Assembly (NCBI GenBank): GCA_947487165.1
Contig: CANKWX010000026.1
Span: forward strand, 1-47,291
DNA from: Burkholderiales bacterium
Lineage (GTDB): Bacteria; Pseudomonadota; Gammaproteobacteria; Burkholderiales; Burkholderiaceae_E
Reading direction: 5' to 3'
Length of the DNA: 47,291 bases
Each line of letters starts with the position of its first letter. The first letter of the stretch is position 1. The translations under genes were made by a program, and so were the position numbers. This document shows, one piece after another, positions 1 through 47,291 of the stretch. The notes beneath the pieces are model-generated. The model did no database searches, had not been told where the DNA came from, and saw nothing but the letters and a program-made list of their open reading frames with translations.

Positions 1-156
1 CGGATCGCGCTCACCTTCCAGGGCAAGCAAGGCCTGATACTGCTGGACCAGGTTCGAACGCTCGACCGTGCGCGCTTGGTCAAGCGAATGGGCGCCCTGC
101 GACCGGTGACGCTGGCCGCAACGCTGCAAACCCTGCAGGCCATGTTTGCCCCATGA
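1..156 (+). CDS. mazF: MazF/PemK-family toxin, C-terminal fragment (cut by window start)
   Basis: An open frame runs from base 1 to a TGA at 154-156 and gives the last 51 residues of a protein. The motifs GLILLDQVRTLDRARLVKR and the ending LQAMFAP fit the C-terminal strand and helix of MazF/PemK/ChpB-type toxins, which are ribosome-independent mRNA endoribonucleases of type II toxin-antitoxin modules. The cognate antitoxin (MazE-like) would be expected just upstream, outside the window. The catalytic N-terminal part is not visible, so activity cannot be judged. The gene ends just before a hairpin-rich intergenic stretch and does not look co-transcribed with the secreted protein downstream. 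Confidence 0.75.
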   Translation, partial: RIALTFQGKQGLILLDQVRTLDRARLVKRMGALRPVTLAATLQTLQAMFAP

Positions 157-250
157 AGCGTCAAGCGGTGATTTTGATTGAACCGGGCCCGGCACCCTGC
201 TCAAAACCCGGTTTGCCCTTGTGTCACGCGCAATGGTCTGTTTGGCATCG

Positions 251-272
251 GGCGCAAGGCCTGCCTTGCGCC
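251..272. repeat. 9-bp perfect stem-loop downstream of the toxin gene
   Basis: GGCGCAAGG (251-259) and CCTTGCGCC (264-272) pair perfectly around a CCTG loop. It lies about 95 bases after the toxin stop codon. No run of T follows, so it is not a standard intrinsic terminator, but the stem is strong enough to act as a transcript-end structure. A second palindrome starts four bases later. Confidence 0.6.
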
Positions 273-275
273 AAA

Positions 276-291
276 TGGCCTGATCAGGCCA
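276..291. repeat. 16-bp perfect palindrome
   Basis: TGGCCTGATCAGGCCA is identical to its own reverse complement across all 16 bases. With no unpaired centre it suits a dimeric DNA-binding protein better than an RNA hairpin. It sits about 70 bases before the ATG of the ankyrin-repeat gene, a possible operator position. No binding protein can be assigned. Confidence 0.5.
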
Positions 292-359
292 ACACCGGTG
301 TGCCATCCGGCACTATCGGCGCAGGATCTGCCATCAGCCGCGGATACATTAGCTTCCTT

Positions 360-1154
360 ATGAGTCATCGCTACCCGTCATATCTTCGCCTTTCGGTTCG
401 CCTTGCTTGGTCGCCGCGCGCACTTCAGCTGGCCTGGCTGGCCCTGAGTGTCACGGCTGCCTTTGACGCTTCAGCGCAGATCGGTCCGGTCGGATTCAGC
501 AATCAGCTTGCCCCGACCTGGGCCTACTCGGATGAGGTCCCCGCCATTGCGGTGCCCTCGGCCAAGGTCAAGCCGCCGGTTGACGCGCCCTTGCCTGATC
601 CGGCCGCAGCCGACGACGGTCTGTTTGGCGTTGGCGGCGTGTTGTTCGGCCCGATGCCACCGCCGGCGCCTCGCTTCGCGAGCAACAAGGCGCCCTCGGC
701 GGGCGACATTTCCCGACGCCTGACTCTGCCATGGGGTGACCGGCTGACCGACAACGAGGTTCTGACCGCAAGACTGGTTTCGGAGGTCACCGCGGGCTCC
801 TTGAACAATGTGCGTGCGCTGCTCGACGAGGGTGCTGACCCCAATGGCCTGAGCACCGGCGGGCGCACGGCCCTGGTCGAAGCGGTGCGGGTCGATCAGC
901 CGAGAATCGTTCGCCTGCTGCTGGCGCGCGGCGCCAATCCGAACACTGCTTTCAGTCGCGGCACCTCGGCAGTCAATGTCGCTATCGAGCGTGATCGCAC
1001 CGATCTGCTCGATATCCTGCTGCGCGCCGGCGCCTCGCCCACGCTGCCCGATGCCAACGGCATGTCGCCGCTTGTGCTGGCTGAATCGCTTGATCGGTCG
1101 GCCGCGCTGGCAAGACTGAAGGCCTCGGACAAGACAAGGTCGCGTCAGAACTGA
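360..1154 (+). CDS. secreted ankyrin-repeat protein
   Basis: This 264-residue protein probably acts outside the cytoplasm through protein-protein contacts. An N-terminal signal peptide (hydrophobic stretch LAWLALSVTAAF, likely cleavage after DASA) is followed by a proline/alanine-rich linker of about 80 residues and then roughly three to four ankyrin repeats. The repeats show the usual helix-turn pattern, for example VRALLDEGADPNG, IVRLLLARGANPN and LLDILLRAGASPTL. The frame is open up to 153, but ATG 360 is preferred because it places the signal peptide at the N terminus and leaves the upstream palindromes non-coding. I see no strong Shine-Dalgarno sequence. No enzymatic domain is present and the partner is unknown. 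Confidence 0.8.
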   Translation: MSHRYPSYLRLSVRLAWSPRALQLAWLALSVTAAFDASAQIGPVGFSNQLAPTWAYSDEVPAIAVPSAKVKPPVDAPLPDPAAADDGLFGVGGVLFGPMPPPAPRFASNKAPSAGDISRRLTLPWGDRLTDNEVLTARLVSEVTAGSLNNVRALLDEGADPNGLSTGGRTALVEAVRVDQPRIVRLLLARGANPNTAFSRGTSAVNVAIERDRTDLLDILLRAGASPTLPDANGMSPLVLAESLDRSAALARLKASDKTRSRQN

Positions 1155-1309
1155 GACCAATGGTGCCGCCGTCGGCATCAAGCCGATAGTCCAAAGGCAT
1201 CAGGCGAAGCGCTGCAGACAGCGTCGCTGGTTCATCAAAGATTTCCAGAATTCGTCCCGAGGCGGTCACTGCTGTGCGGTCGCCCAAACACCCATTCTGG
1301 AGAACCACA

Positions 1310-2173
1310 ATGAACTTCCGCAAAACCCTGATCGCGTCGGCACTCGCTGCCGCGTCGATCGCCCCGGCATTCGCCGAAATCGCCACCACTTACAACACCA
1401 CCGGCAGCGAACTGTTCCTGGTCGTCAAGGCAGTGGCCGGCACTACCGAGAACACCTTCGTCAAGGACCTCGGCGTCACCTTCCAGGACTTCCTGCCGAA
1501 CAACAAGTTCGCGCTCGACAATTCGCTGAACCTCAGCTACGCGCTGAACGACGACAGCAACTGGACTGCCTTTAAAGCCGCGACCAACCTGACGTCGGCC
1601 AAGTGGGCGGTCTATTCGATCTACAACAATTCGACCCTGGATACCGACGGTATCGGTTCGATCGGCATGCTGATGACCACCAACAGGCCGGCCAGCGGCA
1701 TGCTGGGAACCACGAATACCAATCGTCTGAACGACTCGAAGCTTCAAGCGGCCATCAACAGCGAGACGGTTTTCATCTCCAAGACCAACACACTGCCCGG
1801 TCAGGTGGGCGTCGCCAACGGCTCAAGCCTGATCACGGGTACTGCCAACGGTTCGTGGACCTTCTCGAAGCAGGCGTTCTACGGCCAGTCGACCTCGTCG
1901 ACCACCGCTACCTTTGCGCCCACCGGCAACATCGGCGACACCCTGCGCTTTGCTGCGGCTTACAACAACGGCGGTGCCCAAACCGCGACCGTTCAGAACT
2001 TCTCGTTCAACGGCCTCGACTACGCAGCGATCGACAAGTACGTCTCGACCTGGACCCTCGCCAACGACACGCTTGCTTTCACCGCAGCCGTGCCGGAACC
2101 CGGTGAGTGGGCTTTCATGATGGCCGGTCTTGGCCTGGTGGGCATGATCGCCCGCCGCCGCGCTCGCGCCTGA
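1310..2173 (+). CDS. PEP-CTERM sorting-domain protein
   Basis: This 287-residue exported protein is a likely exosortase substrate. It has a signal peptide (residues 1-22, ending SIAPAFA) and a body rich in Asn, Thr and Ser. The tripartite C-terminal signal is VPEPGEW at 261-267, then a hydrophobic span (AFMMAGLGLVGMIA), then the basic tail RRRARA. In this family the tail holds the protein in the inner membrane until an exosortase, here probably XrtB encoded at 29036, cuts near the PEP motif. ATG 1310 is chosen over an in-frame GTG at 1274 because it follows GGAG at 1299-1302 and starts the signal peptide directly. The body matches no domain I recognise. Confidence 0.9.
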   Translation: MNFRKTLIASALAAASIAPAFAEIATTYNTTGSELFLVVKAVAGTTENTFVKDLGVTFQDFLPNNKFALDNSLNLSYALNDDSNWTAFKAATNLTSAKWAVYSIYNNSTLDTDGIGSIGMLMTTNRPASGMLGTTNTNRLNDSKLQAAINSETVFISKTNTLPGQVGVANGSSLITGTANGSWTFSKQAFYGQSTSSTTATFAPTGNIGDTLRFAAAYNNGGAQTATVQNFSFNGLDYAAIDKYVSTWTLANDTLAFTAAVPEPGEWAFMMAGLGLVGMIARRRARA

Positions 2174-2181
2174 TCACCAGT

Positions 2182-2211
2182 CACGCAACGTTCAAACACG
2201 CAACACTCAAA
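2182..2211. repeat. tandem pair of 15-bp direct repeats
   Basis: CACGCAACGTTCAAA (2182-2196) is followed directly by CACGCAACACTCAAA (2197-2211), 13 of 15 bases identical. The pair fills most of the 55-base gap between the PEP-CTERM gene and the next secreted-protein gene, and ends 17 bases before the next ATG. It may be a local duplication or a site for a protein that binds direct repeats. Confidence 0.55.
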
Positions 2212-2228
2212 CCAATTCAGGAAACAAC

Positions 2229-3644
2229 ATGAAACGCACACTCATCAGCACCGGCCTCGTTGCCGCTTTCGGCCTGCTTGGTAATGTCCAGGCTCAAGGT
2301 ATCTCCGCCGCCGACGCCCTTGCTGCGCCTAACCAGTTCTTCATGTCCGGCGCGACTGCCAATGTGGCCACGATTGTCAGTGCGGTCAAGACCGCCATGT
2401 GCGCCAACGGCTCGACCCAGTACAACCCCAGCGGCTCGAATGCCTCGAGATTCATTGCGGTTGCCTGCAATTCACCATTGGCTGGTGGCAATGCAGTGTT
2501 CTATTACACCTCTCTTGGTTCGAACTTCGGCGTCAACCCGCCGCTGTATAACGGCACCGGCGTCAAAACCCCCAAGCTCGACCTGAACACCTGCGTTGGA
2601 ACAACCACAACCTGCAACGGCTGGACCACTAACGCGAATTCGACAATTCCGGAACTCGGCTACTCGGACATCAATCCGACCGCCTTCACCGGCCCGAACA
2701 CCCCGACCGCGGCGGCGCTGTCGACGGAATTCAATACGCTCTTCCCCAGTTTTCAAACTGCTTACCCGGATCTCTTCAACGCGATGAAGGAAGATTCGGC
2801 TGCCAATGGGGATACCCAGATTTATCCGGTCAACGGCATGACGTTCGCCATCGTGATCAGCAACACGCTGGCCACGGCGCTTGGCGGCACGGCTAACAGC
2901 TATCCGCTGGGCGTGTCGACCAGCCAGAGCGTTTCGACCCCGACCGTCGTCGGTTTGATGACAGGTGCCTACACCACCGGCGCCCAGGCCCTCGCCGCCC
3001 TGGGCATCGCTGACCCGTCGCCCTCGAACGTCACCAAGGTTGCCGTGTGCACCCGCCCTGCTACCTCGGGTACCAAGGCCTGGGCCAACACCTTCTTCCT
3101 CGGTGCTGGCGGTAACCCGAAAGCCGCCAATGCGACCGCTGCCGCCTCCGGTGGCAACTGGTCGGGCCAGCAGGTCGCGATTGTCGAGAACATCGGTTCG
3201 TCTGACGTTCGCACCTGCATGAACAGGGCGAGCGCCCAGGGGATCCCGGCGATCGGTATCTCCAGCCTCGAGGTAGCCCAGCTGCCCTCGGGTACGACGC
3301 CCTCGTCGGCCACCACTGGACTCAGAACCGACACCACCTATGCAGTCGCTCGCCTTGACGGCGTCTCGCCGGATGCCGCAGTCGTCGGCGATCGGGTCAA
3401 TACCCGCAACGGTCTTTACACCTACGTCGGTGAAGCGACCATGCAAAGCCGTGGTGACCTCAGCGCTACTCAGGAAGCCATCAAGGACGCCATCGTCGCG
3501 GCGCTGAACAGCTCGAGTGTCTGCGCCCTTTCCGGCCCGACCACTCTGCCTGACGGCAATGCCGGTAACGGCACCGGTTGCGAGACCAAGTGGTCGCGCC
3601 AAGCTGACGCTTTCGCCCGCCCGGTGACGGCTGCAGGCGAGTAA
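2229..3644 (+). CDS. secreted protein of unknown function, possibly binding-protein-like
   Basis: This 471-residue exported protein begins with a signal peptide (MKRTLISTGLVAAFGLLGNVQA, cleavage after VQA). Start ATG 2229 follows CAGGAAA. The mature part has about ten cysteines, several in close pairs (NTCVGTTTTC; VCALSG with GTGCETKW near the end), which suggests periplasmic or extracellular disulfides. The early FFMSGATANVATIVSAVK segment vaguely recalls secreted phosphate-binding-like (PstS-type) proteins; this is impression, not demonstration. There is no PEP-CTERM tail, transmembrane segment or lipobox. It lies 55 bases after a PEP-CTERM gene and before a strong terminator, so the two probably share a transcript. 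Confidence 0.75.
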   Translation: MKRTLISTGLVAAFGLLGNVQAQGISAADALAAPNQFFMSGATANVATIVSAVKTAMCANGSTQYNPSGSNASRFIAVACNSPLAGGNAVFYYTSLGSNFGVNPPLYNGTGVKTPKLDLNTCVGTTTTCNGWTTNANSTIPELGYSDINPTAFTGPNTPTAAALSTEFNTLFPSFQTAYPDLFNAMKEDSAANGDTQIYPVNGMTFAIVISNTLATALGGTANSYPLGVSTSQSVSTPTVVGLMTGAYTTGAQALAALGIADPSPSNVTKVAVCTRPATSGTKAWANTFFLGAGGNPKAANATAAASGGNWSGQQVAIVENIGSSDVRTCMNRASAQGIPAIGISSLEVAQLPSGTTPSSATTGLRTDTTYAVARLDGVSPDAAVVGDRVNTRNGLYTYVGEATMQSRGDLSATQEAIKDAIVAALNSSSVCALSGPTTLPDGNAGNGTGCETKWSRQADAFARPVTAAGE

Positions 3645-3670
3645 TCAGCACCCGTAACGATTTTGCATAG

Positions 3671-3702
3671 CAAGGCAGACGGCGTTTACGCTGCCTGCCT
3701 TG
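3671..3702. repeat. inverted repeat between stop codon and terminator
   Basis: CAAGGCAG (3671-3678) pairs with CTGCCTTG (3695-3702). A smaller nested stem GCG TTTA CGC lies inside. It begins about 26 bases after the stop codon at 3644 and precedes the T-tailed terminator, so it may stabilise the mRNA 3' end. Confidence 0.45.
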
Positions 3703-3727
3703 CAACAGCGAATCGGCACAAGCACAG

Positions 3728-3753
3728 ACCCCGGGGCGACCCGGGGTTTTTTT
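3728..3753 (+). terminator. Rho-independent terminator
   Basis: ACCCCGGG (3728-3735), loop GCGA (3736-3739) and CCCGGGGT (3740-3747) form a perfect 8-bp GC-rich stem followed by a T run (3747-3753). This is a textbook intrinsic terminator about 84 bases after the stop of the secreted-protein gene. It separates the first block of the window from the TPS operon. Confidence 0.93.
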
Positions 3754-3975
3754 ATTGAATCGAGGTTTGGTCGCCCTTAGGCCGAACGAATCAACTTGAT
3801 TGCTCGCCCGAGATCCGTTCGGGGATGGGCGGTTGATGTGACGAAATACCGCGCTTCTACACTTCGCCTCACCCTGCGGGCATGCCGATTCTGCTGTGGA
3901 GAACACCAGCAGGAAGGCGATTGCCGCATCCATTCAACCCATTGATCAGTCGTTCGTGACTGGTGCTACGACGCA
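3754..3975. promoter_or_regulatory. non-coding leader of the TPS operon with candidate operator palindromes
   Basis: This stretch has no convincing gene. It must carry the promoter of the operon starting at 3976, since a terminator lies just upstream and the next genes are packed together. It contains an inverted repeat AATCAA-C-TTGATT (3789-3801) and overlapping inverted repeats CGCCC/GGGCG (3805-3831) and CCCGA/TCGGG (3807-3823). A weak sigma-70-like pair TTGATG (3833-3838) and TACACT (3858-3863) has a 19-base spacer, too long for confidence. No sigma-54 -24/-12 element is seen. Confidence 0.35.
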
Positions 3976-5664
3976 GTGACTCCTGAGCCGCACAACTCGC
4001 GCCTGGTTGCAGGCAGATGCATCGCCGCCCTCGCTTTGTTTGCGATTGCAGCGATCATTGGTTTGCCGCGAGCAATGGCGCAGCAGGCCGCGCCGCCCGC
4101 GCAAGCGGCTGGCGCCAAAGACGCTGCGCCGGCAGCCGAATTTGATGTGCTGGAGTTTTTTGTTGAAGGCAATACGGTGCTGAGTGCGGCAAGCATCGAA
4201 AACGCGGTCTATCGCTTCATGGGCGAAAAGCGTTCACTCACCGATGTGCAAAATGCCCGCGAAGCGCTCGAGGCGGCTTATCGCGATCGAGGCTATCTTG
4301 GCGTGTCGGTGCTGATCCCTCAGCAGCAGGTCAAGGACGGTGTGGTTCGTCTCGAAGTGGTCGAGGCAAAAGTCAACCGCACCCGCGTCAAGGACGCCCA
4401 GTACACCTCGCCAGCATGGGTGCGCGAGCAACTGCCTTCGGTGGCTGAGGGCACGGTGCCGAATTTCAACCGATTTGAGTCCGAGCTGGTCGGCCTCAAT
4501 CGGATGAACCTGCTCACCGCCACGCCGCTGCTGCGCCCGGGTGCCGATGCCGGTGCGCTCGATGTCGATGTACTGCTTGAAGACCGCAAGCCCTGGGCGC
4601 TGATTGTCGATCTGAACAACAATGCTGCGGTCAATACCAAGCCCCTGCGACTTGGCGTGGCCGGGAGCTACAACAATATGTTTGGGCTGCGCCACAGTCT
4701 TGGGGCGCAGTTCGTGGTCTCGCCGCAGGACACCTCGCAGGTCAAGCTCGGCACGGTCAATTACTCGGCGCCATTAGGCGGGCCGGACGATGCCACGCTC
4801 ACCGCCTACTACCTGCGTGCAGACAGCGGCACGCCAACCTCGATCGGTGGCCTGACGGTGGTCGGCAAGCAGTCGATTGCGGGTCTGCGCTATGTGAATC
4901 CGGTGCCTGCCCGACTCCGCCTTCAGCAGGCGGTTTCCTTCGGTATCGACTACAAGCAACTTGATCAGGGCGAGCTGACGCCGAGTGGCGGCACGAGCCG
5001 TGTCACCTATTTGCCCTTCTATGCTGGCTATAACGCGGTGCGACCCACCTCGGCTGGGCTGTCCACGGTGGATGTGTCGACCGGCTTTTCGATCAGCGGC
5101 GTGGGCAGCGACGATGCCGAGTTTGCCGCCCGTCGCTATGGCGCGAGTGCCAGTTACCTGAGCTTGCGCGCTGACCTCAGTCATGAGACGCGTTTCGACG
5201 GCTGGTCGCTGCGTGGCCGGGTAGCAGGGCAATATGCCAATCAGCCTCTGATTCCCTCCGAGCAGTTTACGTTGGGCGGTATGAATTCGGTGCGGGGCTA
5301 TTACGACGCCGAGCAGATCGGCGACCGCGGCTATCTGGTTTCGATCGAAGCGCGGGGCAGCCGCCTGGAGCCCCTGAGCTTCCTGCAACAAAAGCCAGCC
5401 GGTGCAGCCAATACTGCGACAAGTACCGGCAGCCGCTTCTCCCTCATCCCGATCGCGTTTGTGGACGCTGGACTGACTCGCATCCTCGATCCGCTGCCGA
5501 GCCAGATCAGCAAGTACTCGCTGGCCAGCGTCGGGCTTGGCTTTCGTTCCAACGTCATGGCAAAGACCTCATTCTCGGTGGATGTCGCGCGCGCCTTGCG
5601 TTCGGGCAGCTTCACCCAGGAAGGGGACTATCGCGCCAACTTCCGCCTGATTGCGGAGTTCTGA
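3976..5664 (+). CDS. TpsB outer-membrane transporter (ShlB/FhaC/HecB family)
   Basis: This 562-residue protein is the pore-forming partner of a two-partner secretion system and should export the TpsA encoded 3 bases downstream. A signal peptide (hydrophobic residues 16-30, cleavage near AMAQ) leads to a POTRA-type region at about 56-135 (VLEFFVEGNTVLS; ALEAAYRDRGYLGVSVLIP), a second POTRA-like part to about 210, and a 16-strand-type barrel to the C terminus. The barrel shows the family's loop-6 motif VRGYY (439-443) and ends in Phe (RLIAEF), as outer-membrane barrels do. The length matches the family. Start GTG 3976 is the only good start that keeps the whole signal peptide; its Shine-Dalgarno sequence is weak. 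Confidence 0.93.
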   Translation: MTPEPHNSRLVAGRCIAALALFAIAAIIGLPRAMAQQAAPPAQAAGAKDAAPAAEFDVLEFFVEGNTVLSAASIENAVYRFMGEKRSLTDVQNAREALEAAYRDRGYLGVSVLIPQQQVKDGVVRLEVVEAKVNRTRVKDAQYTSPAWVREQLPSVAEGTVPNFNRFESELVGLNRMNLLTATPLLRPGADAGALDVDVLLEDRKPWALIVDLNNNAAVNTKPLRLGVAGSYNNMFGLRHSLGAQFVVSPQDTSQVKLGTVNYSAPLGGPDDATLTAYYLRADSGTPTSIGGLTVVGKQSIAGLRYVNPVPARLRLQQAVSFGIDYKQLDQGELTPSGGTSRVTYLPFYAGYNAVRPTSAGLSTVDVSTGFSISGVGSDDAEFAARRYGASASYLSLRADLSHETRFDGWSLRGRVAGQYANQPLIPSEQFTLGGMNSVRGYYDAEQIGDRGYLVSIEARGSRLEPLSFLQQKPAGAANTATSTGSRFSLIPIAFVDAGLTRILDPLPSQISKYSLASVGLGFRSNVMAKTSFSVDVARALRSGSFTQEGDYRANFRLIAEF

Positions 5665-5667
5665 GCG

Positions 5668-8600
5668 ATGCGCCGCCACCTGATCCGATCCCTTCTTGCG
5701 CTCACCGGCGGCCTTCTGGCCGCCACTGCGATATCGGTGCGCGCGCAGGCGCTGCTGCCCGGCACGGTTGCCGGCACGCGGGTCGTGCCGGGGGTCAAAA
5801 CCTGGGTCGGCGCGCAGCCGGGTGGTGTGACTGTCAATCCGGATGGCAGTCGCGAGATGCTGATCCGGCAGACGCAGTCGCGCGCAACGCTTAACTGGAC
5901 ACAGTTTGATGTTGATCGGGGTGAGACAGTTCGATTTGATCAGCAGGGCAATCGCGACTGGGTAGCGCTCAACTGGATCCATGCCCTCAAGCCCAGCCAG
6001 ATTGCTGGCCGGCTGGTGGCTGATGGCGCGGTCTACCTCATCAATGCCAACGGCATCGTCTTCAAGCCGGGCTCGCAGGTCGACGCATCGGCCTTCATCG
6101 CCTCGACCCTGAGCATCAAGAACGATGCGTTTTCAAAGGGCCTGACCGCGATGGCGCGAGGGCAGGCCGCATTCGAATTTGACGTCTCGGCTGGCTCGGC
6201 CGATGCCCGTATCGAGGTTCAATCGGGTCCGGTACGCAGGCTCGACGGCTCGGTGGTTCGCGCACCCGATGGCAGCGAACTCGTCCAGGCAGCCACCATC
6301 AGTTCGGCAGACGGCGGCCGGGTCTTTTTGCTGGGTACCCGCGAGGTGATCAACCGCGGTCTGATCAAGTCGCCTAATGGGCAGGTGATTCTGGCGGCTG
6401 GCTCCAAGGTCTACCTCTTTGCACCAACCACTGCCGACAGCGCGGCGTTTCGCGGCTTGTTTGTCGAAGTCGAGGCCGGTGGCGTCAATCGCAACCTCGG
6501 GTCTGTGCTCAACAACGGCACGATCGAAACGCCGCTTGGCAATACCACCCTGATGGGCATGGCGCTTCGCAATGCCGGGCGCATCAGTGCCGACACCTCG
6601 GCCACCGCGAACGGCTCGGTCTATCTCTATTCGCGCGCCAACCCGGTCTTCACGACCGGGTCGTCCGATCGGCCGCTGACCACCACCTCCGGCACGGTAC
6701 AGATCGGGCCGACCGGCGTCATCGAAACACCGGTACGCAGCAACCTCGCTGCCGACGGCAAACCCGAGACGGTGCTCGACGCACAGACGGTTTATCCGTC
6801 TGAAATCAGGCTGGCCGGCCAGTCGATCCAGCTTCAGGGTGATGGTGCGAGCGGTGCGCGGCTGACCGCGCCCGGCGGTCTGGTCAGCCTGAGCGCCAAC
6901 GAAAACTTCGCCGACCCTTCGCCCATCAAGCCGGTGGGCACCGGACGCATCGTGATCGATGCCGGCGCGAGCATCGACGTCTCGGGTATCCGAGGCGTGA
7001 GCGTGCCGGTGTCGCGCAACCTGATCGATGTGCAGGTCGGCGGCGAAAACGTGGCTGACAACCCCACGCTTCGCACCGGACCGCTCGCGCAGGAAACCCT
7101 CAAGATCGATGCCCGCGTCGGATCGCCGCTCTTTACCCAAAGCGCGCTCGATGCACTGGCCGCAACACAGATCAAGCGTACGGTCGAGGAGCGGATGACC
7201 GCCGGCGGCACGGTGAGTTTGTCTTCGACCGGCGAGGCGGTGGTCAATCCGGGCGCACGCATCAACATTGCGGGCGGCTCGGTCGACTACGCACCGGGCG
7301 TGCTTCAGACCTCCCGGCTCTTTGATGGCCGCCGGATCGTTGACGTCAGCCAGGCAACCCCCGACCGGATCTGGACGCTCGCCGACTTTTACATTGAGAA
7401 CGATGCGCGCTGGGGCGTAACCCGCAAATTTGCGCTGAGCCCGGTAACAGCCCGCAGTGCCGGCTACCTCGATGGACGCAACGCCGGTCAGTTGGGCCTG
7501 GCCGCGCCCTGGGTGAGCTTTGGTGGCACGGTTGATGGATCGGTGCTGAGTGGCGAGCGCCAGCGCACCAGCCCGCCGTTGGGCGGCCTGATCAGCTTTG
7601 GTCAGCGCGACGCCTACCAGAATCCTCAACTCGACTATCAGTTGCGCAGCCCGATCATTCTCGGGTCGACCGGCGGCGCCGGTCAGGCGCCAGCCTTCGG
7701 CATCGATGCCAACCGTGACGAGCGCTTTGGTACCGAGGCTGCGCCGTTCGCGCAGACCATCAACGTGCCGGCGCTGACCGCCACCGGAATCTCGCGTCTG
7801 GAGGTCTTCAGCAACAACAGCGTCACCGTGCCGGCCGGCTCACCCGTCACGCTGCCGGCGGGCGGCCGACTCACCGTGGCCGCAGGCGCGGTGTCGGTCA
7901 ATGCCGACATCAGCGTGCCGGCAGCGCGTGCCGAAACCTTCGTGCGCACCGCCACACCGAGCGTCACCTCCAGCGGCATCGACCTGACCGCCAGCCAGAA
8001 GGGCGAAGGTCAGTCGGTGTCGACCGGTGCAGTGTCGATCCGCAATGCGCGCATCGATGCCTCGGGTCAATGGGCGGTCGATACCCGTCAGCCTGGCGGC
8101 TTGGAGCAGCCGGCCTATCTGGTCAACGCAGGCTCGGTACGACTGCAGGGCTATCGCAGTTTTGTGGCCGATGCTGCCAGCCAGATCGATGTGTCGGCCG
8201 GCGCCTATCTGTCGCCGACCCGTCGTCTGAGCACCGGCACCGCCGGAGCGGTGCAGGTTGGGCTGAACACCACCGATTCGCTGCGTGACCCGTCGATCGC
8301 ACTGACTGCTCAGTTCGACGCGACTATCAGAGGCTTCGGCTTTGCAAGCGGCGCAAGCTTCAAGGCCCGGGCGGCCGATGTGCTGGTCTCCGACGTCCGG
8401 CCTGCCGACTACCAGGGCCTGTGGCTGCAGGCGGGCCGCTTCGCCGCCGAAGGCTTGTCATCGGTTGATCTGACCGGCATCTTCAGCGCCTCGATCGGCG
8501 CCGACACCGCGATTCGACTGGTGCCGCAGTCCTATCGCTTCGCGCAGGGCGCGCAGGCGGTGACCACGCCCGACACCCTGCGGGCATCAGTGACCACCCT

Positions 8601-11600
8601 CGAGTTGCCGATTCAGGATCGCAAGCCCACCTCGTTCTCGATGCGGTCGACGGCGACCTATGCCGGTGTTATCGAAGTCGGTCGGGGCAGCAGGATCGAG
8701 GTTGCACCCGCCGGCAGCATCGCGATGGACGCCAGCTACCAGCTGCTGCTTGCCGGTGCCCTGACCGCACCCGCCGGCACGGTCAGCCTGGGCGTCAATA
8801 GCACCGACAGCTACGTCGGCTTTCGGGGCGAGCAGGGCCTCTACATGACCGCCGCCGCCAGCATCGACGCCAGCGGTATCGACGCCACCGTCGCCTTGCC
8901 GCTCAATCGTCGCGGTGGCAGCGTGCTGGCGGGCGGTGCGGTCAGCCTGAATGCGCCCACCGGCTATCTGGTCATGGAGCCGGGCTCGCGTGTCTCGGCG
9001 CGCGGCGCGTCGGGGCTGATCAACGGCGATTCGGTCAACCCGAGCCAGCCGGCCGCACCGCAGCAAATCGCCACTGCCGGCGGCCGGGTCTCGCTGGCAT
9101 CGGTCGATGGTGGCGTGATCGCTTCACGCATCGATGTGTCGGCAGGCGGAGCGGGCGCGGCAGCCGGTTCGGTCACCATTGCGCAGACCCGCGATGCGCC
9201 GACGGGTGCGACCGACTCGGCCATCGGCCCGCGGCCTGCGCGTGTAGAGCGCCTGAGCATCGTGGCTGATGCGAATGCCATGCCGGCTGCCCTGCGTGCC
9301 GGCGGTAATGTCGATCTTGCGCTCAATGCCGGCGTGGTGGCCGGCCAGGAAATCTTCGAGACCCGGGTGGCGCAGTCGACCCTCGAGACGCTCGATGCCA
9401 ACACCCTCAAACTCAGCGCACGTGACCAGCTGAATGCGGCGGTTGACACCACGCTGAGCGCGAACAGACAGATCACCCTGGACGCGCCGGTCATCCGCAC
9501 CGAGCAGGGCAAGACGCTGACGGTGCGTGCGCCCTATGCCGAGCTCGGCTGGACCAATGCCTTTCCGCTGACCCAGCCGCTGGGCCAGGCACAAGGCACC
9601 AGCGGCGGCACCGGCCAGCTCGATGTCTCAACCGCCCTGGCGCTCGATCTGGTCGGCAATCTGATGCTGCAGGGCATCGGTCAGACCCGATTGGCCAGCG
9701 ACGGCGATCTGCGCTTGCGCGGGCTGTACAAGGCCAATGCCGATGGCAGCCCGGCCAACTATGCGGTCGGCCGGTTCGATGCCAGCGGCCGGGTCGATCT
9801 GATCGCTCAGCAGATTTTCCCTGTGACCGGCGCGGCCTACACGGTTGCGGTCGCGGGCGCCAACTCGACACTGTCTACCGCGCGGCCCAAGACCGACAAC
9901 GGATCGGCCTCGCCTGCGGTGCCGATATCGGGTCTTGGCAAGCTCAGCCTGAGCGCCGACACCATCGAGCTCAACGGCATTCAGCGCGCACCCTTCGGCG
10001 TCATCGAGGTCAATGCCGGCAAGACGCTGGTGCTGGGTGCCGGCGCCGAGGTCTCGGTGTCGGGCGGCAACACCCTGGTGCCCTACGGCCTGACCCAGGA
10101 CGGCCGTCAGATCGTCTATCCCTTCCTGGGCGGCACCGGCAGCGGCCCGACCCTGACACAGCTCGACCCGACCATCCGCCTGAGCAGCCCGAGCATCGAC
10201 CTGCGCCAGGGTGCACTGATCGATGCCTCCGGCGGCGGCGACCTGCTGGCCACCGCCTTCATCGCCGGCAGCGGCGGCTCGGTCAATCCGCTGCTGCGGC
10301 CCAATGTCTTCGCCATCGTGCCGAGTCTTGCCGGTGTGATGCCCTTTGACTACCAGATGCAGGCCGAACTGCCGACCCTGGGCGGCACCGCGACACTGAG
10401 CAGCTTCCGCGGCGCCCTGCCATCCGGCGCGATCACAACGTCCAAGCCGAAGCTTGCGGTCGGCGATCAGATTTTCCTGAACGCCGGCAGTGGTCTTGCC
10501 CAAGGCGTCTACACCTTGCTGCCGGCAAGCTATGCCCTGCTGCCGAATGCCTATGCGATCGCGATTGCCGACAACCAGAGCTTCGTGCCGATCCGAAGCG
10601 GCGCGCTGACCGATGGCAGCACGGTGGTTGCCGCGCAGCGCCTGGCGGCCGGCACCGCCGACCGGGACGCCCGCTGGTCGACGGTCAATGTGCTCAATGG
10701 CCCACAGTTGCGCCGCTATGGCGAGTTCATCTCTGATCAGGCGTCGCGTGACCTGGCATCCAAGCCTGCAGCGTCTGCCTCGGCGCGCCTGCCCCAGGAT
10801 GGCGGCACACTCGCTATCGACGCCCGCGGCACCGCGGTCACACTCGCCTCGCAAATTCGTCTTGCACCGGGCCAGACGCTGGCGCGAACCGCTGATGGCA
10901 CCGCCTATACCAGCGACGGCACGGTCACTGGCAGACGCGGTGCCTTCGAGTTTTCTTCCGAGGGCGCGACGATCAAGATCGGTGGCACCACCACTGGCAC
11001 CCCAGCAGCCGGCGTCATTACGCTGGATGCAGCGCGCCTGAGCGAGCTCGATGCCGAGCGAGTGATGATCGGCGCACGCCGTACCGCGGGCACCGAGGTC
11101 GATCTGCTGACGCCGACCGCTGCCCGGGTCAGTGTCGAAACCGGCAGCCAGCTGCGCGCCGAGGAGATCGTGCTGGCCGCTCGTGAGCAGGTCGACATCG
11201 GCACCAACGCCAAGCTCGTCGGCGTGGCAAGCGATCGCGCAGCGCCGGCCTATGCGGTGCAAGATCAGGGCGCAGTGCTGGTCGTCTCTGGCACCGACCC
11301 GACCCTTGCCCGCACCGGTGGCCAGACCGGTACCGCGACCATCCGGTTTGCACCCGGCAGTTCGGTCCAGGCCCGGACCGTGCTCGCCGATGCCCCCGGT
11401 GGCATTGCGCTGGATCCGAGTCTTACCCTCGATGTGAAATCGCTCGAGCTGTCGAGCCGAACCCTGGTGCTCGGCGATGGCGCGGTCACTGGACTCGCGA
11501 ACAGCTCGGGCGGCGCCGGCGGCGTGACGCGGCTTGGCAGCAGCCAGCTCGCCAGCATCTCAACCGGCGAGCGCCTTGCGCTGAGTGCGACCGACATCGT

Positions 11601-14600
11601 CTATCTCACCGATGGCCTGAAGCTGGGGTCGGTCGGATTCGGTGAGATTGAGCTTCGCTCGCCGACGCTGAATTGGGGCGAACCGACCCGCGCCGGCAAC
11701 GCCACCATCGACGCCCAGCGGGTGATCCTCTCGGGTGGCCCGACACTTGTCAGCACACCGACACCGAATGCCGCCAGTGCTGGACTCGGCCAGTTGCGCA
11801 TCACCGCCAGCAATGGCGCGCTGCCCGACAGCGGTCAGCTGATCACCGATGCCGGCGTGCGAACCATTCAGGGCTTTGCCGGCACCCAAGCACGGGCCGA
11901 ATCAGCCTGGCTGCTCAAGGGCGATGGCGCCACGCGCACCGCCGGCGAACTGATTGTCCGCACGCCGGCTGTGATGGCGGCGGCCGGTGCGACGCAATCG
12001 GTTTTCGCCGATCGCATGCAAGTGCTCGGTGCCGGCACGCCGGCAGCAGTCGGTGCGGTGGCGCCGATTCCCGGCCCAGGCGGTCGCCTGACTTTGTCGG
12101 CGCAGACCGCCACCCTCGACACCGCAATTCGACTGCCCTCGGGTCGACTGTCGATCGAATCGACCGCGGCAGATGCCGCCTCGCCCTCGCTGACCCTCGG
12201 TGCCCAGGCGCTGGTCGATCTGCACTCGGCGACGCTGTCGCTGTATGACGCAACCTTTGCTGCCAGTGGCGGATCGCTCACGCTCACCAGCCGTCTCGGC
12301 TCGATCCTGGCCCAGGCCGGATCGCGGATCGATGTCTCCGGTCGCGAAGGTGCTGACGCCGGCAGCCTGAACCTTGCTGCGCCGGCTGGCTCGATCTCCC
12401 TGCTGGGCCAGCTTGCTGGCACCGGCCCGAGCGGCCAGGGTGGGCGCTTCAAGGCCGATGCTCAACGCTTCGCGGATGCCGGCGCGCTGGCCGCCTCGCT
12501 GAAGGCCGGTGGCTTCGATGGCGAAGTGTCGATGCGCCAGCGCAGCGGCGATCTGGTGCTGGGAACCGGGGCTGATGCACAGACCAGCATCATTGCCGCC
12601 CGCGCGATTGCCTTGGCGGCCGACGCAGGCTCAGTGCGACTGGCCGGTGGCCGACTCGATGCCAGCGGCAACGACGGCGGCACGGTCGCCTTCAACGCGA
12701 GTTCACAAGTGCAACTGGCGGCCGGCACCACCGTGGCCGCGCGGGGCAATACCGGAAAGGGCGGCGATGTGACGCTCAGCGGCCTGGGCGGTGTGCTGGC
12801 CCGGGGCGCAACCGTCGATGTGGGCGGTGCAAGCGAAGGCGGCGAGGTCGAACTCCGATTTGCCAGGACGGCCGCCAATGCCACCAATCTGCAGGCCAAC
12901 GCCAACACCGTCCAGGGCGCCGCCCGGCTGAACCTGACCGGCGTGGCCAGCTATACGCCCACGGTCACCAGCAACAACACCACCGTCACCCAGACCACCC
13001 TGGCCACCGCGTTTACCGAAGCCACCGCCTTTGCCAACACCGCGCCTGCGGTGCTGGCGCTCGCCGGGCAAACCGGCAACGCGAATGCCCGGGTGCGCCC
13101 CGAAATCGAGGTGCTCGCCAAAGGCGCGACTAACAGCGCCAACCTGACCGTCGGCAGCGCCATCGACCTGTCGGCCATCCGCTACACCACCGTTACCTCA
13201 AGAGACACCGCCGGAGTGCTGTCCTTGCGCGCTGGTGGTGACCTGATTCTCAACGGTGCGTCGGCGACCCCGGGTACAGCGGTCACCGCAGTGATCAACG
13301 ACGGTTTTGTCGCCGGTACCGATTTCACCAACAGGCCTGCTGCATCGACTACCCTCGGCGCGGCCTTCGATGCGAATGCCAAGGACACCTGGTCGTATCG
13401 CCTTGCGGCCGGGTCCGATTTCGGCGCAGCGCAGCCGCTGTCGGTGCTGGCACTCACGAACCCGGCCCTGGGCTCAACCGCTGGGAATGTCCGCCTGCTC
13501 AATTCCCGCATCATCCGCACCGGCACCGGCAATATCGACTTGGCGGCCGCGCGCGACATCCTGATCGGCACCAGCAGCGCAACCGCCACCACGCTCGCGG
13601 CCGGCGGACGCGCCTCGATCATGACCGCCGGTCGGCGCGCCGCCGCAGTGCCCGGTTTCATCGATCCGCAGACCCTGGTCGGTGTGCCGAATACACCGAT
13701 CCAGGCCGACCCGAAGACCAACTTCAATGAGGGGGGTGGCTCGATCACGATGGCGGCTGGCCGTTCGATCGTCTCAACCATCGAGGATCCGCTGATGAGC
13801 GGCTGGCTCTTCCGTCAGGGTCAGGTCGATGCAGAAGGCCTGCCGGCTGTTGAGAGCCAAACGTCTGCGATCGGGCTGTCGCCAGCCTGGTGGCCGCGAT
13901 TCGACTTCTTCCGCCAGACGGTGGGTGCGCTCGGCGGTGGCAACCTTACCCTGACCGCCGGCCTCGACATCACCGATGTTTCGGCCTCGATCGGCAGCTC
14001 AGGCCGAACCGTCCTGACTGGTGACCCGCTGCTCGACAAGCTGGTGGTCAATGGCGGTGGCAATCTGCTGGCCCGGGCCGACGGCTCGATCCGCTCGGGC
14101 ACCTACGGCGTGATGCTCGGTAACGCGCAACTGGTGGCCGGCGACAGCGTTGTGCAGTCGACGCTGGCAAGGCAGTCGACCCAGGCCGGACTCGGCGACG
14201 CCACCCTCAGCGTCGAGGCGCGCAATGGTCTGACCTTCGATCAGGTCTACAACCCCACGCTGTCGGAGCAGCGTGCAACCAATGCCCGTGTGATCGGAGC
14301 GAATAACCGCAGCTTCTTCAGCACCTACACCGAGCGGTCGGCGATTGAGCTGACGGCCGCAGCCGGCAAGGTTTCGCTGCAGGAGAGCCTGCCGACCGCG
14401 CTGCGAACCGGCATCGTGACCGGCGAGACCGCAGTCAGCATCGATCAGGCCGACTTGCAGCGCGTCACCTCAATGCGCCCGCCGACGCTTGCGGTGGCGG
14501 CGCTCGGCGGCGACATCGAGATCGTCGGCCGCCCGGCCGCAGGTACCAACGCCGCCACCGGTGCGGCAACGCTGCTCGCGCCGGCGCCCATCGGCGGGAT

Positions 14601-16401
14601 CACCCTTGGCGCAGCCGGCTCGGTCACCGGTGTCGGCAGTCTGGTTCAGCTCGATACCGACCCCTTGCGCTCCTTCAGTCTGAGCCGCCCCGGCGTGCTC
14701 CAGGCAAGCAAAATCGTCACCTACGACCGCGTCTCGGCCTTCGACGAACTCACCGTCGGCAAGCTGTCGCCCACCTCGACCGCCGCGCCGCTGGCTCATG
14801 CGCAATATCTGGTCCACCTTGCCGATCCACAGGTCTCGCGGGTCTATGCCGGTCAGGACATCACTACCCTGTCCAGCATCCTCAACTCGCCCTTGGCGAC
14901 AGTTTCGAGCAACCGGCTGCGACTGGTTTTTGCCGAGCCGGCCAAGGTGCGCGCCGGCCGCGACGTCAGCGATGTCAGCCTGATCATCCAGAACTTGCGC
15001 GACGGCGACCTCACCCAGATCACCGCCGGCCGAGATCTGATCAATCGCACCCAGACGGTCAACGGTCAGCTCGCGGCCAACAACGCCGGTATTGTGGTGA
15101 GCGGACCGGGGCTGGTCGAGCTCAGCGCCGGGCGCGACATCGCGATGGGCACTTCGGTCGGCATCGTCAGTCGCGGCAATCTCGATAACCCCGCCCTGTC
15201 TGACGTCGGCTCGTCGCTGACCCTGGTGGCTGGCCTGCCCGACAGCCCTGCTTATGCTGACTTCCTTGCGCGTTATGTCGCCCCTTCGACGAGTCAGCGC
15301 AGCCGCGACTACACACCGCTGCTGGTCGACTTTGTACGCTCGACCCTCAGCGACAGTGATGCGCAGTCGGTCACTGCCGACAATGCCTGGACGCTCTTTG
15401 GCAGTCTGCCGACGCATGAGCGCGATGCCTTTGCCAGAGCGGTCTTCTACGCTGAACTCAAGGCCGCCGGCCGTAATGCCTCGGCAACCAAGGTCGATGG
15501 CAAGACCAATCCCGACTATGGCAATTTCCAGGCCGCCTACGACGCCATGTCGACGCTCTTTCCGAAGGACGGCGCCGGCAACATCGACCTGGTCTTCAGT
15601 CAGGTCAAGACCGAGCGCGGCGGCAAGATCGAGTTTTTGACACCGGGCGTGGTGTGTCGAGGCAGCTGGTCCGCCTGCCAGGCCACGGACGCCTCCAAGG
15701 CGGTCGGCAATCTGCAGGTCGGCCTGGCCAATCCGCCATCCGAACTCGCCAGCGTCAAGGACTCTTCGAAGCTCGGCATCTTCACGCTCGACGGCGGCGA
15801 TGTCGACATCGCCATCGGCTCGAACGCCGCGGTCAATCGCTCGCGGGTGCTGACCGCAGGCGGCGGTGGTATCACCATGTTCTCTGCACTGGGCAACATC
15901 GATGCCGGCCGCGGCTCACGCACCGCCGCCACCGCACCGCCGCCACTGGTGCGGGTCGATGCGAACGGCAACGTCGTGGTCGAATTGCAGGGCGTGGTCG
16001 AGGGCTCCGGCATCGGCGTGCTGGTCACCAAGCCGGGCGTGCCTGCCAGCGACGTCGATCTCTTCGCGCCCAAGGGCTTCATCGATGCCGGCGAGGCCGG
16101 CATCCGCTCGGCCGGCAACCTGACCCTCTTTGCCACCGAAATCCGCAACAGCTCCAACATCTCAGTGGGCGGCAGCGCCACCGGTGTGCCGACTGCAACG
16201 GTGGCGCCAAACCTGTCGCTTGCGGCCGCAGGCAATGCCAACGCCGCCGCCGCCGCGAGTTCGGATCAGGCGGCTGCGACCGACCGCGACAAGCTTGCCG
16301 ACGAAAATCGGCAGGCCCGCAGCCGTCTCGTGGTCATCGAGTTCCTCGGCTTCGGTGAAGACGGCGAAGAAGCCTTCCGTCGCCGCAAGACCAGCAGATG
16401 A
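5668..16401 (+). CDS. TpsA-like giant filamentous haemagglutinin-family exoprotein
   Basis: This 3577-residue predicted beta-helical surface or secreted protein is the substrate of the adjacent TpsB. A signal peptide (to about residue 27, VRAQA) is followed by a TPS/haemagglutination-activity domain (about 30-250) with GTVAGTRVVPGVKTWVG, RATLNWTQFDV and INANGIVF (125-132). The latter stands where FHA-type proteins usually have NPNGI. A very long Gly/Ala/Ser/Thr/Asp-rich body with repeated ID(A/V)SG-type turns follows, as in right-handed beta-helices. The last about 300 residues (DVDLFAPKGFIDAGEAGIR, then LVVIEFLGFGEDG) resemble the DUF3739 C-terminal region of FHA-like proteins. On my reading the only two cysteines are C3330 and C3337. 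There is no VENN motif, CdiA-type toxin tip or adjacent immunity gene, so adhesion or matrix formation is the likelier role. The stop overlaps an ATG (ATGA at 16398). Confidence 0.92.
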   Translation: MRRHLIRSLLALTGGLLAATAISVRAQALLPGTVAGTRVVPGVKTWVGAQPGGVTVNPDGSREMLIRQTQSRATLNWTQFDVDRGETVRFDQQGNRDWVALNWIHALKPSQIAGRLVADGAVYLINANGIVFKPGSQVDASAFIASTLSIKNDAFSKGLTAMARGQAAFEFDVSAGSADARIEVQSGPVRRLDGSVVRAPDGSELVQAATISSADGGRVFLLGTREVINRGLIKSPNGQVILAAGSKVYLFAPTTADSAAFRGLFVEVEAGGVNRNLGSVLNNGTIETPLGNTTLMGMALRNAGRISADTSATANGSVYLYSRANPVFTTGSSDRPLTTTSGTVQIGPTGVIETPVRSNLAADGKPETVLDAQTVYPSEIRLAGQSIQLQGDGASGARLTAPGGLVSLSANENFADPSPIKPVGTGRIVIDAGASIDVSGIRGVSVPVSRNLIDVQVGGENVADNPTLRTGPLAQETLKIDARVGSPLFTQSALDALAATQIKRTVEERMTAGGTVSLSSTGEAVVNPGARINIAGGSVDYAPGVLQTSRLFDGRRIVDVSQATPDRIWTLADFYIENDARWGVTRKFALSPVTARSAGYLDGRNAGQLGLAAPWVSFGGTVDGSVLSGERQRTSPPLGGLISFGQRDAYQNPQLDYQLRSPIILGSTGGAGQAPAFGIDANRDERFGTEAAPFAQTINVPALTATGISRLEVFSNNSVTVPAGSPVTLPAGGRLTVAAGAVSVNADISVPAARAETFVRTATPSVTSSGIDLTASQKGEGQSVSTGAVSIRNARIDASGQWAVDTRQPGGLEQPAYLVNAGSVRLQGYRSFVADAASQIDVSAGAYLSPTRRLSTGTAGAVQVGLNTTDSLRDPSIALTAQFDATIRGFGFASGASFKARAADVLVSDVRPADYQGLWLQAGRFAAEGLSSVDLTGIFSASIGADTAIRLVPQSYRFAQGAQAVTTPDTLRASVTTLELPIQDRKPTSFSMRSTATYAGVIEVGRGSRIEVAPAGSIAMDASYQLLLAGALTAPAGTVSLGVNSTDSYVGFRGEQGLYMTAAASIDASGIDATVALPLNRRGGSVLAGGAVSLNAPTGYLVMEPGSRVSARGASGLINGDSVNPSQPAAPQQIATAGGRVSLASVDGGVIASRIDVSAGGAGAAAGSVTIAQTRDAPTGATDSAIGPRPARVERLSIVADANAMPAALRAGGNVDLALNAGVVAGQEIFETRVAQSTLETLDANTLKLSARDQLNAAVDTTLSANRQITLDAPVIRTEQGKTLTVRAPYAELGWTNAFPLTQPLGQAQGTSGGTGQLDVSTALALDLVGNLMLQGIGQTRLASDGDLRLRGLYKANADGSPANYAVGRFDASGRVDLIAQQIFPVTGAAYTVAVAGANSTLSTARPKTDNGSASPAVPISGLGKLSLSADTIELNGIQRAPFGVIEVNAGKTLVLGAGAEVSVSGGNTLVPYGLTQDGRQIVYPFLGGTGSGPTLTQLDPTIRLSSPSIDLRQGALIDASGGGDLLATAFIAGSGGSVNPLLRPNVFAIVPSLAGVMPFDYQMQAELPTLGGTATLSSFRGALPSGAITTSKPKLAVGDQIFLNAGSGLAQGVYTLLPASYALLPNAYAIAIADNQSFVPIRSGALTDGSTVVAAQRLAAGTADRDARWSTVNVLNGPQLRRYGEFISDQASRDLASKPAASASARLPQDGGTLAIDARGTAVTLASQIRLAPGQTLARTADGTAYTSDGTVTGRRGAFEFSSEGATIKIGGTTTGTPAAGVITLDAARLSELDAERVMIGARRTAGTEVDLLTPTAARVSVETGSQLRAEEIVLAAREQVDIGTNAKLVGVASDRAAPAYAVQDQGAVLVVSGTDPTLARTGGQTGTATIRFAPGSSVQARTVLADAPGGIALDPSLTLDVKSLELSSRTLVLGDGAVTGLANSSGGAGGVTRLGSSQLASISTGERLALSATDIVYLTDGLKLGSVGFGEIELRSPTLNWGEPTRAGNATIDAQRVILSGGPTLVSTPTPNAASAGLGQLRITASNGALPDSGQLITDAGVRTIQGFAGTQARAESAWLLKGDGATRTAGELIVRTPAVMAAAGATQSVFADRMQVLGAGTPAAVGAVAPIPGPGGRLTLSAQTATLDTAIRLPSGRLSIESTAADAASPSLTLGAQALVDLHSATLSLYDATFAASGGSLTLTSRLGSILAQAGSRIDVSGREGADAGSLNLAAPAGSISLLGQLAGTGPSGQGGRFKADAQRFADAGALAASLKAGGFDGEVSMRQRSGDLVLGTGADAQTSIIAARAIALAADAGSVRLAGGRLDASGNDGGTVAFNASSQVQLAAGTTVAARGNTGKGGDVTLSGLGGVLARGATVDVGGASEGGEVELRFARTAANATNLQANANTVQGAARLNLTGVASYTPTVTSNNTTVTQTTLATAFTEATAFANTAPAVLALAGQTGNANARVRPEIEVLAKGATNSANLTVGSAIDLSAIRYTTVTSRDTAGVLSLRAGGDLILNGASATPGTAVTAVINDGFVAGTDFTNRPAASTTLGAAFDANAKDTWSYRLAAGSDFGAAQPLSVLALTNPALGSTAGNVRLLNSRIIRTGTGNIDLAAARDILIGTSSATATTLAAGGRASIMTAGRRAAAVPGFIDPQTLVGVPNTPIQADPKTNFNEGGGSITMAAGRSIVSTIEDPLMSGWLFRQGQVDAEGLPAVESQTSAIGLSPAWWPRFDFFRQTVGALGGGNLTLTAGLDITDVSASIGSSGRTVLTGDPLLDKLVVNGGGNLLARADGSIRSGTYGVMLGNAQLVAGDSVVQSTLARQSTQAGLGDATLSVEARNGLTFDQVYNPTLSEQRATNARVIGANNRSFFSTYTERSAIELTAAAGKVSLQESLPTALRTGIVTGETAVSIDQADLQRVTSMRPPTLAVAALGGDIEIVGRPAAGTNAATGAATLLAPAPIGGITLGAAGSVTGVGSLVQLDTDPLRSFSLSRPGVLQASKIVTYDRVSAFDELTVGKLSPTSTAAPLAHAQYLVHLADPQVSRVYAGQDITTLSSILNSPLATVSSNRLRLVFAEPAKVRAGRDVSDVSLIIQNLRDGDLTQITAGRDLINRTQTVNGQLAANNAGIVVSGPGLVELSAGRDIAMGTSVGIVSRGNLDNPALSDVGSSLTLVAGLPDSPAYADFLARYVAPSTSQRSRDYTPLLVDFVRSTLSDSDAQSVTADNAWTLFGSLPTHERDAFARAVFYAELKAAGRNASATKVDGKTNPDYGNFQAAYDAMSTLFPKDGAGNIDLVFSQVKTERGGKIEFLTPGVVCRGSWSACQATDASKAVGNLQVGLANPPSELASVKDSSKLGIFTLDGGDVDIAIGSNAAVNRSRVLTAGGGGITMFSALGNIDAGRGSRTAATAPPPLVRVDANGNVVVELQGVVEGSGIGVLVTKPGVPASDVDLFAPKGFIDAGEAGIRSAGNLTLFATEIRNSSNISVGGSATGVPTATVAPNLSLAAAGNANAAAAASSDQAAATDRDKLADENRQARSRLVVIEFLGFGEDGEEAFRRRKTSR

Positions 16402-16463
16402 GCACCGCCGTCATGACACCCGCCAAAGCCCCCTCTCTCCTTTCATTGCAGCCTGAGGCAACC

Positions 16464-18278
16464 ATGCCAACCAACCGAGCACTCGCCATGACTTCATTGA
16501 ATCGGTTTGCCGCGGCAGCGTTGTGCACCCTGGTCGGCATGACCGCGTCGCTGATGGCCTCGCCGGCGCAGGCACAGATCACCGACGCCTGGAAAAACAA
16601 GTCGCACTGGGTGCTCGACACCACCGATGCCGGTGCGGCCGTGAAATCGGCCCAGGCGCAGTTTGTGGTGCCGCTGCGCCTGCACACCGGCAACTTCGAC
16701 TTCACCACCGCCAAGCGCGACGGCAGCGACCTGAGAGTGGTCGCAGCCGACGGCAAGACCATCCTGCCGCACCGCATCGAGTACTTCGATGCCGCCAACG
16801 AACTGGCCGTGATCTGGGTGAGGGTCCCCACGCTTGCGCCCTCGAATGCCGAGCCCTCGATCTGGCTGTATTCGGCCAATCCCGATGCCCCGGCCCCGAC
16901 GCCGGTCGTGGTTCGCGATGGCGTGACCGTCCTGGCACTCAACGCAATCGCCACGCCTGCCAATGAGCAACTTGACGGTGTGAATGTCGCCACCCCGGGC
17001 GCTCAGGCCGGCACGCAGGGTCTGCTCGGTGAATCGATCGGTCTGCCGGCGGGGGCCCGCATCGAGGCCAGCGGCACACCGATCGCGATCGGCCCGGATG
17101 GCCTGACACTTTCCTTCTGGGTGCGTGCAAAGGCTGCCGCCGCGAACAGCCCCCTGCTGACCCTCAAAGGCGCTCAGTCAAGCATCACGGTCAGTCTGGC
17201 CGCCGGCCTGCCGACCCTGAAGGTCACCGGCCCCGGTATCCCTGCCGCCGGCGGATCCGCCGCAGGCGCTGTCGCCCTGCCGGCTGCCGAGTGGCGCCAT
17301 GTCACGCTGGTGATCGGCGAGCGCACCGCGCTCTTTGTCGATGGCAACGAAGTCGCCGGCGTGGCAGCCCGTCTGCCTGCCGAACCGGTGCAGATGGCAC
17401 TTGGCGGTAACACTGAATTTGACGTCGATGCACTGAGCCTGAGCAAGGTCGCCCGCTCGCCCGACTGGATCCGCGCCACTGCGGCCGCACAAGGCCCCGA
17501 CAACAAATTGGCCTCGATTGCAGCCGAAGCCGAGGATGGCGAAGCCAGCCACTTTCGCATCCTGGTCGACAACCTGACGCTCGACGGCAAGATCGTCATC
17601 TACATCCTGCTCTTCATGCTCCTGGTCGCGATCTGGGTGATGATCTCCAAGGCGCTGGAGTTGGCGAAAGTCGCCAAGGTCAATCAGCAGTTCCTGGCGG
17701 CCTTCAAAGACGCGCCGCCCGAGGCCTTCCTTGAATCGAAATTTGGCGCGGCATCGGCCGGTGCGGCCGCGGTCAACTCGCAATACCAGGAGTCTTCGCT
17801 CTATCGCATGTTCGAGACTGCGGGCGTCGAGCTGCGCAAGCGTCTCGATGGCGACGCAAAGACCGGGTCGAGTACCGGGTCGAATACCGGGTCGAATACC
17901 GGTCTCAATTCCCGAGGCCTGACCTCGATCCGAGCTGCCATCGACGCCACGCTGGTGCGCGAAGGCCAGCGCCTGAATCGCCTGATGGTGCTGCTGACCA
18001 TCGCGATCTCGGGTGGGCCCTTCATCGGGCTGCTCGGCACGGTGGTGGGCGTGATGATCACCTTCGCGGCGATTGCCGCGGCCGGCGACGTCAACATCAA
18101 TTCGATCGCCCCCGGCATCGCCGCCGCGCTGCTGGCCACGGTTGCCGGCCTTGCGGTCGCGATTCCGGCGCTCTTTGCCTACAACTGGTTCGCTTCGCGG
18201 ATCAAGGAAATGAGCAACGAGATGCAGATCTTCGCTGACGAGCTCACCAGCCGGATCGCCGAGCGCTTCGAGTCCTGA
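16464..18278 (+). CDS. DUF2341-LamG-like-ExbB fusion, MotA/TolQ/ExbB proton channel
   Basis: This 604-residue inner-membrane protein is predicted to form the proton channel of an ExbB-ExbD-TonB complex. A signal peptide (cleavage after PAQA, residue 37) is followed by a periplasmic DUF2341-like domain (about 64-150, RIEYFDAANELAVIWVRVP) and a LamG/concanavalin-like domain (about 205-335, LTLSFWVRAKA, WRHVTLVIGERTALFVDGNEV). A transmembrane helix (376-398), a cytoplasmic loop with a tandem repeat (467-483) and the ExbB core follow, with helices at about 505-540 (GGPFIGLLGTVVGVMITF) and 550-575. ATG 16464 follows TGAGG at 16455-16459. An in-frame ATG at 16398 overlaps the tpsA stop and would add 22 residues. 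Ordinary ExbB is about 240 residues, so the periplasmic half is an added sensor or docking part. Confidence 0.88.
   Translation: MPTNRALAMTSLNRFAAAALCTLVGMTASLMASPAQAQITDAWKNKSHWVLDTTDAGAAVKSAQAQFVVPLRLHTGNFDFTTAKRDGSDLRVVAADGKTILPHRIEYFDAANELAVIWVRVPTLAPSNAEPSIWLYSANPDAPAPTPVVVRDGVTVLALNAIATPANEQLDGVNVATPGAQAGTQGLLGESIGLPAGARIEASGTPIAIGPDGLTLSFWVRAKAAAANSPLLTLKGAQSSITVSLAAGLPTLKVTGPGIPAAGGSAAGAVALPAAEWRHVTLVIGERTALFVDGNEVAGVAARLPAEPVQMALGGNTEFDVDALSLSKVARSPDWIRATAAAQGPDNKLASIAAEAEDGEASHFRILVDNLTLDGKIVIYILLFMLLVAIWVMISKALELAKVAKVNQQFLAAFKDAPPEAFLESKFGAASAGAAAVNSQYQESSLYRMFETAGVELRKRLDGDAKTGSSTGSNTGSNTGLNSRGLTSIRAAIDATLVREGQRLNRLMVLLTIAISGGPFIGLLGTVVGVMITFAAIAAAGDVNINSIAPGIAAALLATVAGLAVAIPALFAYNWFASRIKEMSNEMQIFADELTSRIAERFES
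17862..17909 (+). repeat. 12-bp in-frame tandem repeat (four units)
   Basis: ACCGGGTCGAGT, ACCGGGTCGAAT, ACCGGGTCGAAT and the diverged ACCGGTCTCAAT stand end to end inside the ExbB-fusion gene. They encode TGSS-TGSN-TGSN-TGLN in the predicted cytoplasmic loop before the second transmembrane helix. The 12-base unit keeps frame, so copy-number change would alter loop length without truncation. Confidence 0.85.
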
Positions 18279-18313
18279 GCCGCGCATCGCCCCATTCACC
18301 CGAGGATTAACCG

Positions 18314-18718
18314 ATGCAAGTTCAGCAGGAAAACAAGCCCTACGACGATATCAACGTCACGCCGATGCTCGACCTGGCGTATGTGTTGCTGGTCATCTTC
18401 ATCATCATGACCACCGCCTCGGTGCAGGGCATCAAGGTCAATCTGCCCAAGGCCAGCAATACGCCGAGTCTGGCCAAACCCAAGACCAAGGCCATCACGA
18501 TCAACGAGAGCGGGCAGGTCTTTCTCGATGCCTATCCGGTCACGATTCCAGAGCTCGAAACCCGTCTGGCACAGCTCAAGGCCGCCGACCCCGAATTGCC
18601 GGTCGTGGTCAAGGGCGATGCCAAGGTGCAATACGAAAAGGTCATCGAAGTCCTCGATCTGATCGGGCGCCTCGAGATCACGCAGCTGGGTCTGGTCACC
18701 CAGCGGTTGACCCGCTGA
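18314..18718 (+). CDS. exbD: ExbD/TolR-family biopolymer transport protein
   Basis: This 134-residue inner-membrane protein is the stator partner of the preceding ExbB. Its single N-terminal helix carries DINVTPMLDLAYVLLVIFII, with the conserved membrane Asp (D20 by my count) that takes part in proton flow in ExbD/TolR. A periplasmic domain of about 85 residues follows (ITINESGQVFLDAYPV; LPVVVKGDAKVQYEKVIEVLD). ATG 18314 follows GAGGA at 18302-18306. It lies 35 bases after the ExbB gene and 25 before the TonB-like gene, as expected for one operon. Length is normal for the family. Confidence 0.95.
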   Translation: MQVQQENKPYDDINVTPMLDLAYVLLVIFIIMTTASVQGIKVNLPKASNTPSLAKPKTKAITINESGQVFLDAYPVTIPELETRLAQLKAADPELPVVVKGDAKVQYEKVIEVLDLIGRLEITQLGLVTQRLTR

Positions 18719-18743
18719 CGCGGCCTGATTTGCGAACACGATC

Positions 18744-19460
18744 ATGGCCGGCGATCAGACCACTGCAACCCCTTCAGTAGGCACCCGCTTTCAGAAGCGA
18801 TGGCTGTTGTGGGCGGTCGCGGGTCTGCTGATTGTTGCGTCGACGGTCTGGCTCTATCTGTTGCTGAACCAGCCGGTCAAGAAGACCCGACCCACTGCCC
18901 AGCAGATCAGTCTGGTCCGGCCTAACGTCCCGCCCCCGCCGCCCAAGCCGCCGGAAAAGCTGCCCGAGCCTCCGAAGGTCAAGGAGGAGGTCAAGATGGA
19001 GCAGCCCAAACCGGTCGATCAACCCAAGGCGGCCGAGCCGCCGCCTGCCGAGCGCCTTGGCGTCGCGGCCACTGGCAGCGGTGCCGGCGACGGTTTCGGT
19101 CTGGCCGCCAATCCGGGCGGGCGCGACTTGCTCAACAGCACCGCCAGCATCGGCGGTACCGGCGGCGGCGGCGCACTCGGCCGAGCCCAGTTCGGCTTTT
19201 ATCGCGATCTGCTGACCCGTCATGTAAACGAAGAGCTCAACCGCATCACGGAACTCAAGAGCAGCAGCGGTCAGGTGGCGATCCTGGTCTGGGTCGACAG
19301 CACCGGGCGCATCGAGCGCGTCGAGATGCGTGATGCCACCGAGCGCCAGAACGAACTGATCCGCGAACGCCTGCTGGCCTCGCGGCCGCTGCGTGAGGCG
19401 CCGCCTGCGCCGATGCCGCAGCCGATGTGGATCCTCCTCAATCTGCGCGATCTCGGCTGA
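18744..19460 (+). CDS. TonB-like energy transducer
   Basis: This 238-residue protein should carry energy from the ExbB/ExbD complex to the outer membrane. It has one N-terminal transmembrane helix (about 21-41, LLWAVAGLLIVASTVWLYLLL), then a proline/lysine-rich periplasmic spacer (NVPPPPPKPPEKLPEPPKVK and on to about residue 105). A glycine-rich stretch and a C-terminal TonB-type domain from about 150 follow (QVAILVWVDSTGRIERVEM; RERLLASRPLREAPPAPMP). Its place directly after exbD, and next to both a TPS pair and a porin, suggests a dedicated rather than housekeeping TonB. The outer-membrane partner is not shown by the sequence; the porin, TpsB or TpsA are candidates. Confidence 0.87.
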   Translation: MAGDQTTATPSVGTRFQKRWLLWAVAGLLIVASTVWLYLLLNQPVKKTRPTAQQISLVRPNVPPPPPKPPEKLPEPPKVKEEVKMEQPKPVDQPKAAEPPPAERLGVAATGSGAGDGFGLAANPGGRDLLNSTASIGGTGGGGALGRAQFGFYRDLLTRHVNEELNRITELKSSSGQVAILVWVDSTGRIERVEMRDATERQNELIRERLLASRPLREAPPAPMPQPMWILLNLRDLG

Positions 19461-19487
19461 TCCGGCGCGCAATCCTGACATCTTCGA

Positions 19488-21185
19488 ATGGCCCACGTAA
19501 TCATGAGAACTCCTGCCTTACTGATCGCTGCCCTCACCAGCCTGCCGATGCTGCTGATGCCGCTGGCCGCCCATGCCAACGAGCGCGCCGAGCTCGAGCA
19601 ACTGCGCGATACCGTGACCGATATGGTTGAAGCACTGGTGGCCTCCGGCGCCCTGTCGCGTGCCAAGGCCGATCAGCTGCTGGCGCGTGCACGCGCGAAA
19701 GCGGGTCTCGCAGCAAGCACCGCGCCGCCCGCCCCGGGCTCGGCTGCCGTGGCGGTTGTGCCTTCTGCCGGCGTGGGTGTGCGCAGCAATGCGCCTGCCA
19801 CCGCGAGCGCACAGCCCCCGGTCGCCCGTCCGGGTGTGCGCAGCGAGACAGCCACCAGCGACCCTGTCCGCGTGCAATACGTGCCTGAAGCGGTCAGAAA
19901 CGAGATCACGCAGCAGGTCAAGCAGCAAGTCGTTGCACAGGCTCGCGAAGAGCGATGGGGAGAGCCCGGGGCGATGCCCGACTGGGTTGAGCGACTCCGC
20001 TTCAGCGGCGACTTGCGCGTGCGCCTTCAGCAGGACAATTTTTCAGGCGACAACGCGCCACCGGCCGTCCTGTATGACGAATATGGCAGCGGCACCAACT
20101 ATGCGGATACAACCAACACGACGGTCGACCGCAACCGTCTGATCCTCAGAGCCAGGTTCGGTGTTGCCGCGATCATCAACGATCAGTGGACCAGCGCGAT
20201 CCGCTTCAGCACCGGCAACACCCTCGGCCCGACATCCACCTCGTCGACCGCGGGCGATGCGTCAGGCCGCTATCAGGTCAAGATCGACCGCGCTTACATG
20301 AAGTGGGCGCCGAACAGCAACCTCTCCGTCCTCGCCGGCCGGATGCCCAATCCCTATCTGAGCTCGGACATGATGTTCGCCGAGGAACTCGGCTTCGATG
20401 GTGCCGCCGCTTCGGCCGGCTACAGCCTGAACGACCAGGTACGCTTCATCGGTGTCGCAGGCGCCTACGCACTGAAAGAGAACGCGCTCGGTAAGGACCG
20501 CTGGATGTCCGGTCTGCAGGCCGGCGTCGAATGGCGTACCTCCCCAGTCTTCGGCATGCGGGTGGCACTTGCGCGCTACGGCTTCAACAACGTCGCCGGT
20601 GAGCAGGACACCGTCAACTACGGCACGGCTTCCTATGCATTGACCCAATACGAAGCGGGTTTCCGTCAAAAGGGCAACAGCCTGTTCCGTATCAACGACC
20701 CGGTGTACGACACTGCGAGCCGATCGATCTGGGGGCAGGCCAGCCAATTCAATGTGAACGCCCTGACTTTCGGCTTTGAGGCGGCGCACTTCGATCCGAT
20801 CGTGATCGACGTGAGCGGTGAACTCATCCAGAACACCGGCTGGGACGCGGCCGACATCGCGAACCGCACAGGCGGCTATCTTGTGACGCGCGGCACGAAC
20901 GGCCACCAGTATCGCGTTGCGCTCGGCCATCGCGCGGTCACGCGTGAACGCGACTGGCAGGCTTCCGTGATGTATCGCTATGTCGAGAAGGATGCCACCC
21001 TCGATGCGCTGACCGACCCGAACTGCGGCCTGGGCGGCACCAACCTGTCATGCGTCGCACTGGCGGGCGCTTATGGCCTGGATCGCAATCTTGCCTTCGG
21101 AGCACGGTGGATGTCCGCCAATCGGATCGAAGGCGCAACTTATCGCGTAAACACCTTCCAGATTGACCTGACAACGAGGTTCTGA
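19488..21185 (+). CDS. outer-membrane porin of the putative-porin (Porin_5-like) type
   Basis: This 565-residue protein begins with a signal peptide ending PLAAHA. A short periplasmic helical segment follows (ERAELEQLRDTVTDMVEALV), then an Ala/Pro-rich linker to about residue 150 and a beta-barrel from about 170 (RLRFSGDLRVRLQQ; NRLILRARFGVAAIIN; DRAYMKWAPNSNLSVLAGRM) to the terminal FQIDLTTRF. The final Phe and alternating strands fit an outer-membrane barrel. An alternative start is ATG 19503 (MRTPALL), which sits closer to the hydrophobic core of the signal. It follows the TonB-like gene by 27 bases. The substrate is unknown. The N-terminal helical region could contact peptidoglycan or the coiled-coil protein encoded next. 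Confidence 0.85.
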   Translation: MAHVIMRTPALLIAALTSLPMLLMPLAAHANERAELEQLRDTVTDMVEALVASGALSRAKADQLLARARAKAGLAASTAPPAPGSAAVAVVPSAGVGVRSNAPATASAQPPVARPGVRSETATSDPVRVQYVPEAVRNEITQQVKQQVVAQAREERWGEPGAMPDWVERLRFSGDLRVRLQQDNFSGDNAPPAVLYDEYGSGTNYADTTNTTVDRNRLILRARFGVAAIINDQWTSAIRFSTGNTLGPTSTSSTAGDASGRYQVKIDRAYMKWAPNSNLSVLAGRMPNPYLSSDMMFAEELGFDGAAASAGYSLNDQVRFIGVAGAYALKENALGKDRWMSGLQAGVEWRTSPVFGMRVALARYGFNNVAGEQDTVNYGTASYALTQYEAGFRQKGNSLFRINDPVYDTASRSIWGQASQFNVNALTFGFEAAHFDPIVIDVSGELIQNTGWDAADIANRTGGYLVTRGTNGHQYRVALGHRAVTRERDWQASVMYRYVEKDATLDALTDPNCGLGGTNLSCVALAGAYGLDRNLAFGARWMSANRIEGATYRVNTFQIDLTTRF

Positions 21186-21187
21186 CC

Positions 21188-21880
21188 ATGACGGCCATCC
21201 TGATGCGCGCTGCACCGATCGCGCTGGCGATCTCACTGCTCGGCCCGGGCGCGGTGTTTGCCCAATCTCAATCGGGCGCGAAAAAGGCCGATCCTGGTAT
21301 GGCGCGGCAGGCCGAAGCGATCCGCAACCTGCAGGCGTCTCAGGCGCAACTCAAGGCTGAAAACGAGAAGCTCCTTGCCGACAAGAACGCCGCTGATAAG
21401 GCGCGAGCGACACTTGAAAAGCAGCTCGCCACCGATCGCGATCGGGTTCAGGCGCAGTCCCGACGGCAGGTCGGCGAAAAGGAGTCCACTATTGCCCGGC
21501 TGGAGCGTGAACTCGCCCAGGCTCGCAAGGAAGCCGCCGACACCGGTGAGCGCCTGAAAGAGGCCGACGGACAGCGCCAGGCCGAATCGTTGCGAGCCCA
21601 GCAGGCCCTGGCACGCATCAAGGACCAGGAGGCGCTGCTGGCCCAGGGCGCCACCGACAATCGCGATCTCGCCGGCCGCCTCACTGCCTGTCGGGGCAAC
21701 AATATTGCACTGTCCGGCATCACTTCCGATCTGCTGACCGCCATCGAGCGTGGCGGCTATGGTGATGCGCTGGTCGGCACCGACCCTTTCTCAGGCTACA
21801 AACGGGTCCGTGTCGAAGCCCTCCTGCAGGAGTACCGGGACAAGATCGACGACCAGCGATCCGCCCTTGGCGGACGCTGA
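21188..21880 (+). CDS. periplasmic coiled-coil protein of unknown function
   Basis: This 230-residue protein has a signal peptide (MTAILMRAAPIALAISLLGP, cleavage near VFAQ). About 130 residues of heptad-rich coiled coil follow (roughly 38-165, QLKAENEKLLADKNAADKAR; STIARLERELAQARKEA). The small C-terminal part has one cysteine (LTACRGNNIALSG) and ends YRDKIDDQRSALGGR. ATG 21188 comes two bases after the porin stop, so it is translationally coupled and last in the TPS-energy operon. I do not recognise a named family. A spacer or scaffold across the periplasm for the porin/TonB complex is possible but is inference. Confidence 0.75.
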   Translation: MTAILMRAAPIALAISLLGPGAVFAQSQSGAKKADPGMARQAEAIRNLQASQAQLKAENEKLLADKNAADKARATLEKQLATDRDRVQAQSRRQVGEKESTIARLERELAQARKEAADTGERLKEADGQRQAESLRAQQALARIKDQEALLAQGATDNRDLAGRLTACRGNNIALSGITSDLLTAIERGGYGDALVGTDPFSGYKRVRVEALLQEYRDKIDDQRSALGGR

Positions 21881-22096
21881 ATCAGCCTTCCAATAGTCTT
21901 CTCAGATGCAGGCAAGCGTCCTTTCGGCCTAACGCGACCGCTAATGCAGAGATAGATCTGCGAGCCGTCACATCAGGGCAAAGCCCAGCGGAGATCGTTC
22001 GGATCCCCGGCGGATCACCCGATCAGCCGGCACCGAATCCGCAAGTGCTTTCGACCGCCGCCTCGTTCGCGGTCGCCCTGAACCGAGAGGCTACTC
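21881..22096. other. intergenic region between the TPS operon and the EPS operon
   Basis: This 216-base stretch has no coding signal. It should contain the end of the TPS transcript and the promoter of the EPS operon. I find no T-tailed hairpin. A short inverted repeat GATCC-CCGGC-GGATC lies near 22001-22015. No convincing -35/-10 or sigma-54 pair is visible. GAGAGG at 22085-22090 is the ribosome-binding site of epsD. Confidence 0.4.
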
Positions 22097-23134
22097 ATGA
22101 AAATCCGTCTGCCGTCAGACCAGGCAAGCCATGGCGTCAAGCGCGCAACGCTGCTGCTGGTAACGATTGCCACCGCATCGACACTGCTTGCCTGCAGCAA
22201 TGCCGATTCATCAAAAGCCGGCCAGGCCGTGGCGAAAGTCAACGACCGCGAGATCTCGGTCCATCAGGTCGACTTCATGGCACAGCGACTGCCGCAGGGC
22301 CTGCCGACCGAGCGCATCACCGAGGCGCGCCAGGTCATCGTCGATCGGCTCATCGAGCAGGAGACGCTGCTGCAGTACGCCACCACGAACAAGATCGACC
22401 GTGATGCCAAGGTGATGCAGCAACTCGACTCCGCGCGACGCGACATCCTCGCCCGCGCCGCCATCGACCAGATCGGCGCCCAGAGCTCGAAGCCGACTGA
22501 CGACGAGATCCGAAAGTTTTACGACGAGAACCTCGATCTGTTTGCGAAGCGTCGAGTGATCAAGTTCGACGAGATATCGCTGCCGGGCCTGCCCCCGAAC
22601 TGGCAGAAAGTAGAGAAGGAACTTGCGCCGGTCCGCACGCTCGCCGAGGCGAACGCGGTGCTCAGGGCCAACGGCATTGAAGCGCCGACGGTCAGGGGCT
22701 ATTCCCGAGCGCCCGAGAGTCTGCCCTTGCAGGCGGTGCCGGTTTTCGCAAAAAAGCGAGTTGGCGACCTGGTGATCTGGCGACAGGGCCAGCAGATCGT
22801 GATCGGGCAGGTGACCGAGACCAAGGACATGCCGGTTGAGCTCGACAAGGCGCAGCCCTTCATCGAGCAGTTCCTGGCGACCCGAAAGCGTCAGGAGGCG
22901 ATTGCCGCCGAAGTCAAACGTCTCAATGACAGCGCCAAGATTGCCTATCTCGGCGAGTTTGCCGACCGCAAACCGCGTGAGGCCGGCGCTGCCCAAAGTG
23001 ATGCAGGCCAGCCGTTGGCAGCCGAGACCAAAGACAACGCGGCGCCTGCTGCGGCCGCCACGTCGCCGAGCCCGGGCGATGCGAACCCGATCAATGACAA
23101 GGCCCTCGCCAAGGGCGTGGCCGGACTCAAGTAA
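22097..23134 (+). CDS. epsD: EpsD, SurA/parvulin-like peptidyl-prolyl isomerase lipoprotein of the EPS locus
   Basis: This 345-residue protein is the first gene of the EPS/exosortase operon. A lipoprotein signal ends at STLLAC, so it is predicted to be lipid-anchored in the periplasm. The body has a SurA-like N-terminal helical region (VAKVNDREISVHQVDFMAQR; VIVDRLIEQETLLQYA) and a PPIase-like domain (KRRVIKFDEISLPG), then an Ala/Pro-rich tail. It matches the EpsD family known from exosortase-linked EPS clusters, thought to help fold or assemble envelope components. GAGAGG just upstream supports the start. Confidence 0.88.
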   Translation: MKIRLPSDQASHGVKRATLLLVTIATASTLLACSNADSSKAGQAVAKVNDREISVHQVDFMAQRLPQGLPTERITEARQVIVDRLIEQETLLQYATTNKIDRDAKVMQQLDSARRDILARAAIDQIGAQSSKPTDDEIRKFYDENLDLFAKRRVIKFDEISLPGLPPNWQKVEKELAPVRTLAEANAVLRANGIEAPTVRGYSRAPESLPLQAVPVFAKKRVGDLVIWRQGQQIVIGQVTETKDMPVELDKAQPFIEQFLATRKRQEAIAAEVKRLNDSAKIAYLGEFADRKPREAGAAQSDAGQPLAAETKDNAAPAAAATSPSPGDANPINDKALAKGVAGLK

Positions 23135-23183
23135 GCCCCGCTCAAGCAGGCCGACGTTCAGCGTGAATAACCCAGTGAAAACC

Positions 23184-24002
23184 ATGATGCGATTTTTTCG
23201 GATAGCGCTTGCGCAGACCGCCCTGCTGCTTGCAGGCCTGTTTGCAGCCACAGCAGTGTTGGCCCAGGCCGCTGCCAATGACTACCCGCTTGGCGCGGGC
23301 GACGTTGTCAGGGTGCAGGTCTTCCAGAACCTCGACATGACCACCGAGGCACGCGTCTCGGAAGCCGGTGAAATCTCTTTGCCGCTGATCGGTGCGGTCA
23401 AGGTGGGCGGTCTGACCCCTGGTGAGTCGGAGAAGCTGATTGCCACTCGACTTCGAGACGGTGGCTTCATGCAGCGCGCGCAGGTCACGGTCAATGTCCA
23501 GCAGTTTCGCAGTCAGCAGGTCTCGGTCCTGGGCAGTGTCGGTCGCCCGGGTCGCTATCCGCTCGAGCAGCGCGGGGTGAGGCTGACCGAGATGCTGGCA
23601 ACCGCCGGTGGCATTTTGCCGACCGGCTCCGACACCCTGATCCTGATCCGCCGCGAGGGCGGCAAGAGCACGCGCACCACGGTCGATCTGCCAAGCCTCT
23701 ATCTGAACGATCGCCCGGATCTCGATATCGAGGTCAAGGGTGGCGACTCCATCTATGTGCATCGCGCATCGGTGATCTATGTCTTCGGACAGGTCCAGCG
23801 ACCCGGGCAGTTCACGCTCGAGCGAGACATGAACGTCCGACAGGCCCTGGCAAAGGCAGGTGGCTTCACGATGCGGGCGCGTGAGCAGAAAGTGCTGGTC
23901 CAGCGGATCGGTCGGGACGGCAAGTCGGTCGAATCAGAACTCGGTCTGGATGACTCGGTGCTTGCCGACGACCAGATTTATGTGCGCGAGAGCCTGTTCT
24001 GA
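23184..24002 (+). CDS. epsE: EpsE, Wza-type polysaccharide export protein
   Basis: This 272-residue outer-membrane or periplasmic export component has a signal peptide (LAQTALLLAGLFAATAVLAQ). A polysaccharide-export domain follows (about 35-110, YPLGAGDVVRVQVFQNLDM; EAGEISLPLIGAVKVGGLTP), then two SLBB-type repeats: VSVLGSVGRPGRYPLEQRG and IYVFGQVQRPGQFTLERDM. Unlike E. coli Wza it has no lipobox cysteine, which is common for the EpsE type. ATG 23184 is chosen as it begins the signal peptide. In-frame GTG codons at 23163 and 23175 are alternatives and the Shine-Dalgarno sequence is weak. The gene lies 49 bases after epsD and 8 before the next gene. Confidence 0.88.
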   Translation: MMRFFRIALAQTALLLAGLFAATAVLAQAAANDYPLGAGDVVRVQVFQNLDMTTEARVSEAGEISLPLIGAVKVGGLTPGESEKLIATRLRDGGFMQRAQVTVNVQQFRSQQVSVLGSVGRPGRYPLEQRGVRLTEMLATAGGILPTGSDTLILIRREGGKSTRTTVDLPSLYLNDRPDLDIEVKGGDSIYVHRASVIYVFGQVQRPGQFTLERDMNVRQALAKAGGFTMRAREQKVLVQRIGRDGKSVESELGLDDSVLADDQIYVRESLF

Positions 24003-24010
24003 ACTCGACG

Positions 24011-25396
24011 ATGGATACGACGATCCGATCACTGCCGCTCGGTGGCCCGAGCCAGACATTGCCCGAGGCCATCCGCGCGGTCCTCGACTCGACGGTGGCC
24101 ATTGCTTCGCTGTGGGCTTGCATGAAGCTTCATGGTGGCCAGTTCGATCGCCCTGAGATCGTGCTGTCGCTGCTGGTCTTTGCGCTGACGTTTCCAAGCA
24201 AGGCGAACGCTTACCAACGTCGCCGCGCGATCGTGCGTGATGTCTTCGCAAGCTGGGCGCTGACCTGCTTTGCATTGCTGTTTTTCGGCTATGCCGGTCG
24301 CTTTCTGGGGCACTTTGACTTGCAGGCGATCGCGATGTGGGCGCTGGTCACCCCGGTGGTGATGGTCGGCGCCCATTTCGGGCTGGCACGGATCGCTCAC
24401 AACATGGCCATCGACAAGGCCCGAAAGGTGCTGGTCGTCGGCGTCAATCCGATCGCGGGCGGGCTGGTCAGGAAGATGCGGGCCGCTCCGCATCTGGGTT
24501 TGCAGTTTGCAGGCTTCATCGATGACCGCGCCGAAACACGACTGAATTCCGACTCTCGCAAGCACCTGCTCGGGCGCATCGACGAGCTCAGCGCCCTGGT
24601 CGTTCAGCACAACATCGATGTGGTGTACATCACCCTGCCGATCTCCAGCCATCCGCGCATCATGGCCATGCTCAACACGCTGCGCGACACCACGGCCTCG
24701 ATTTATTTCGTGCCGGATGTGACCGTCTTCGATCTGATCCAGGCGCGGGTCGACGACGTCGACGGCATCCCGGTTCTGGCGGTTTGTGAAACGCCCTTTC
24801 AGGGCGTCCACGGTTCGCTCAAACGACTGATGGATGTTGTCCTGTCCGCCGGCGCACTGGTGGCGCTTGCGCCTGTGATGGCGATGGTGGCGATGGCGAT
24901 CCGGCTTGAGTCGCCCGGCCCCATTATTTTTCGCCAGCGTCGATACGGCCTCGATGGCCGCGACATCGTCGTCTACAAATTCCGGTCGATGACAGTCACC
25001 GAGGATGGTGACAAGCAGTACAAGCAGGTGACCGTCGGCGACTCGCGGGTCACCCGTGTCGGCAGACTGATCAGGGCGACATCGCTCGACGAGCTGCCGC
25101 AATTCGTCAATGTGCTGCAGGGGCGCATGTCGATCGTCGGCCCGCGCCCGCATGCGGTTGCAGTCAACGAACACTACCGCAAGCTGATCTCGGGCTACAT
25201 GATCCGACACAAGGTGCGGCCAGGTATCACCGGCTGGGCGCAGGTCAACGGTTATCGGGGCGGCGACGATATCAACCAGATGCGCAAGCGCATCGAATTC
25301 GACCTCGAGTACCTGCGCAGCTGGACCTTGCGTCTGGACATCTACATTCTGCTGCGCACCGTTCTGCTGGTCTTTCGTGATGCCAAGGCCTACTGA
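24011..25396 (+). CDS. undecaprenyl-phosphate sugar (glucose) phosphotransferase, WcaJ type
   Basis: This 461-residue polytopic membrane enzyme starts polysaccharide repeat assembly by moving a hexose-1-phosphate from a UDP-sugar to undecaprenyl phosphate. It shows about four N-terminal transmembrane helices, a nucleotide-binding-like middle domain (KARKVLVVGVNPIAGGLVRK), a further helix (about 280-300) and the bacterial sugar-transferase domain. That domain has the family motifs KRLMDVVLS, PIIFRQRRYGLDG, YKFRSM, SLDELPQFVNVLQGRMS, VGPRP and VRPGITGWAQVNGYRG. The length is typical of the family. Glucose is the usual substrate but cannot be told from the sequence alone. It is the only initiating transferase seen in the operon. 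Confidence 0.93.
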   Translation: MDTTIRSLPLGGPSQTLPEAIRAVLDSTVAIASLWACMKLHGGQFDRPEIVLSLLVFALTFPSKANAYQRRRAIVRDVFASWALTCFALLFFGYAGRFLGHFDLQAIAMWALVTPVVMVGAHFGLARIAHNMAIDKARKVLVVGVNPIAGGLVRKMRAAPHLGLQFAGFIDDRAETRLNSDSRKHLLGRIDELSALVVQHNIDVVYITLPISSHPRIMAMLNTLRDTTASIYFVPDVTVFDLIQARVDDVDGIPVLAVCETPFQGVHGSLKRLMDVVLSAGALVALAPVMAMVAMAIRLESPGPIIFRQRRYGLDGRDIVVYKFRSMTVTEDGDKQYKQVTVGDSRVTRVGRLIRATSLDELPQFVNVLQGRMSIVGPRPHAVAVNEHYRKLISGYMIRHKVRPGITGWAQVNGYRGGDDINQMRKRIEFDLEYLRSWTLRLDIYILLRTVLLVFRDAKAY

Positions 25397-26621
25397 TCAT
25401 GGGCGTTGCCAGCACAGCAGGCCACCGACGCTTTGGCGTGCACGGTGGCGTGCGCAGTGTCGTGGTCTGCTGCTCGGCTGGCTTGCCATGGCGTGCATCT
25501 GGCCGAGCGCGGCCCGAGCCATCGGCGGCGATATCTTGCAGGCACGCGCCGGGGTCGGACTCCAGTACGAGTCGAACCTCTTTCGCCTGCCGAGCAACCC
25601 GACTTCCGACATGATCACCTTCGAGTCCGCCGGCCTGAGCTTCGTGCGACCGACGTCGGCGCAAGTTTTTCGCGCGAGCTTCGATGTTCGCAACAATCAC
25701 TATCGGGAGTACGGCTACCTCGATGGCATCGGCTACAACACTGCACTGGGCTGGCGACTGCTCCATGGCGACGCCGATACCCTCGATGTGGATGTCTCGT
25801 ATAACCGCACGCTGCTCGGTTTCGCCGACGTGCGCACCGCGGGCCGACCATCGGTCAACGTTGCCACAGCGAGCGTGCGCGGGAGTATGCAATTCGCGCC
25901 GCGCTGGTCGGCCATCGCCGGCGTCGGAACGACCACCACCGACAATCAGCCTGCATCGCGAAGCTTTCTCGACTATCAGCTCGACTTTCTCGAAACCGGG
26001 CTGCGCTTCGACTGGCGAACCGGCAGCGTCTTCGATTTTGTCTGGCGCAATCAGACCGCCAAATTCATTCAGGCCGACAGCAGCGCCGACGGGACTGACG
26101 GCTATAACGAAAACCTGGTCGGCGTGCGCATGAACTGGCAGGTGTCCGAGGCAACCAGCGTCTTCGGTCGATTCGGTCTTCAGTCGCGTGATTACATCTC
26201 CAGCGACAATCCCAACTTCACCGGTCTGAGCTATGTGATGAGCATGCGCTGGCAGCCGCGTGGCAGCCTGACCATCGATGCAACCGCCCGAAACGAACTT
26301 TCGGCCGCCGCCGAGATCAATGCGGCCTATGCCCGTCTGCGCGGCCTGAATCTGGGTGCCGCTTGGCAGGCTACCGGCAAGACGGTGGTGCGTGCGGGCG
26401 CTGATGTGCTCAACCGCAACTTCACCGGCACGCCCGGCACGGCGGCTGCCGGTCCTGAGCGTCAGGACAAGATCTACGGCGGGACGATCGGTGTGGCTTA
26501 CCGCCCGATCCGAACCGTCGAGCTCGGCGCCGACTTTCGCCTTGATCGCCGCGATTCGAATAACCCCGCTTTCGACTACAACGCGCAGGTGTTTGTCCTG
26601 CGCGCAACCCTGGAGTTCTGA
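25380..26621 (+). CDS. epsL: EpsL, exosortase-B-linked outer-membrane beta-barrel EPS protein
   Basis: This protein of about 413 residues is predicted to be an outer-membrane barrel for EPS export. A signal peptide with a long basic lead (hydrophobic part LLLGWLAMACIWPSAARA) precedes alternating amphipathic strands (ARAGVGLQYESNLFRLP; FRASFDVRNNHYREYGY; SVFGRFGLQSRDYISSD). It ends VLRATLEF, with the terminal Phe of barrel proteins. It fits the EpsL family found with exosortase B. The start (ATG 25380, or GTG 25377) overlaps the previous gene by about 17 bases; no later start would keep the signal peptide intact. Confidence 0.85.
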   Translation: MPRPTDHGRCQHSRPPTLWRARWRAQCRGLLLGWLAMACIWPSAARAIGGDILQARAGVGLQYESNLFRLPSNPTSDMITFESAGLSFVRPTSAQVFRASFDVRNNHYREYGYLDGIGYNTALGWRLLHGDADTLDVDVSYNRTLLGFADVRTAGRPSVNVATASVRGSMQFAPRWSAIAGVGTTTTDNQPASRSFLDYQLDFLETGLRFDWRTGSVFDFVWRNQTAKFIQADSSADGTDGYNENLVGVRMNWQVSEATSVFGRFGLQSRDYISSDNPNFTGLSYVMSMRWQPRGSLTIDATARNELSAAAEINAAYARLRGLNLGAAWQATGKTVVRAGADVLNRNFTGTPGTAAAGPERQDKIYGGTIGVAYRPIRTVELGADFRLDRRDSNNPAFDYNAQVFVLRATLEF

Positions 26622-26623
26622 CG

Positions 26624-28039
26624 ATGGCCATGAATCAATTCCTGCGCATGCTTGTCGGACGCAAGTGGCTGTTTCTGACCGTGCTGTCGCTGGTGATGGC
26701 GATCGGCATCGGCGGGACCCTGCTGTGGCCCAAGAAGTACACCGCCGAGGTCAATGTGCTGCTCGACCTGCGCAACCCCGATGCGGTGTCGGGTGTGCCG
26801 GGCAGTCTCACCGGCTCTGCGACCTATCTGGCGACCGAGATCGATGTGGTGCGCAGCCAGCGGGTGGCCCTGCGCGTGGTCGATTCGCTCAATCTCGCGG
26901 CCAATAACGAATTGCGCAAGCAATTCGCAGACGCCAAAGTCTCGACCCCCTTGCGTGAATGGGTCGCCGACCTGCTCGTGTCTCAGCTCAAGGTCAAACC
27001 CTCGCGCGACTCGACGGTGCTGCAGATCAGCTATTCCGGCAAGGACCCGCAGTTCTCGGCCTTGCTCGCCAATGAGTTCGCCAAGGCCTATGTCGATACC
27101 AATCTCGACTTGCGGGTCGAGCCTGCCCGCCAGCAGTCGGTCTGGTTCGATGAGCGCGTCAAGAAATTGCGCGAAAGTCTCGACGCCGCTCAGCGAAAGC
27201 TCGGCGACTATCAGCGCACCAACAAGATCGTGTCGGTCGACGAACGGCTCGATGTCGAAAACATGCGCCTGCAGGAGCTGTCGACACGTCTGGTCGCCTT
27301 GCAGGGCCAGTCTGCAGAGTCGGGCTCGCGTGCCTCAGTCGCCGTCACCGCACTCAAGAGCGGCCCGAAGGCCTTGTCCGAATTGCCCGATGTCCTTCAG
27401 AGCAGCCACATACAGCTGCTGAAAAACGACCGCGCCAATCTCGAGAAACAGTTGGCCGATGTGGGTGGCAATCTGGGCGTGAATCATCCCAACTATCTCA
27501 AGCTTAAGGAAGAAATCGAGTCGATTCGCAAGCGCACAGAACAGGAGATGATTTCCGTGGCTCGCGCCCTCGAAAGCACGCATGTGGTCAACCGGCAGCG
27601 TGAGCAGGAAGCACGGGTCGCGCTCGATCGGCAGCGCGAAAAGGTCATCGCGATCAAGTCTCAGCGCGACGAATTCACGGTGCTCACCCGTGATGTCGAG
27701 ACCGCCGAGCGCGCGTTCGAGGAGGCCTCGCAGCGCGGCTCCAAAGCCGGGCTGGCGAGCAATCTCAGGCAGTCGAACCTGATGATCCTCGACAAGGCGG
27801 TGCCACCGTCCAGCGCCTCGTCGCCGAATACCGTCGTCAATTCGATCGTCGCGCTGGTCCTGGGGCTGCTTGCGGCAGTCGCCGCGGTGCTCATGGCTGA
27901 AATGCCGAATCGACATGTGTTCAGTGCGCGCGACGCTGCCGAGTTTGGCGGGCTGCCGGTGATCGGCACCGTGGGGCGATCAAGCCGACGCTTGCGCCTG
28001 AGAAAAATTTCGCGAAGTCCTCTTCTGACCAGTTACTGA
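26624..28039 (+). CDS. epsF: EpsF, Wzz-type chain-length determinant
   Basis: This 471-residue inner-membrane polysaccharide co-polymerase works with EpsG to set EPS chain length. An N-terminal Wzz region with one transmembrane helix (KWLFLTVLSLVMAIGIGGTL) is followed by the periplasmic part (YTAEVNVLLDLRNPDAVSG). A long coiled coil of about 200 residues comes next (KKLRESLDAAQRKLGDYQR; NYLKLKEEIESIRKRTEQE). The C-terminal helix (VNSIVALVLGLLAAVAAVLM) is preceded by the proline-containing motif DKAVPPSSASSPN. It starts right after the epsL stop. A second, partial copy lies on the other strand at the window end. Confidence 0.92.
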   Translation: MAMNQFLRMLVGRKWLFLTVLSLVMAIGIGGTLLWPKKYTAEVNVLLDLRNPDAVSGVPGSLTGSATYLATEIDVVRSQRVALRVVDSLNLAANNELRKQFADAKVSTPLREWVADLLVSQLKVKPSRDSTVLQISYSGKDPQFSALLANEFAKAYVDTNLDLRVEPARQQSVWFDERVKKLRESLDAAQRKLGDYQRTNKIVSVDERLDVENMRLQELSTRLVALQGQSAESGSRASVAVTALKSGPKALSELPDVLQSSHIQLLKNDRANLEKQLADVGGNLGVNHPNYLKLKEEIESIRKRTEQEMISVARALESTHVVNRQREQEARVALDRQREKVIAIKSQRDEFTVLTRDVETAERAFEEASQRGSKAGLASNLRQSNLMILDKAVPPSSASSPNTVVNSIVALVLGLLAAVAAVLMAEMPNRHVFSARDAAEFGGLPVIGTVGRSSRRLRLRKISRSPLLTSY

Positions 28040-28052
28040 GTCCGACATCACC

Positions 28053-29039
28053 ATGAATGCTCCCGAACATAATCTGATTGACCTGCATGCATTGCGCACG
28101 GCAGAAGAAGGGCCTGGTGCGTCTGGCGCCAAGGCCGTACCGGATGAGTCCCGTGCGAAATCCGCGCAGGATGAGCCCCTTCAGGAAGAGGCGCCGCCGC
28201 GATCCAGACTTGGCGCGATCATGCTGCGCCAGGGTGCCATCGACGCGACCGCAATCGAGCGCGTGGCCGACCATCAGCGCGGCAACGATATGCTGTTCGG
28301 CGAAGCGGCAGTTGCGCTCAAACTGGCCAAGCCTCGTGCGGTTGCCCGTGCGTTGGCCGAGCAGGAATATGTCTCGATCGAAGCCGTCGGCGCCTCGAGC
28401 ATCGCGAAGGAAGTGACCGCCTTTCACGACCCGCTCAGCCAGGATACCGAGAGCCTGCGCGCCCTGCGGACCCGACTGGCGATCGATGAGTCACGCCGTC
28501 TTGCCCAGGGCCGGGCACTCACGATCGCCATCGTCAGTGCGCAGCGCGCCGAGGGCCGCTCCTGGCTGGCGGCCAATCTTGCGGTGGTCTTTGCGCAGTC
28601 GGGCCGGCGCACCGTGCTGCTCGATGCCGACCTGCGCAACCCCCGGCAGCATCAGCTGTTCGGCGATTCGTCCCGGGATGGCCTTGCATCATGGCTCTCC
28701 GGCCGATCGGCGGTGCCCGGTGTCAGGCCGGTTGCAGGGGTTCGTAGCCTCGATCTTCTGACTGCCGGCAGTCGCCCGCCCAACCCCCAGGAACTGATCG
28801 GTAGCGCGGCGTTTGAGCGAACCCTCGGCCACCTGTCGACCTCGGCCTCGGTCATGCTGATCGACACGCCGGCCGCCAGCGAATGCGCAGACTATTCGCT
28901 GGTTGCCCGAAGCGCCGACGTGGTGCTGATGGTGGTGCGGGAGCGTCTTAGCCGCGAACGCGCGATTCGGGATTTCACTGCTCGTCTCGCCGAGATCGGC
29001 AAGGCGCCCTTGGGCATCGTCTATAACCGCCAGCCATGA
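28053..29039 (+). CDS. epsG: EpsG, BY-kinase-like chain-length determinant ATPase
   Basis: This 328-residue cytoplasmic ATPase or tyrosine-kinase-like partner of EpsF has an N-terminal extension of about 50 residues. A small helical domain like the N-terminal domain of type II secretion ATPases follows (RLGAIMLRQGAIDATAIERV). The P-loop domain has Walker A SAQRAEGRSWLAANLA (Arg in place of the usual Lys, as I recall for this family), Walker A' VLLDADLRNPRQHQLFGD and Walker B VMLIDTPA. No C-terminal tyrosine cluster is visible, so autophosphorylation is uncertain. Its stop overlaps the start of xrtB (ATGA). Confidence 0.9.
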   Translation: MNAPEHNLIDLHALRTAEEGPGASGAKAVPDESRAKSAQDEPLQEEAPPRSRLGAIMLRQGAIDATAIERVADHQRGNDMLFGEAAVALKLAKPRAVARALAEQEYVSIEAVGASSIAKEVTAFHDPLSQDTESLRALRTRLAIDESRRLAQGRALTIAIVSAQRAEGRSWLAANLAVVFAQSGRRTVLLDADLRNPRQHQLFGDSSRDGLASWLSGRSAVPGVRPVAGVRSLDLLTAGSRPPNPQELIGSAAFERTLGHLSTSASVMLIDTPAASECADYSLVARSADVVLMVVRERLSRERAIRDFTARLAEIGKAPLGIVYNRQP

Positions 29040-29968
29040 TCGCGCTCGCCCCTTCCCAGCCTGGCCAGTCACTGCGACTGGCGTCGTTGCTGCCCCTGGG
29101 CGTCGGTCTGCTGGCGCTGTATCTGCCGACCTTTCTCGACGTCGCGGACATCTTCTGGCGCAATGAGCGCGGCACTGCCGGCCCGCTGATCCTGCTGATC
29201 TGTGCCTGGATCGCCTGGAAGCAGCGCACGGAACTGATCGCGGCGTCGCCCGATGGCGCGATGCCGCGCCTTGGCGCGGCCGTTCTGGCGATCGGGCTGA
29301 TCGGCTATGTCATCGGGCGTTCCCAGGAAATCCATCTGGTCGAGGTTGGCTCGCTGATTCCTGTACTGGCTTCGCTGCTGCTCATTTACCGAGGCGTGGC
29401 CGGTCTGCGGGTGATGTGGTTCCCGCTGTTCTTTTTGCTCTTCGTCGTGCCTCTGCCGGGTTCGCTGCTCGATGCGATCCTGCTGCCGCTCAAGCAGCAG
29501 GTGTCGGTCGCCTCCGAATCGGTGATGTACTGGCTGGGCTTCCCGGTCGCACGAAGCGGCGTCGTCCTGAATATCGGCCCCTATCAGTTGCTGATTGCCG
29601 ATGCCTGCTCCGGACTGAGTTCGATGATCTCGCTCACCGGCATCGGTCTGGTGTTCGTCTATCTGGCCCGCAATCCAGGCTGGGCCCACAACGCGATCCT
29701 GCTGCTTGCTGTGCTGCCGATCGCATTCGTCGCCAACATCATGCGGGTGTGTCTGCTGATGTGGGTCACCTATGCCTACGGTGATGCTGCCGGGCGGGCA
29801 TTTCATGATCAGGCGGGCTATCTCGAGATCGTTCTGGCCTTCGCGATGTTCTTCGGATTCGATCTGTTGCTGAACGCTCTGCTGCGCCTGTTCAGGCGGG
29901 GTGGCCGCAATCAGCCTGCCCGGCCCATGGCAGCCGGCATCCACCTCCAGAAGGGAGACTCGAGATGA
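29036..29968 (+). CDS. xrtB: exosortase B (XrtB), PEP-CTERM sorting transpeptidase
   Basis: This 310-residue polytopic inner-membrane protein is expected to cut PEP-CTERM proteins at their sorting signal and transfer them onward. It has about eight transmembrane helices. The three catalytic residues of exosortases are present: Cys191 in LLIADACSGLSSM, Arg237 in VANIMRVCLLM and His257 in AFHDQAGYLEIV. The motif LFFLLFVVPLPGSLLD is also typical. The gene order EpsF-EpsG-XrtB-EpsI matches the B-type exosortase locus. Likely substrates in this window are the PEP-CTERM proteins at 1310-2173 and 44797-45459. It overlaps both neighbours by 4 bp. Confidence 0.95.
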   Translation: MIALAPSQPGQSLRLASLLPLGVGLLALYLPTFLDVADIFWRNERGTAGPLILLICAWIAWKQRTELIAASPDGAMPRLGAAVLAIGLIGYVIGRSQEIHLVEVGSLIPVLASLLLIYRGVAGLRVMWFPLFFLLFVVPLPGSLLDAILLPLKQQVSVASESVMYWLGFPVARSGVVLNIGPYQLLIADACSGLSSMISLTGIGLVFVYLARNPGWAHNAILLLAVLPIAFVANIMRVCLLMWVTYAYGDAAGRAFHDQAGYLEIVLAFAMFFGFDLLLNALLRLFRRGGRNQPARPMAAGIHLQKGDSR

Positions 29969-30684
29969 ACCGGTTGCTGATGTGGCCCTGGTATTGGTGT
30001 GCCGCGATGCTCGTCGCAGTGGCGGCTGCGGCCTTCCTGACTCCGAGGGTGTCGATGAGTCTGCCGGGAGCGGTTGACCTGGAGTCAACGATTCCGAAAA
30101 GCTTTGGCGACTGGCGTCATGTGCCCGGCGTCGGCGCGCAGGTTGACCTGGCGGTCAGACGAGATGCTGAGGACACCACGCAGCAGGTCTATGACCAGAT
30201 TCTGATGCGTACCTATCGCAACTCGGCGGGCGAGTCGGTCATGTTGGCATTGGCCTGGGGGCGTCAGCAGCGCCAGGAGGTCAAGATCCATCGGCCCGAG
30301 CTGTGTTACGTGGCGCAGGGCTTCCGGATCGAAAGCCAACGCCCCTTCGAACCACTCGGGCAGGGCGGTCCTGAAGGCAAGACCCTGATCGCGGCCAGCG
30401 CGCGACGAATCGAGCCGGTCGTCTACTGGGTGCGCATCGGAGAAAGCATTTCTGTGAATGCCTGGCAGACCCGCTGGTACATTCTGAGCGAGGGCATTGC
30501 CGGTCGCATCCCCGACGGCATCCTCGTGCGCACTTCGCAGATCGTTCGCAACCAGGGTCGGGTCGACCAGTCGCTGCAAGTGCAGAAGGCCTTTCTCAGC
30601 GATCTGGTGGCGGCCCTGCCGCCGGGCCAGCGCGGTCTGCTGCTGCCGTCGATCAACGACAAGATCGCGATGGCCAAACCATGA
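29965..30684 (+). CDS. epsI: EpsI, exosortase-associated protein
   Basis: This 239-residue exported or membrane-anchored protein has an N-terminal signal-anchor (WYWCAAMLVAVAAAAFLTP) and the EpsI (DUF3485-type) domain. The family signature HRPELCYVAQGF lies in the middle, preceded by MLALAWGRQQRQEVKIHRP. EpsI accompanies, or is fused to, exosortases in many species; its exact role is not established. AAGGGAG at about 29951-29957 is its ribosome-binding site. It overlaps xrtB and the following polymerase gene by 4 bp each. Confidence 0.9.
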   Translation: MNRLLMWPWYWCAAMLVAVAAAAFLTPRVSMSLPGAVDLESTIPKSFGDWRHVPGVGAQVDLAVRRDAEDTTQQVYDQILMRTYRNSAGESVMLALAWGRQQRQEVKIHRPELCYVAQGFRIESQRPFEPLGQGGPEGKTLIAASARRIEPVVYWVRIGESISVNAWQTRWYILSEGIAGRIPDGILVRTSQIVRNQGRVDQSLQVQKAFLSDLVAALPPGQRGLLLPSINDKIAMAKP

Positions 30685-31970
30685 CGCCGGTGTCGACAAG
30701 GCGCGAGATGCCGTGGTTTTTCAACCCGCGGTTCATTACAGCGGGCGTGCTGTTGCCGGCTTATCTGCTGATCTGGTTTGTCGCCAATGTGCTCGAGATG
30801 CGCTTGAGTACCGCGAAAGGATTCTTTTTCTTTCAGGGTGAAGCCTTCCTGCTTGGGCTCGCACCGCTGCTGGCGCTGGTTTATGGCACCTTGCTGCCGG
30901 TGAATATGTTTGCAATCGTCAATCCGCGCCGGCGCGGGCTGGCGCCGCCGCTGTGGTTCATCCAGATAGTCGGGTGCGCGGCACTCGTTGGCTATGCCTA
31001 CTGGTTTCGCGAACTGCTCGCCAATCCGGAAATGCTTTTCAATGCCTTGAGCGGCGGTGGCGCGATCAGCTATGAATTGCGCGGCAACCTCGAGCGAAGC
31101 GCGGGCCTGGCGAGTCTTGCAACGCTGGGGCTGGCCTATTTCGCGCTGCTTGCACACCGGACCTGGGTTGTCAGACCCGGGCCTTTATCTGTGCAGATGA
31201 AGCTGTTTACCGGATTGCTGTTTTTTCTGACGTTGTTTCGGGCCTTCGCCTGGTCAGAGCGGCTGGCATTCTTCGAGGTGCTGCTGGTTATTGCGATTTT
31301 CTGGGCTGGCTTCTCGGATCGAGCCGCGCGGGGCTGGATTGGTCGTATTCGGCCGATGATGCCGGTGATTGCGGTTGCGATTGTTGTAGTGGTCTTCGGT
31401 GTGGCCGAGTACTTCCGCTCTTGGGCGAGCTTTTATTCCAAGACCGAATCCGACTATTGGGCGTTCATTGGCCAGCGCCTGATCAATTACTACTTTCAGG
31501 CGCTCAATACCGGCGCAGGCCTGGTCACGGTGCTCGACTGGCCGAGCTATCAGTTCGGGTATCTGCTCGAGTGGGCGCAGAAGTTCCCGATCCTGCTGGG
31601 GCCGATCATGCGCTACCTTACCGAGCTGCAGCCCAACTTCTTTCTCGAACGATACGGCGACCCCGAATTCAACAATCCGTCCGGCATATTCAGCGTCCTC
31701 TACGATGTGGGCCTTGGCCCGGCCATGGCCATCTTTGCCCTGACCGGACTGCTCGCTCAGAGTGCTTTTCGCGCCTTCCAGGATCGCGACAATGTCTTCG
31801 GTCTGTTTTATCCGGTGTTCTTCATGGCGCTGGTCGAGATGTTTCGCTACTGGTATCTCGGTAACAGCCGCACATTTCTCTTCGTGATCGCCCTTGGGTT
31901 GGGCGTGATGCTGGCGCAGCCGATCAGAAAGCCGCAAGCCAGCGGTCTCGGTACGATCGGTTATGCCTGA
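30681..31970 (+). CDS. Wzy-like polysaccharide polymerase
   Basis: This 429-residue protein has about ten to eleven transmembrane helices (FITAGVLLPAYLLIWFVANV; FLLGLAPLLALVYGTLLPV; MMPVIAVAIVVVVFGVAEYF). It carries a large extracytoplasmic loop near the C-terminal third (FFLERYGDPEFNNPSGIFSV), the usual shape of Wzy repeat-unit polymerases. The segment RAFAWSERLAFFEVLLVIA resembles those in oligosaccharide repeat polymerases. Such proteins vary widely in sequence, so the call rests on topology and on its place in an operon that also has a flippase and chain-length determinants. Confidence 0.78.
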   Translation: MTPVSTRREMPWFFNPRFITAGVLLPAYLLIWFVANVLEMRLSTAKGFFFFQGEAFLLGLAPLLALVYGTLLPVNMFAIVNPRRRGLAPPLWFIQIVGCAALVGYAYWFRELLANPEMLFNALSGGGAISYELRGNLERSAGLASLATLGLAYFALLAHRTWVVRPGPLSVQMKLFTGLLFFLTLFRAFAWSERLAFFEVLLVIAIFWAGFSDRAARGWIGRIRPMMPVIAVAIVVVVFGVAEYFRSWASFYSKTESDYWAFIGQRLINYYFQALNTGAGLVTVLDWPSYQFGYLLEWAQKFPILLGPIMRYLTELQPNFFLERYGDPEFNNPSGIFSVLYDVGLGPAMAIFALTGLLAQSAFRAFQDRDNVFGLFYPVFFMALVEMFRYWYLGNSRTFLFVIALGLGVMLAQPIRKPQASGLGTIGYA

Positions 31971-33291
31971 CAGATTGCGCCGAAGCTTGGTCAGCGCGGT
32001 GCCTTGCGCGCTGATCTCCGGTGGCCGCGCTGTCGCCAGCCCGTCGCGGGTGCAGCACGCAGCGGCCTTCACCGAGGCGCTCGCCGCGCTCAACCATCCG
32101 GACGCCGCGGTGTTGCTTGCTGCAGGCGACCACGAGATCAACAATCCGCTGGTGGTATCGGGGCGGTCCGGCACGCTTGAGTTTGCGCCTGGCGCCAGGC
32201 TGCGCGCACGCAACCGCGATGTCGGCGGCGTGCGTTTCGTTCAGTCCTGTTGCCTGACAGTGGTCGGATTTCGCATTGACTGGGCAGCCCCTCCGACGAC
32301 CCGTTCGCATTTCGGCGCGGGTCTGATGTTCGTGGACTGCGCTGAAACCGAAGTGCGCGATTGCGGTGTGACCGATGCGCCAGGCGCCGGGCTGCATTTC
32401 GACGTTTGTCAGCGTGTCCGGGTCGACGAGGTCGACATCGCCGGCAGCAGCGCCGATGGCGTTCACTTTGCAAACTGCACCGAGGTCATTGCGGCCGGCC
32501 TGCGCACCCGCGATACCGGTGACGATGGCGTGGCCTGTGTCGACTACCGGAGCAAGCCTGCCGGCTCCAATCTGAGTCTGTCGCGCATCAGCGTGATCCG
32601 CTCCCGTGCGCGGGGCATTTCGGTGGTCGGGTCAAGCGATGTGCGGATCAGCGATTTCAGTGTCGAGCAGACCGCATCCAGCGGGCTGCTGATCGGTGAA
32701 GACCACCATTACCGCACACGCCGCCCTGCCGGCGTTGCAATCACCTCGGGCAAAGTGAGTGGCGGCGGCCAGTTCTTGCCCTCGGTCGGCAATCCGTTTG
32801 GCGTCGAGGTGATTGGCGCTGATCAGGTCGAGCTGTCGGAGATGGCCGTCATTGATCCTCGGTCACGGGCGGTGTCGATGGTTGATGTCGGCGGACAGGT
32901 GCGGGTCAGCGGTCTGAGTCTTCAGACCTCGGTGCAACAGGTGCCGGCGCTCGAGTGTCGGTCCTGCAATCAGGTGTCGCTGGCGAAGGTGGCGATTGTC
33001 GGTGCGCCGACGCTTGCGTTGCTGGTCGATCAATGCCGGTCGCTCGAGCTCGATGGATTGTCGGTGGCGAGTCCGCCGTCGGCGCGCGGTGAAATCGCAG
33101 TGCAGCTTTCCTCGATCGACAAGGCCGCGATCAAGTCGGTCGAGTTCCGTGGCCCGGTGCCCGGCGTGATCCGGATCGCCTCCGATGTGAGCGGCTCGAT
33201 GCTTGTTCGCACCGGGACGAACGCCGCACGGATCGATAATCAGAGCACCAGACTGAGGCTGATCGGGACCGATGGAGGCAAGGGTGTCTGA
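31963..33291 (+). CDS. right-handed parallel beta-helix protein (pectate-lyase-like fold)
   Basis: This 442-residue protein has an N-terminal signal-like stretch (LVSAVPCALISGGRAVASP). Many beta-helix coils follow, such as LEFAPGARLRARNRDVGG, GVHFANCTEVIAAGLRTRD, DVRISDFSVEQTASSGLLIG and VELSEMAVIDPRSRAVSMVD. The motif DTGDDGVACVD recalls the GDD region of GH28-type polygalacturonases, but I cannot confirm the full active site. In an EPS operon such a protein may cut, epimerise or bind the polysaccharide in the periplasm. It overlaps the polymerase gene by 8 bp. Confidence 0.8.
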   Translation: MPDRLRRSLVSAVPCALISGGRAVASPSRVQHAAAFTEALAALNHPDAAVLLAAGDHEINNPLVVSGRSGTLEFAPGARLRARNRDVGGVRFVQSCCLTVVGFRIDWAAPPTTRSHFGAGLMFVDCAETEVRDCGVTDAPGAGLHFDVCQRVRVDEVDIAGSSADGVHFANCTEVIAAGLRTRDTGDDGVACVDYRSKPAGSNLSLSRISVIRSRARGISVVGSSDVRISDFSVEQTASSGLLIGEDHHYRTRRPAGVAITSGKVSGGGQFLPSVGNPFGVEVIGADQVELSEMAVIDPRSRAVSMVDVGGQVRVSGLSLQTSVQQVPALECRSCNQVSLAKVAIVGAPTLALLVDQCRSLELDGLSVASPPSARGEIAVQLSSIDKAAIKSVEFRGPVPGVIRIASDVSGSMLVRTGTNAARIDNQSTRLRLIGTDGGKGV

Positions 33292-34327
33292 GCCGGCTGA
33301 TCGTCGTGTCGAGCTGCAGCCGGGGTTGGTCTCGATCCTGGTCAACAACCATAACTACGGCGCGTATGTGGTCGATGCGGTGCGCTCGGCCCTCGATCAG
33401 ACCTATCCCCATATCGAAGTGATCGTGATCGATGATGGCTCGACCGACGATTCGATGGCGCGACTCGCGGTGCTCGACGACCCGAGGCTGCTTGTCATCG
33501 GCCAGTCCAACGGCGGCCAGGGCGCTGCCTATAACGCCGGCTGGCGACTGGCCAGCGGGCAATACATTCTGTTTCTCGACTCGGATGATCTGCTCGATCC
33601 GGGAGCGGTTGAGCAGTCGGTCGCTGTTTTCGGACCCGAAACCGTCAAGGTGCAGTTCGCCCTGCGAGTGATCGATGCGCAAGGCCGCCAGAGCGGACGC
33701 ATCCATCCTCCGGAGCTCGATACCCTTGGCTTTGCGCGAATGGTCGAGCGCTACGGCCTGTATGCCGGACCGCCGGGCAGCGGCAATCTCTTCGCCCGCC
33801 GTTTCGTGGATGCGGTCATGCCGATCCAGCCCGAGTCGAGTTTTCGAAGCGGCGCCGACAGCTGGTGCATCCTGATGGCGCCGTTTTATGGCGCGATCGC
33901 ATCGCTCGCGCGCCCGGGGGGCAGCTATCGGGTCGACCGTCCGCAAGGCGTCGATGCCCTTCGCGTGATCGGTAACGTCAACGCGCGGCCGTCGGCCAAT
34001 ATGACCAAGACCATCGATTGCACCCGGCTGGTCTTCCAGGCGCTGCATGCGGCCGGACGCATCGACCGTCAGGAGCCCGCCCTGCCCTCGCCGCCGATGT
34101 TGCGGGCCTGGGTGCTCGCCAGGCTGCAGGGAGAACTCGACCTTACGCAGCCGCCATGGGGCGGTGTTCCTGGCCTGCTGACCATCCTGCGATCGGTTGG
34201 CGGATGGCAGGCCTACTCGCATCGCAAGAGGGTGGTGTATGCCGCCTATCTGCTTGTTTGCCGTTATCTGCCGCCGATGATGGCCCGTCAATCACTGAGG
34301 CTCTTGCATCATGTCGGCATCCGCTGA
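33284..34327 (+). CDS. family 2 glycosyltransferase
   Basis: This cytoplasmic GT-A glycosyltransferase of about 347 residues probably adds one sugar to the lipid-linked repeat. Its N-terminal GT2 motifs are clear: VSILVNNHNYGAYVVDAVRS, VIVIDDGSTDDS, SNGGQGAAYNAGWRLASG and the DxD-like LFLDSDDLLDPG. The C-terminal half is less typical and ends near a helical region. GTG 33284 is preferred because GGAGG (33274-33278) stands 5 bases upstream; an in-frame ATG at 33272 would add four residues. Donor and acceptor sugars are unknown. It overlaps the beta-helix gene by 8 bp. Confidence 0.87.
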   Translation: MSEPADRRVELQPGLVSILVNNHNYGAYVVDAVRSALDQTYPHIEVIVIDDGSTDDSMARLAVLDDPRLLVIGQSNGGQGAAYNAGWRLASGQYILFLDSDDLLDPGAVEQSVAVFGPETVKVQFALRVIDAQGRQSGRIHPPELDTLGFARMVERYGLYAGPPGSGNLFARRFVDAVMPIQPESSFRSGADSWCILMAPFYGAIASLARPGGSYRVDRPQGVDALRVIGNVNARPSANMTKTIDCTRLVFQALHAAGRIDRQEPALPSPPMLRAWVLARLQGELDLTQPPWGGVPGLLTILRSVGGWQAYSHRKRVVYAAYLLVCRYLPPMMARQSLRLLHHVGIR

Positions 34328-35186
34328 AACAACGCCTGACGCAGCGCGCCCGCTGCTCGAAGTGCTGGTGTGTACGTTTGAAGATCGTCTTGCCGGCCTC
34401 GTCAGCCGCTTGCCTGAGCCGCAGGCCGGCATTGCCTACCTGATCTGCCATCAGGTGCCGTCGGGACAGCACTTCGATGTGTCGCTGCTTCGCAATCGCG
34501 ACGACCTGCGTTATCTGCGATTTTCCGACCGCGGCCTGTCGCGCAATCGCAATCATTGCCTTCGCCATGCGGTCGGTCGCATCTGTCTGATTGCCGATGA
34601 CGATATCGAGTTTTTGCCGGGTTGGAGCGAGACGGTGCTGCGCGGCTTCGCGGCCCGGCCCGATGCCACCTTTGTCACCTTCGCATTGGTCGATGCTAAC
34701 GACAAGCCCAAGCGGGCCTATCCGCCGGCAGCGATGCGCCACGATGTGCGCAGCGCCTATCGTGTGATCTCGGCCGAACTCGCCTTCGATCTCGATCGGG
34801 CGCGCGCGCTCGGCGTGGGCTTTAACGAGCACCTCGGGATCGGCACACTGGTTGGCATCGGTGAAGAAAATGTTTTTTTGCGTGATCTGATGAAGCAGGG
34901 CGGCGCGGGTTGGCTCGTGCCGGCTCCTATCGTGCGTAATGGCCCGTCGACTGCCGGCGAGCGCATGATGAACGCCCTCGATCGCAAACAGGTGTTCTCG
35001 ATCGGGGCGATGGCGTTTTCCCGCCGCGGCGCGCTCTCATACCTGCTGTCGATCAAGGAGGCGGTGCGCTTGTCGATTCACGCCGGCCGGCTGACCGCAG
35101 TGCCGAGCTTTTTTGTGGCCTTCAATGCGGGCGTGAGTCATGGTCGCAAGCAGGCCCTCGATCAGATCAGCTCGCTGGCGCCCTGA
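34311..35186 (+). CDS. GT-A-type glycosyltransferase-like protein
   Basis: This 291-residue cytoplasmic protein has features of GT2-like enzymes. These include LEVLVCTFEDRLAGLVSRLP at the N terminus, the nucleotide-sugar-site-like RGLSRNRNHCLRHAVG, and an acidic metal-binding motif ICLIADDDIEFLPGW. A later acidic segment (VGIGEENVFLRDLMKQGGAG) could hold the catalytic base. The usual DDGS motif of GT2 enzymes is not evident. It overlaps the previous gene by 17 bp and lies one base before the next, so it is part of the EPS transcript. Confidence 0.78.
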   Translation: MSASAETTPDAARPLLEVLVCTFEDRLAGLVSRLPEPQAGIAYLICHQVPSGQHFDVSLLRNRDDLRYLRFSDRGLSRNRNHCLRHAVGRICLIADDDIEFLPGWSETVLRGFAARPDATFVTFALVDANDKPKRAYPPAAMRHDVRSAYRVISAELAFDLDRARALGVGFNEHLGIGTLVGIGEENVFLRDLMKQGGAGWLVPAPIVRNGPSTAGERMMNALDRKQVFSIGAMAFSRRGALSYLLSIKEAVRLSIHAGRLTAVPSFFVAFNAGVSHGRKQALDQISSLAP

Positions 35187-35187
35187 C

Positions 35188-37143
35188 ATGTCGAGCGCGC
35201 CGCGGACACACGAGCACTGGTTTGATTTTTTTGACACGCTGGTCTCGAGGGCCTGTCTCGAGCCGTCCGATGCTTTCATGGCGATCGGCTGGCGCCTTGC
35301 TTATGAAGGCCTCCTCAAGCAGATCGACATCGATCGCTTCGTGACCGCGAGAAGGCAGATCGAAGCGCAGTTGCGTCAACGCCTCAATGCAGGCAGCGAG
35401 GTTCGAATCGGGGCGGTCTATGAGGCACTCGCTGCCGAATTCGATTGGAACGGCGAAGCCGCGCAACTTGCCAGTGCCATCGAACTCGAGGTTGAAGTGG
35501 CGCTCAGTGTGCCGATGCCTCAGCGCTTGCGGGAGCTTGCCGAGCGACTCGATCGCAACGAACGCGTGCTGATCCTGTCCGACACCTACTTCAGCGTCGA
35601 CGGTATCGAGGCAATCCTGTCGCGCCACCTGCGCTCGTCGGGCAAGCCGCCGTTGATCATGACCTCGGCAGACGAGCAGTGCACCAAGGCATTCGGCTCG
35701 CTGTTTGGGCGCGCGTTGCAGCGCACCGAACTGCAAGCCGCTGATGTCGTGTTCAGCGGCGATCATCCCCGCAGTGACCAGTCGGTGCCGATGTCGCTGG
35801 GCTTGCAAATCAAACCGGTCAATGCCGTTCCCCGCTTGCCCTGCGAATACCGTGCGACCGGCGAACATCACGAAGATCGCTGGCGCAGGGTGGTGGCTGG
35901 CGCGATGCGCGGCGGGCGGATCATGGCCGACTGTGCCGACACAGCGTCCTTCGAGGCCATCGTCGGACATGGGGCCGTCGCACTCGGCGCCTATGTCGCC
36001 TGGGTGCTGAGCTCGGCTCGAGCGCGCGACATCAACACCCTCTGGTTTCTTGCCCGTGACGGTCAGATTCTGATGCGGATTGCCGAGCGACTCGCGCCGC
36101 TGTTGCATCCGAACGTGCGTCTCGAGTACGTCCACGCCTCCAGGCTGGCTTGGTGTCTGCCTGCCTACCGCAATCTCGATCAGGCCATGCAACAGTGGTT
36201 GGGTCGCTATGTGAATGGCGCGTCAGTCGACACCATCATGCAGACGCTCGGCCTGGATCTGGCCACCGCGCAGACCATTCATGGCCTCGCCCATCCGTTG
36301 GGCAGCGGCGCCAGCCAAATCGATGCCGACCGATTGTCGTCTGCAAGCGTGCGTTTCGCGCAGGCAAGCGATAAGGCTCGTGAAGACTTGTTGTTCTATC
36401 TGGAGAGCCGCGAGCTGTGGCAATCGGGCCCGGTGATGCTCGTCGATGTCGGATGGCGAGCGAGCCTGCAACTCGCGCTGGATCAGATCATTCGGGGCAC
36501 TGGGCGACCTGCCCCCGCGGTCGTCGGTGCTTATGTCGGACTGACGCATCGACCCTCCGGCCTGGATCCGCAGTCGTTGCTGGTCTTCGCGCCGGATGAG
36601 CGCCGGATCAACGCCACGGTGGTCGAGTTCATGACACGGGCCGACCATGGGAGCGTTCTCGGCTATCGTCGCACTGCGAGTGGCGCGAGCGAGCCGCTGC
36701 TGCAGCCGATCAGCGATGCGCAACAGAAGGCGGTCGAGGCGAATCAGGTACTTGTTCTGGCCTATGTCGACAGCCTCATGCGGTGGCTCGGCACCCCGGG
36801 CTTTCCGCTCGCTGACTTCTGCGCCTGGTATGCCGGATTCGGACGTGATCGGCTGGTGTCGCTGTGTCGCACGCCGTCAAAGTCGGTCGGTCGATATCTC
36901 GTCGGTGCCTGGCATGACGATGGCGCCGGCCATGTGCGAAGCGGACCGCTTGCGCAATCAATGCCGCGCCTCAAGTTGTGGCGTGCACTCGCAGCCGATT
37001 CGCTGTTTGGGGCGCGATCATGGTGGATCGAGGGATCGATCGCGGCCTCAACGACCGGTCGTGCCGACTTCTATCTGCATCTCTATACCCATCGGCTGCT
37101 GTTGCGGGCAAACCGCATGTTCGGTTTGAAGTCGCCCACATGA
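35188..37143 (+). CDS. large HAD-superfamily protein of polysaccharide loci (COG5610-like)
   Basis: This 651-residue cytoplasmic protein opens with the HAD motif I segment WFDFFDTLVSR. Further HAD-like motifs follow, RVLILSDTYFSVDGIE and VVFSGDHPRSD, in the first about 220 residues. The remaining about 430 residues hold FLARDGQILMRIAERLAP and VMLVDVGWRASLQLALDQII. This arrangement matches large predicted HAD hydrolases found in polysaccharide clusters. Ordinary HAD phosphatases are much shorter, so the C-terminal part is probably a second functional unit. Substrate and reaction are unknown. The stop overlaps the flippase start (ATGA). Confidence 0.75.
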   Translation: MSSAPRTHEHWFDFFDTLVSRACLEPSDAFMAIGWRLAYEGLLKQIDIDRFVTARRQIEAQLRQRLNAGSEVRIGAVYEALAAEFDWNGEAAQLASAIELEVEVALSVPMPQRLRELAERLDRNERVLILSDTYFSVDGIEAILSRHLRSSGKPPLIMTSADEQCTKAFGSLFGRALQRTELQAADVVFSGDHPRSDQSVPMSLGLQIKPVNAVPRLPCEYRATGEHHEDRWRRVVAGAMRGGRIMADCADTASFEAIVGHGAVALGAYVAWVLSSARARDINTLWFLARDGQILMRIAERLAPLLHPNVRLEYVHASRLAWCLPAYRNLDQAMQQWLGRYVNGASVDTIMQTLGLDLATAQTIHGLAHPLGSGASQIDADRLSSASVRFAQASDKAREDLLFYLESRELWQSGPVMLVDVGWRASLQLALDQIIRGTGRPAPAVVGAYVGLTHRPSGLDPQSLLVFAPDERRINATVVEFMTRADHGSVLGYRRTASGASEPLLQPISDAQQKAVEANQVLVLAYVDSLMRWLGTPGFPLADFCAWYAGFGRDRLVSLCRTPSKSVGRYLVGAWHDDGAGHVRSGPLAQSMPRLKLWRALAADSLFGARSWWIEGSIAASTTGRADFYLHLYTHRLLLRANRMFGLKSPT

Positions 37144-38516
37144 GTTTGATGCGCCAATCGGCATTTCTGTTTGCCGACAGACTGGTGTTCGCCGCATCGA
37201 TCTTTCTGACCGGTGTGCTCATCGCCCGCTGTTACGGTACCGAGGGATTCGGTCTTTATGTTGTGGCGTCGGCAGTGCTGCAGACGCTGGTCGGTACGAT
37301 TGCCAGTGCGACTGAGGTGCCTTTTTCCCGATCGTGGCTGAGTGCCGGGGCGCCTGCGGCCATGGCGCGGGTGCACCGTGACTTTGTCAGGGCGCTCGCA
37401 ATGGCGGGTTTTCTGGCGGCGGTCTGTCTGGCCGTCGCCGGCTGGTTGCTGGGCGAGCCCGATCGACTCGCCGGGCTGAGCGGTGCGATGTCAGCGCCCG
37501 CAGGCCTTGCCGCAATGCTGCTGGCCGGAATCGTGTCGCTCGCCCAACTGCCGCTCATGCCCGGCGAGTGGCGCCTGCGCGGACTCGGGGCGGCGGCATC
37601 GATTGCTCGCACGCGGGTGCCCTTTATCCTCGCCGGTTTCGCGGTCAAGCTGTTGGCCGCGATCAATGGTCTGCCGCTATGGGGGCTGTTCGTGCTGATC
37701 GGCCTGGAGTCGGTGGTCCTCGGCGCGCTGCTCACCCGGTCTGCCGATCGCCTGAGCGTTGGCGGTGCATTGCCGGCAGCGCCAGCCACTGAGATCGAAA
37801 ACGCAGGCCTCGAGTCGCGTGAGCCATCGATTGGGCTGAGCCCAGCGGCCGGCCACACGTCGCGATTTCAGGAGGCATTTCGCCTGGGTTTGGCATCCCT
37901 GGTTGTTGTCGCTTTTTTCAGACTCAATCCACTGATCGTTGCGGCCGTATCGAGTGTTGAAGAGGCGGCTCGATACGGCAGCGCGATGGCACTGATCCTT
38001 GCCTTTGATCTTGTGACCTCGTCGATCACCTCGGCCGCATTTCCGCAACTTGTGCGCCGCCGGATGACGCCCGATGAATGCCTGCCGGAATTTCAAAGAC
38101 TCGGCCGGGTCTATGCGCTGCTGTCACTCGGGTATATCGCCTTCGTCGCGCTGTTCGGGCAGGCACTGCTTGGTGCCGTCTACGGCAAGGCCTTCGAGTC
38201 GTCCTATCCGGTGCTGCTCATTCTTGCCTGTGCCACACCGTTCACTTCAAGTGCTGCGCTGCGTGGCCTCTACATCAATCTGGCCGGTCGCAGCGAATTG
38301 CATCTGGCAAATGGGCTGATCGGATTTGCAGTCCTAGCACCGCTGAGTGTGGTCTGGTCGGCGTCACATGGCGCGACCGGCGCAGCGCTGGCGATGGCGC
38401 TTGCCTGCGCAGCAAGCGGCGTCGCGGCGAGTTTCGTCTTTCCGTCCACGCGAGCGATTGGCCTCGTGCAAATCAGAAGTTTCATTCCCCGAGCCCTACA
38501 ACACCGGTCTGCCTGA
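37140..38516 (+). CDS. Wzx-type polysaccharide flippase (MOP superfamily)
   Basis: This 458-residue polytopic protein has about twelve transmembrane helices and should flip lipid-linked repeat units across the inner membrane. Early motifs such as LFADRLVFAASIFLTGVLIA and RCYGTEGFGLYVVASAVLQ are typical of polysaccharide-transport MOP proteins. So is the late YALLSLGYIAFVALFGQALL with YGKAFESSYPVLLILA. ATG 37140 overlaps the previous stop by 4 bp; the longer open frame upstream lies inside the HAD gene and is rejected. With the Wzy-like protein and EpsF/G it completes a Wzx/Wzy pathway. Confidence 0.88.
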   Translation: MSLMRQSAFLFADRLVFAASIFLTGVLIARCYGTEGFGLYVVASAVLQTLVGTIASATEVPFSRSWLSAGAPAAMARVHRDFVRALAMAGFLAAVCLAVAGWLLGEPDRLAGLSGAMSAPAGLAAMLLAGIVSLAQLPLMPGEWRLRGLGAAASIARTRVPFILAGFAVKLLAAINGLPLWGLFVLIGLESVVLGALLTRSADRLSVGGALPAAPATEIENAGLESREPSIGLSPAAGHTSRFQEAFRLGLASLVVVAFFRLNPLIVAAVSSVEEAARYGSAMALILAFDLVTSSITSAAFPQLVRRRMTPDECLPEFQRLGRVYALLSLGYIAFVALFGQALLGAVYGKAFESSYPVLLILACATPFTSSAALRGLYINLAGRSELHLANGLIGFAVLAPLSVVWSASHGATGAALAMALACAASGVAASFVFPSTRAIGLVQIRSFIPRALQHRSA

Positions 38517-38525
38517 GCCAAAACG

Positions 38526-39305
38526 ATGAGCTATGCCACCTACTACGACCGCTGGATGCCGACCGAGCGCGAGGACATCCTGGCGCTGGCGCGCCGCCGC
38601 CTGCAAGCCTTCGAGAGCCACCTGCCCCCCGACCGCAATGCGCTGATCGTCGACATGGGCAGCGGTCCCGGTCTGCTGGCGATGGCCTTAGCCGAGCGGG
38701 GCTATTCGCGGGTGATCAGTTTCGATGCCGATCTCGGACAGGTCGAAAATGGCCGTCGGCTCGGCGTTGACGTGCGTCATGTCGGTGTGCCCGAGACCGG
38801 CGATTTCATCCGGGGGCTGGGTGGTCAGGTTGGTCTGTTTCTGCTGATCGACGTGCTTGAACACATTCCGGTCGCTGCCCAGATCGAGACGCTGAGCGCG
38901 ATCCGCGAATCGCTCTCGCCGGGTGCGACGCTGCTGTGTCAGGTTCCGAATGCCGACTCGCCAGTCGCGATGCGGTATCGCTATCTGGACTGGACACATC
39001 AATGCTCGTTCACCTTCGAGAGTCTCCAGTATGTGTTGAGCGAATCTGGCTTCGATGTGGCCAGCGTCGACGAAACACCACGACATTCGCTGTCGGGTTT
39101 CGGCTCGGGGCCTCGGGCGTTTGCTTGGTTTGCGCTCGCCTCAGCAGTCAGGTTCGCAACTCGACTGAAGATGCTTCCCTTCTTGGGTCGAGAGCTTGCC
39201 TTTGGTGCACCGCTGTCGCCGAACATCCTGGCGGTGGCCACGCGTCCTTTCGGCGTGTCGCAGGGACGTTCCCTTGATCCGTCAGACGCAAGCAATCCGG
39301 CATGA
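38526..39305 (+). CDS. class I SAM-dependent methyltransferase
   Basis: This 259-residue cytoplasmic enzyme has motif I IVDMGSGPGLLAMALAERG, the acidic end of strand 2 (VISFDADLGQVENG), and the strand-4 motif FLLIDVLEHIPVAAQIE. CQVPNADSPVAMRYRYLDWT follows, as in methyltransferases of polysaccharide loci that modify sugars or their lipid carriers. The C-terminal about 70 residues have a hydrophobic stretch (AFAWFALASAVRFATRLK) that may touch the membrane. The substrate is unknown. It lies 9 bases after the flippase gene. Confidence 0.87.
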   Translation: MSYATYYDRWMPTEREDILALARRRLQAFESHLPPDRNALIVDMGSGPGLLAMALAERGYSRVISFDADLGQVENGRRLGVDVRHVGVPETGDFIRGLGGQVGLFLLIDVLEHIPVAAQIETLSAIRESLSPGATLLCQVPNADSPVAMRYRYLDWTHQCSFTFESLQYVLSESGFDVASVDETPRHSLSGFGSGPRAFAWFALASAVRFATRLKMLPFLGRELAFGAPLSPNILAVATRPFGVSQGRSLDPSDASNPA

Positions 39306-39354
39306 GGGTCGCGATGTCATCCGGCCTGCCACAACACAAGGCCATGATCATCTA

Positions 39355-40434
39355 ATGAATCAAATCGTCATCAACGGCCGATTTTTGTCTCGCCAGCAAA
39401 CTGGTGTCGACCGCTTTGCCATCGAGTCGATTCGCGCCCTCGATGCGCTGCTGGTGGCCAACGATCCGGCGGTGAGTCGACTGAGCTTCGAAATTGTGGC
39501 GCCCAGGCAGGCAAAGGCACCGACCGGATTGCATCGCATCGGCTTTCGCCAGGTGGGTCGATTGCAGGGCCACTTGTGGGAGCAACTCGAGCTCATGCAG
39601 GCGCTCAAGGGCCGCCGCCTGCTCAACCTGTGCAATACCGGGCCGCTGCTGGTGCGCAGGCAGGCAGTCGTGATTCACGATGCTTCCACCGTCAGGGTGC
39701 CCGATGCTTACACCACGGCCTTTCGTCTGAGCTATCGCCTCCTGATGCCGGCGCTCGGCCGACGCGCCGACAGCGTCATGACCGTCTCTGATTTTTCGCG
39801 CCGAGAACTCGATGCCTGCTGGGGTATTGCAGCCGAGGGCGTCGATGTCGTGCCCTTGGGCGGCGAGCATCTGCTGCGCGAGCCGGCCGACGCGAGTGTG
39901 CTCGAACGCCATGGGCTGCGGCCCCAGGCTTACCTGCTTGCAGTAGGCAGTTTGGCACCTCACAAAAACCTCCTCGCGCTGCTGCGGGCGGTGTCTTCGC
40001 CGTCTGAGTTACCGATCGACCTGGTCATCGCGGGTGGCTCGAATTCGAGAATCTTCGCGGGCGTCGACTTCCCGGTTTCCACACGCGTACACCGTCTGGG
40101 CTATGTCAGCGACCGTGAGCTGCGCGCGCTCTACGAGTCGGCACTCGCCTTCGTGTTTCCGTCGCGGTATGAGGGCTTTGGTCTGCCACCGCTGGAAGCC
40201 ATGGTCTGCGGGTGTCCGGTGGTGGTGTCGTCGGCAGCCTCTATGCCCGAGGTCTGCGGTGATGCTGCGCTGATGGTCGATCTGCACGACCCGATGGCAC
40301 TGCGCCAGGCGATCGAGCGCATCATCGCCGAGCCGGCGCTGCGCGATGAGCTGCGCGAAGCCGGTTTGCGTCGTGCCGCCGAATTCGGCTGGCGTCGTGC
40401 TGCGCTCGGCATCGCGCGAAGGCTGTCGGCATGA
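39355..40434 (+). CDS. family 4 glycosyltransferase
   Basis: This 359-residue GT-B enzyme is of the mannosyl/rhamnosyl-transferase type. The N-terminal domain begins VINGRFLSRQQTGVDRFAIE, with the GV-D/R pattern of this subgroup. The C-terminal nucleotide-sugar domain has LLAVGSLAPHKNL, GYVSDRELRALYESALAFVF and the E-x7-E motif in EGFGLPPLEAMVCGCPVVVS. ATG 39355 starts the first strand. The frame is open upstream to 39196 inside the methyltransferase gene, which I reject as a start. It overlaps the next glycosyltransferase by 4 bp. The sugar is unknown. Confidence 0.9.
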   Translation: MNQIVINGRFLSRQQTGVDRFAIESIRALDALLVANDPAVSRLSFEIVAPRQAKAPTGLHRIGFRQVGRLQGHLWEQLELMQALKGRRLLNLCNTGPLLVRRQAVVIHDASTVRVPDAYTTAFRLSYRLLMPALGRRADSVMTVSDFSRRELDACWGIAAEGVDVVPLGGEHLLREPADASVLERHGLRPQAYLLAVGSLAPHKNLLALLRAVSSPSELPIDLVIAGGSNSRIFAGVDFPVSTRVHRLGYVSDRELRALYESALAFVFPSRYEGFGLPPLEAMVCGCPVVVSSAASMPEVCGDAALMVDLHDPMALRQAIERIIAEPALRDELREAGLRRAAEFGWRRAALGIARRLSA

Positions 40435-41597
40435 AGGTCGCGATCGTTCATGACTGGCTGACGGTGGTTGGCGGTGGCGAGCGGGTCCTCGAGCAATTGC
40501 TCACGGTGTATCCCGAGGCCGACCTCTTCACGGTCGTCGATTTTCTGTCTGACGAGGATCGCCAGATCGTCCACGGCAAGCGCGCCCAGACAACCTTCAT
40601 CCAGGGACTGCCGTTTGCCCGCAAGCGTTATCGCCATTTCCTGCCGCTGATGCCGCTGGCGATAGAGCAGCTCGACATGTCTGCCTACGATCTCGTGATC
40701 TCGAGTTCGCATGCGGTGGCAAAGGGCGTGATCACCGGGCCCGATCAGCTGCATGTCAGCTATATCCATTCGCCGATCCGATACGCCTGGGACCTGCAGC
40801 ATGAATACCTTCGCGAGTCCGGGCTGACGAAAGGAACGAAAAGCTGGATGGCGCGCGGCATCCTGAGTTACATGCGGATGTGGGACAGCCGCACCGTGCA
40901 TGGCATCGATCACATGGTGGCCAACTCCGCTTTCATCGCAAAGCGAATCCGCAAGTGCTACGGCCGCGCAGCTCAGGTGATTCATCCGCCAGTCGATATC
41001 TCGGCCTTTGCATTTCGCGAAGACAAAGACTCGTTCTTTCTCACCGCATCGCGAATGGTGCCCTACAAGCGGGTCGATCTGATTGTCGATGCCTTTGCCG
41101 CCATGCCGCATCGCCGCCTGGTCGTGGTGGGCGATGGCCCGGAGTTCGAGCGGATCAAGGCTCGCGCAACCCCTAATGTCGAGATGACCGGTCACCTGCC
41201 GCGACCGGCGCTGATCGACCTGATGCAGCGCGCGCGGGCCTTCGTCTTTGCAGCGCGCGAAGACTTCGGCATCGTCGCGGTCGAAGCGCAGGCCTGCGGC
41301 ACGCCGGTGATCGCCTTCGGCAGCGGCGGTGTCTGCGAGTCGGTCATCGGCGAAGGCGATGGCTCGCCGACCGGTGTGTTCTTTCCTGACCAGAGCGCGG
41401 CTTCGATCATCAGTGCGATTGATCGCTTCGATCTGGCGCATCAGATGATCGATCCGAGTTGTTGCCGTCGAAATGCCGAGCGGTTTTCGCCGGCGCGTTT
41501 CCGCCAGGAATTTCGGGATTGCGTGGAAGGACTTCAGGGTGAGGGTCAGATCCCCTCCGACGCGCGGCCTCGCCCGATGGCAAGTCTGGTCGGCTGA
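40431..41597 (+). CDS. family 4 glycosyltransferase (WbaZ-like)
   Basis: This 388-residue GT-B glycosyltransferase is probably the last gene of the EPS operon. It begins VAIVHDWLTVVGGGERVLEQ, with the glycine-rich acceptor loop of this subgroup, and has VSYIHSPIRYAWDLQHEY, HPPVDISAF, SRMVPYKRVDLIVDAFAAMP and the E-x7-E motif in REDFGIVAVEAQACGTP. These motifs recall mannosyltransferases of the WbaZ type, though the sugar cannot be fixed. About 230 non-coding bases follow, consistent with the end of the operon. Confidence 0.9.
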   Translation: MKVAIVHDWLTVVGGGERVLEQLLTVYPEADLFTVVDFLSDEDRQIVHGKRAQTTFIQGLPFARKRYRHFLPLMPLAIEQLDMSAYDLVISSSHAVAKGVITGPDQLHVSYIHSPIRYAWDLQHEYLRESGLTKGTKSWMARGILSYMRMWDSRTVHGIDHMVANSAFIAKRIRKCYGRAAQVIHPPVDISAFAFREDKDSFFLTASRMVPYKRVDLIVDAFAAMPHRRLVVVGDGPEFERIKARATPNVEMTGHLPRPALIDLMQRARAFVFAAREDFGIVAVEAQACGTPVIAFGSGGVCESVIGEGDGSPTGVFFPDQSAASIISAIDRFDLAHQMIDPSCCRRNAERFSPARFRQEFRDCVEGLQGEGQIPSDARPRPMASLVG

Positions 41598-41619
41598 TGG
41601 TTCCGAACAGCACTGCAAA

Positions 41620-41646
41620 CAGAGCATTTCAGCCCAATGCTGTCTG
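41620..41646 (+). other. weak stem-loop after the EPS operon
   Basis: AGCATT (41623-41628) and AATGCT (41636-41641) form a 6-bp stem with a 7-base loop, extendable by CAG/CTG across a 2-base bulge. It begins 23 bases after the last EPS gene. No T run follows, so it is at best a weak or factor-assisted transcript end. Confidence 0.35.
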
Positions 41647-41721
41647 GTCCTTGCGGGGCCGTCTGTTCATCTTCCTGCGTGAGACTCAGATGGCAGTGTT
41701 ACCCATGCGCCTGATGGTGAA

Positions 41722-41749
41722 CAGTCGGAGTGACTGATGTCGGCAGTCA
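41722..41749. promoter_or_regulatory. alternating inverted repeats upstream of the regulator gene
   Basis: CAGTC (41722-41726), GACTG (41732-41736) and CAGTC (41744-41748) alternate. The middle copy can therefore pair with either flank; the right-hand pair extends to TGACTG-N7-CAGTCA (41731-41749). It ends about 80 bases before the regulator ATG. It may be an operator with two half-site pairs, or two exclusive RNA hairpins. Confidence 0.35.
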
Positions 41750-41828
41750 GAATTGTGAAAGTTTCTATCGCGATCAGGCGGTCAGGCGTTGAAAGCCGGG
41801 CGTCTGAGTGCAGGGCGGGCTGACGGTA

Positions 41829-42542
41829 ATGTTCGCGCTTGTCGTCGATTCCCACACCGGACTGGTCGAGAGTCTCTCGCACCTGCTTGAGCCCCACGGG
41901 CTGATCGCTCAGGGAGCCTCCTCCTGTGAAGAAGCCGACCTCTTCCTGCGGCAGCATCGGGTCGGCGTGGTGTTGCTTGGCGCGATGCTTCCCGACCGAT
42001 CGGGCGTTCAATATCTCAAGCTGCTGCGCTCATATCCGGCAACACGCGATCTGCCTCTGATCATGCTCGGGCCGCGCTCGAGTGATATCGATATCGCAAT
42101 CGGACTCGAAGCCGGCGCAGACGACTACGTCGCTGGTCGGATGTCACCGATCGAGCTTCAGAGGCGGATTCTCGCGGTCATGCGCCGCTGCGAAGTGGTC
42201 AGCACGATGCCTGACAGCAGCACCGAGATGCGTTGCGGGCCGCTTGTTTTCGATCAGGCCACGCGGCGCGCCCGGGTCCACGGTGATGCGCTCGTGCTGC
42301 GCCGAGTCGAAGCCGATCTGCTTGCCCATTTGCTGAGCGCGCCCGGGCGGGTGTTCACACGCTCTCAACTGGTCAAGCTGGTCTGTGATTCGGATGACGT
42401 CCTCGAGCGGGTCATCGACGTGCATGTCAGCCGCCTCAGATTGTCGCTGGCCAGCGTCGGCGCCGAGGCGATGATCGAGACGGTTCGCGGAATCGGCTAC
42501 CGGTTGCTCGAGTTGCCGATGACCGATTCCGCGGCGACCTGA
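41829..42542 (+). CDS. OmpR-type regulator with a degenerate (pseudo-)receiver
   Basis: This 237-residue protein has an N-terminal receiver-like domain (1-120) and a C-terminal winged-helix DNA-binding domain (about 140-230, LVLRRVEADLLAHLLSAPGR; VIDVHVSRLRLSLASVGAEA; RGIGYRLLELP). The receiver lacks the standard phospho-signalling residues. The Asp acceptor position is Gly51 (VVLLGAMLPDRSG), the Thr/Ser position is Gly81 (LIMLGPRSS), and the Lys position is Gly103 (DDYVAGRMS). Only Asp7 of the acidic pair remains. It should therefore work without phosphorylation. No histidine kinase lies nearby. ATG 41829 starts the first strand; a GTG at 41808 is an alternative. Its targets may be the adjacent sorting genes or the EPS operon. 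Confidence 0.87.
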   Translation: MFALVVDSHTGLVESLSHLLEPHGLIAQGASSCEEADLFLRQHRVGVVLLGAMLPDRSGVQYLKLLRSYPATRDLPLIMLGPRSSDIDIAIGLEAGADDYVAGRMSPIELQRRILAVMRRCEVVSTMPDSSTEMRCGPLVFDQATRRARVHGDALVLRRVEADLLAHLLSAPGRVFTRSQLVKLVCDSDDVLERVIDVHVSRLRLSLASVGAEAMIETVRGIGYRLLELPMTDSAAT

Positions 42543-42557
42543 GCGGGCTGTAACGCG

Positions 42558-43076
42558 ATGGTGTCGGCGCGCTGGTCGTTTGCCGCCAAGCCGGCGAGGG
42601 TGATTGCCCTGCGTTTCGTGGTCTTCTCGCTGATTCTGCTCGTGGGCTGGGCTTGCGCCCGTCAGACCGCCCCAGCGCGAGAATTGGTGTCCTATACCGT
42701 GGTGATGCCTGCCGGCTGGTTATCAAATCTGGTCGGTGATCGCCCGACGCTGACGACCGGCGACAGCCTGAGCACCTCGCGCGGCGCCATTCTGGTGCGC
42801 CCCGGTTGCGAGGGGATCGAGCTGATGCTGCTCGTCTGCGCAGCGGTGCTCGCCTGGCCGGGCAGTGTGCGCAGGCGCCTGATCGGTATCGTCGCGGCGG
42901 TGATCCTGCTGACGACAGCGAACGATCTTCGGCTTGCGGTGCTGCTCAAGGCCATCGAGGTCGACCGTGCCGCCTTCGAATGGCTGCACAGTGTTGGCGG
43001 GCCGCTGCTGCTGGTGGCGATTGCTGCCGGGTTTCTGATGTTCTGGACGCGGCCGATATGCCCGGAGACGCCATGA
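42558..43076 (+). CDS. compact exosortase/archaeosortase-family protein
   Basis: This 172-residue inner-membrane protein has about four to five helices. The three catalytic positions of the exosortase superfamily are in order: Cys84 in VRPGCEGIELMLLV, Arg125 in TTANDLRLAVLLKAI and His144 in FEWLHSVGGPLLLV. It is little over half the length of XrtB and lacks the N-terminal helices seen there, so it represents a short subtype I cannot name. It follows the regulator gene by 15 bases and overlaps the membrane protease gene by 4 bp. That protease has a sorting-signal-like tail and may be its substrate. Confidence 0.82.
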   Translation: MVSARWSFAAKPARVIALRFVVFSLILLVGWACARQTAPARELVSYTVVMPAGWLSNLVGDRPTLTTGDSLSTSRGAILVRPGCEGIELMLLVCAAVLAWPGSVRRRLIGIVAAVILLTTANDLRLAVLLKAIEVDRAAFEWLHSVGGPLLLVAIAAGFLMFWTRPICPETP

Positions 43077-44695
43077 GGGCCGCTGTGTTGATCGACCGAT
43101 TCGCCAAGAGATTCGGGCCGACGCTTTTCTGGCGATGGTTGATGGCAACCCTCGTTTGCCTGACCTTCGTCAGTGTGGCGGGGCCGTCGCTGCTGAGAGG
43201 TGGCCTGCCGGTTGCGCAGGCCTGGATCAACAGTTCGGGCGCCGAGTTGATCCTGCTCGATCTCTCGCTGGTCGAGGGCCAGCGCGAGCGTGTCGTGACG
43301 TGCCTGGTGCAGGCGATGGCCAAAGGCGGCGACGCAGCGCGGCAAGAAGCGATGCAAAGGTCCATGGTTCGTATCGAATGGTCGGCAGGAATGCTTCTGT
43401 TTGCCGGGGGGGTTGCGGTCCTGGCGAGCCTGGCCTGGCCTGCGCGCAGCCGTCTCGAACTGGTAATCAGAGCGGGGATCGCCTTTGCGCTGTCGGCCCT
43501 GTGGATAGTCATCGAAGTGTGGGGGCTGGTGGGCGGTCAGCTTCGCGAAATGCTCGGCGATCGGGCATACGCCGGCTGGCTTGCGCCGGTCGCGGCTCGG
43601 CGCCTGATCGATGGCGGGGGGCTGATTCCCGCCGGGCTGCTCATGGCCCTGGTAGCGGTGACACTGGGATCGCGCATCGCGCAGACGGTCTTGGCCTGGC
43701 ATCGTCGCTTTGGTGCAAGCGCGCTTGCACCGGCGTCGCTTGCGGTCGTATTGCTGATCGCAGTCCTTGCCCTGGTGATACCGCGACCAGCGATTGCGAT
43801 CATGGCGGGTCTGTCGCCAGATCAGCCCCAGAGTCGAATTGATCCCAACCTCGAGACCTCGAGATGGGCAGGCGTAGGCTCGGTCCTCTACGACGCCAAC
43901 CCTTACTCCGGCACGGTCATCGGGAGACGCCTGGTTCTGACGGCGGCCCATTCCGTCGGCGACCGGGATCCGTCCCGAATCCGGTTTCAGCTCAATTTGA
44001 ATGGCACGCCCTACATCGTTCAGGCAGCAAGCGTTCGGGTCCATCCCGACTTCGTCAGTGCCGCGGCGGTGAAGGGCGATCTCGCGGTGTTGGTGCTGGC
44101 GGCCGATCTGCCCGATTCCGTACCGATCTACGCCCTCAACCGGACAGCCCCGGTGGCCGGCACCGACATCACGCTGGTGGGATACGGGCGCAGCTGTCGG
44201 GCCGATGGTTTCGGCTGCGTCGATCCGAATGCCTCGATCAAGCGATCCGGAAGAAACATCGCCGACCTCTTTTATCTGCCGATTGCGCCGGTTGACCAGA
44301 CGCTGGTCGGGAAGATGTTCCTCTATGACTTCGATGCGAACGGCGTGCCAAGCCTGACCGGCGGACCATCACTCGGCAACGCGATCGAAACCACGTCGGC
44401 CAGCGGCGACTCGGGTGGGCCGGCGTTCCTGACCGCATCGAGCCCGCCGGTGATTTACGGCATCAATACCGTTCAGATCGGTGTCTCCGGACGGCCGATC
44501 AGCACCGCCGGAACACTCGGTGGAGGCGTGCTGGTGTCGGCCTACGCCGACTGGATCGACAGTGTCATTGCTGACAACCCTTCGGTGCCGCCGGTCGGCG
44601 AAGTGCCGCTGCCGGCCTGGGTGTACGGCGCACTTGCCGCGGTGTATCTCGTGCGCCTTCGCCGCGTCAAGGCGCCCGACCCACGCCGCTCCTGA
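43073..44695 (+). CDS. polytopic membrane protein with trypsin-like serine protease domain and VPLPA-like C-terminal tail
   Basis: This 540-residue protein has about five transmembrane helices in residues 20-245 (ending VVLLIAVLALVIPRPAIAIM). An extracytoplasmic trypsin-fold domain (about 262-500) has an apparently complete triad: His293 in VLTAAHSVGD, Asp336 in KGDLAVLVL and Ser447 in ASGDSGGPAF. The C terminus is VPLPAWVYGALAAVYLVRLR followed by basic residues, resembling VPLPA/PEP-CTERM sorting tails. The start overlaps the compact exosortase gene (ATGA). The context suggests a protease working with, or processed by, that sortase. Its targets are unknown. Confidence 0.85.
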   Translation: MRAAVLIDRFAKRFGPTLFWRWLMATLVCLTFVSVAGPSLLRGGLPVAQAWINSSGAELILLDLSLVEGQRERVVTCLVQAMAKGGDAARQEAMQRSMVRIEWSAGMLLFAGGVAVLASLAWPARSRLELVIRAGIAFALSALWIVIEVWGLVGGQLREMLGDRAYAGWLAPVAARRLIDGGGLIPAGLLMALVAVTLGSRIAQTVLAWHRRFGASALAPASLAVVLLIAVLALVIPRPAIAIMAGLSPDQPQSRIDPNLETSRWAGVGSVLYDANPYSGTVIGRRLVLTAAHSVGDRDPSRIRFQLNLNGTPYIVQAASVRVHPDFVSAAAVKGDLAVLVLAADLPDSVPIYALNRTAPVAGTDITLVGYGRSCRADGFGCVDPNASIKRSGRNIADLFYLPIAPVDQTLVGKMFLYDFDANGVPSLTGGPSLGNAIETTSASGDSGGPAFLTASSPPVIYGINTVQIGVSGRPISTAGTLGGGVLVSAYADWIDSVIADNPSVPPVGEVPLPAWVYGALAAVYLVRLRRVKAPDPRRS

Positions 44696-44770
44696 TTGAT
44701 CCGCCGCGGTCCGTATGGACTAAAGTGGACGGCCCAGGTGATCACGAACCGTCAACGCTGTGGCTGCACA

Positions 44771-44792
44771 CTGTGTGAAATATCACAGAGGT
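44771..44792. promoter_or_regulatory. palindrome abutting the ribosome-binding site of a PEP-CTERM gene
   Basis: CTGTG (44771-44775) and CACAG (44784-44788) are inverted around 8 bases; in another register TGTGA-AATA-TCACA (44774-44787) is also symmetric. The right arm runs into AGAGG (44788-44792), the Shine-Dalgarno sequence of ATG 44797. It could be an operator, or an RNA hairpin that limits ribosome access. Confidence 0.4.
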
Positions 44793-44796
44793 CCGC

Positions 44797-45459
44797 ATGT
44801 CAACTTCACTCGCCATCACCCGCAAGGCCTTCCTTCCGATTGCACTGGCTGCATTGGCGGCCGTGTCGGCACCGGCCGCGGCTCAACCCTCTGTCGCGCC
44901 GAATCAGCGTATCGAATTCTCGTCGAACCCGTTCAACAGCGTGTTCGTCGGGCCGGCTTTCAGGTTCAGCGGGCTGTTCCAGTTGAGCGCGCCGGCGCAT
45001 CTTCAGTACAGCTTTGTGACCACCAGTACTGGGTTCAGCTTCTCCCTGTCGATCAGCCAGCCGCCCATGGCCCCCGTGGCCCCCGCGCCGCTTGCCGCAT
45101 CAAGCCAGGCAAGTCCGCCGCCTGCGCCGACCTCGCAGTCGCCTGCTGACACCAGCAGGCCCTATGAGCTTGGGTTCAACTTCGAGTACAAGCCGGCGGT
45201 GACTGCAGCGACCACCATGCAGTCCCTGCTGTTCGCCTCGACGCAGCCCGCCGGGATGGTCGACATGTCGCTCAACACGAACGGGCAATTCACCGATGTG
45301 AATGTCCAGGGCGGTGACGGTTCGCTGATGGCTGACGTCACGGTCCAGCAGGCGGCGGTGCTTCCGGTGCCCGAGCCGCTCGAATGGATGTTCATGACTA
45401 GTGGCCTGCTCGCGGCAGCAGGCTTGGCGAGGCGCCGCAGCGCCCGCGCAGCAGTCTGA
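44797..45459 (+). CDS. PEP-CTERM sorting-domain protein
   Basis: This 220-residue exported protein has a signal peptide (FLPIALAALAAVSAPAAA, then QPS) and a body with FSSNPFNSVFVGPAFRFSGLF near the start. A Pro/Ala/Ser-rich linker lies at about 88-125. The C-terminal sorting signal is VPEPLEW (191-197), a hydrophobic span (MFMTSGLLAAAGLA) and the basic tail RRRSARAAV. It is a likely XrtB substrate; the compact exosortase nearby is an alternative. AGAGG just upstream supports the start. The body is of unknown function. Confidence 0.9.
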   Translation: MSTSLAITRKAFLPIALAALAAVSAPAAAQPSVAPNQRIEFSSNPFNSVFVGPAFRFSGLFQLSAPAHLQYSFVTTSTGFSFSLSISQPPMAPVAPAPLAASSQASPPPAPTSQSPADTSRPYELGFNFEYKPAVTAATTMQSLLFASTQPAGMVDMSLNTNGQFTDVNVQGGDGSLMADVTVQQAAVLPVPEPLEWMFMTSGLLAAAGLARRRSARAAV

Positions 45460-45467
45460 TTGACCCT

Positions 45468-45490
45468 GCGAGGCGCGCAAGGCGCCTCGC
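45468..45490. terminator. strong hairpin between convergent genes, possible bidirectional terminator
   Basis: GCGAGGCGC (45468-45476) and GCGCCTCGC (45482-45490) form a perfect 9-bp stem with loop GCAAG. It fills the 31-base gap between the PEP-CTERM stop and the stop of the convergent epsG-like gene. Its position suits termination from both sides, but neither strand shows a T run. Confidence 0.6.
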
Positions 45491-46402
45491 TCAGAAGCGC
45501 TGGACGATCGCTCCGATACGTTCGACACCGCCATCGGCGAGATGGCGGCGGATAGCAGAAAGTCCTTCGAGTCTTGAGTGACCGAGCCGAACCGAAACCA
45601 GTGCGCCGCTGCAGCGAACCGATACCGCGAACGCGGTTCGGTCGAGCGACCAGGCTGGCGTATCGACAATAACAGCATCCCAATGGCCAGCAACCGTTGC
45701 GAGCAGCGCTGCGAATCCTCGCGACGCTGCGGTGTCTGCGTTGAACTCTTTTTCGTGGGCTGACAAGACCGCCAGATCCAGCGAGTCGAGGGTCGAGTTG
45801 AGCCGAAGTGCGCGTTCGGGTGAGCTGATCGCCTCACTCAGCGAAAGCGATTCCTTTTCGACCCCGAAGATCGACGCCAGCCTGCCGGCGCCGGCGCAGG
45901 CGTCGATCAGAAGTACCCGCCGGCCGGTCATGGCGAGCAGCAGCCCGACCGCACTGGCGGTAAGCGTTCGTCCTTCTCGCGGGCCGTCGCTGATGACCGC
46001 AAGGGTTCGACGCTCGGGTGCGTCGTCGAACCACCGCAACTCGAGTTGGGTCCGGGCATCGGTATAGGCGCGCAAGCTGCCCGGATCCTCGATCGCCGCC
46101 CGCAGATCGCTGTCGATTCGAGCGAGGTCGTCGGGCATCAGCGTCGGCAGTGCGCGCTGGCGCGCGAGCGCGACCATGACCTGTTCTTTGCGCAAGAAAC
46201 CCATTGAAACCGCGAGATCGCCGAAGCGCCCGCCCTCGCCGCGCTGGATGTCCAGGATCTGCTCAGCCTGTTCAACCTGAAGCAGACCGAGGTCGATCAT
46301 GATGGCGCCGATTCGGCGCTGACCATTCGTTGGCTGGCGGATATCGATGCCGAGATCGGACTGGTCCGGGTCGAAGCGCAGCAGTTTTGCGGTATCACGC
46401 AT
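45491..46402 (-). CDS. EpsG-like chain-length ATPase paralogue with degenerate Walker A'
   Basis: This 303-residue paralogue of the EpsG at 28053 has the same layout. It shows an N-terminal type-II-secretion-ATPase-like domain (RRIGAIMIDLGLLQVEQAEQ; FGDLAVSMGFLRKEQVMVAL) and a P-loop domain with VISDGPREGRTLTASAVG and Walker B VIVDTPAW. The Walker A' strand reads VLLIDACAGAGRL, so the second Asp of the usual DAD/DxD is Cys, and the DLRNP segment is lost. ATPase or kinase function may be reduced or absent. ATG 46402 overlaps the EpsF-like stop by 8 bp; the frame is open upstream to 46513 but that lies inside the EpsF-like gene. Confidence 0.82.
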   Translation of the reverse strand: MRDTAKLLRFDPDQSDLGIDIRQPTNGQRRIGAIMIDLGLLQVEQAEQILDIQRGEGGRFGDLAVSMGFLRKEQVMVALARQRALPTLMPDDLARIDSDLRAAIEDPGSLRAYTDARTQLELRWFDDAPERRTLAVISDGPREGRTLTASAVGLLLAMTGRRVLLIDACAGAGRLASIFGVEKESLSLSEAISSPERALRLNSTLDSLDLAVLSAHEKEFNADTAASRGFAALLATVAGHWDAVIVDTPAWSLDRTAFAVSVRCSGALVSVRLGHSRLEGLSAIRRHLADGGVERIGAIVQRF

Positions 46403-47291
46403 TTGAGACGACTCCGGATGAGGGGCTTGGCAGCTTTCTGACCGACACTGCCCGGTTTCGCAGGCGGTGCCACAGGCTGGTGCCGCGCGCAATTGATGGC
46501 GATCGTGGGACATGGGCGATGACCGGGCAGCCCAACGCGGTTTCGATGTCGGAATCGGACAGCGCTCGCCGACTGAACAGCCCTGTCAGTGCCACCACCA
46601 GTGCCGAGATCAGTGGTGCGGCTACCAGGCCCGCACCCAGCACCGCGACATGATTCGGGCTTGACGGCTCGATTGGCTCCACGGCCGGGTCGAGTTGCAC
46701 GACACTGGCACCACGCGACTCGCTCTCGACACTGTGTTGAAGCAGGCGCTGGGTCAGCAGATCGAGCGAGTGCTTGGCGCTGTCGACGTCGCGCGCAAGC
46801 ATGTTCATCTCGTCGCGCTGCTGCTTGAGATTCATGACCTTCTGCCGCTGACGGTCCAGGGCAGCGCGGGTTTCGGACTCCCTGGCAACATTGACTTCGA
46901 ACTGCTTCGACATACTGCCGCCGACCGCATCGGTCTGCGCCCGCAACTCACGCTTGAGACCGGCAAGCTCGTCGCGAAGCCGCTCGACCTGCGGGTAATT
47001 GGGTCCGAATTGCCCCGACAACTCAGCCAGTTTTGCTTCGCTGCGCGCAATCTCGGCCTTCAGCTGCATCACGACCGAATTGTTGATGACCTCCGGCAGC
47101 GCGGTGGCGCTGCCCTTGCTGCGGTTGGCACTGTCGGCTTTCTCGGCCGACTCTGATCGCAGCGCCTGAATCTGGGTCAGCTGTGTCGACAGCTCCTGCA
47201 GGCGGTTGCTCTCGATGTCGAGCCGCTCATCGACCGAGACAATGCCTCGGCTTTTCTGGAACTGCGACAGACGACGCTGGGCAGCTTCATA
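46395..47291 (-). CDS. EpsF-like chain-length determinant, C-terminal part (cut by window end)
   Basis: An open frame continues to the window edge and gives the last 298 residues of an EpsF/Wzz-type protein. It shares the coiled-coil pattern of the EpsF at 26624: AAQRRLSQFQKSRGIVSVDE here matches AAQRKLGDYQRTNKIVSVDE there, and LDRQRQKVMNLKQQRDE matches LDRQREKVIAIKSQRDE. The C-terminal region has DPAVEPIEPSSPN and a transmembrane helix (LGAGLVAAPLISALVVALTG). The N-terminal helix and the start are outside the window. It is the upstream partner of the EpsG-like gene and suggests a second chain-length system or EPS locus beyond the window. Confidence 0.88.
   Translation of the reverse strand, partial: YEAAQRRLSQFQKSRGIVSVDERLDIESNRLQELSTQLTQIQALRSESAEKADSANRSKGSATALPEVINNSVVMQLKAEIARSEAKLAELSGQFGPNYPQVERLRDELAGLKRELRAQTDAVGGSMSKQFEVNVARESETRAALDRQRQKVMNLKQQRDEMNMLARDVDSAKHSLDLLTQRLLQHSVESESRGASVVQLDPAVEPIEPSSPNHVAVLGAGLVAAPLISALVVALTGLFSRRALSDSDIETALGCPVIAHVPRSPSIARGTSLWHRLRNRAVSVRKLPSPSSGVVSNA

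What the first reader, a model, noticed from the sequence alone, without database searches (positions are those of the whole stretch)
3976..21880. A two-partner secretion operon with its own proton-motive-force module
Seen: tpsB, giant tpsA, an ExbB fusion, exbD, a tonB-like gene, a porin and a coiled-coil gene run on one strand with gaps or overlaps of only a few to about 35 bases. Known: classical TPS (FhaB/FhaC, ShlA/ShlB, HMW) is described as needing no energy source beyond TpsB, while ExbB/ExbD/TonB powers outer-membrane machines. Inference: the energy module may drive export, release, stretching or surface display of this very long TpsA, or open the porin in step with it. This is the strongest candidate in the window for an undescribed system.
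Basis: partly seen in the sequence, partly recalled or inferred. Interest (0 to 1): 0.82.

Follow-up and report, generated by a model that had tools for sequence, protein, structure and literature searches.

The report
Two-partner secretion operon with TonB motor
A giant surface protein and its exporter are encoded as one conserved unit with an energy-transducing TonB motor and a dedicated porin, and the giant protein ends in a conserved tag that the motor may grip, although this type of secretion is taught as needing no energy source.

Summary
Window 3976-21880 encodes TpsB, a 3577-aa TpsA (TPS domain, DUF3739), an ExbB with a DUF2341-LamG extension, ExbD, a TonB, a Porin_5 and a coiled-coil protein, spaced by -4 to 35 bases. 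The set is no accident. In 369 genomes of the class, DUF3739 TpsA (23 genomes over cut-off) comes with near-full-length Porin_5 in 23/23 and with DUF2341-ExbB in 21/23. "Undescribed" is too strong: Pseudomonas aeruginosa pdtA-pdtB-exbB2-exbD2-tonB4-PA0696 is published, its TonB module "still uncharacterized" (PMC7035377). New here: most TpsAs end in a tethered strand motif, LxVEVLGFG (87 of 99 by pattern). Bradyrhizobium-type genomes hold up to 17 DUF3739 rows but one or two porins; there this motif is nearly invariant and is followed by a second motif inherited with the upstream VreA-sigma-FecR cassette rather than with the rest of TpsA. Sigma and FecR track it as well as VreA does, so VreA binding is not singled out. 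Best reading: TonB-fold proteins act on the periplasmic C-terminus of TpsA. No energy requirement has been shown.

The parts
3976..5664 (+). TpsB (POTRA_2 + ShlB/FhaC barrel), GTG start
   Evidence: ShlB 67.4 bits, POTRA_2 59.3 bits
5668..16401 (+). TpsA, 3577 aa
5851..6525 (+). TPS secretion domain of TpsA (aa 62-286)
   Evidence: PF05860, 75.1 bits
15862..16194 (+). DUF3739 of TpsA (aa 3399-3509)
16327..16356 (+). C-terminal strand motif 'box1' of TpsA (aa 3554-3563), 14 aa before the stop, behind an A/S-rich linker
   Evidence: frequency in relatives
16398..18278 (+). ExbB-type protein with an N-terminal, probably periplasmic (inferred from ExbB topology), DUF2341 + LamG extension
   Evidence: ExbB core matches TolQ/ExbB structures
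16719..16892 (+). DUF2341 part
17091..17378 (+). LamG_3 (concanavalin-like) part
   Evidence: 29.1 bits, cut-off 27.6
17916..18227 (+). MotA/TolQ/ExbB channel part
   Evidence: 96.4 bits
18314..18718 (+). ExbD/TolR
   Evidence: 98.9 bits
18744..19460 (+). TonB: one membrane-type helix, Pro-rich low-confidence stretch, conserved DGFGL-GGR motif, TonB/TolA-fold C-terminal domain
19488..21185 (+). Porin_5: N-terminal helices, conserved VRVxYVPE box, porin barrel
21188..21880 (+). coiled-coil protein with signal-like start and a conserved C-terminal part (position of PA0697 in P. aeruginosa)
   Evidence: PMC7035377
3726..3749 (+). terminator-like hairpin just upstream of the operon
   Evidence: consensus match only

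Best explanation
This is a two-partner secretion system of the type carried by P. aeruginosa pdt, in which TpsA and TpsB work as one unit with a dedicated ExbB-ExbD-TonB motor and a dedicated porin. TpsB exports TpsA from its N-terminal TPS domain. The TpsA C-terminus (DUF3739 coils, flexible linker, strand motif box1) stays, at least for a time, in the periplasm, where the TonB C-terminal domain takes hold of box1 by strand pairing, as TonB and TolA do with their partner peptides. The motor then pulls on or holds the TpsA tail, powering a late step: completing or locking export, or setting how the adhesin is held or released. The porin, with its N-terminal helical stalk, would be the outer-membrane seat of that step. 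Shown: the genes, their conserved linkage, near-perfect co-occurrence of TpsA, porin and module, a TonB-fold protein, a near-universal C-terminal motif, and a second tail motif inherited with an STN/TonB-fold signalling cassette. Inferred: periplasmic location of the tail, TonB-box1 contact, any use of energy, and the outcome.
For: Near-obligate set: DUF3739 with near-full-length Porin_5 in 23/23 genomes and with DUF2341-ExbB in 21/23. Box1 found by pattern in 87 of 99 complete TpsA C-termini (a few loci are in twice) against 0.003 expected from TpsA bodies; a related strand aligns there in all 49 single-copy rows. Eight genomes hold 50 DUF3739 rows but one near-full-length porin each (two equal-scoring copies in one of them). 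In 35 TpsAs of seven of these genomes box1 is the most conserved TpsA part (median distance 0.13; others 0.53-0.63), as expected for a site read by one shared partner. Among the module parts tested, box1 variation keeps its highest partial correlations with TonB CTD (0.239, 0/500) and the porin VRV box (0.230, 0/500). A second TonB-fold family, VreA, sits upstream of TpsA, with room for sigma and FecR genes between, in the 35 loci fetched (35 of 50 rows, chosen for it), and the last ~40 aa of TpsA (box2) follow it (rho 0.42 with VreA CTD within genomes, 0/1000) while the rest of TpsA does not.
Against: No experiment that I saw shows that TpsA export needs ExbB, ExbD or TonB. The TPS review states that no energy source powers type V translocation and that reconstitution succeeds without it (PMC5422565, passages). 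Sigma and FecR distances track box2 as well as VreA does (0.36 and 0.41 against 0.34-0.37; n=26); VreA CTD keeps only 0.13 (28/1000) when both are controlled, while sigma and FecR keep 0.24 (48/1000) and 0.26 (29/1000) given VreA: neutral locus linkage with swapping of TpsA bodies would give the same pattern. A P. aeruginosa vreA deletion leaves pdtA and phdA promoter activity at wild-type level in low phosphate (PMC4971064, passages), and mutants in PA0690, PA0692, PA0695 and PA0696 did not change zebrafish killing (PMC2729926, passages; secretion was not the readout). The correlations are confounded by species history: controlling for DUF3739 alone, 8 of 9 parts were at or under 5/500; with all controls ExbD kept 0.176 (3/500) and the porin barrel 0.118 (17/500); TpsB was not tested. 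Six porin-less ExbB-ExbD-TonB copies were seen, three of them a clade of their own, so this kind of motor can work elsewhere. Four of 21 genomes with TpsA showed no DUF2341.
Confidence: 0.5

Rival explanations
1. Nutrient capture and uptake, in the manner of HxuA/HxuB/HxuC: TpsA is a surface capture scaffold, and the TonB motor acts on the Porin_5 barrel (through its conserved VRVxYVPE box) to import a captured or hydrolysed substrate, perhaps phosphate-containing.
For: Porin_5 is as tied to the set as TpsA. Its N-terminal box is highly conserved and keeps a high partial correlation with TpsA box1 (0.230). The P. aeruginosa locus is induced by phosphate starvation with a secreted phosphatase system (PMC7035377, PMC4971064, passages), and one stand-alone module lies near alkaline phosphatase genes.
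Against: The porin model has 16 long strands and matches OmpM1, chitoporin and PorB, with no plug-like domain, unlike a 22-strand TonB-dependent receptor. The C-terminal motifs of TpsA are not explained. Bradyrhizobium-type genomes multiply TpsA, not the porin.
Confidence: 0.25
2. Envelope tether or force generator, in the manner of Tol-Pal or the Agl gliding motor: the motor with its lectin-like extension moves or anchors the adhesin-porin complex across the envelope, for adhesion strength or surface movement rather than export.
For: ExbB part scores best against TolQ and ExbD against TolR, all under the equivalog cut-offs; TolA domains are among the best fold matches of TonB; the porin's best match is the outer membrane attachment porin OmpM1; the ExbB extension is DUF2341-LamG.
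Against: No Pfam match to a peptidoglycan-binding or Pal-like domain among the seven products (E up to 0.01). Nearest-family hits may only reflect shared ancestry of these motors.
Confidence: 0.13
3. The C-terminal tail is only a secretion or signalling tag, and the TonB module is a co-regulated neighbour that serves other receptors.
For: In P. aeruginosa the locus shares a regulon with other functions such as the Hxc T2SS (PMC7035377, passages). Module copies without a porin, and some without TPS, beside them exist.
Against: Near-perfect co-occurrence over 369 genomes and conserved gene order in many families.
Confidence: 0.1

Closest known systems
P. aeruginosa pdtA-phdA-pdtB-exbB2-exbD2-tonB4-PA0696-PA0697 (sigma-VreI regulon)
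   Same: Same kinds of genes in the same order from tpsB on: tpsB, exbB, exbD, tonB, putative porin, PA0697 (PMC2729926, PMC7035377, passages). A K. quasipneumoniae plasmid cluster, whose ExbB fusion matches the window's (32% identity over 91%), shows this order plus YbjN, PPIase and LysR genes as in PA0698, PA0699 and PA0701.
   Different: Window has tpsB-tpsA first in one run, no VreA in its genome, and its TpsA tail has box1 but no box2. P. aeruginosa sequences were not compared here.
HxuA/HxuB/HxuC heme system
   Same: TPS pair coupled to a TonB-dependent function (PMC5422565, section 9 read)
   Different: HxuC is a TonB-dependent transporter; here a motor is encoded in the operon and the barrel is a Porin_5. 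That HxuC uses the cell's own Ton system is recalled.
Classical TPS (FHA/FhaC, HMW, ShlA)
   Same: POTRA_2/ShlB TpsB and N-terminal TPS domain in TpsA
   Different: Classical TPS is described without an energy source; no motor or porin gene is listed among additions to the core in the 2017 review (section 9).
CdrA/CdrB with LapG
   Same: A TpsA with a periplasmic C-terminal tail that is acted upon (PMC5422565, section 9)
   Different: There a protease acts on the tail; here a TonB-fold protein is proposed.
TonB-ExbB-ExbD and TolA-TolQ-TolR
   Same: All three motor subunits present
   Different: ExbB carries DUF2341-LamG; DUF2341 on such proteins is noted as of unknown function in PMC12505986 (passages). 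No receptor with plug in the operon.

Membership tests
Two-partner secretion (type Vb) | TpsB with two POTRA domains and Omp85-type 16-strand barrel | tested here: met
   ShlB and POTRA_2 over cut-off; strand number and second POTRA not modelled
Two-partner secretion (type Vb) | TpsA with N-terminal TPS secretion domain | tested here: met
   PF05860 75.1 bits, cut-off 33.5; TIGR01901 69.3 bits; no hit when the whole 3577-aa protein was scanned
Two-partner secretion (type Vb) | TpsA is exported by TpsB without energy input | not testable with these tools
   needs mutants or reconstitution
TonB-ExbB-ExbD motor | ExbB/TolQ-type channel and ExbD/TolR subunits | tested here: met
   under the NCBI equivalog cut-offs for exbB, tolQ, exbD and tolR, so outside those named subfamilies
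TonB-ExbB-ExbD motor | TonB with TM anchor, Pro-rich spacer and TonB-fold CTD | tested here: met
   48 of 56 aligned members match TonB_2; model; HasB/TolA/TonB lead the fold list, weakly; the window protein alone is under cut-offs
TonB-dependent receptor partner in the operon | 22-strand barrel with plug | tested here: not met
   Porin_5 model has 16 long strands, matches trimeric porins, no plug-like domain
Pdt-type locus of P. aeruginosa | Same component families and gene order | tested here: inconclusive
   order and annotations agree with the papers; P. aeruginosa sequence not available to compare
Pdt-type locus of P. aeruginosa | VreA/VreI/VreR control | tested here: not met
   no VreA-like protein in the window's genome; sigma and FecR not searched there

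The most novel reading that the evidence does not exclude
A proton-motive-force-coupled class of two-partner secretion in which the periplasmic C-terminus of the giant exoprotein is read by TonB-fold proteins: one motif, common to nearly all, is gripped by the operon's own TonB motor to power the end of export or display; a second, locus-specific motif is read by the STN/TonB-fold receptor VreA, so that the cell senses the secretion state of each exoprotein. That would supply the missing signal of the PUMA3 system.
Probability: 0.3. Interest if true: 0.88.

Novelty: new variant of a known kind. Interest (0 to 1): 0.74.

Why it matters
How TPS export is driven without an energy source is discussed as a basic open question in the field (PMC5422565, passages). 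A TPS class that carries its own motor makes the energy question testable by deletion. The C-terminal motifs give a concrete ligand to try for TonB4-like proteins ('still uncharacterized') and for the VreA pathway, whose inducing signal is described as still unknown (PMC7035377).

Tried and rejected
Chance neighbours: rejected by co-occurrence. Porin as a classical TonB-dependent receptor: not supported by the model. DUF2341 as a marker on its own: in 8 of the 30 class genomes with DUF2341 no ExbB fusion was found, so only the fusion was counted. The conserved DGFGL motif of TonB as box1 partner: no signal. Stand-alone modules (L037, L048, L061, L062, L104, L175): L048/L061/L062 form one clade, L175 sits among porin-linked copies. 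In G083 the porin and TpsA lie about 23-29 kb from the L037 module. L061 lies among genes that look like a T2SS cluster (read by eye), with a short TPS-domain-like frame next to it and, some 10 kb off, the TpsB of the full operon L045. Their function was not resolved. Literature: listings; no paper of the library holds the word DUF3739; in the passages I saw of six papers (PMC2729926, PMC4971064, PMC5422565, PMC7035377, PMC7643975, PMC12505986) none tests ExbB/ExbD/TonB in TPS export. Faure et al. 2013 and 2014 were not seen and are known only as cited.
Full report
Observation. TpsB has POTRA_2 and ShlB domains. TpsA has a TPS secretion domain at its N-terminus (found when that part is scanned alone, not in the whole-protein scan) and DUF3739 near its C-terminus. 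The third gene fuses a signal-peptide-like start, DUF2341, LamG_3 and an ExbB channel part. ExbD and Porin_5 are clear. The TonB-like protein has no Pfam match of its own and stays under the NCBI TonB cut-off, but 48 of 56 aligned members match TonB_2, and the AlphaFold model has one membrane-type helix, a low-confidence Pro-rich stretch and a C-terminal domain whose best fold matches are HasB, TolA-III and TonB (E-values 0.018 and weaker).

Is the linkage real? In the window's family, 6 of 74 genomes have DUF2341, and in all 6 a TpsA lies next to it. In 369 genomes drawn from the class, 30 have DUF2341; by my HMMs 22 of these carry the ExbB fusion and in 8 none was found. DUF3739 is over its cut-off in 23 genomes (24 at E<=0.001). 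Porin_5 matches 54 genomes, but only 24 over nearly its full length (E<=2.5e-138): exactly those 23 plus G177, whose module sits on a short contig; the other matches are partial (E>=1.8e-34). ExbB fusion and DUF3739 coincide in 21 genomes; misses are G273 (64% complete) and G174 on one side and G177 on the other. Fisher p is about 1e-35 for TpsA with porin and 6e-31 for TpsA with ExbB fusion. Of the 25 ExbB-fusion copies in the 22 genomes, 20 have the porin just downstream, 4 do not (L037, L048, L061, L062) and one is at a contig edge; 18 have a long TpsA in the fetched stretch (the window's own copy is counted in).

Named genomes. In those 80 loci, HMMs find the ExbB fusion in 57, ExbD in 52, a TonB-type CTD in 49 (one of them, L080, only VreA-like), porin in 46, coiled-coil gene in 40 and TpsB in 38; many loci end at contig edges or by the 10-kb flank. 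Carriers, by record title, include Thiobacillus, Nitrosospira, Methylobacter, Hydrogenophaga, Rubrivivax, Steroidobacter, Bradyrhizobium and Verrucomicrobia. Of the 21 genomes behind 22 loci with no fusion in view, 17 have DUF2341 elsewhere and 4 have none; one of the 17 (G452) has it only in a 1632-aa frame that is not of fusion size (the ExbB part was not checked in these). On plasmids, 11 of 16 records matched over at least 80% of the ExbB fusion. I opened five: Aquabacterium olei carries the operon together with ankyrin, PEP-CTERM and hypothetical genes as seen upstream in the window; Methylosinus, K. quasipneumoniae and Cupriavidus carry TpsB-ExbB-ExbD-TonB-porin-hypothetical in that order; Methylomagnum carries ExbB-ExbD-TonB with no TPS or porin in the stretch shown.

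What is known. In P. aeruginosa, pdtA, phdA, pdtB, exbB2, exbD2, tonB4, PA0696 (putative porin) and PA0697 are part of the sigma-VreI regulon, and association of TPS, ExbBD and PA0696 homologues in other species was noted in 2009 (PMC2729926, passages). [quoted passage not shown] Mutants in PA0690, PA0692, PA0695 and PA0696 left zebrafish killing unchanged; secretion was not the readout in what I saw. The K. quasipneumoniae cluster, whose ExbB fusion matches the window's, continues with YbjN, PPIase and LysR genes, as PA0698, PA0699 and PA0701 do. I could not compare P. aeruginosa sequences themselves. The 2017 TPS review says that no hydrolysable energy source or gradient powers type V translocation, does not contain the word ExbB in its main text, and lists no such module in its section on additions to the core. 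DUF2341 as an appendage of ExbB-like proteins is listed as of unknown function in PMC12505986 (passages).

The C-terminal motif. After DUF3739 the TpsA proteins have a variable A/S-rich linker and then a hydrophobic strand motif, LxVEVLGFG in consensus, mostly within about 65 residues of the stop. A pattern finds it in 87 of 99 complete C-termini (a few loci are in the set twice), against 0.003 expected from the frequency in TpsA bodies. A stricter pattern missed 13 of 99, 11 of which read like AEVIGHGE and two like VKxFCxG; a few of its 86 hits fall on another part of the tail. In 48 single-copy loci and the window all 49 rows align a related strand there. In the window it is aa 3554-3563.

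One motor, many TpsAs. Eight genomes (six Bradyrhizobium, one Reyranella, one Paraburkholderia) hold 1 to 17 DUF3739 rows each, 50 in all, some broken, but one near-full-length Porin_5 each, with two equal-scoring copies in G443. Whole or partial modules were seen in five of them, and a TpsB in a sixth. A search with three VreA-like proteins (STN domain plus TonB-fold CTD) found copies upstream of many TpsAs. I fetched 35 of the 50 rows as pairs, chosen because a VreA match lay upstream on the same strand; the other 15 rows were not examined further. In all 35, VreA lies upstream of TpsA with room for two genes between, recognised as sigma in 26 and FecR in 34 of 35. In these 35, box1 is nearly invariant (median BLOSUM distance 0.13, against 0.53-0.63 for other TpsA parts), and the last ~40 residues carry a second motif, box2. 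Box2 distances follow VreA (CTD r 0.49, STN 0.48) more than the same TpsA's TPS domain (0.15), DUF3739 part (0.01) or the stretch before box1 (0.23), whereas TPS domain and DUF3739 follow each other (0.76); one weaker link of VreA with the TpsA body was seen (STN with TPS domain given DUF3739, 0.20, 3/2000) and did not show by plain rank correlation (rho -0.03). The box2 effect survives removal of near-identical VreAs and restriction to pairs within genomes (30 loci, rho 0.42, 0/1000 permutations for CTD; 0.36, 5/1000 for STN); the nearest VreA-CTD neighbour ranks in the box2 top three in 14 of 30, where chance gives about 3. Outside these genomes, of 17 others searched only G347 has a protein with both VreA halves, and its TpsA (L038) also has a long tail after box1; the window's genome has none.

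Control that weakens this. For 26 of 35 loci both the sigma and the FecR gene were identified. They follow box2 as well as VreA does (0.36, 0.41 against 0.34 for CTD and 0.37 for STN). Given both, VreA CTD keeps only 0.13 (28/1000) and STN 0.24 (3/1000); given VreA, sigma keeps 0.24 (48/1000) and FecR 0.26 (29/1000). So box2 belongs to the signalling cassette, but contact with VreA CTD is not singled out, and swapping of TpsA bodies between fixed ends could do the same without any contact. Also against: deleting vreA in P. aeruginosa leaves the regulon promoters at wild-type level in low phosphate (PMC4971064, passages). For: VreA was found mostly soluble, is predicted to be periplasmic, and its TonB/TolA-like domain was suspected in 2009 to meet a partner in the outer membrane (PMC2729926).

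Which module part meets box1? In the 49 rows with all parts, controlling for DUF3739 and for all other parts tested, box1 keeps its highest partial correlation with TonB CTD (0.239) and the porin VRV box (0.230), both 0/500; then ExbD 0.176 (3/500), porin barrel 0.118 (17/500), ExbB channel 0.078 (44/500), porin helices 0.061 (101/500), ExbB extension 0.051 (110/500); TonB DGFGL and the coiled-coil gene are below zero. Controlling for DUF3739 alone, 8 of the 9 parts correlate (at most 5/500) and the porin barrel leads (0.462). These loci are from different species, so shared history is not fully removed, and TpsB was left out. I read this as suggestive only.

Porin. The model (mean pLDDT 81.5) has helices at 27-78 and 134-154, a low-confidence stretch between them, and 16 long strands; best matches are Veillonella OmpM1, chitoporin and PorB. 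No plug-like domain is seen. I take it for a stalked trimeric-porin-like protein; trimer and stalk are inferred from the matches.

Evolution of the module. In a quick tree of 91 ExbB rows (one of them, L060, is a long DUF2341 protein that slipped in and sits on a very long branch), porin-less copies L048, L061 and L062 form their own supported clade (SH-aLRT 99, with long branches); L175, L104 and L037 sit elsewhere. L061 lies among genes that resemble a T2SS cluster (by eye), next to a short TPS-domain-like frame and about 10 kb from the full operon L045 of the same genome. A motor of this type has therefore also been used without the porin.

Mechanism and confidence. I hold it near certain (0.95) that TpsA, TpsB, porin and motor are one functional unit; about even (0.5) that the TonB protein acts on the TpsA C-terminus; and lower (about 0.35) that the effect is on completing or locking export rather than on release or sensing. 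No computation here shows that energy is used.

Verdict. The system is known from one published locus and is uncharacterised there; as a class, with its porin and its C-terminal motifs, it was not found described in the searches made.

Noticed in passing
window 153-3644: Ankyrin-repeat, PEP-CTERM and an unassigned 471-aa gene precede tpsB; the A. olei plasmid has genes annotated alike (ankyrin, PEP-CTERM, hypothetical) in the same order before its operon.
   Followed up: partly
window 22097-29968: Right downstream lies an exopolysaccharide/exosortase locus (SurA_N-like, Poly_export, sugar transferase, Wzz, exosortase EpsH); the stretch around the L037 module also looks like it, by eye.
   Followed up: no
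L061 6103-14592 and L177 1-9785: ExbB-ExbD-TonB copies lie near type II secretion genes (annotated in L177, by eye in L061), as the P. aeruginosa pdt locus lies beside hxc.
   Followed up: no
window 18744-19460 (motif before the CTD): A conserved LGxDAxGxAGxDGFGLxAxKGGR motif in the TonB spacer, several positions nearly invariant in 56 aligned members, with no known role.
   Followed up: partly
L080 11767-12252, L176 20818-21402: Small proteins with a TonB-type CTD near the TPS genes, in the Klebsiella plasmid between the PPIase and LysR genes, the place of PA0700.
   Followed up: no
G443 and G457: Two Bradyrhizobium genomes hold 15 and 17 rows of DUF3739, some broken by stops: a large paralogous set with one or two porins.
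   Followed up: partly
L078, L079, L082, L087, L173: Some operons appear to carry two exbD genes in a row (HMM hits; annotated in L173).
   Followed up: no
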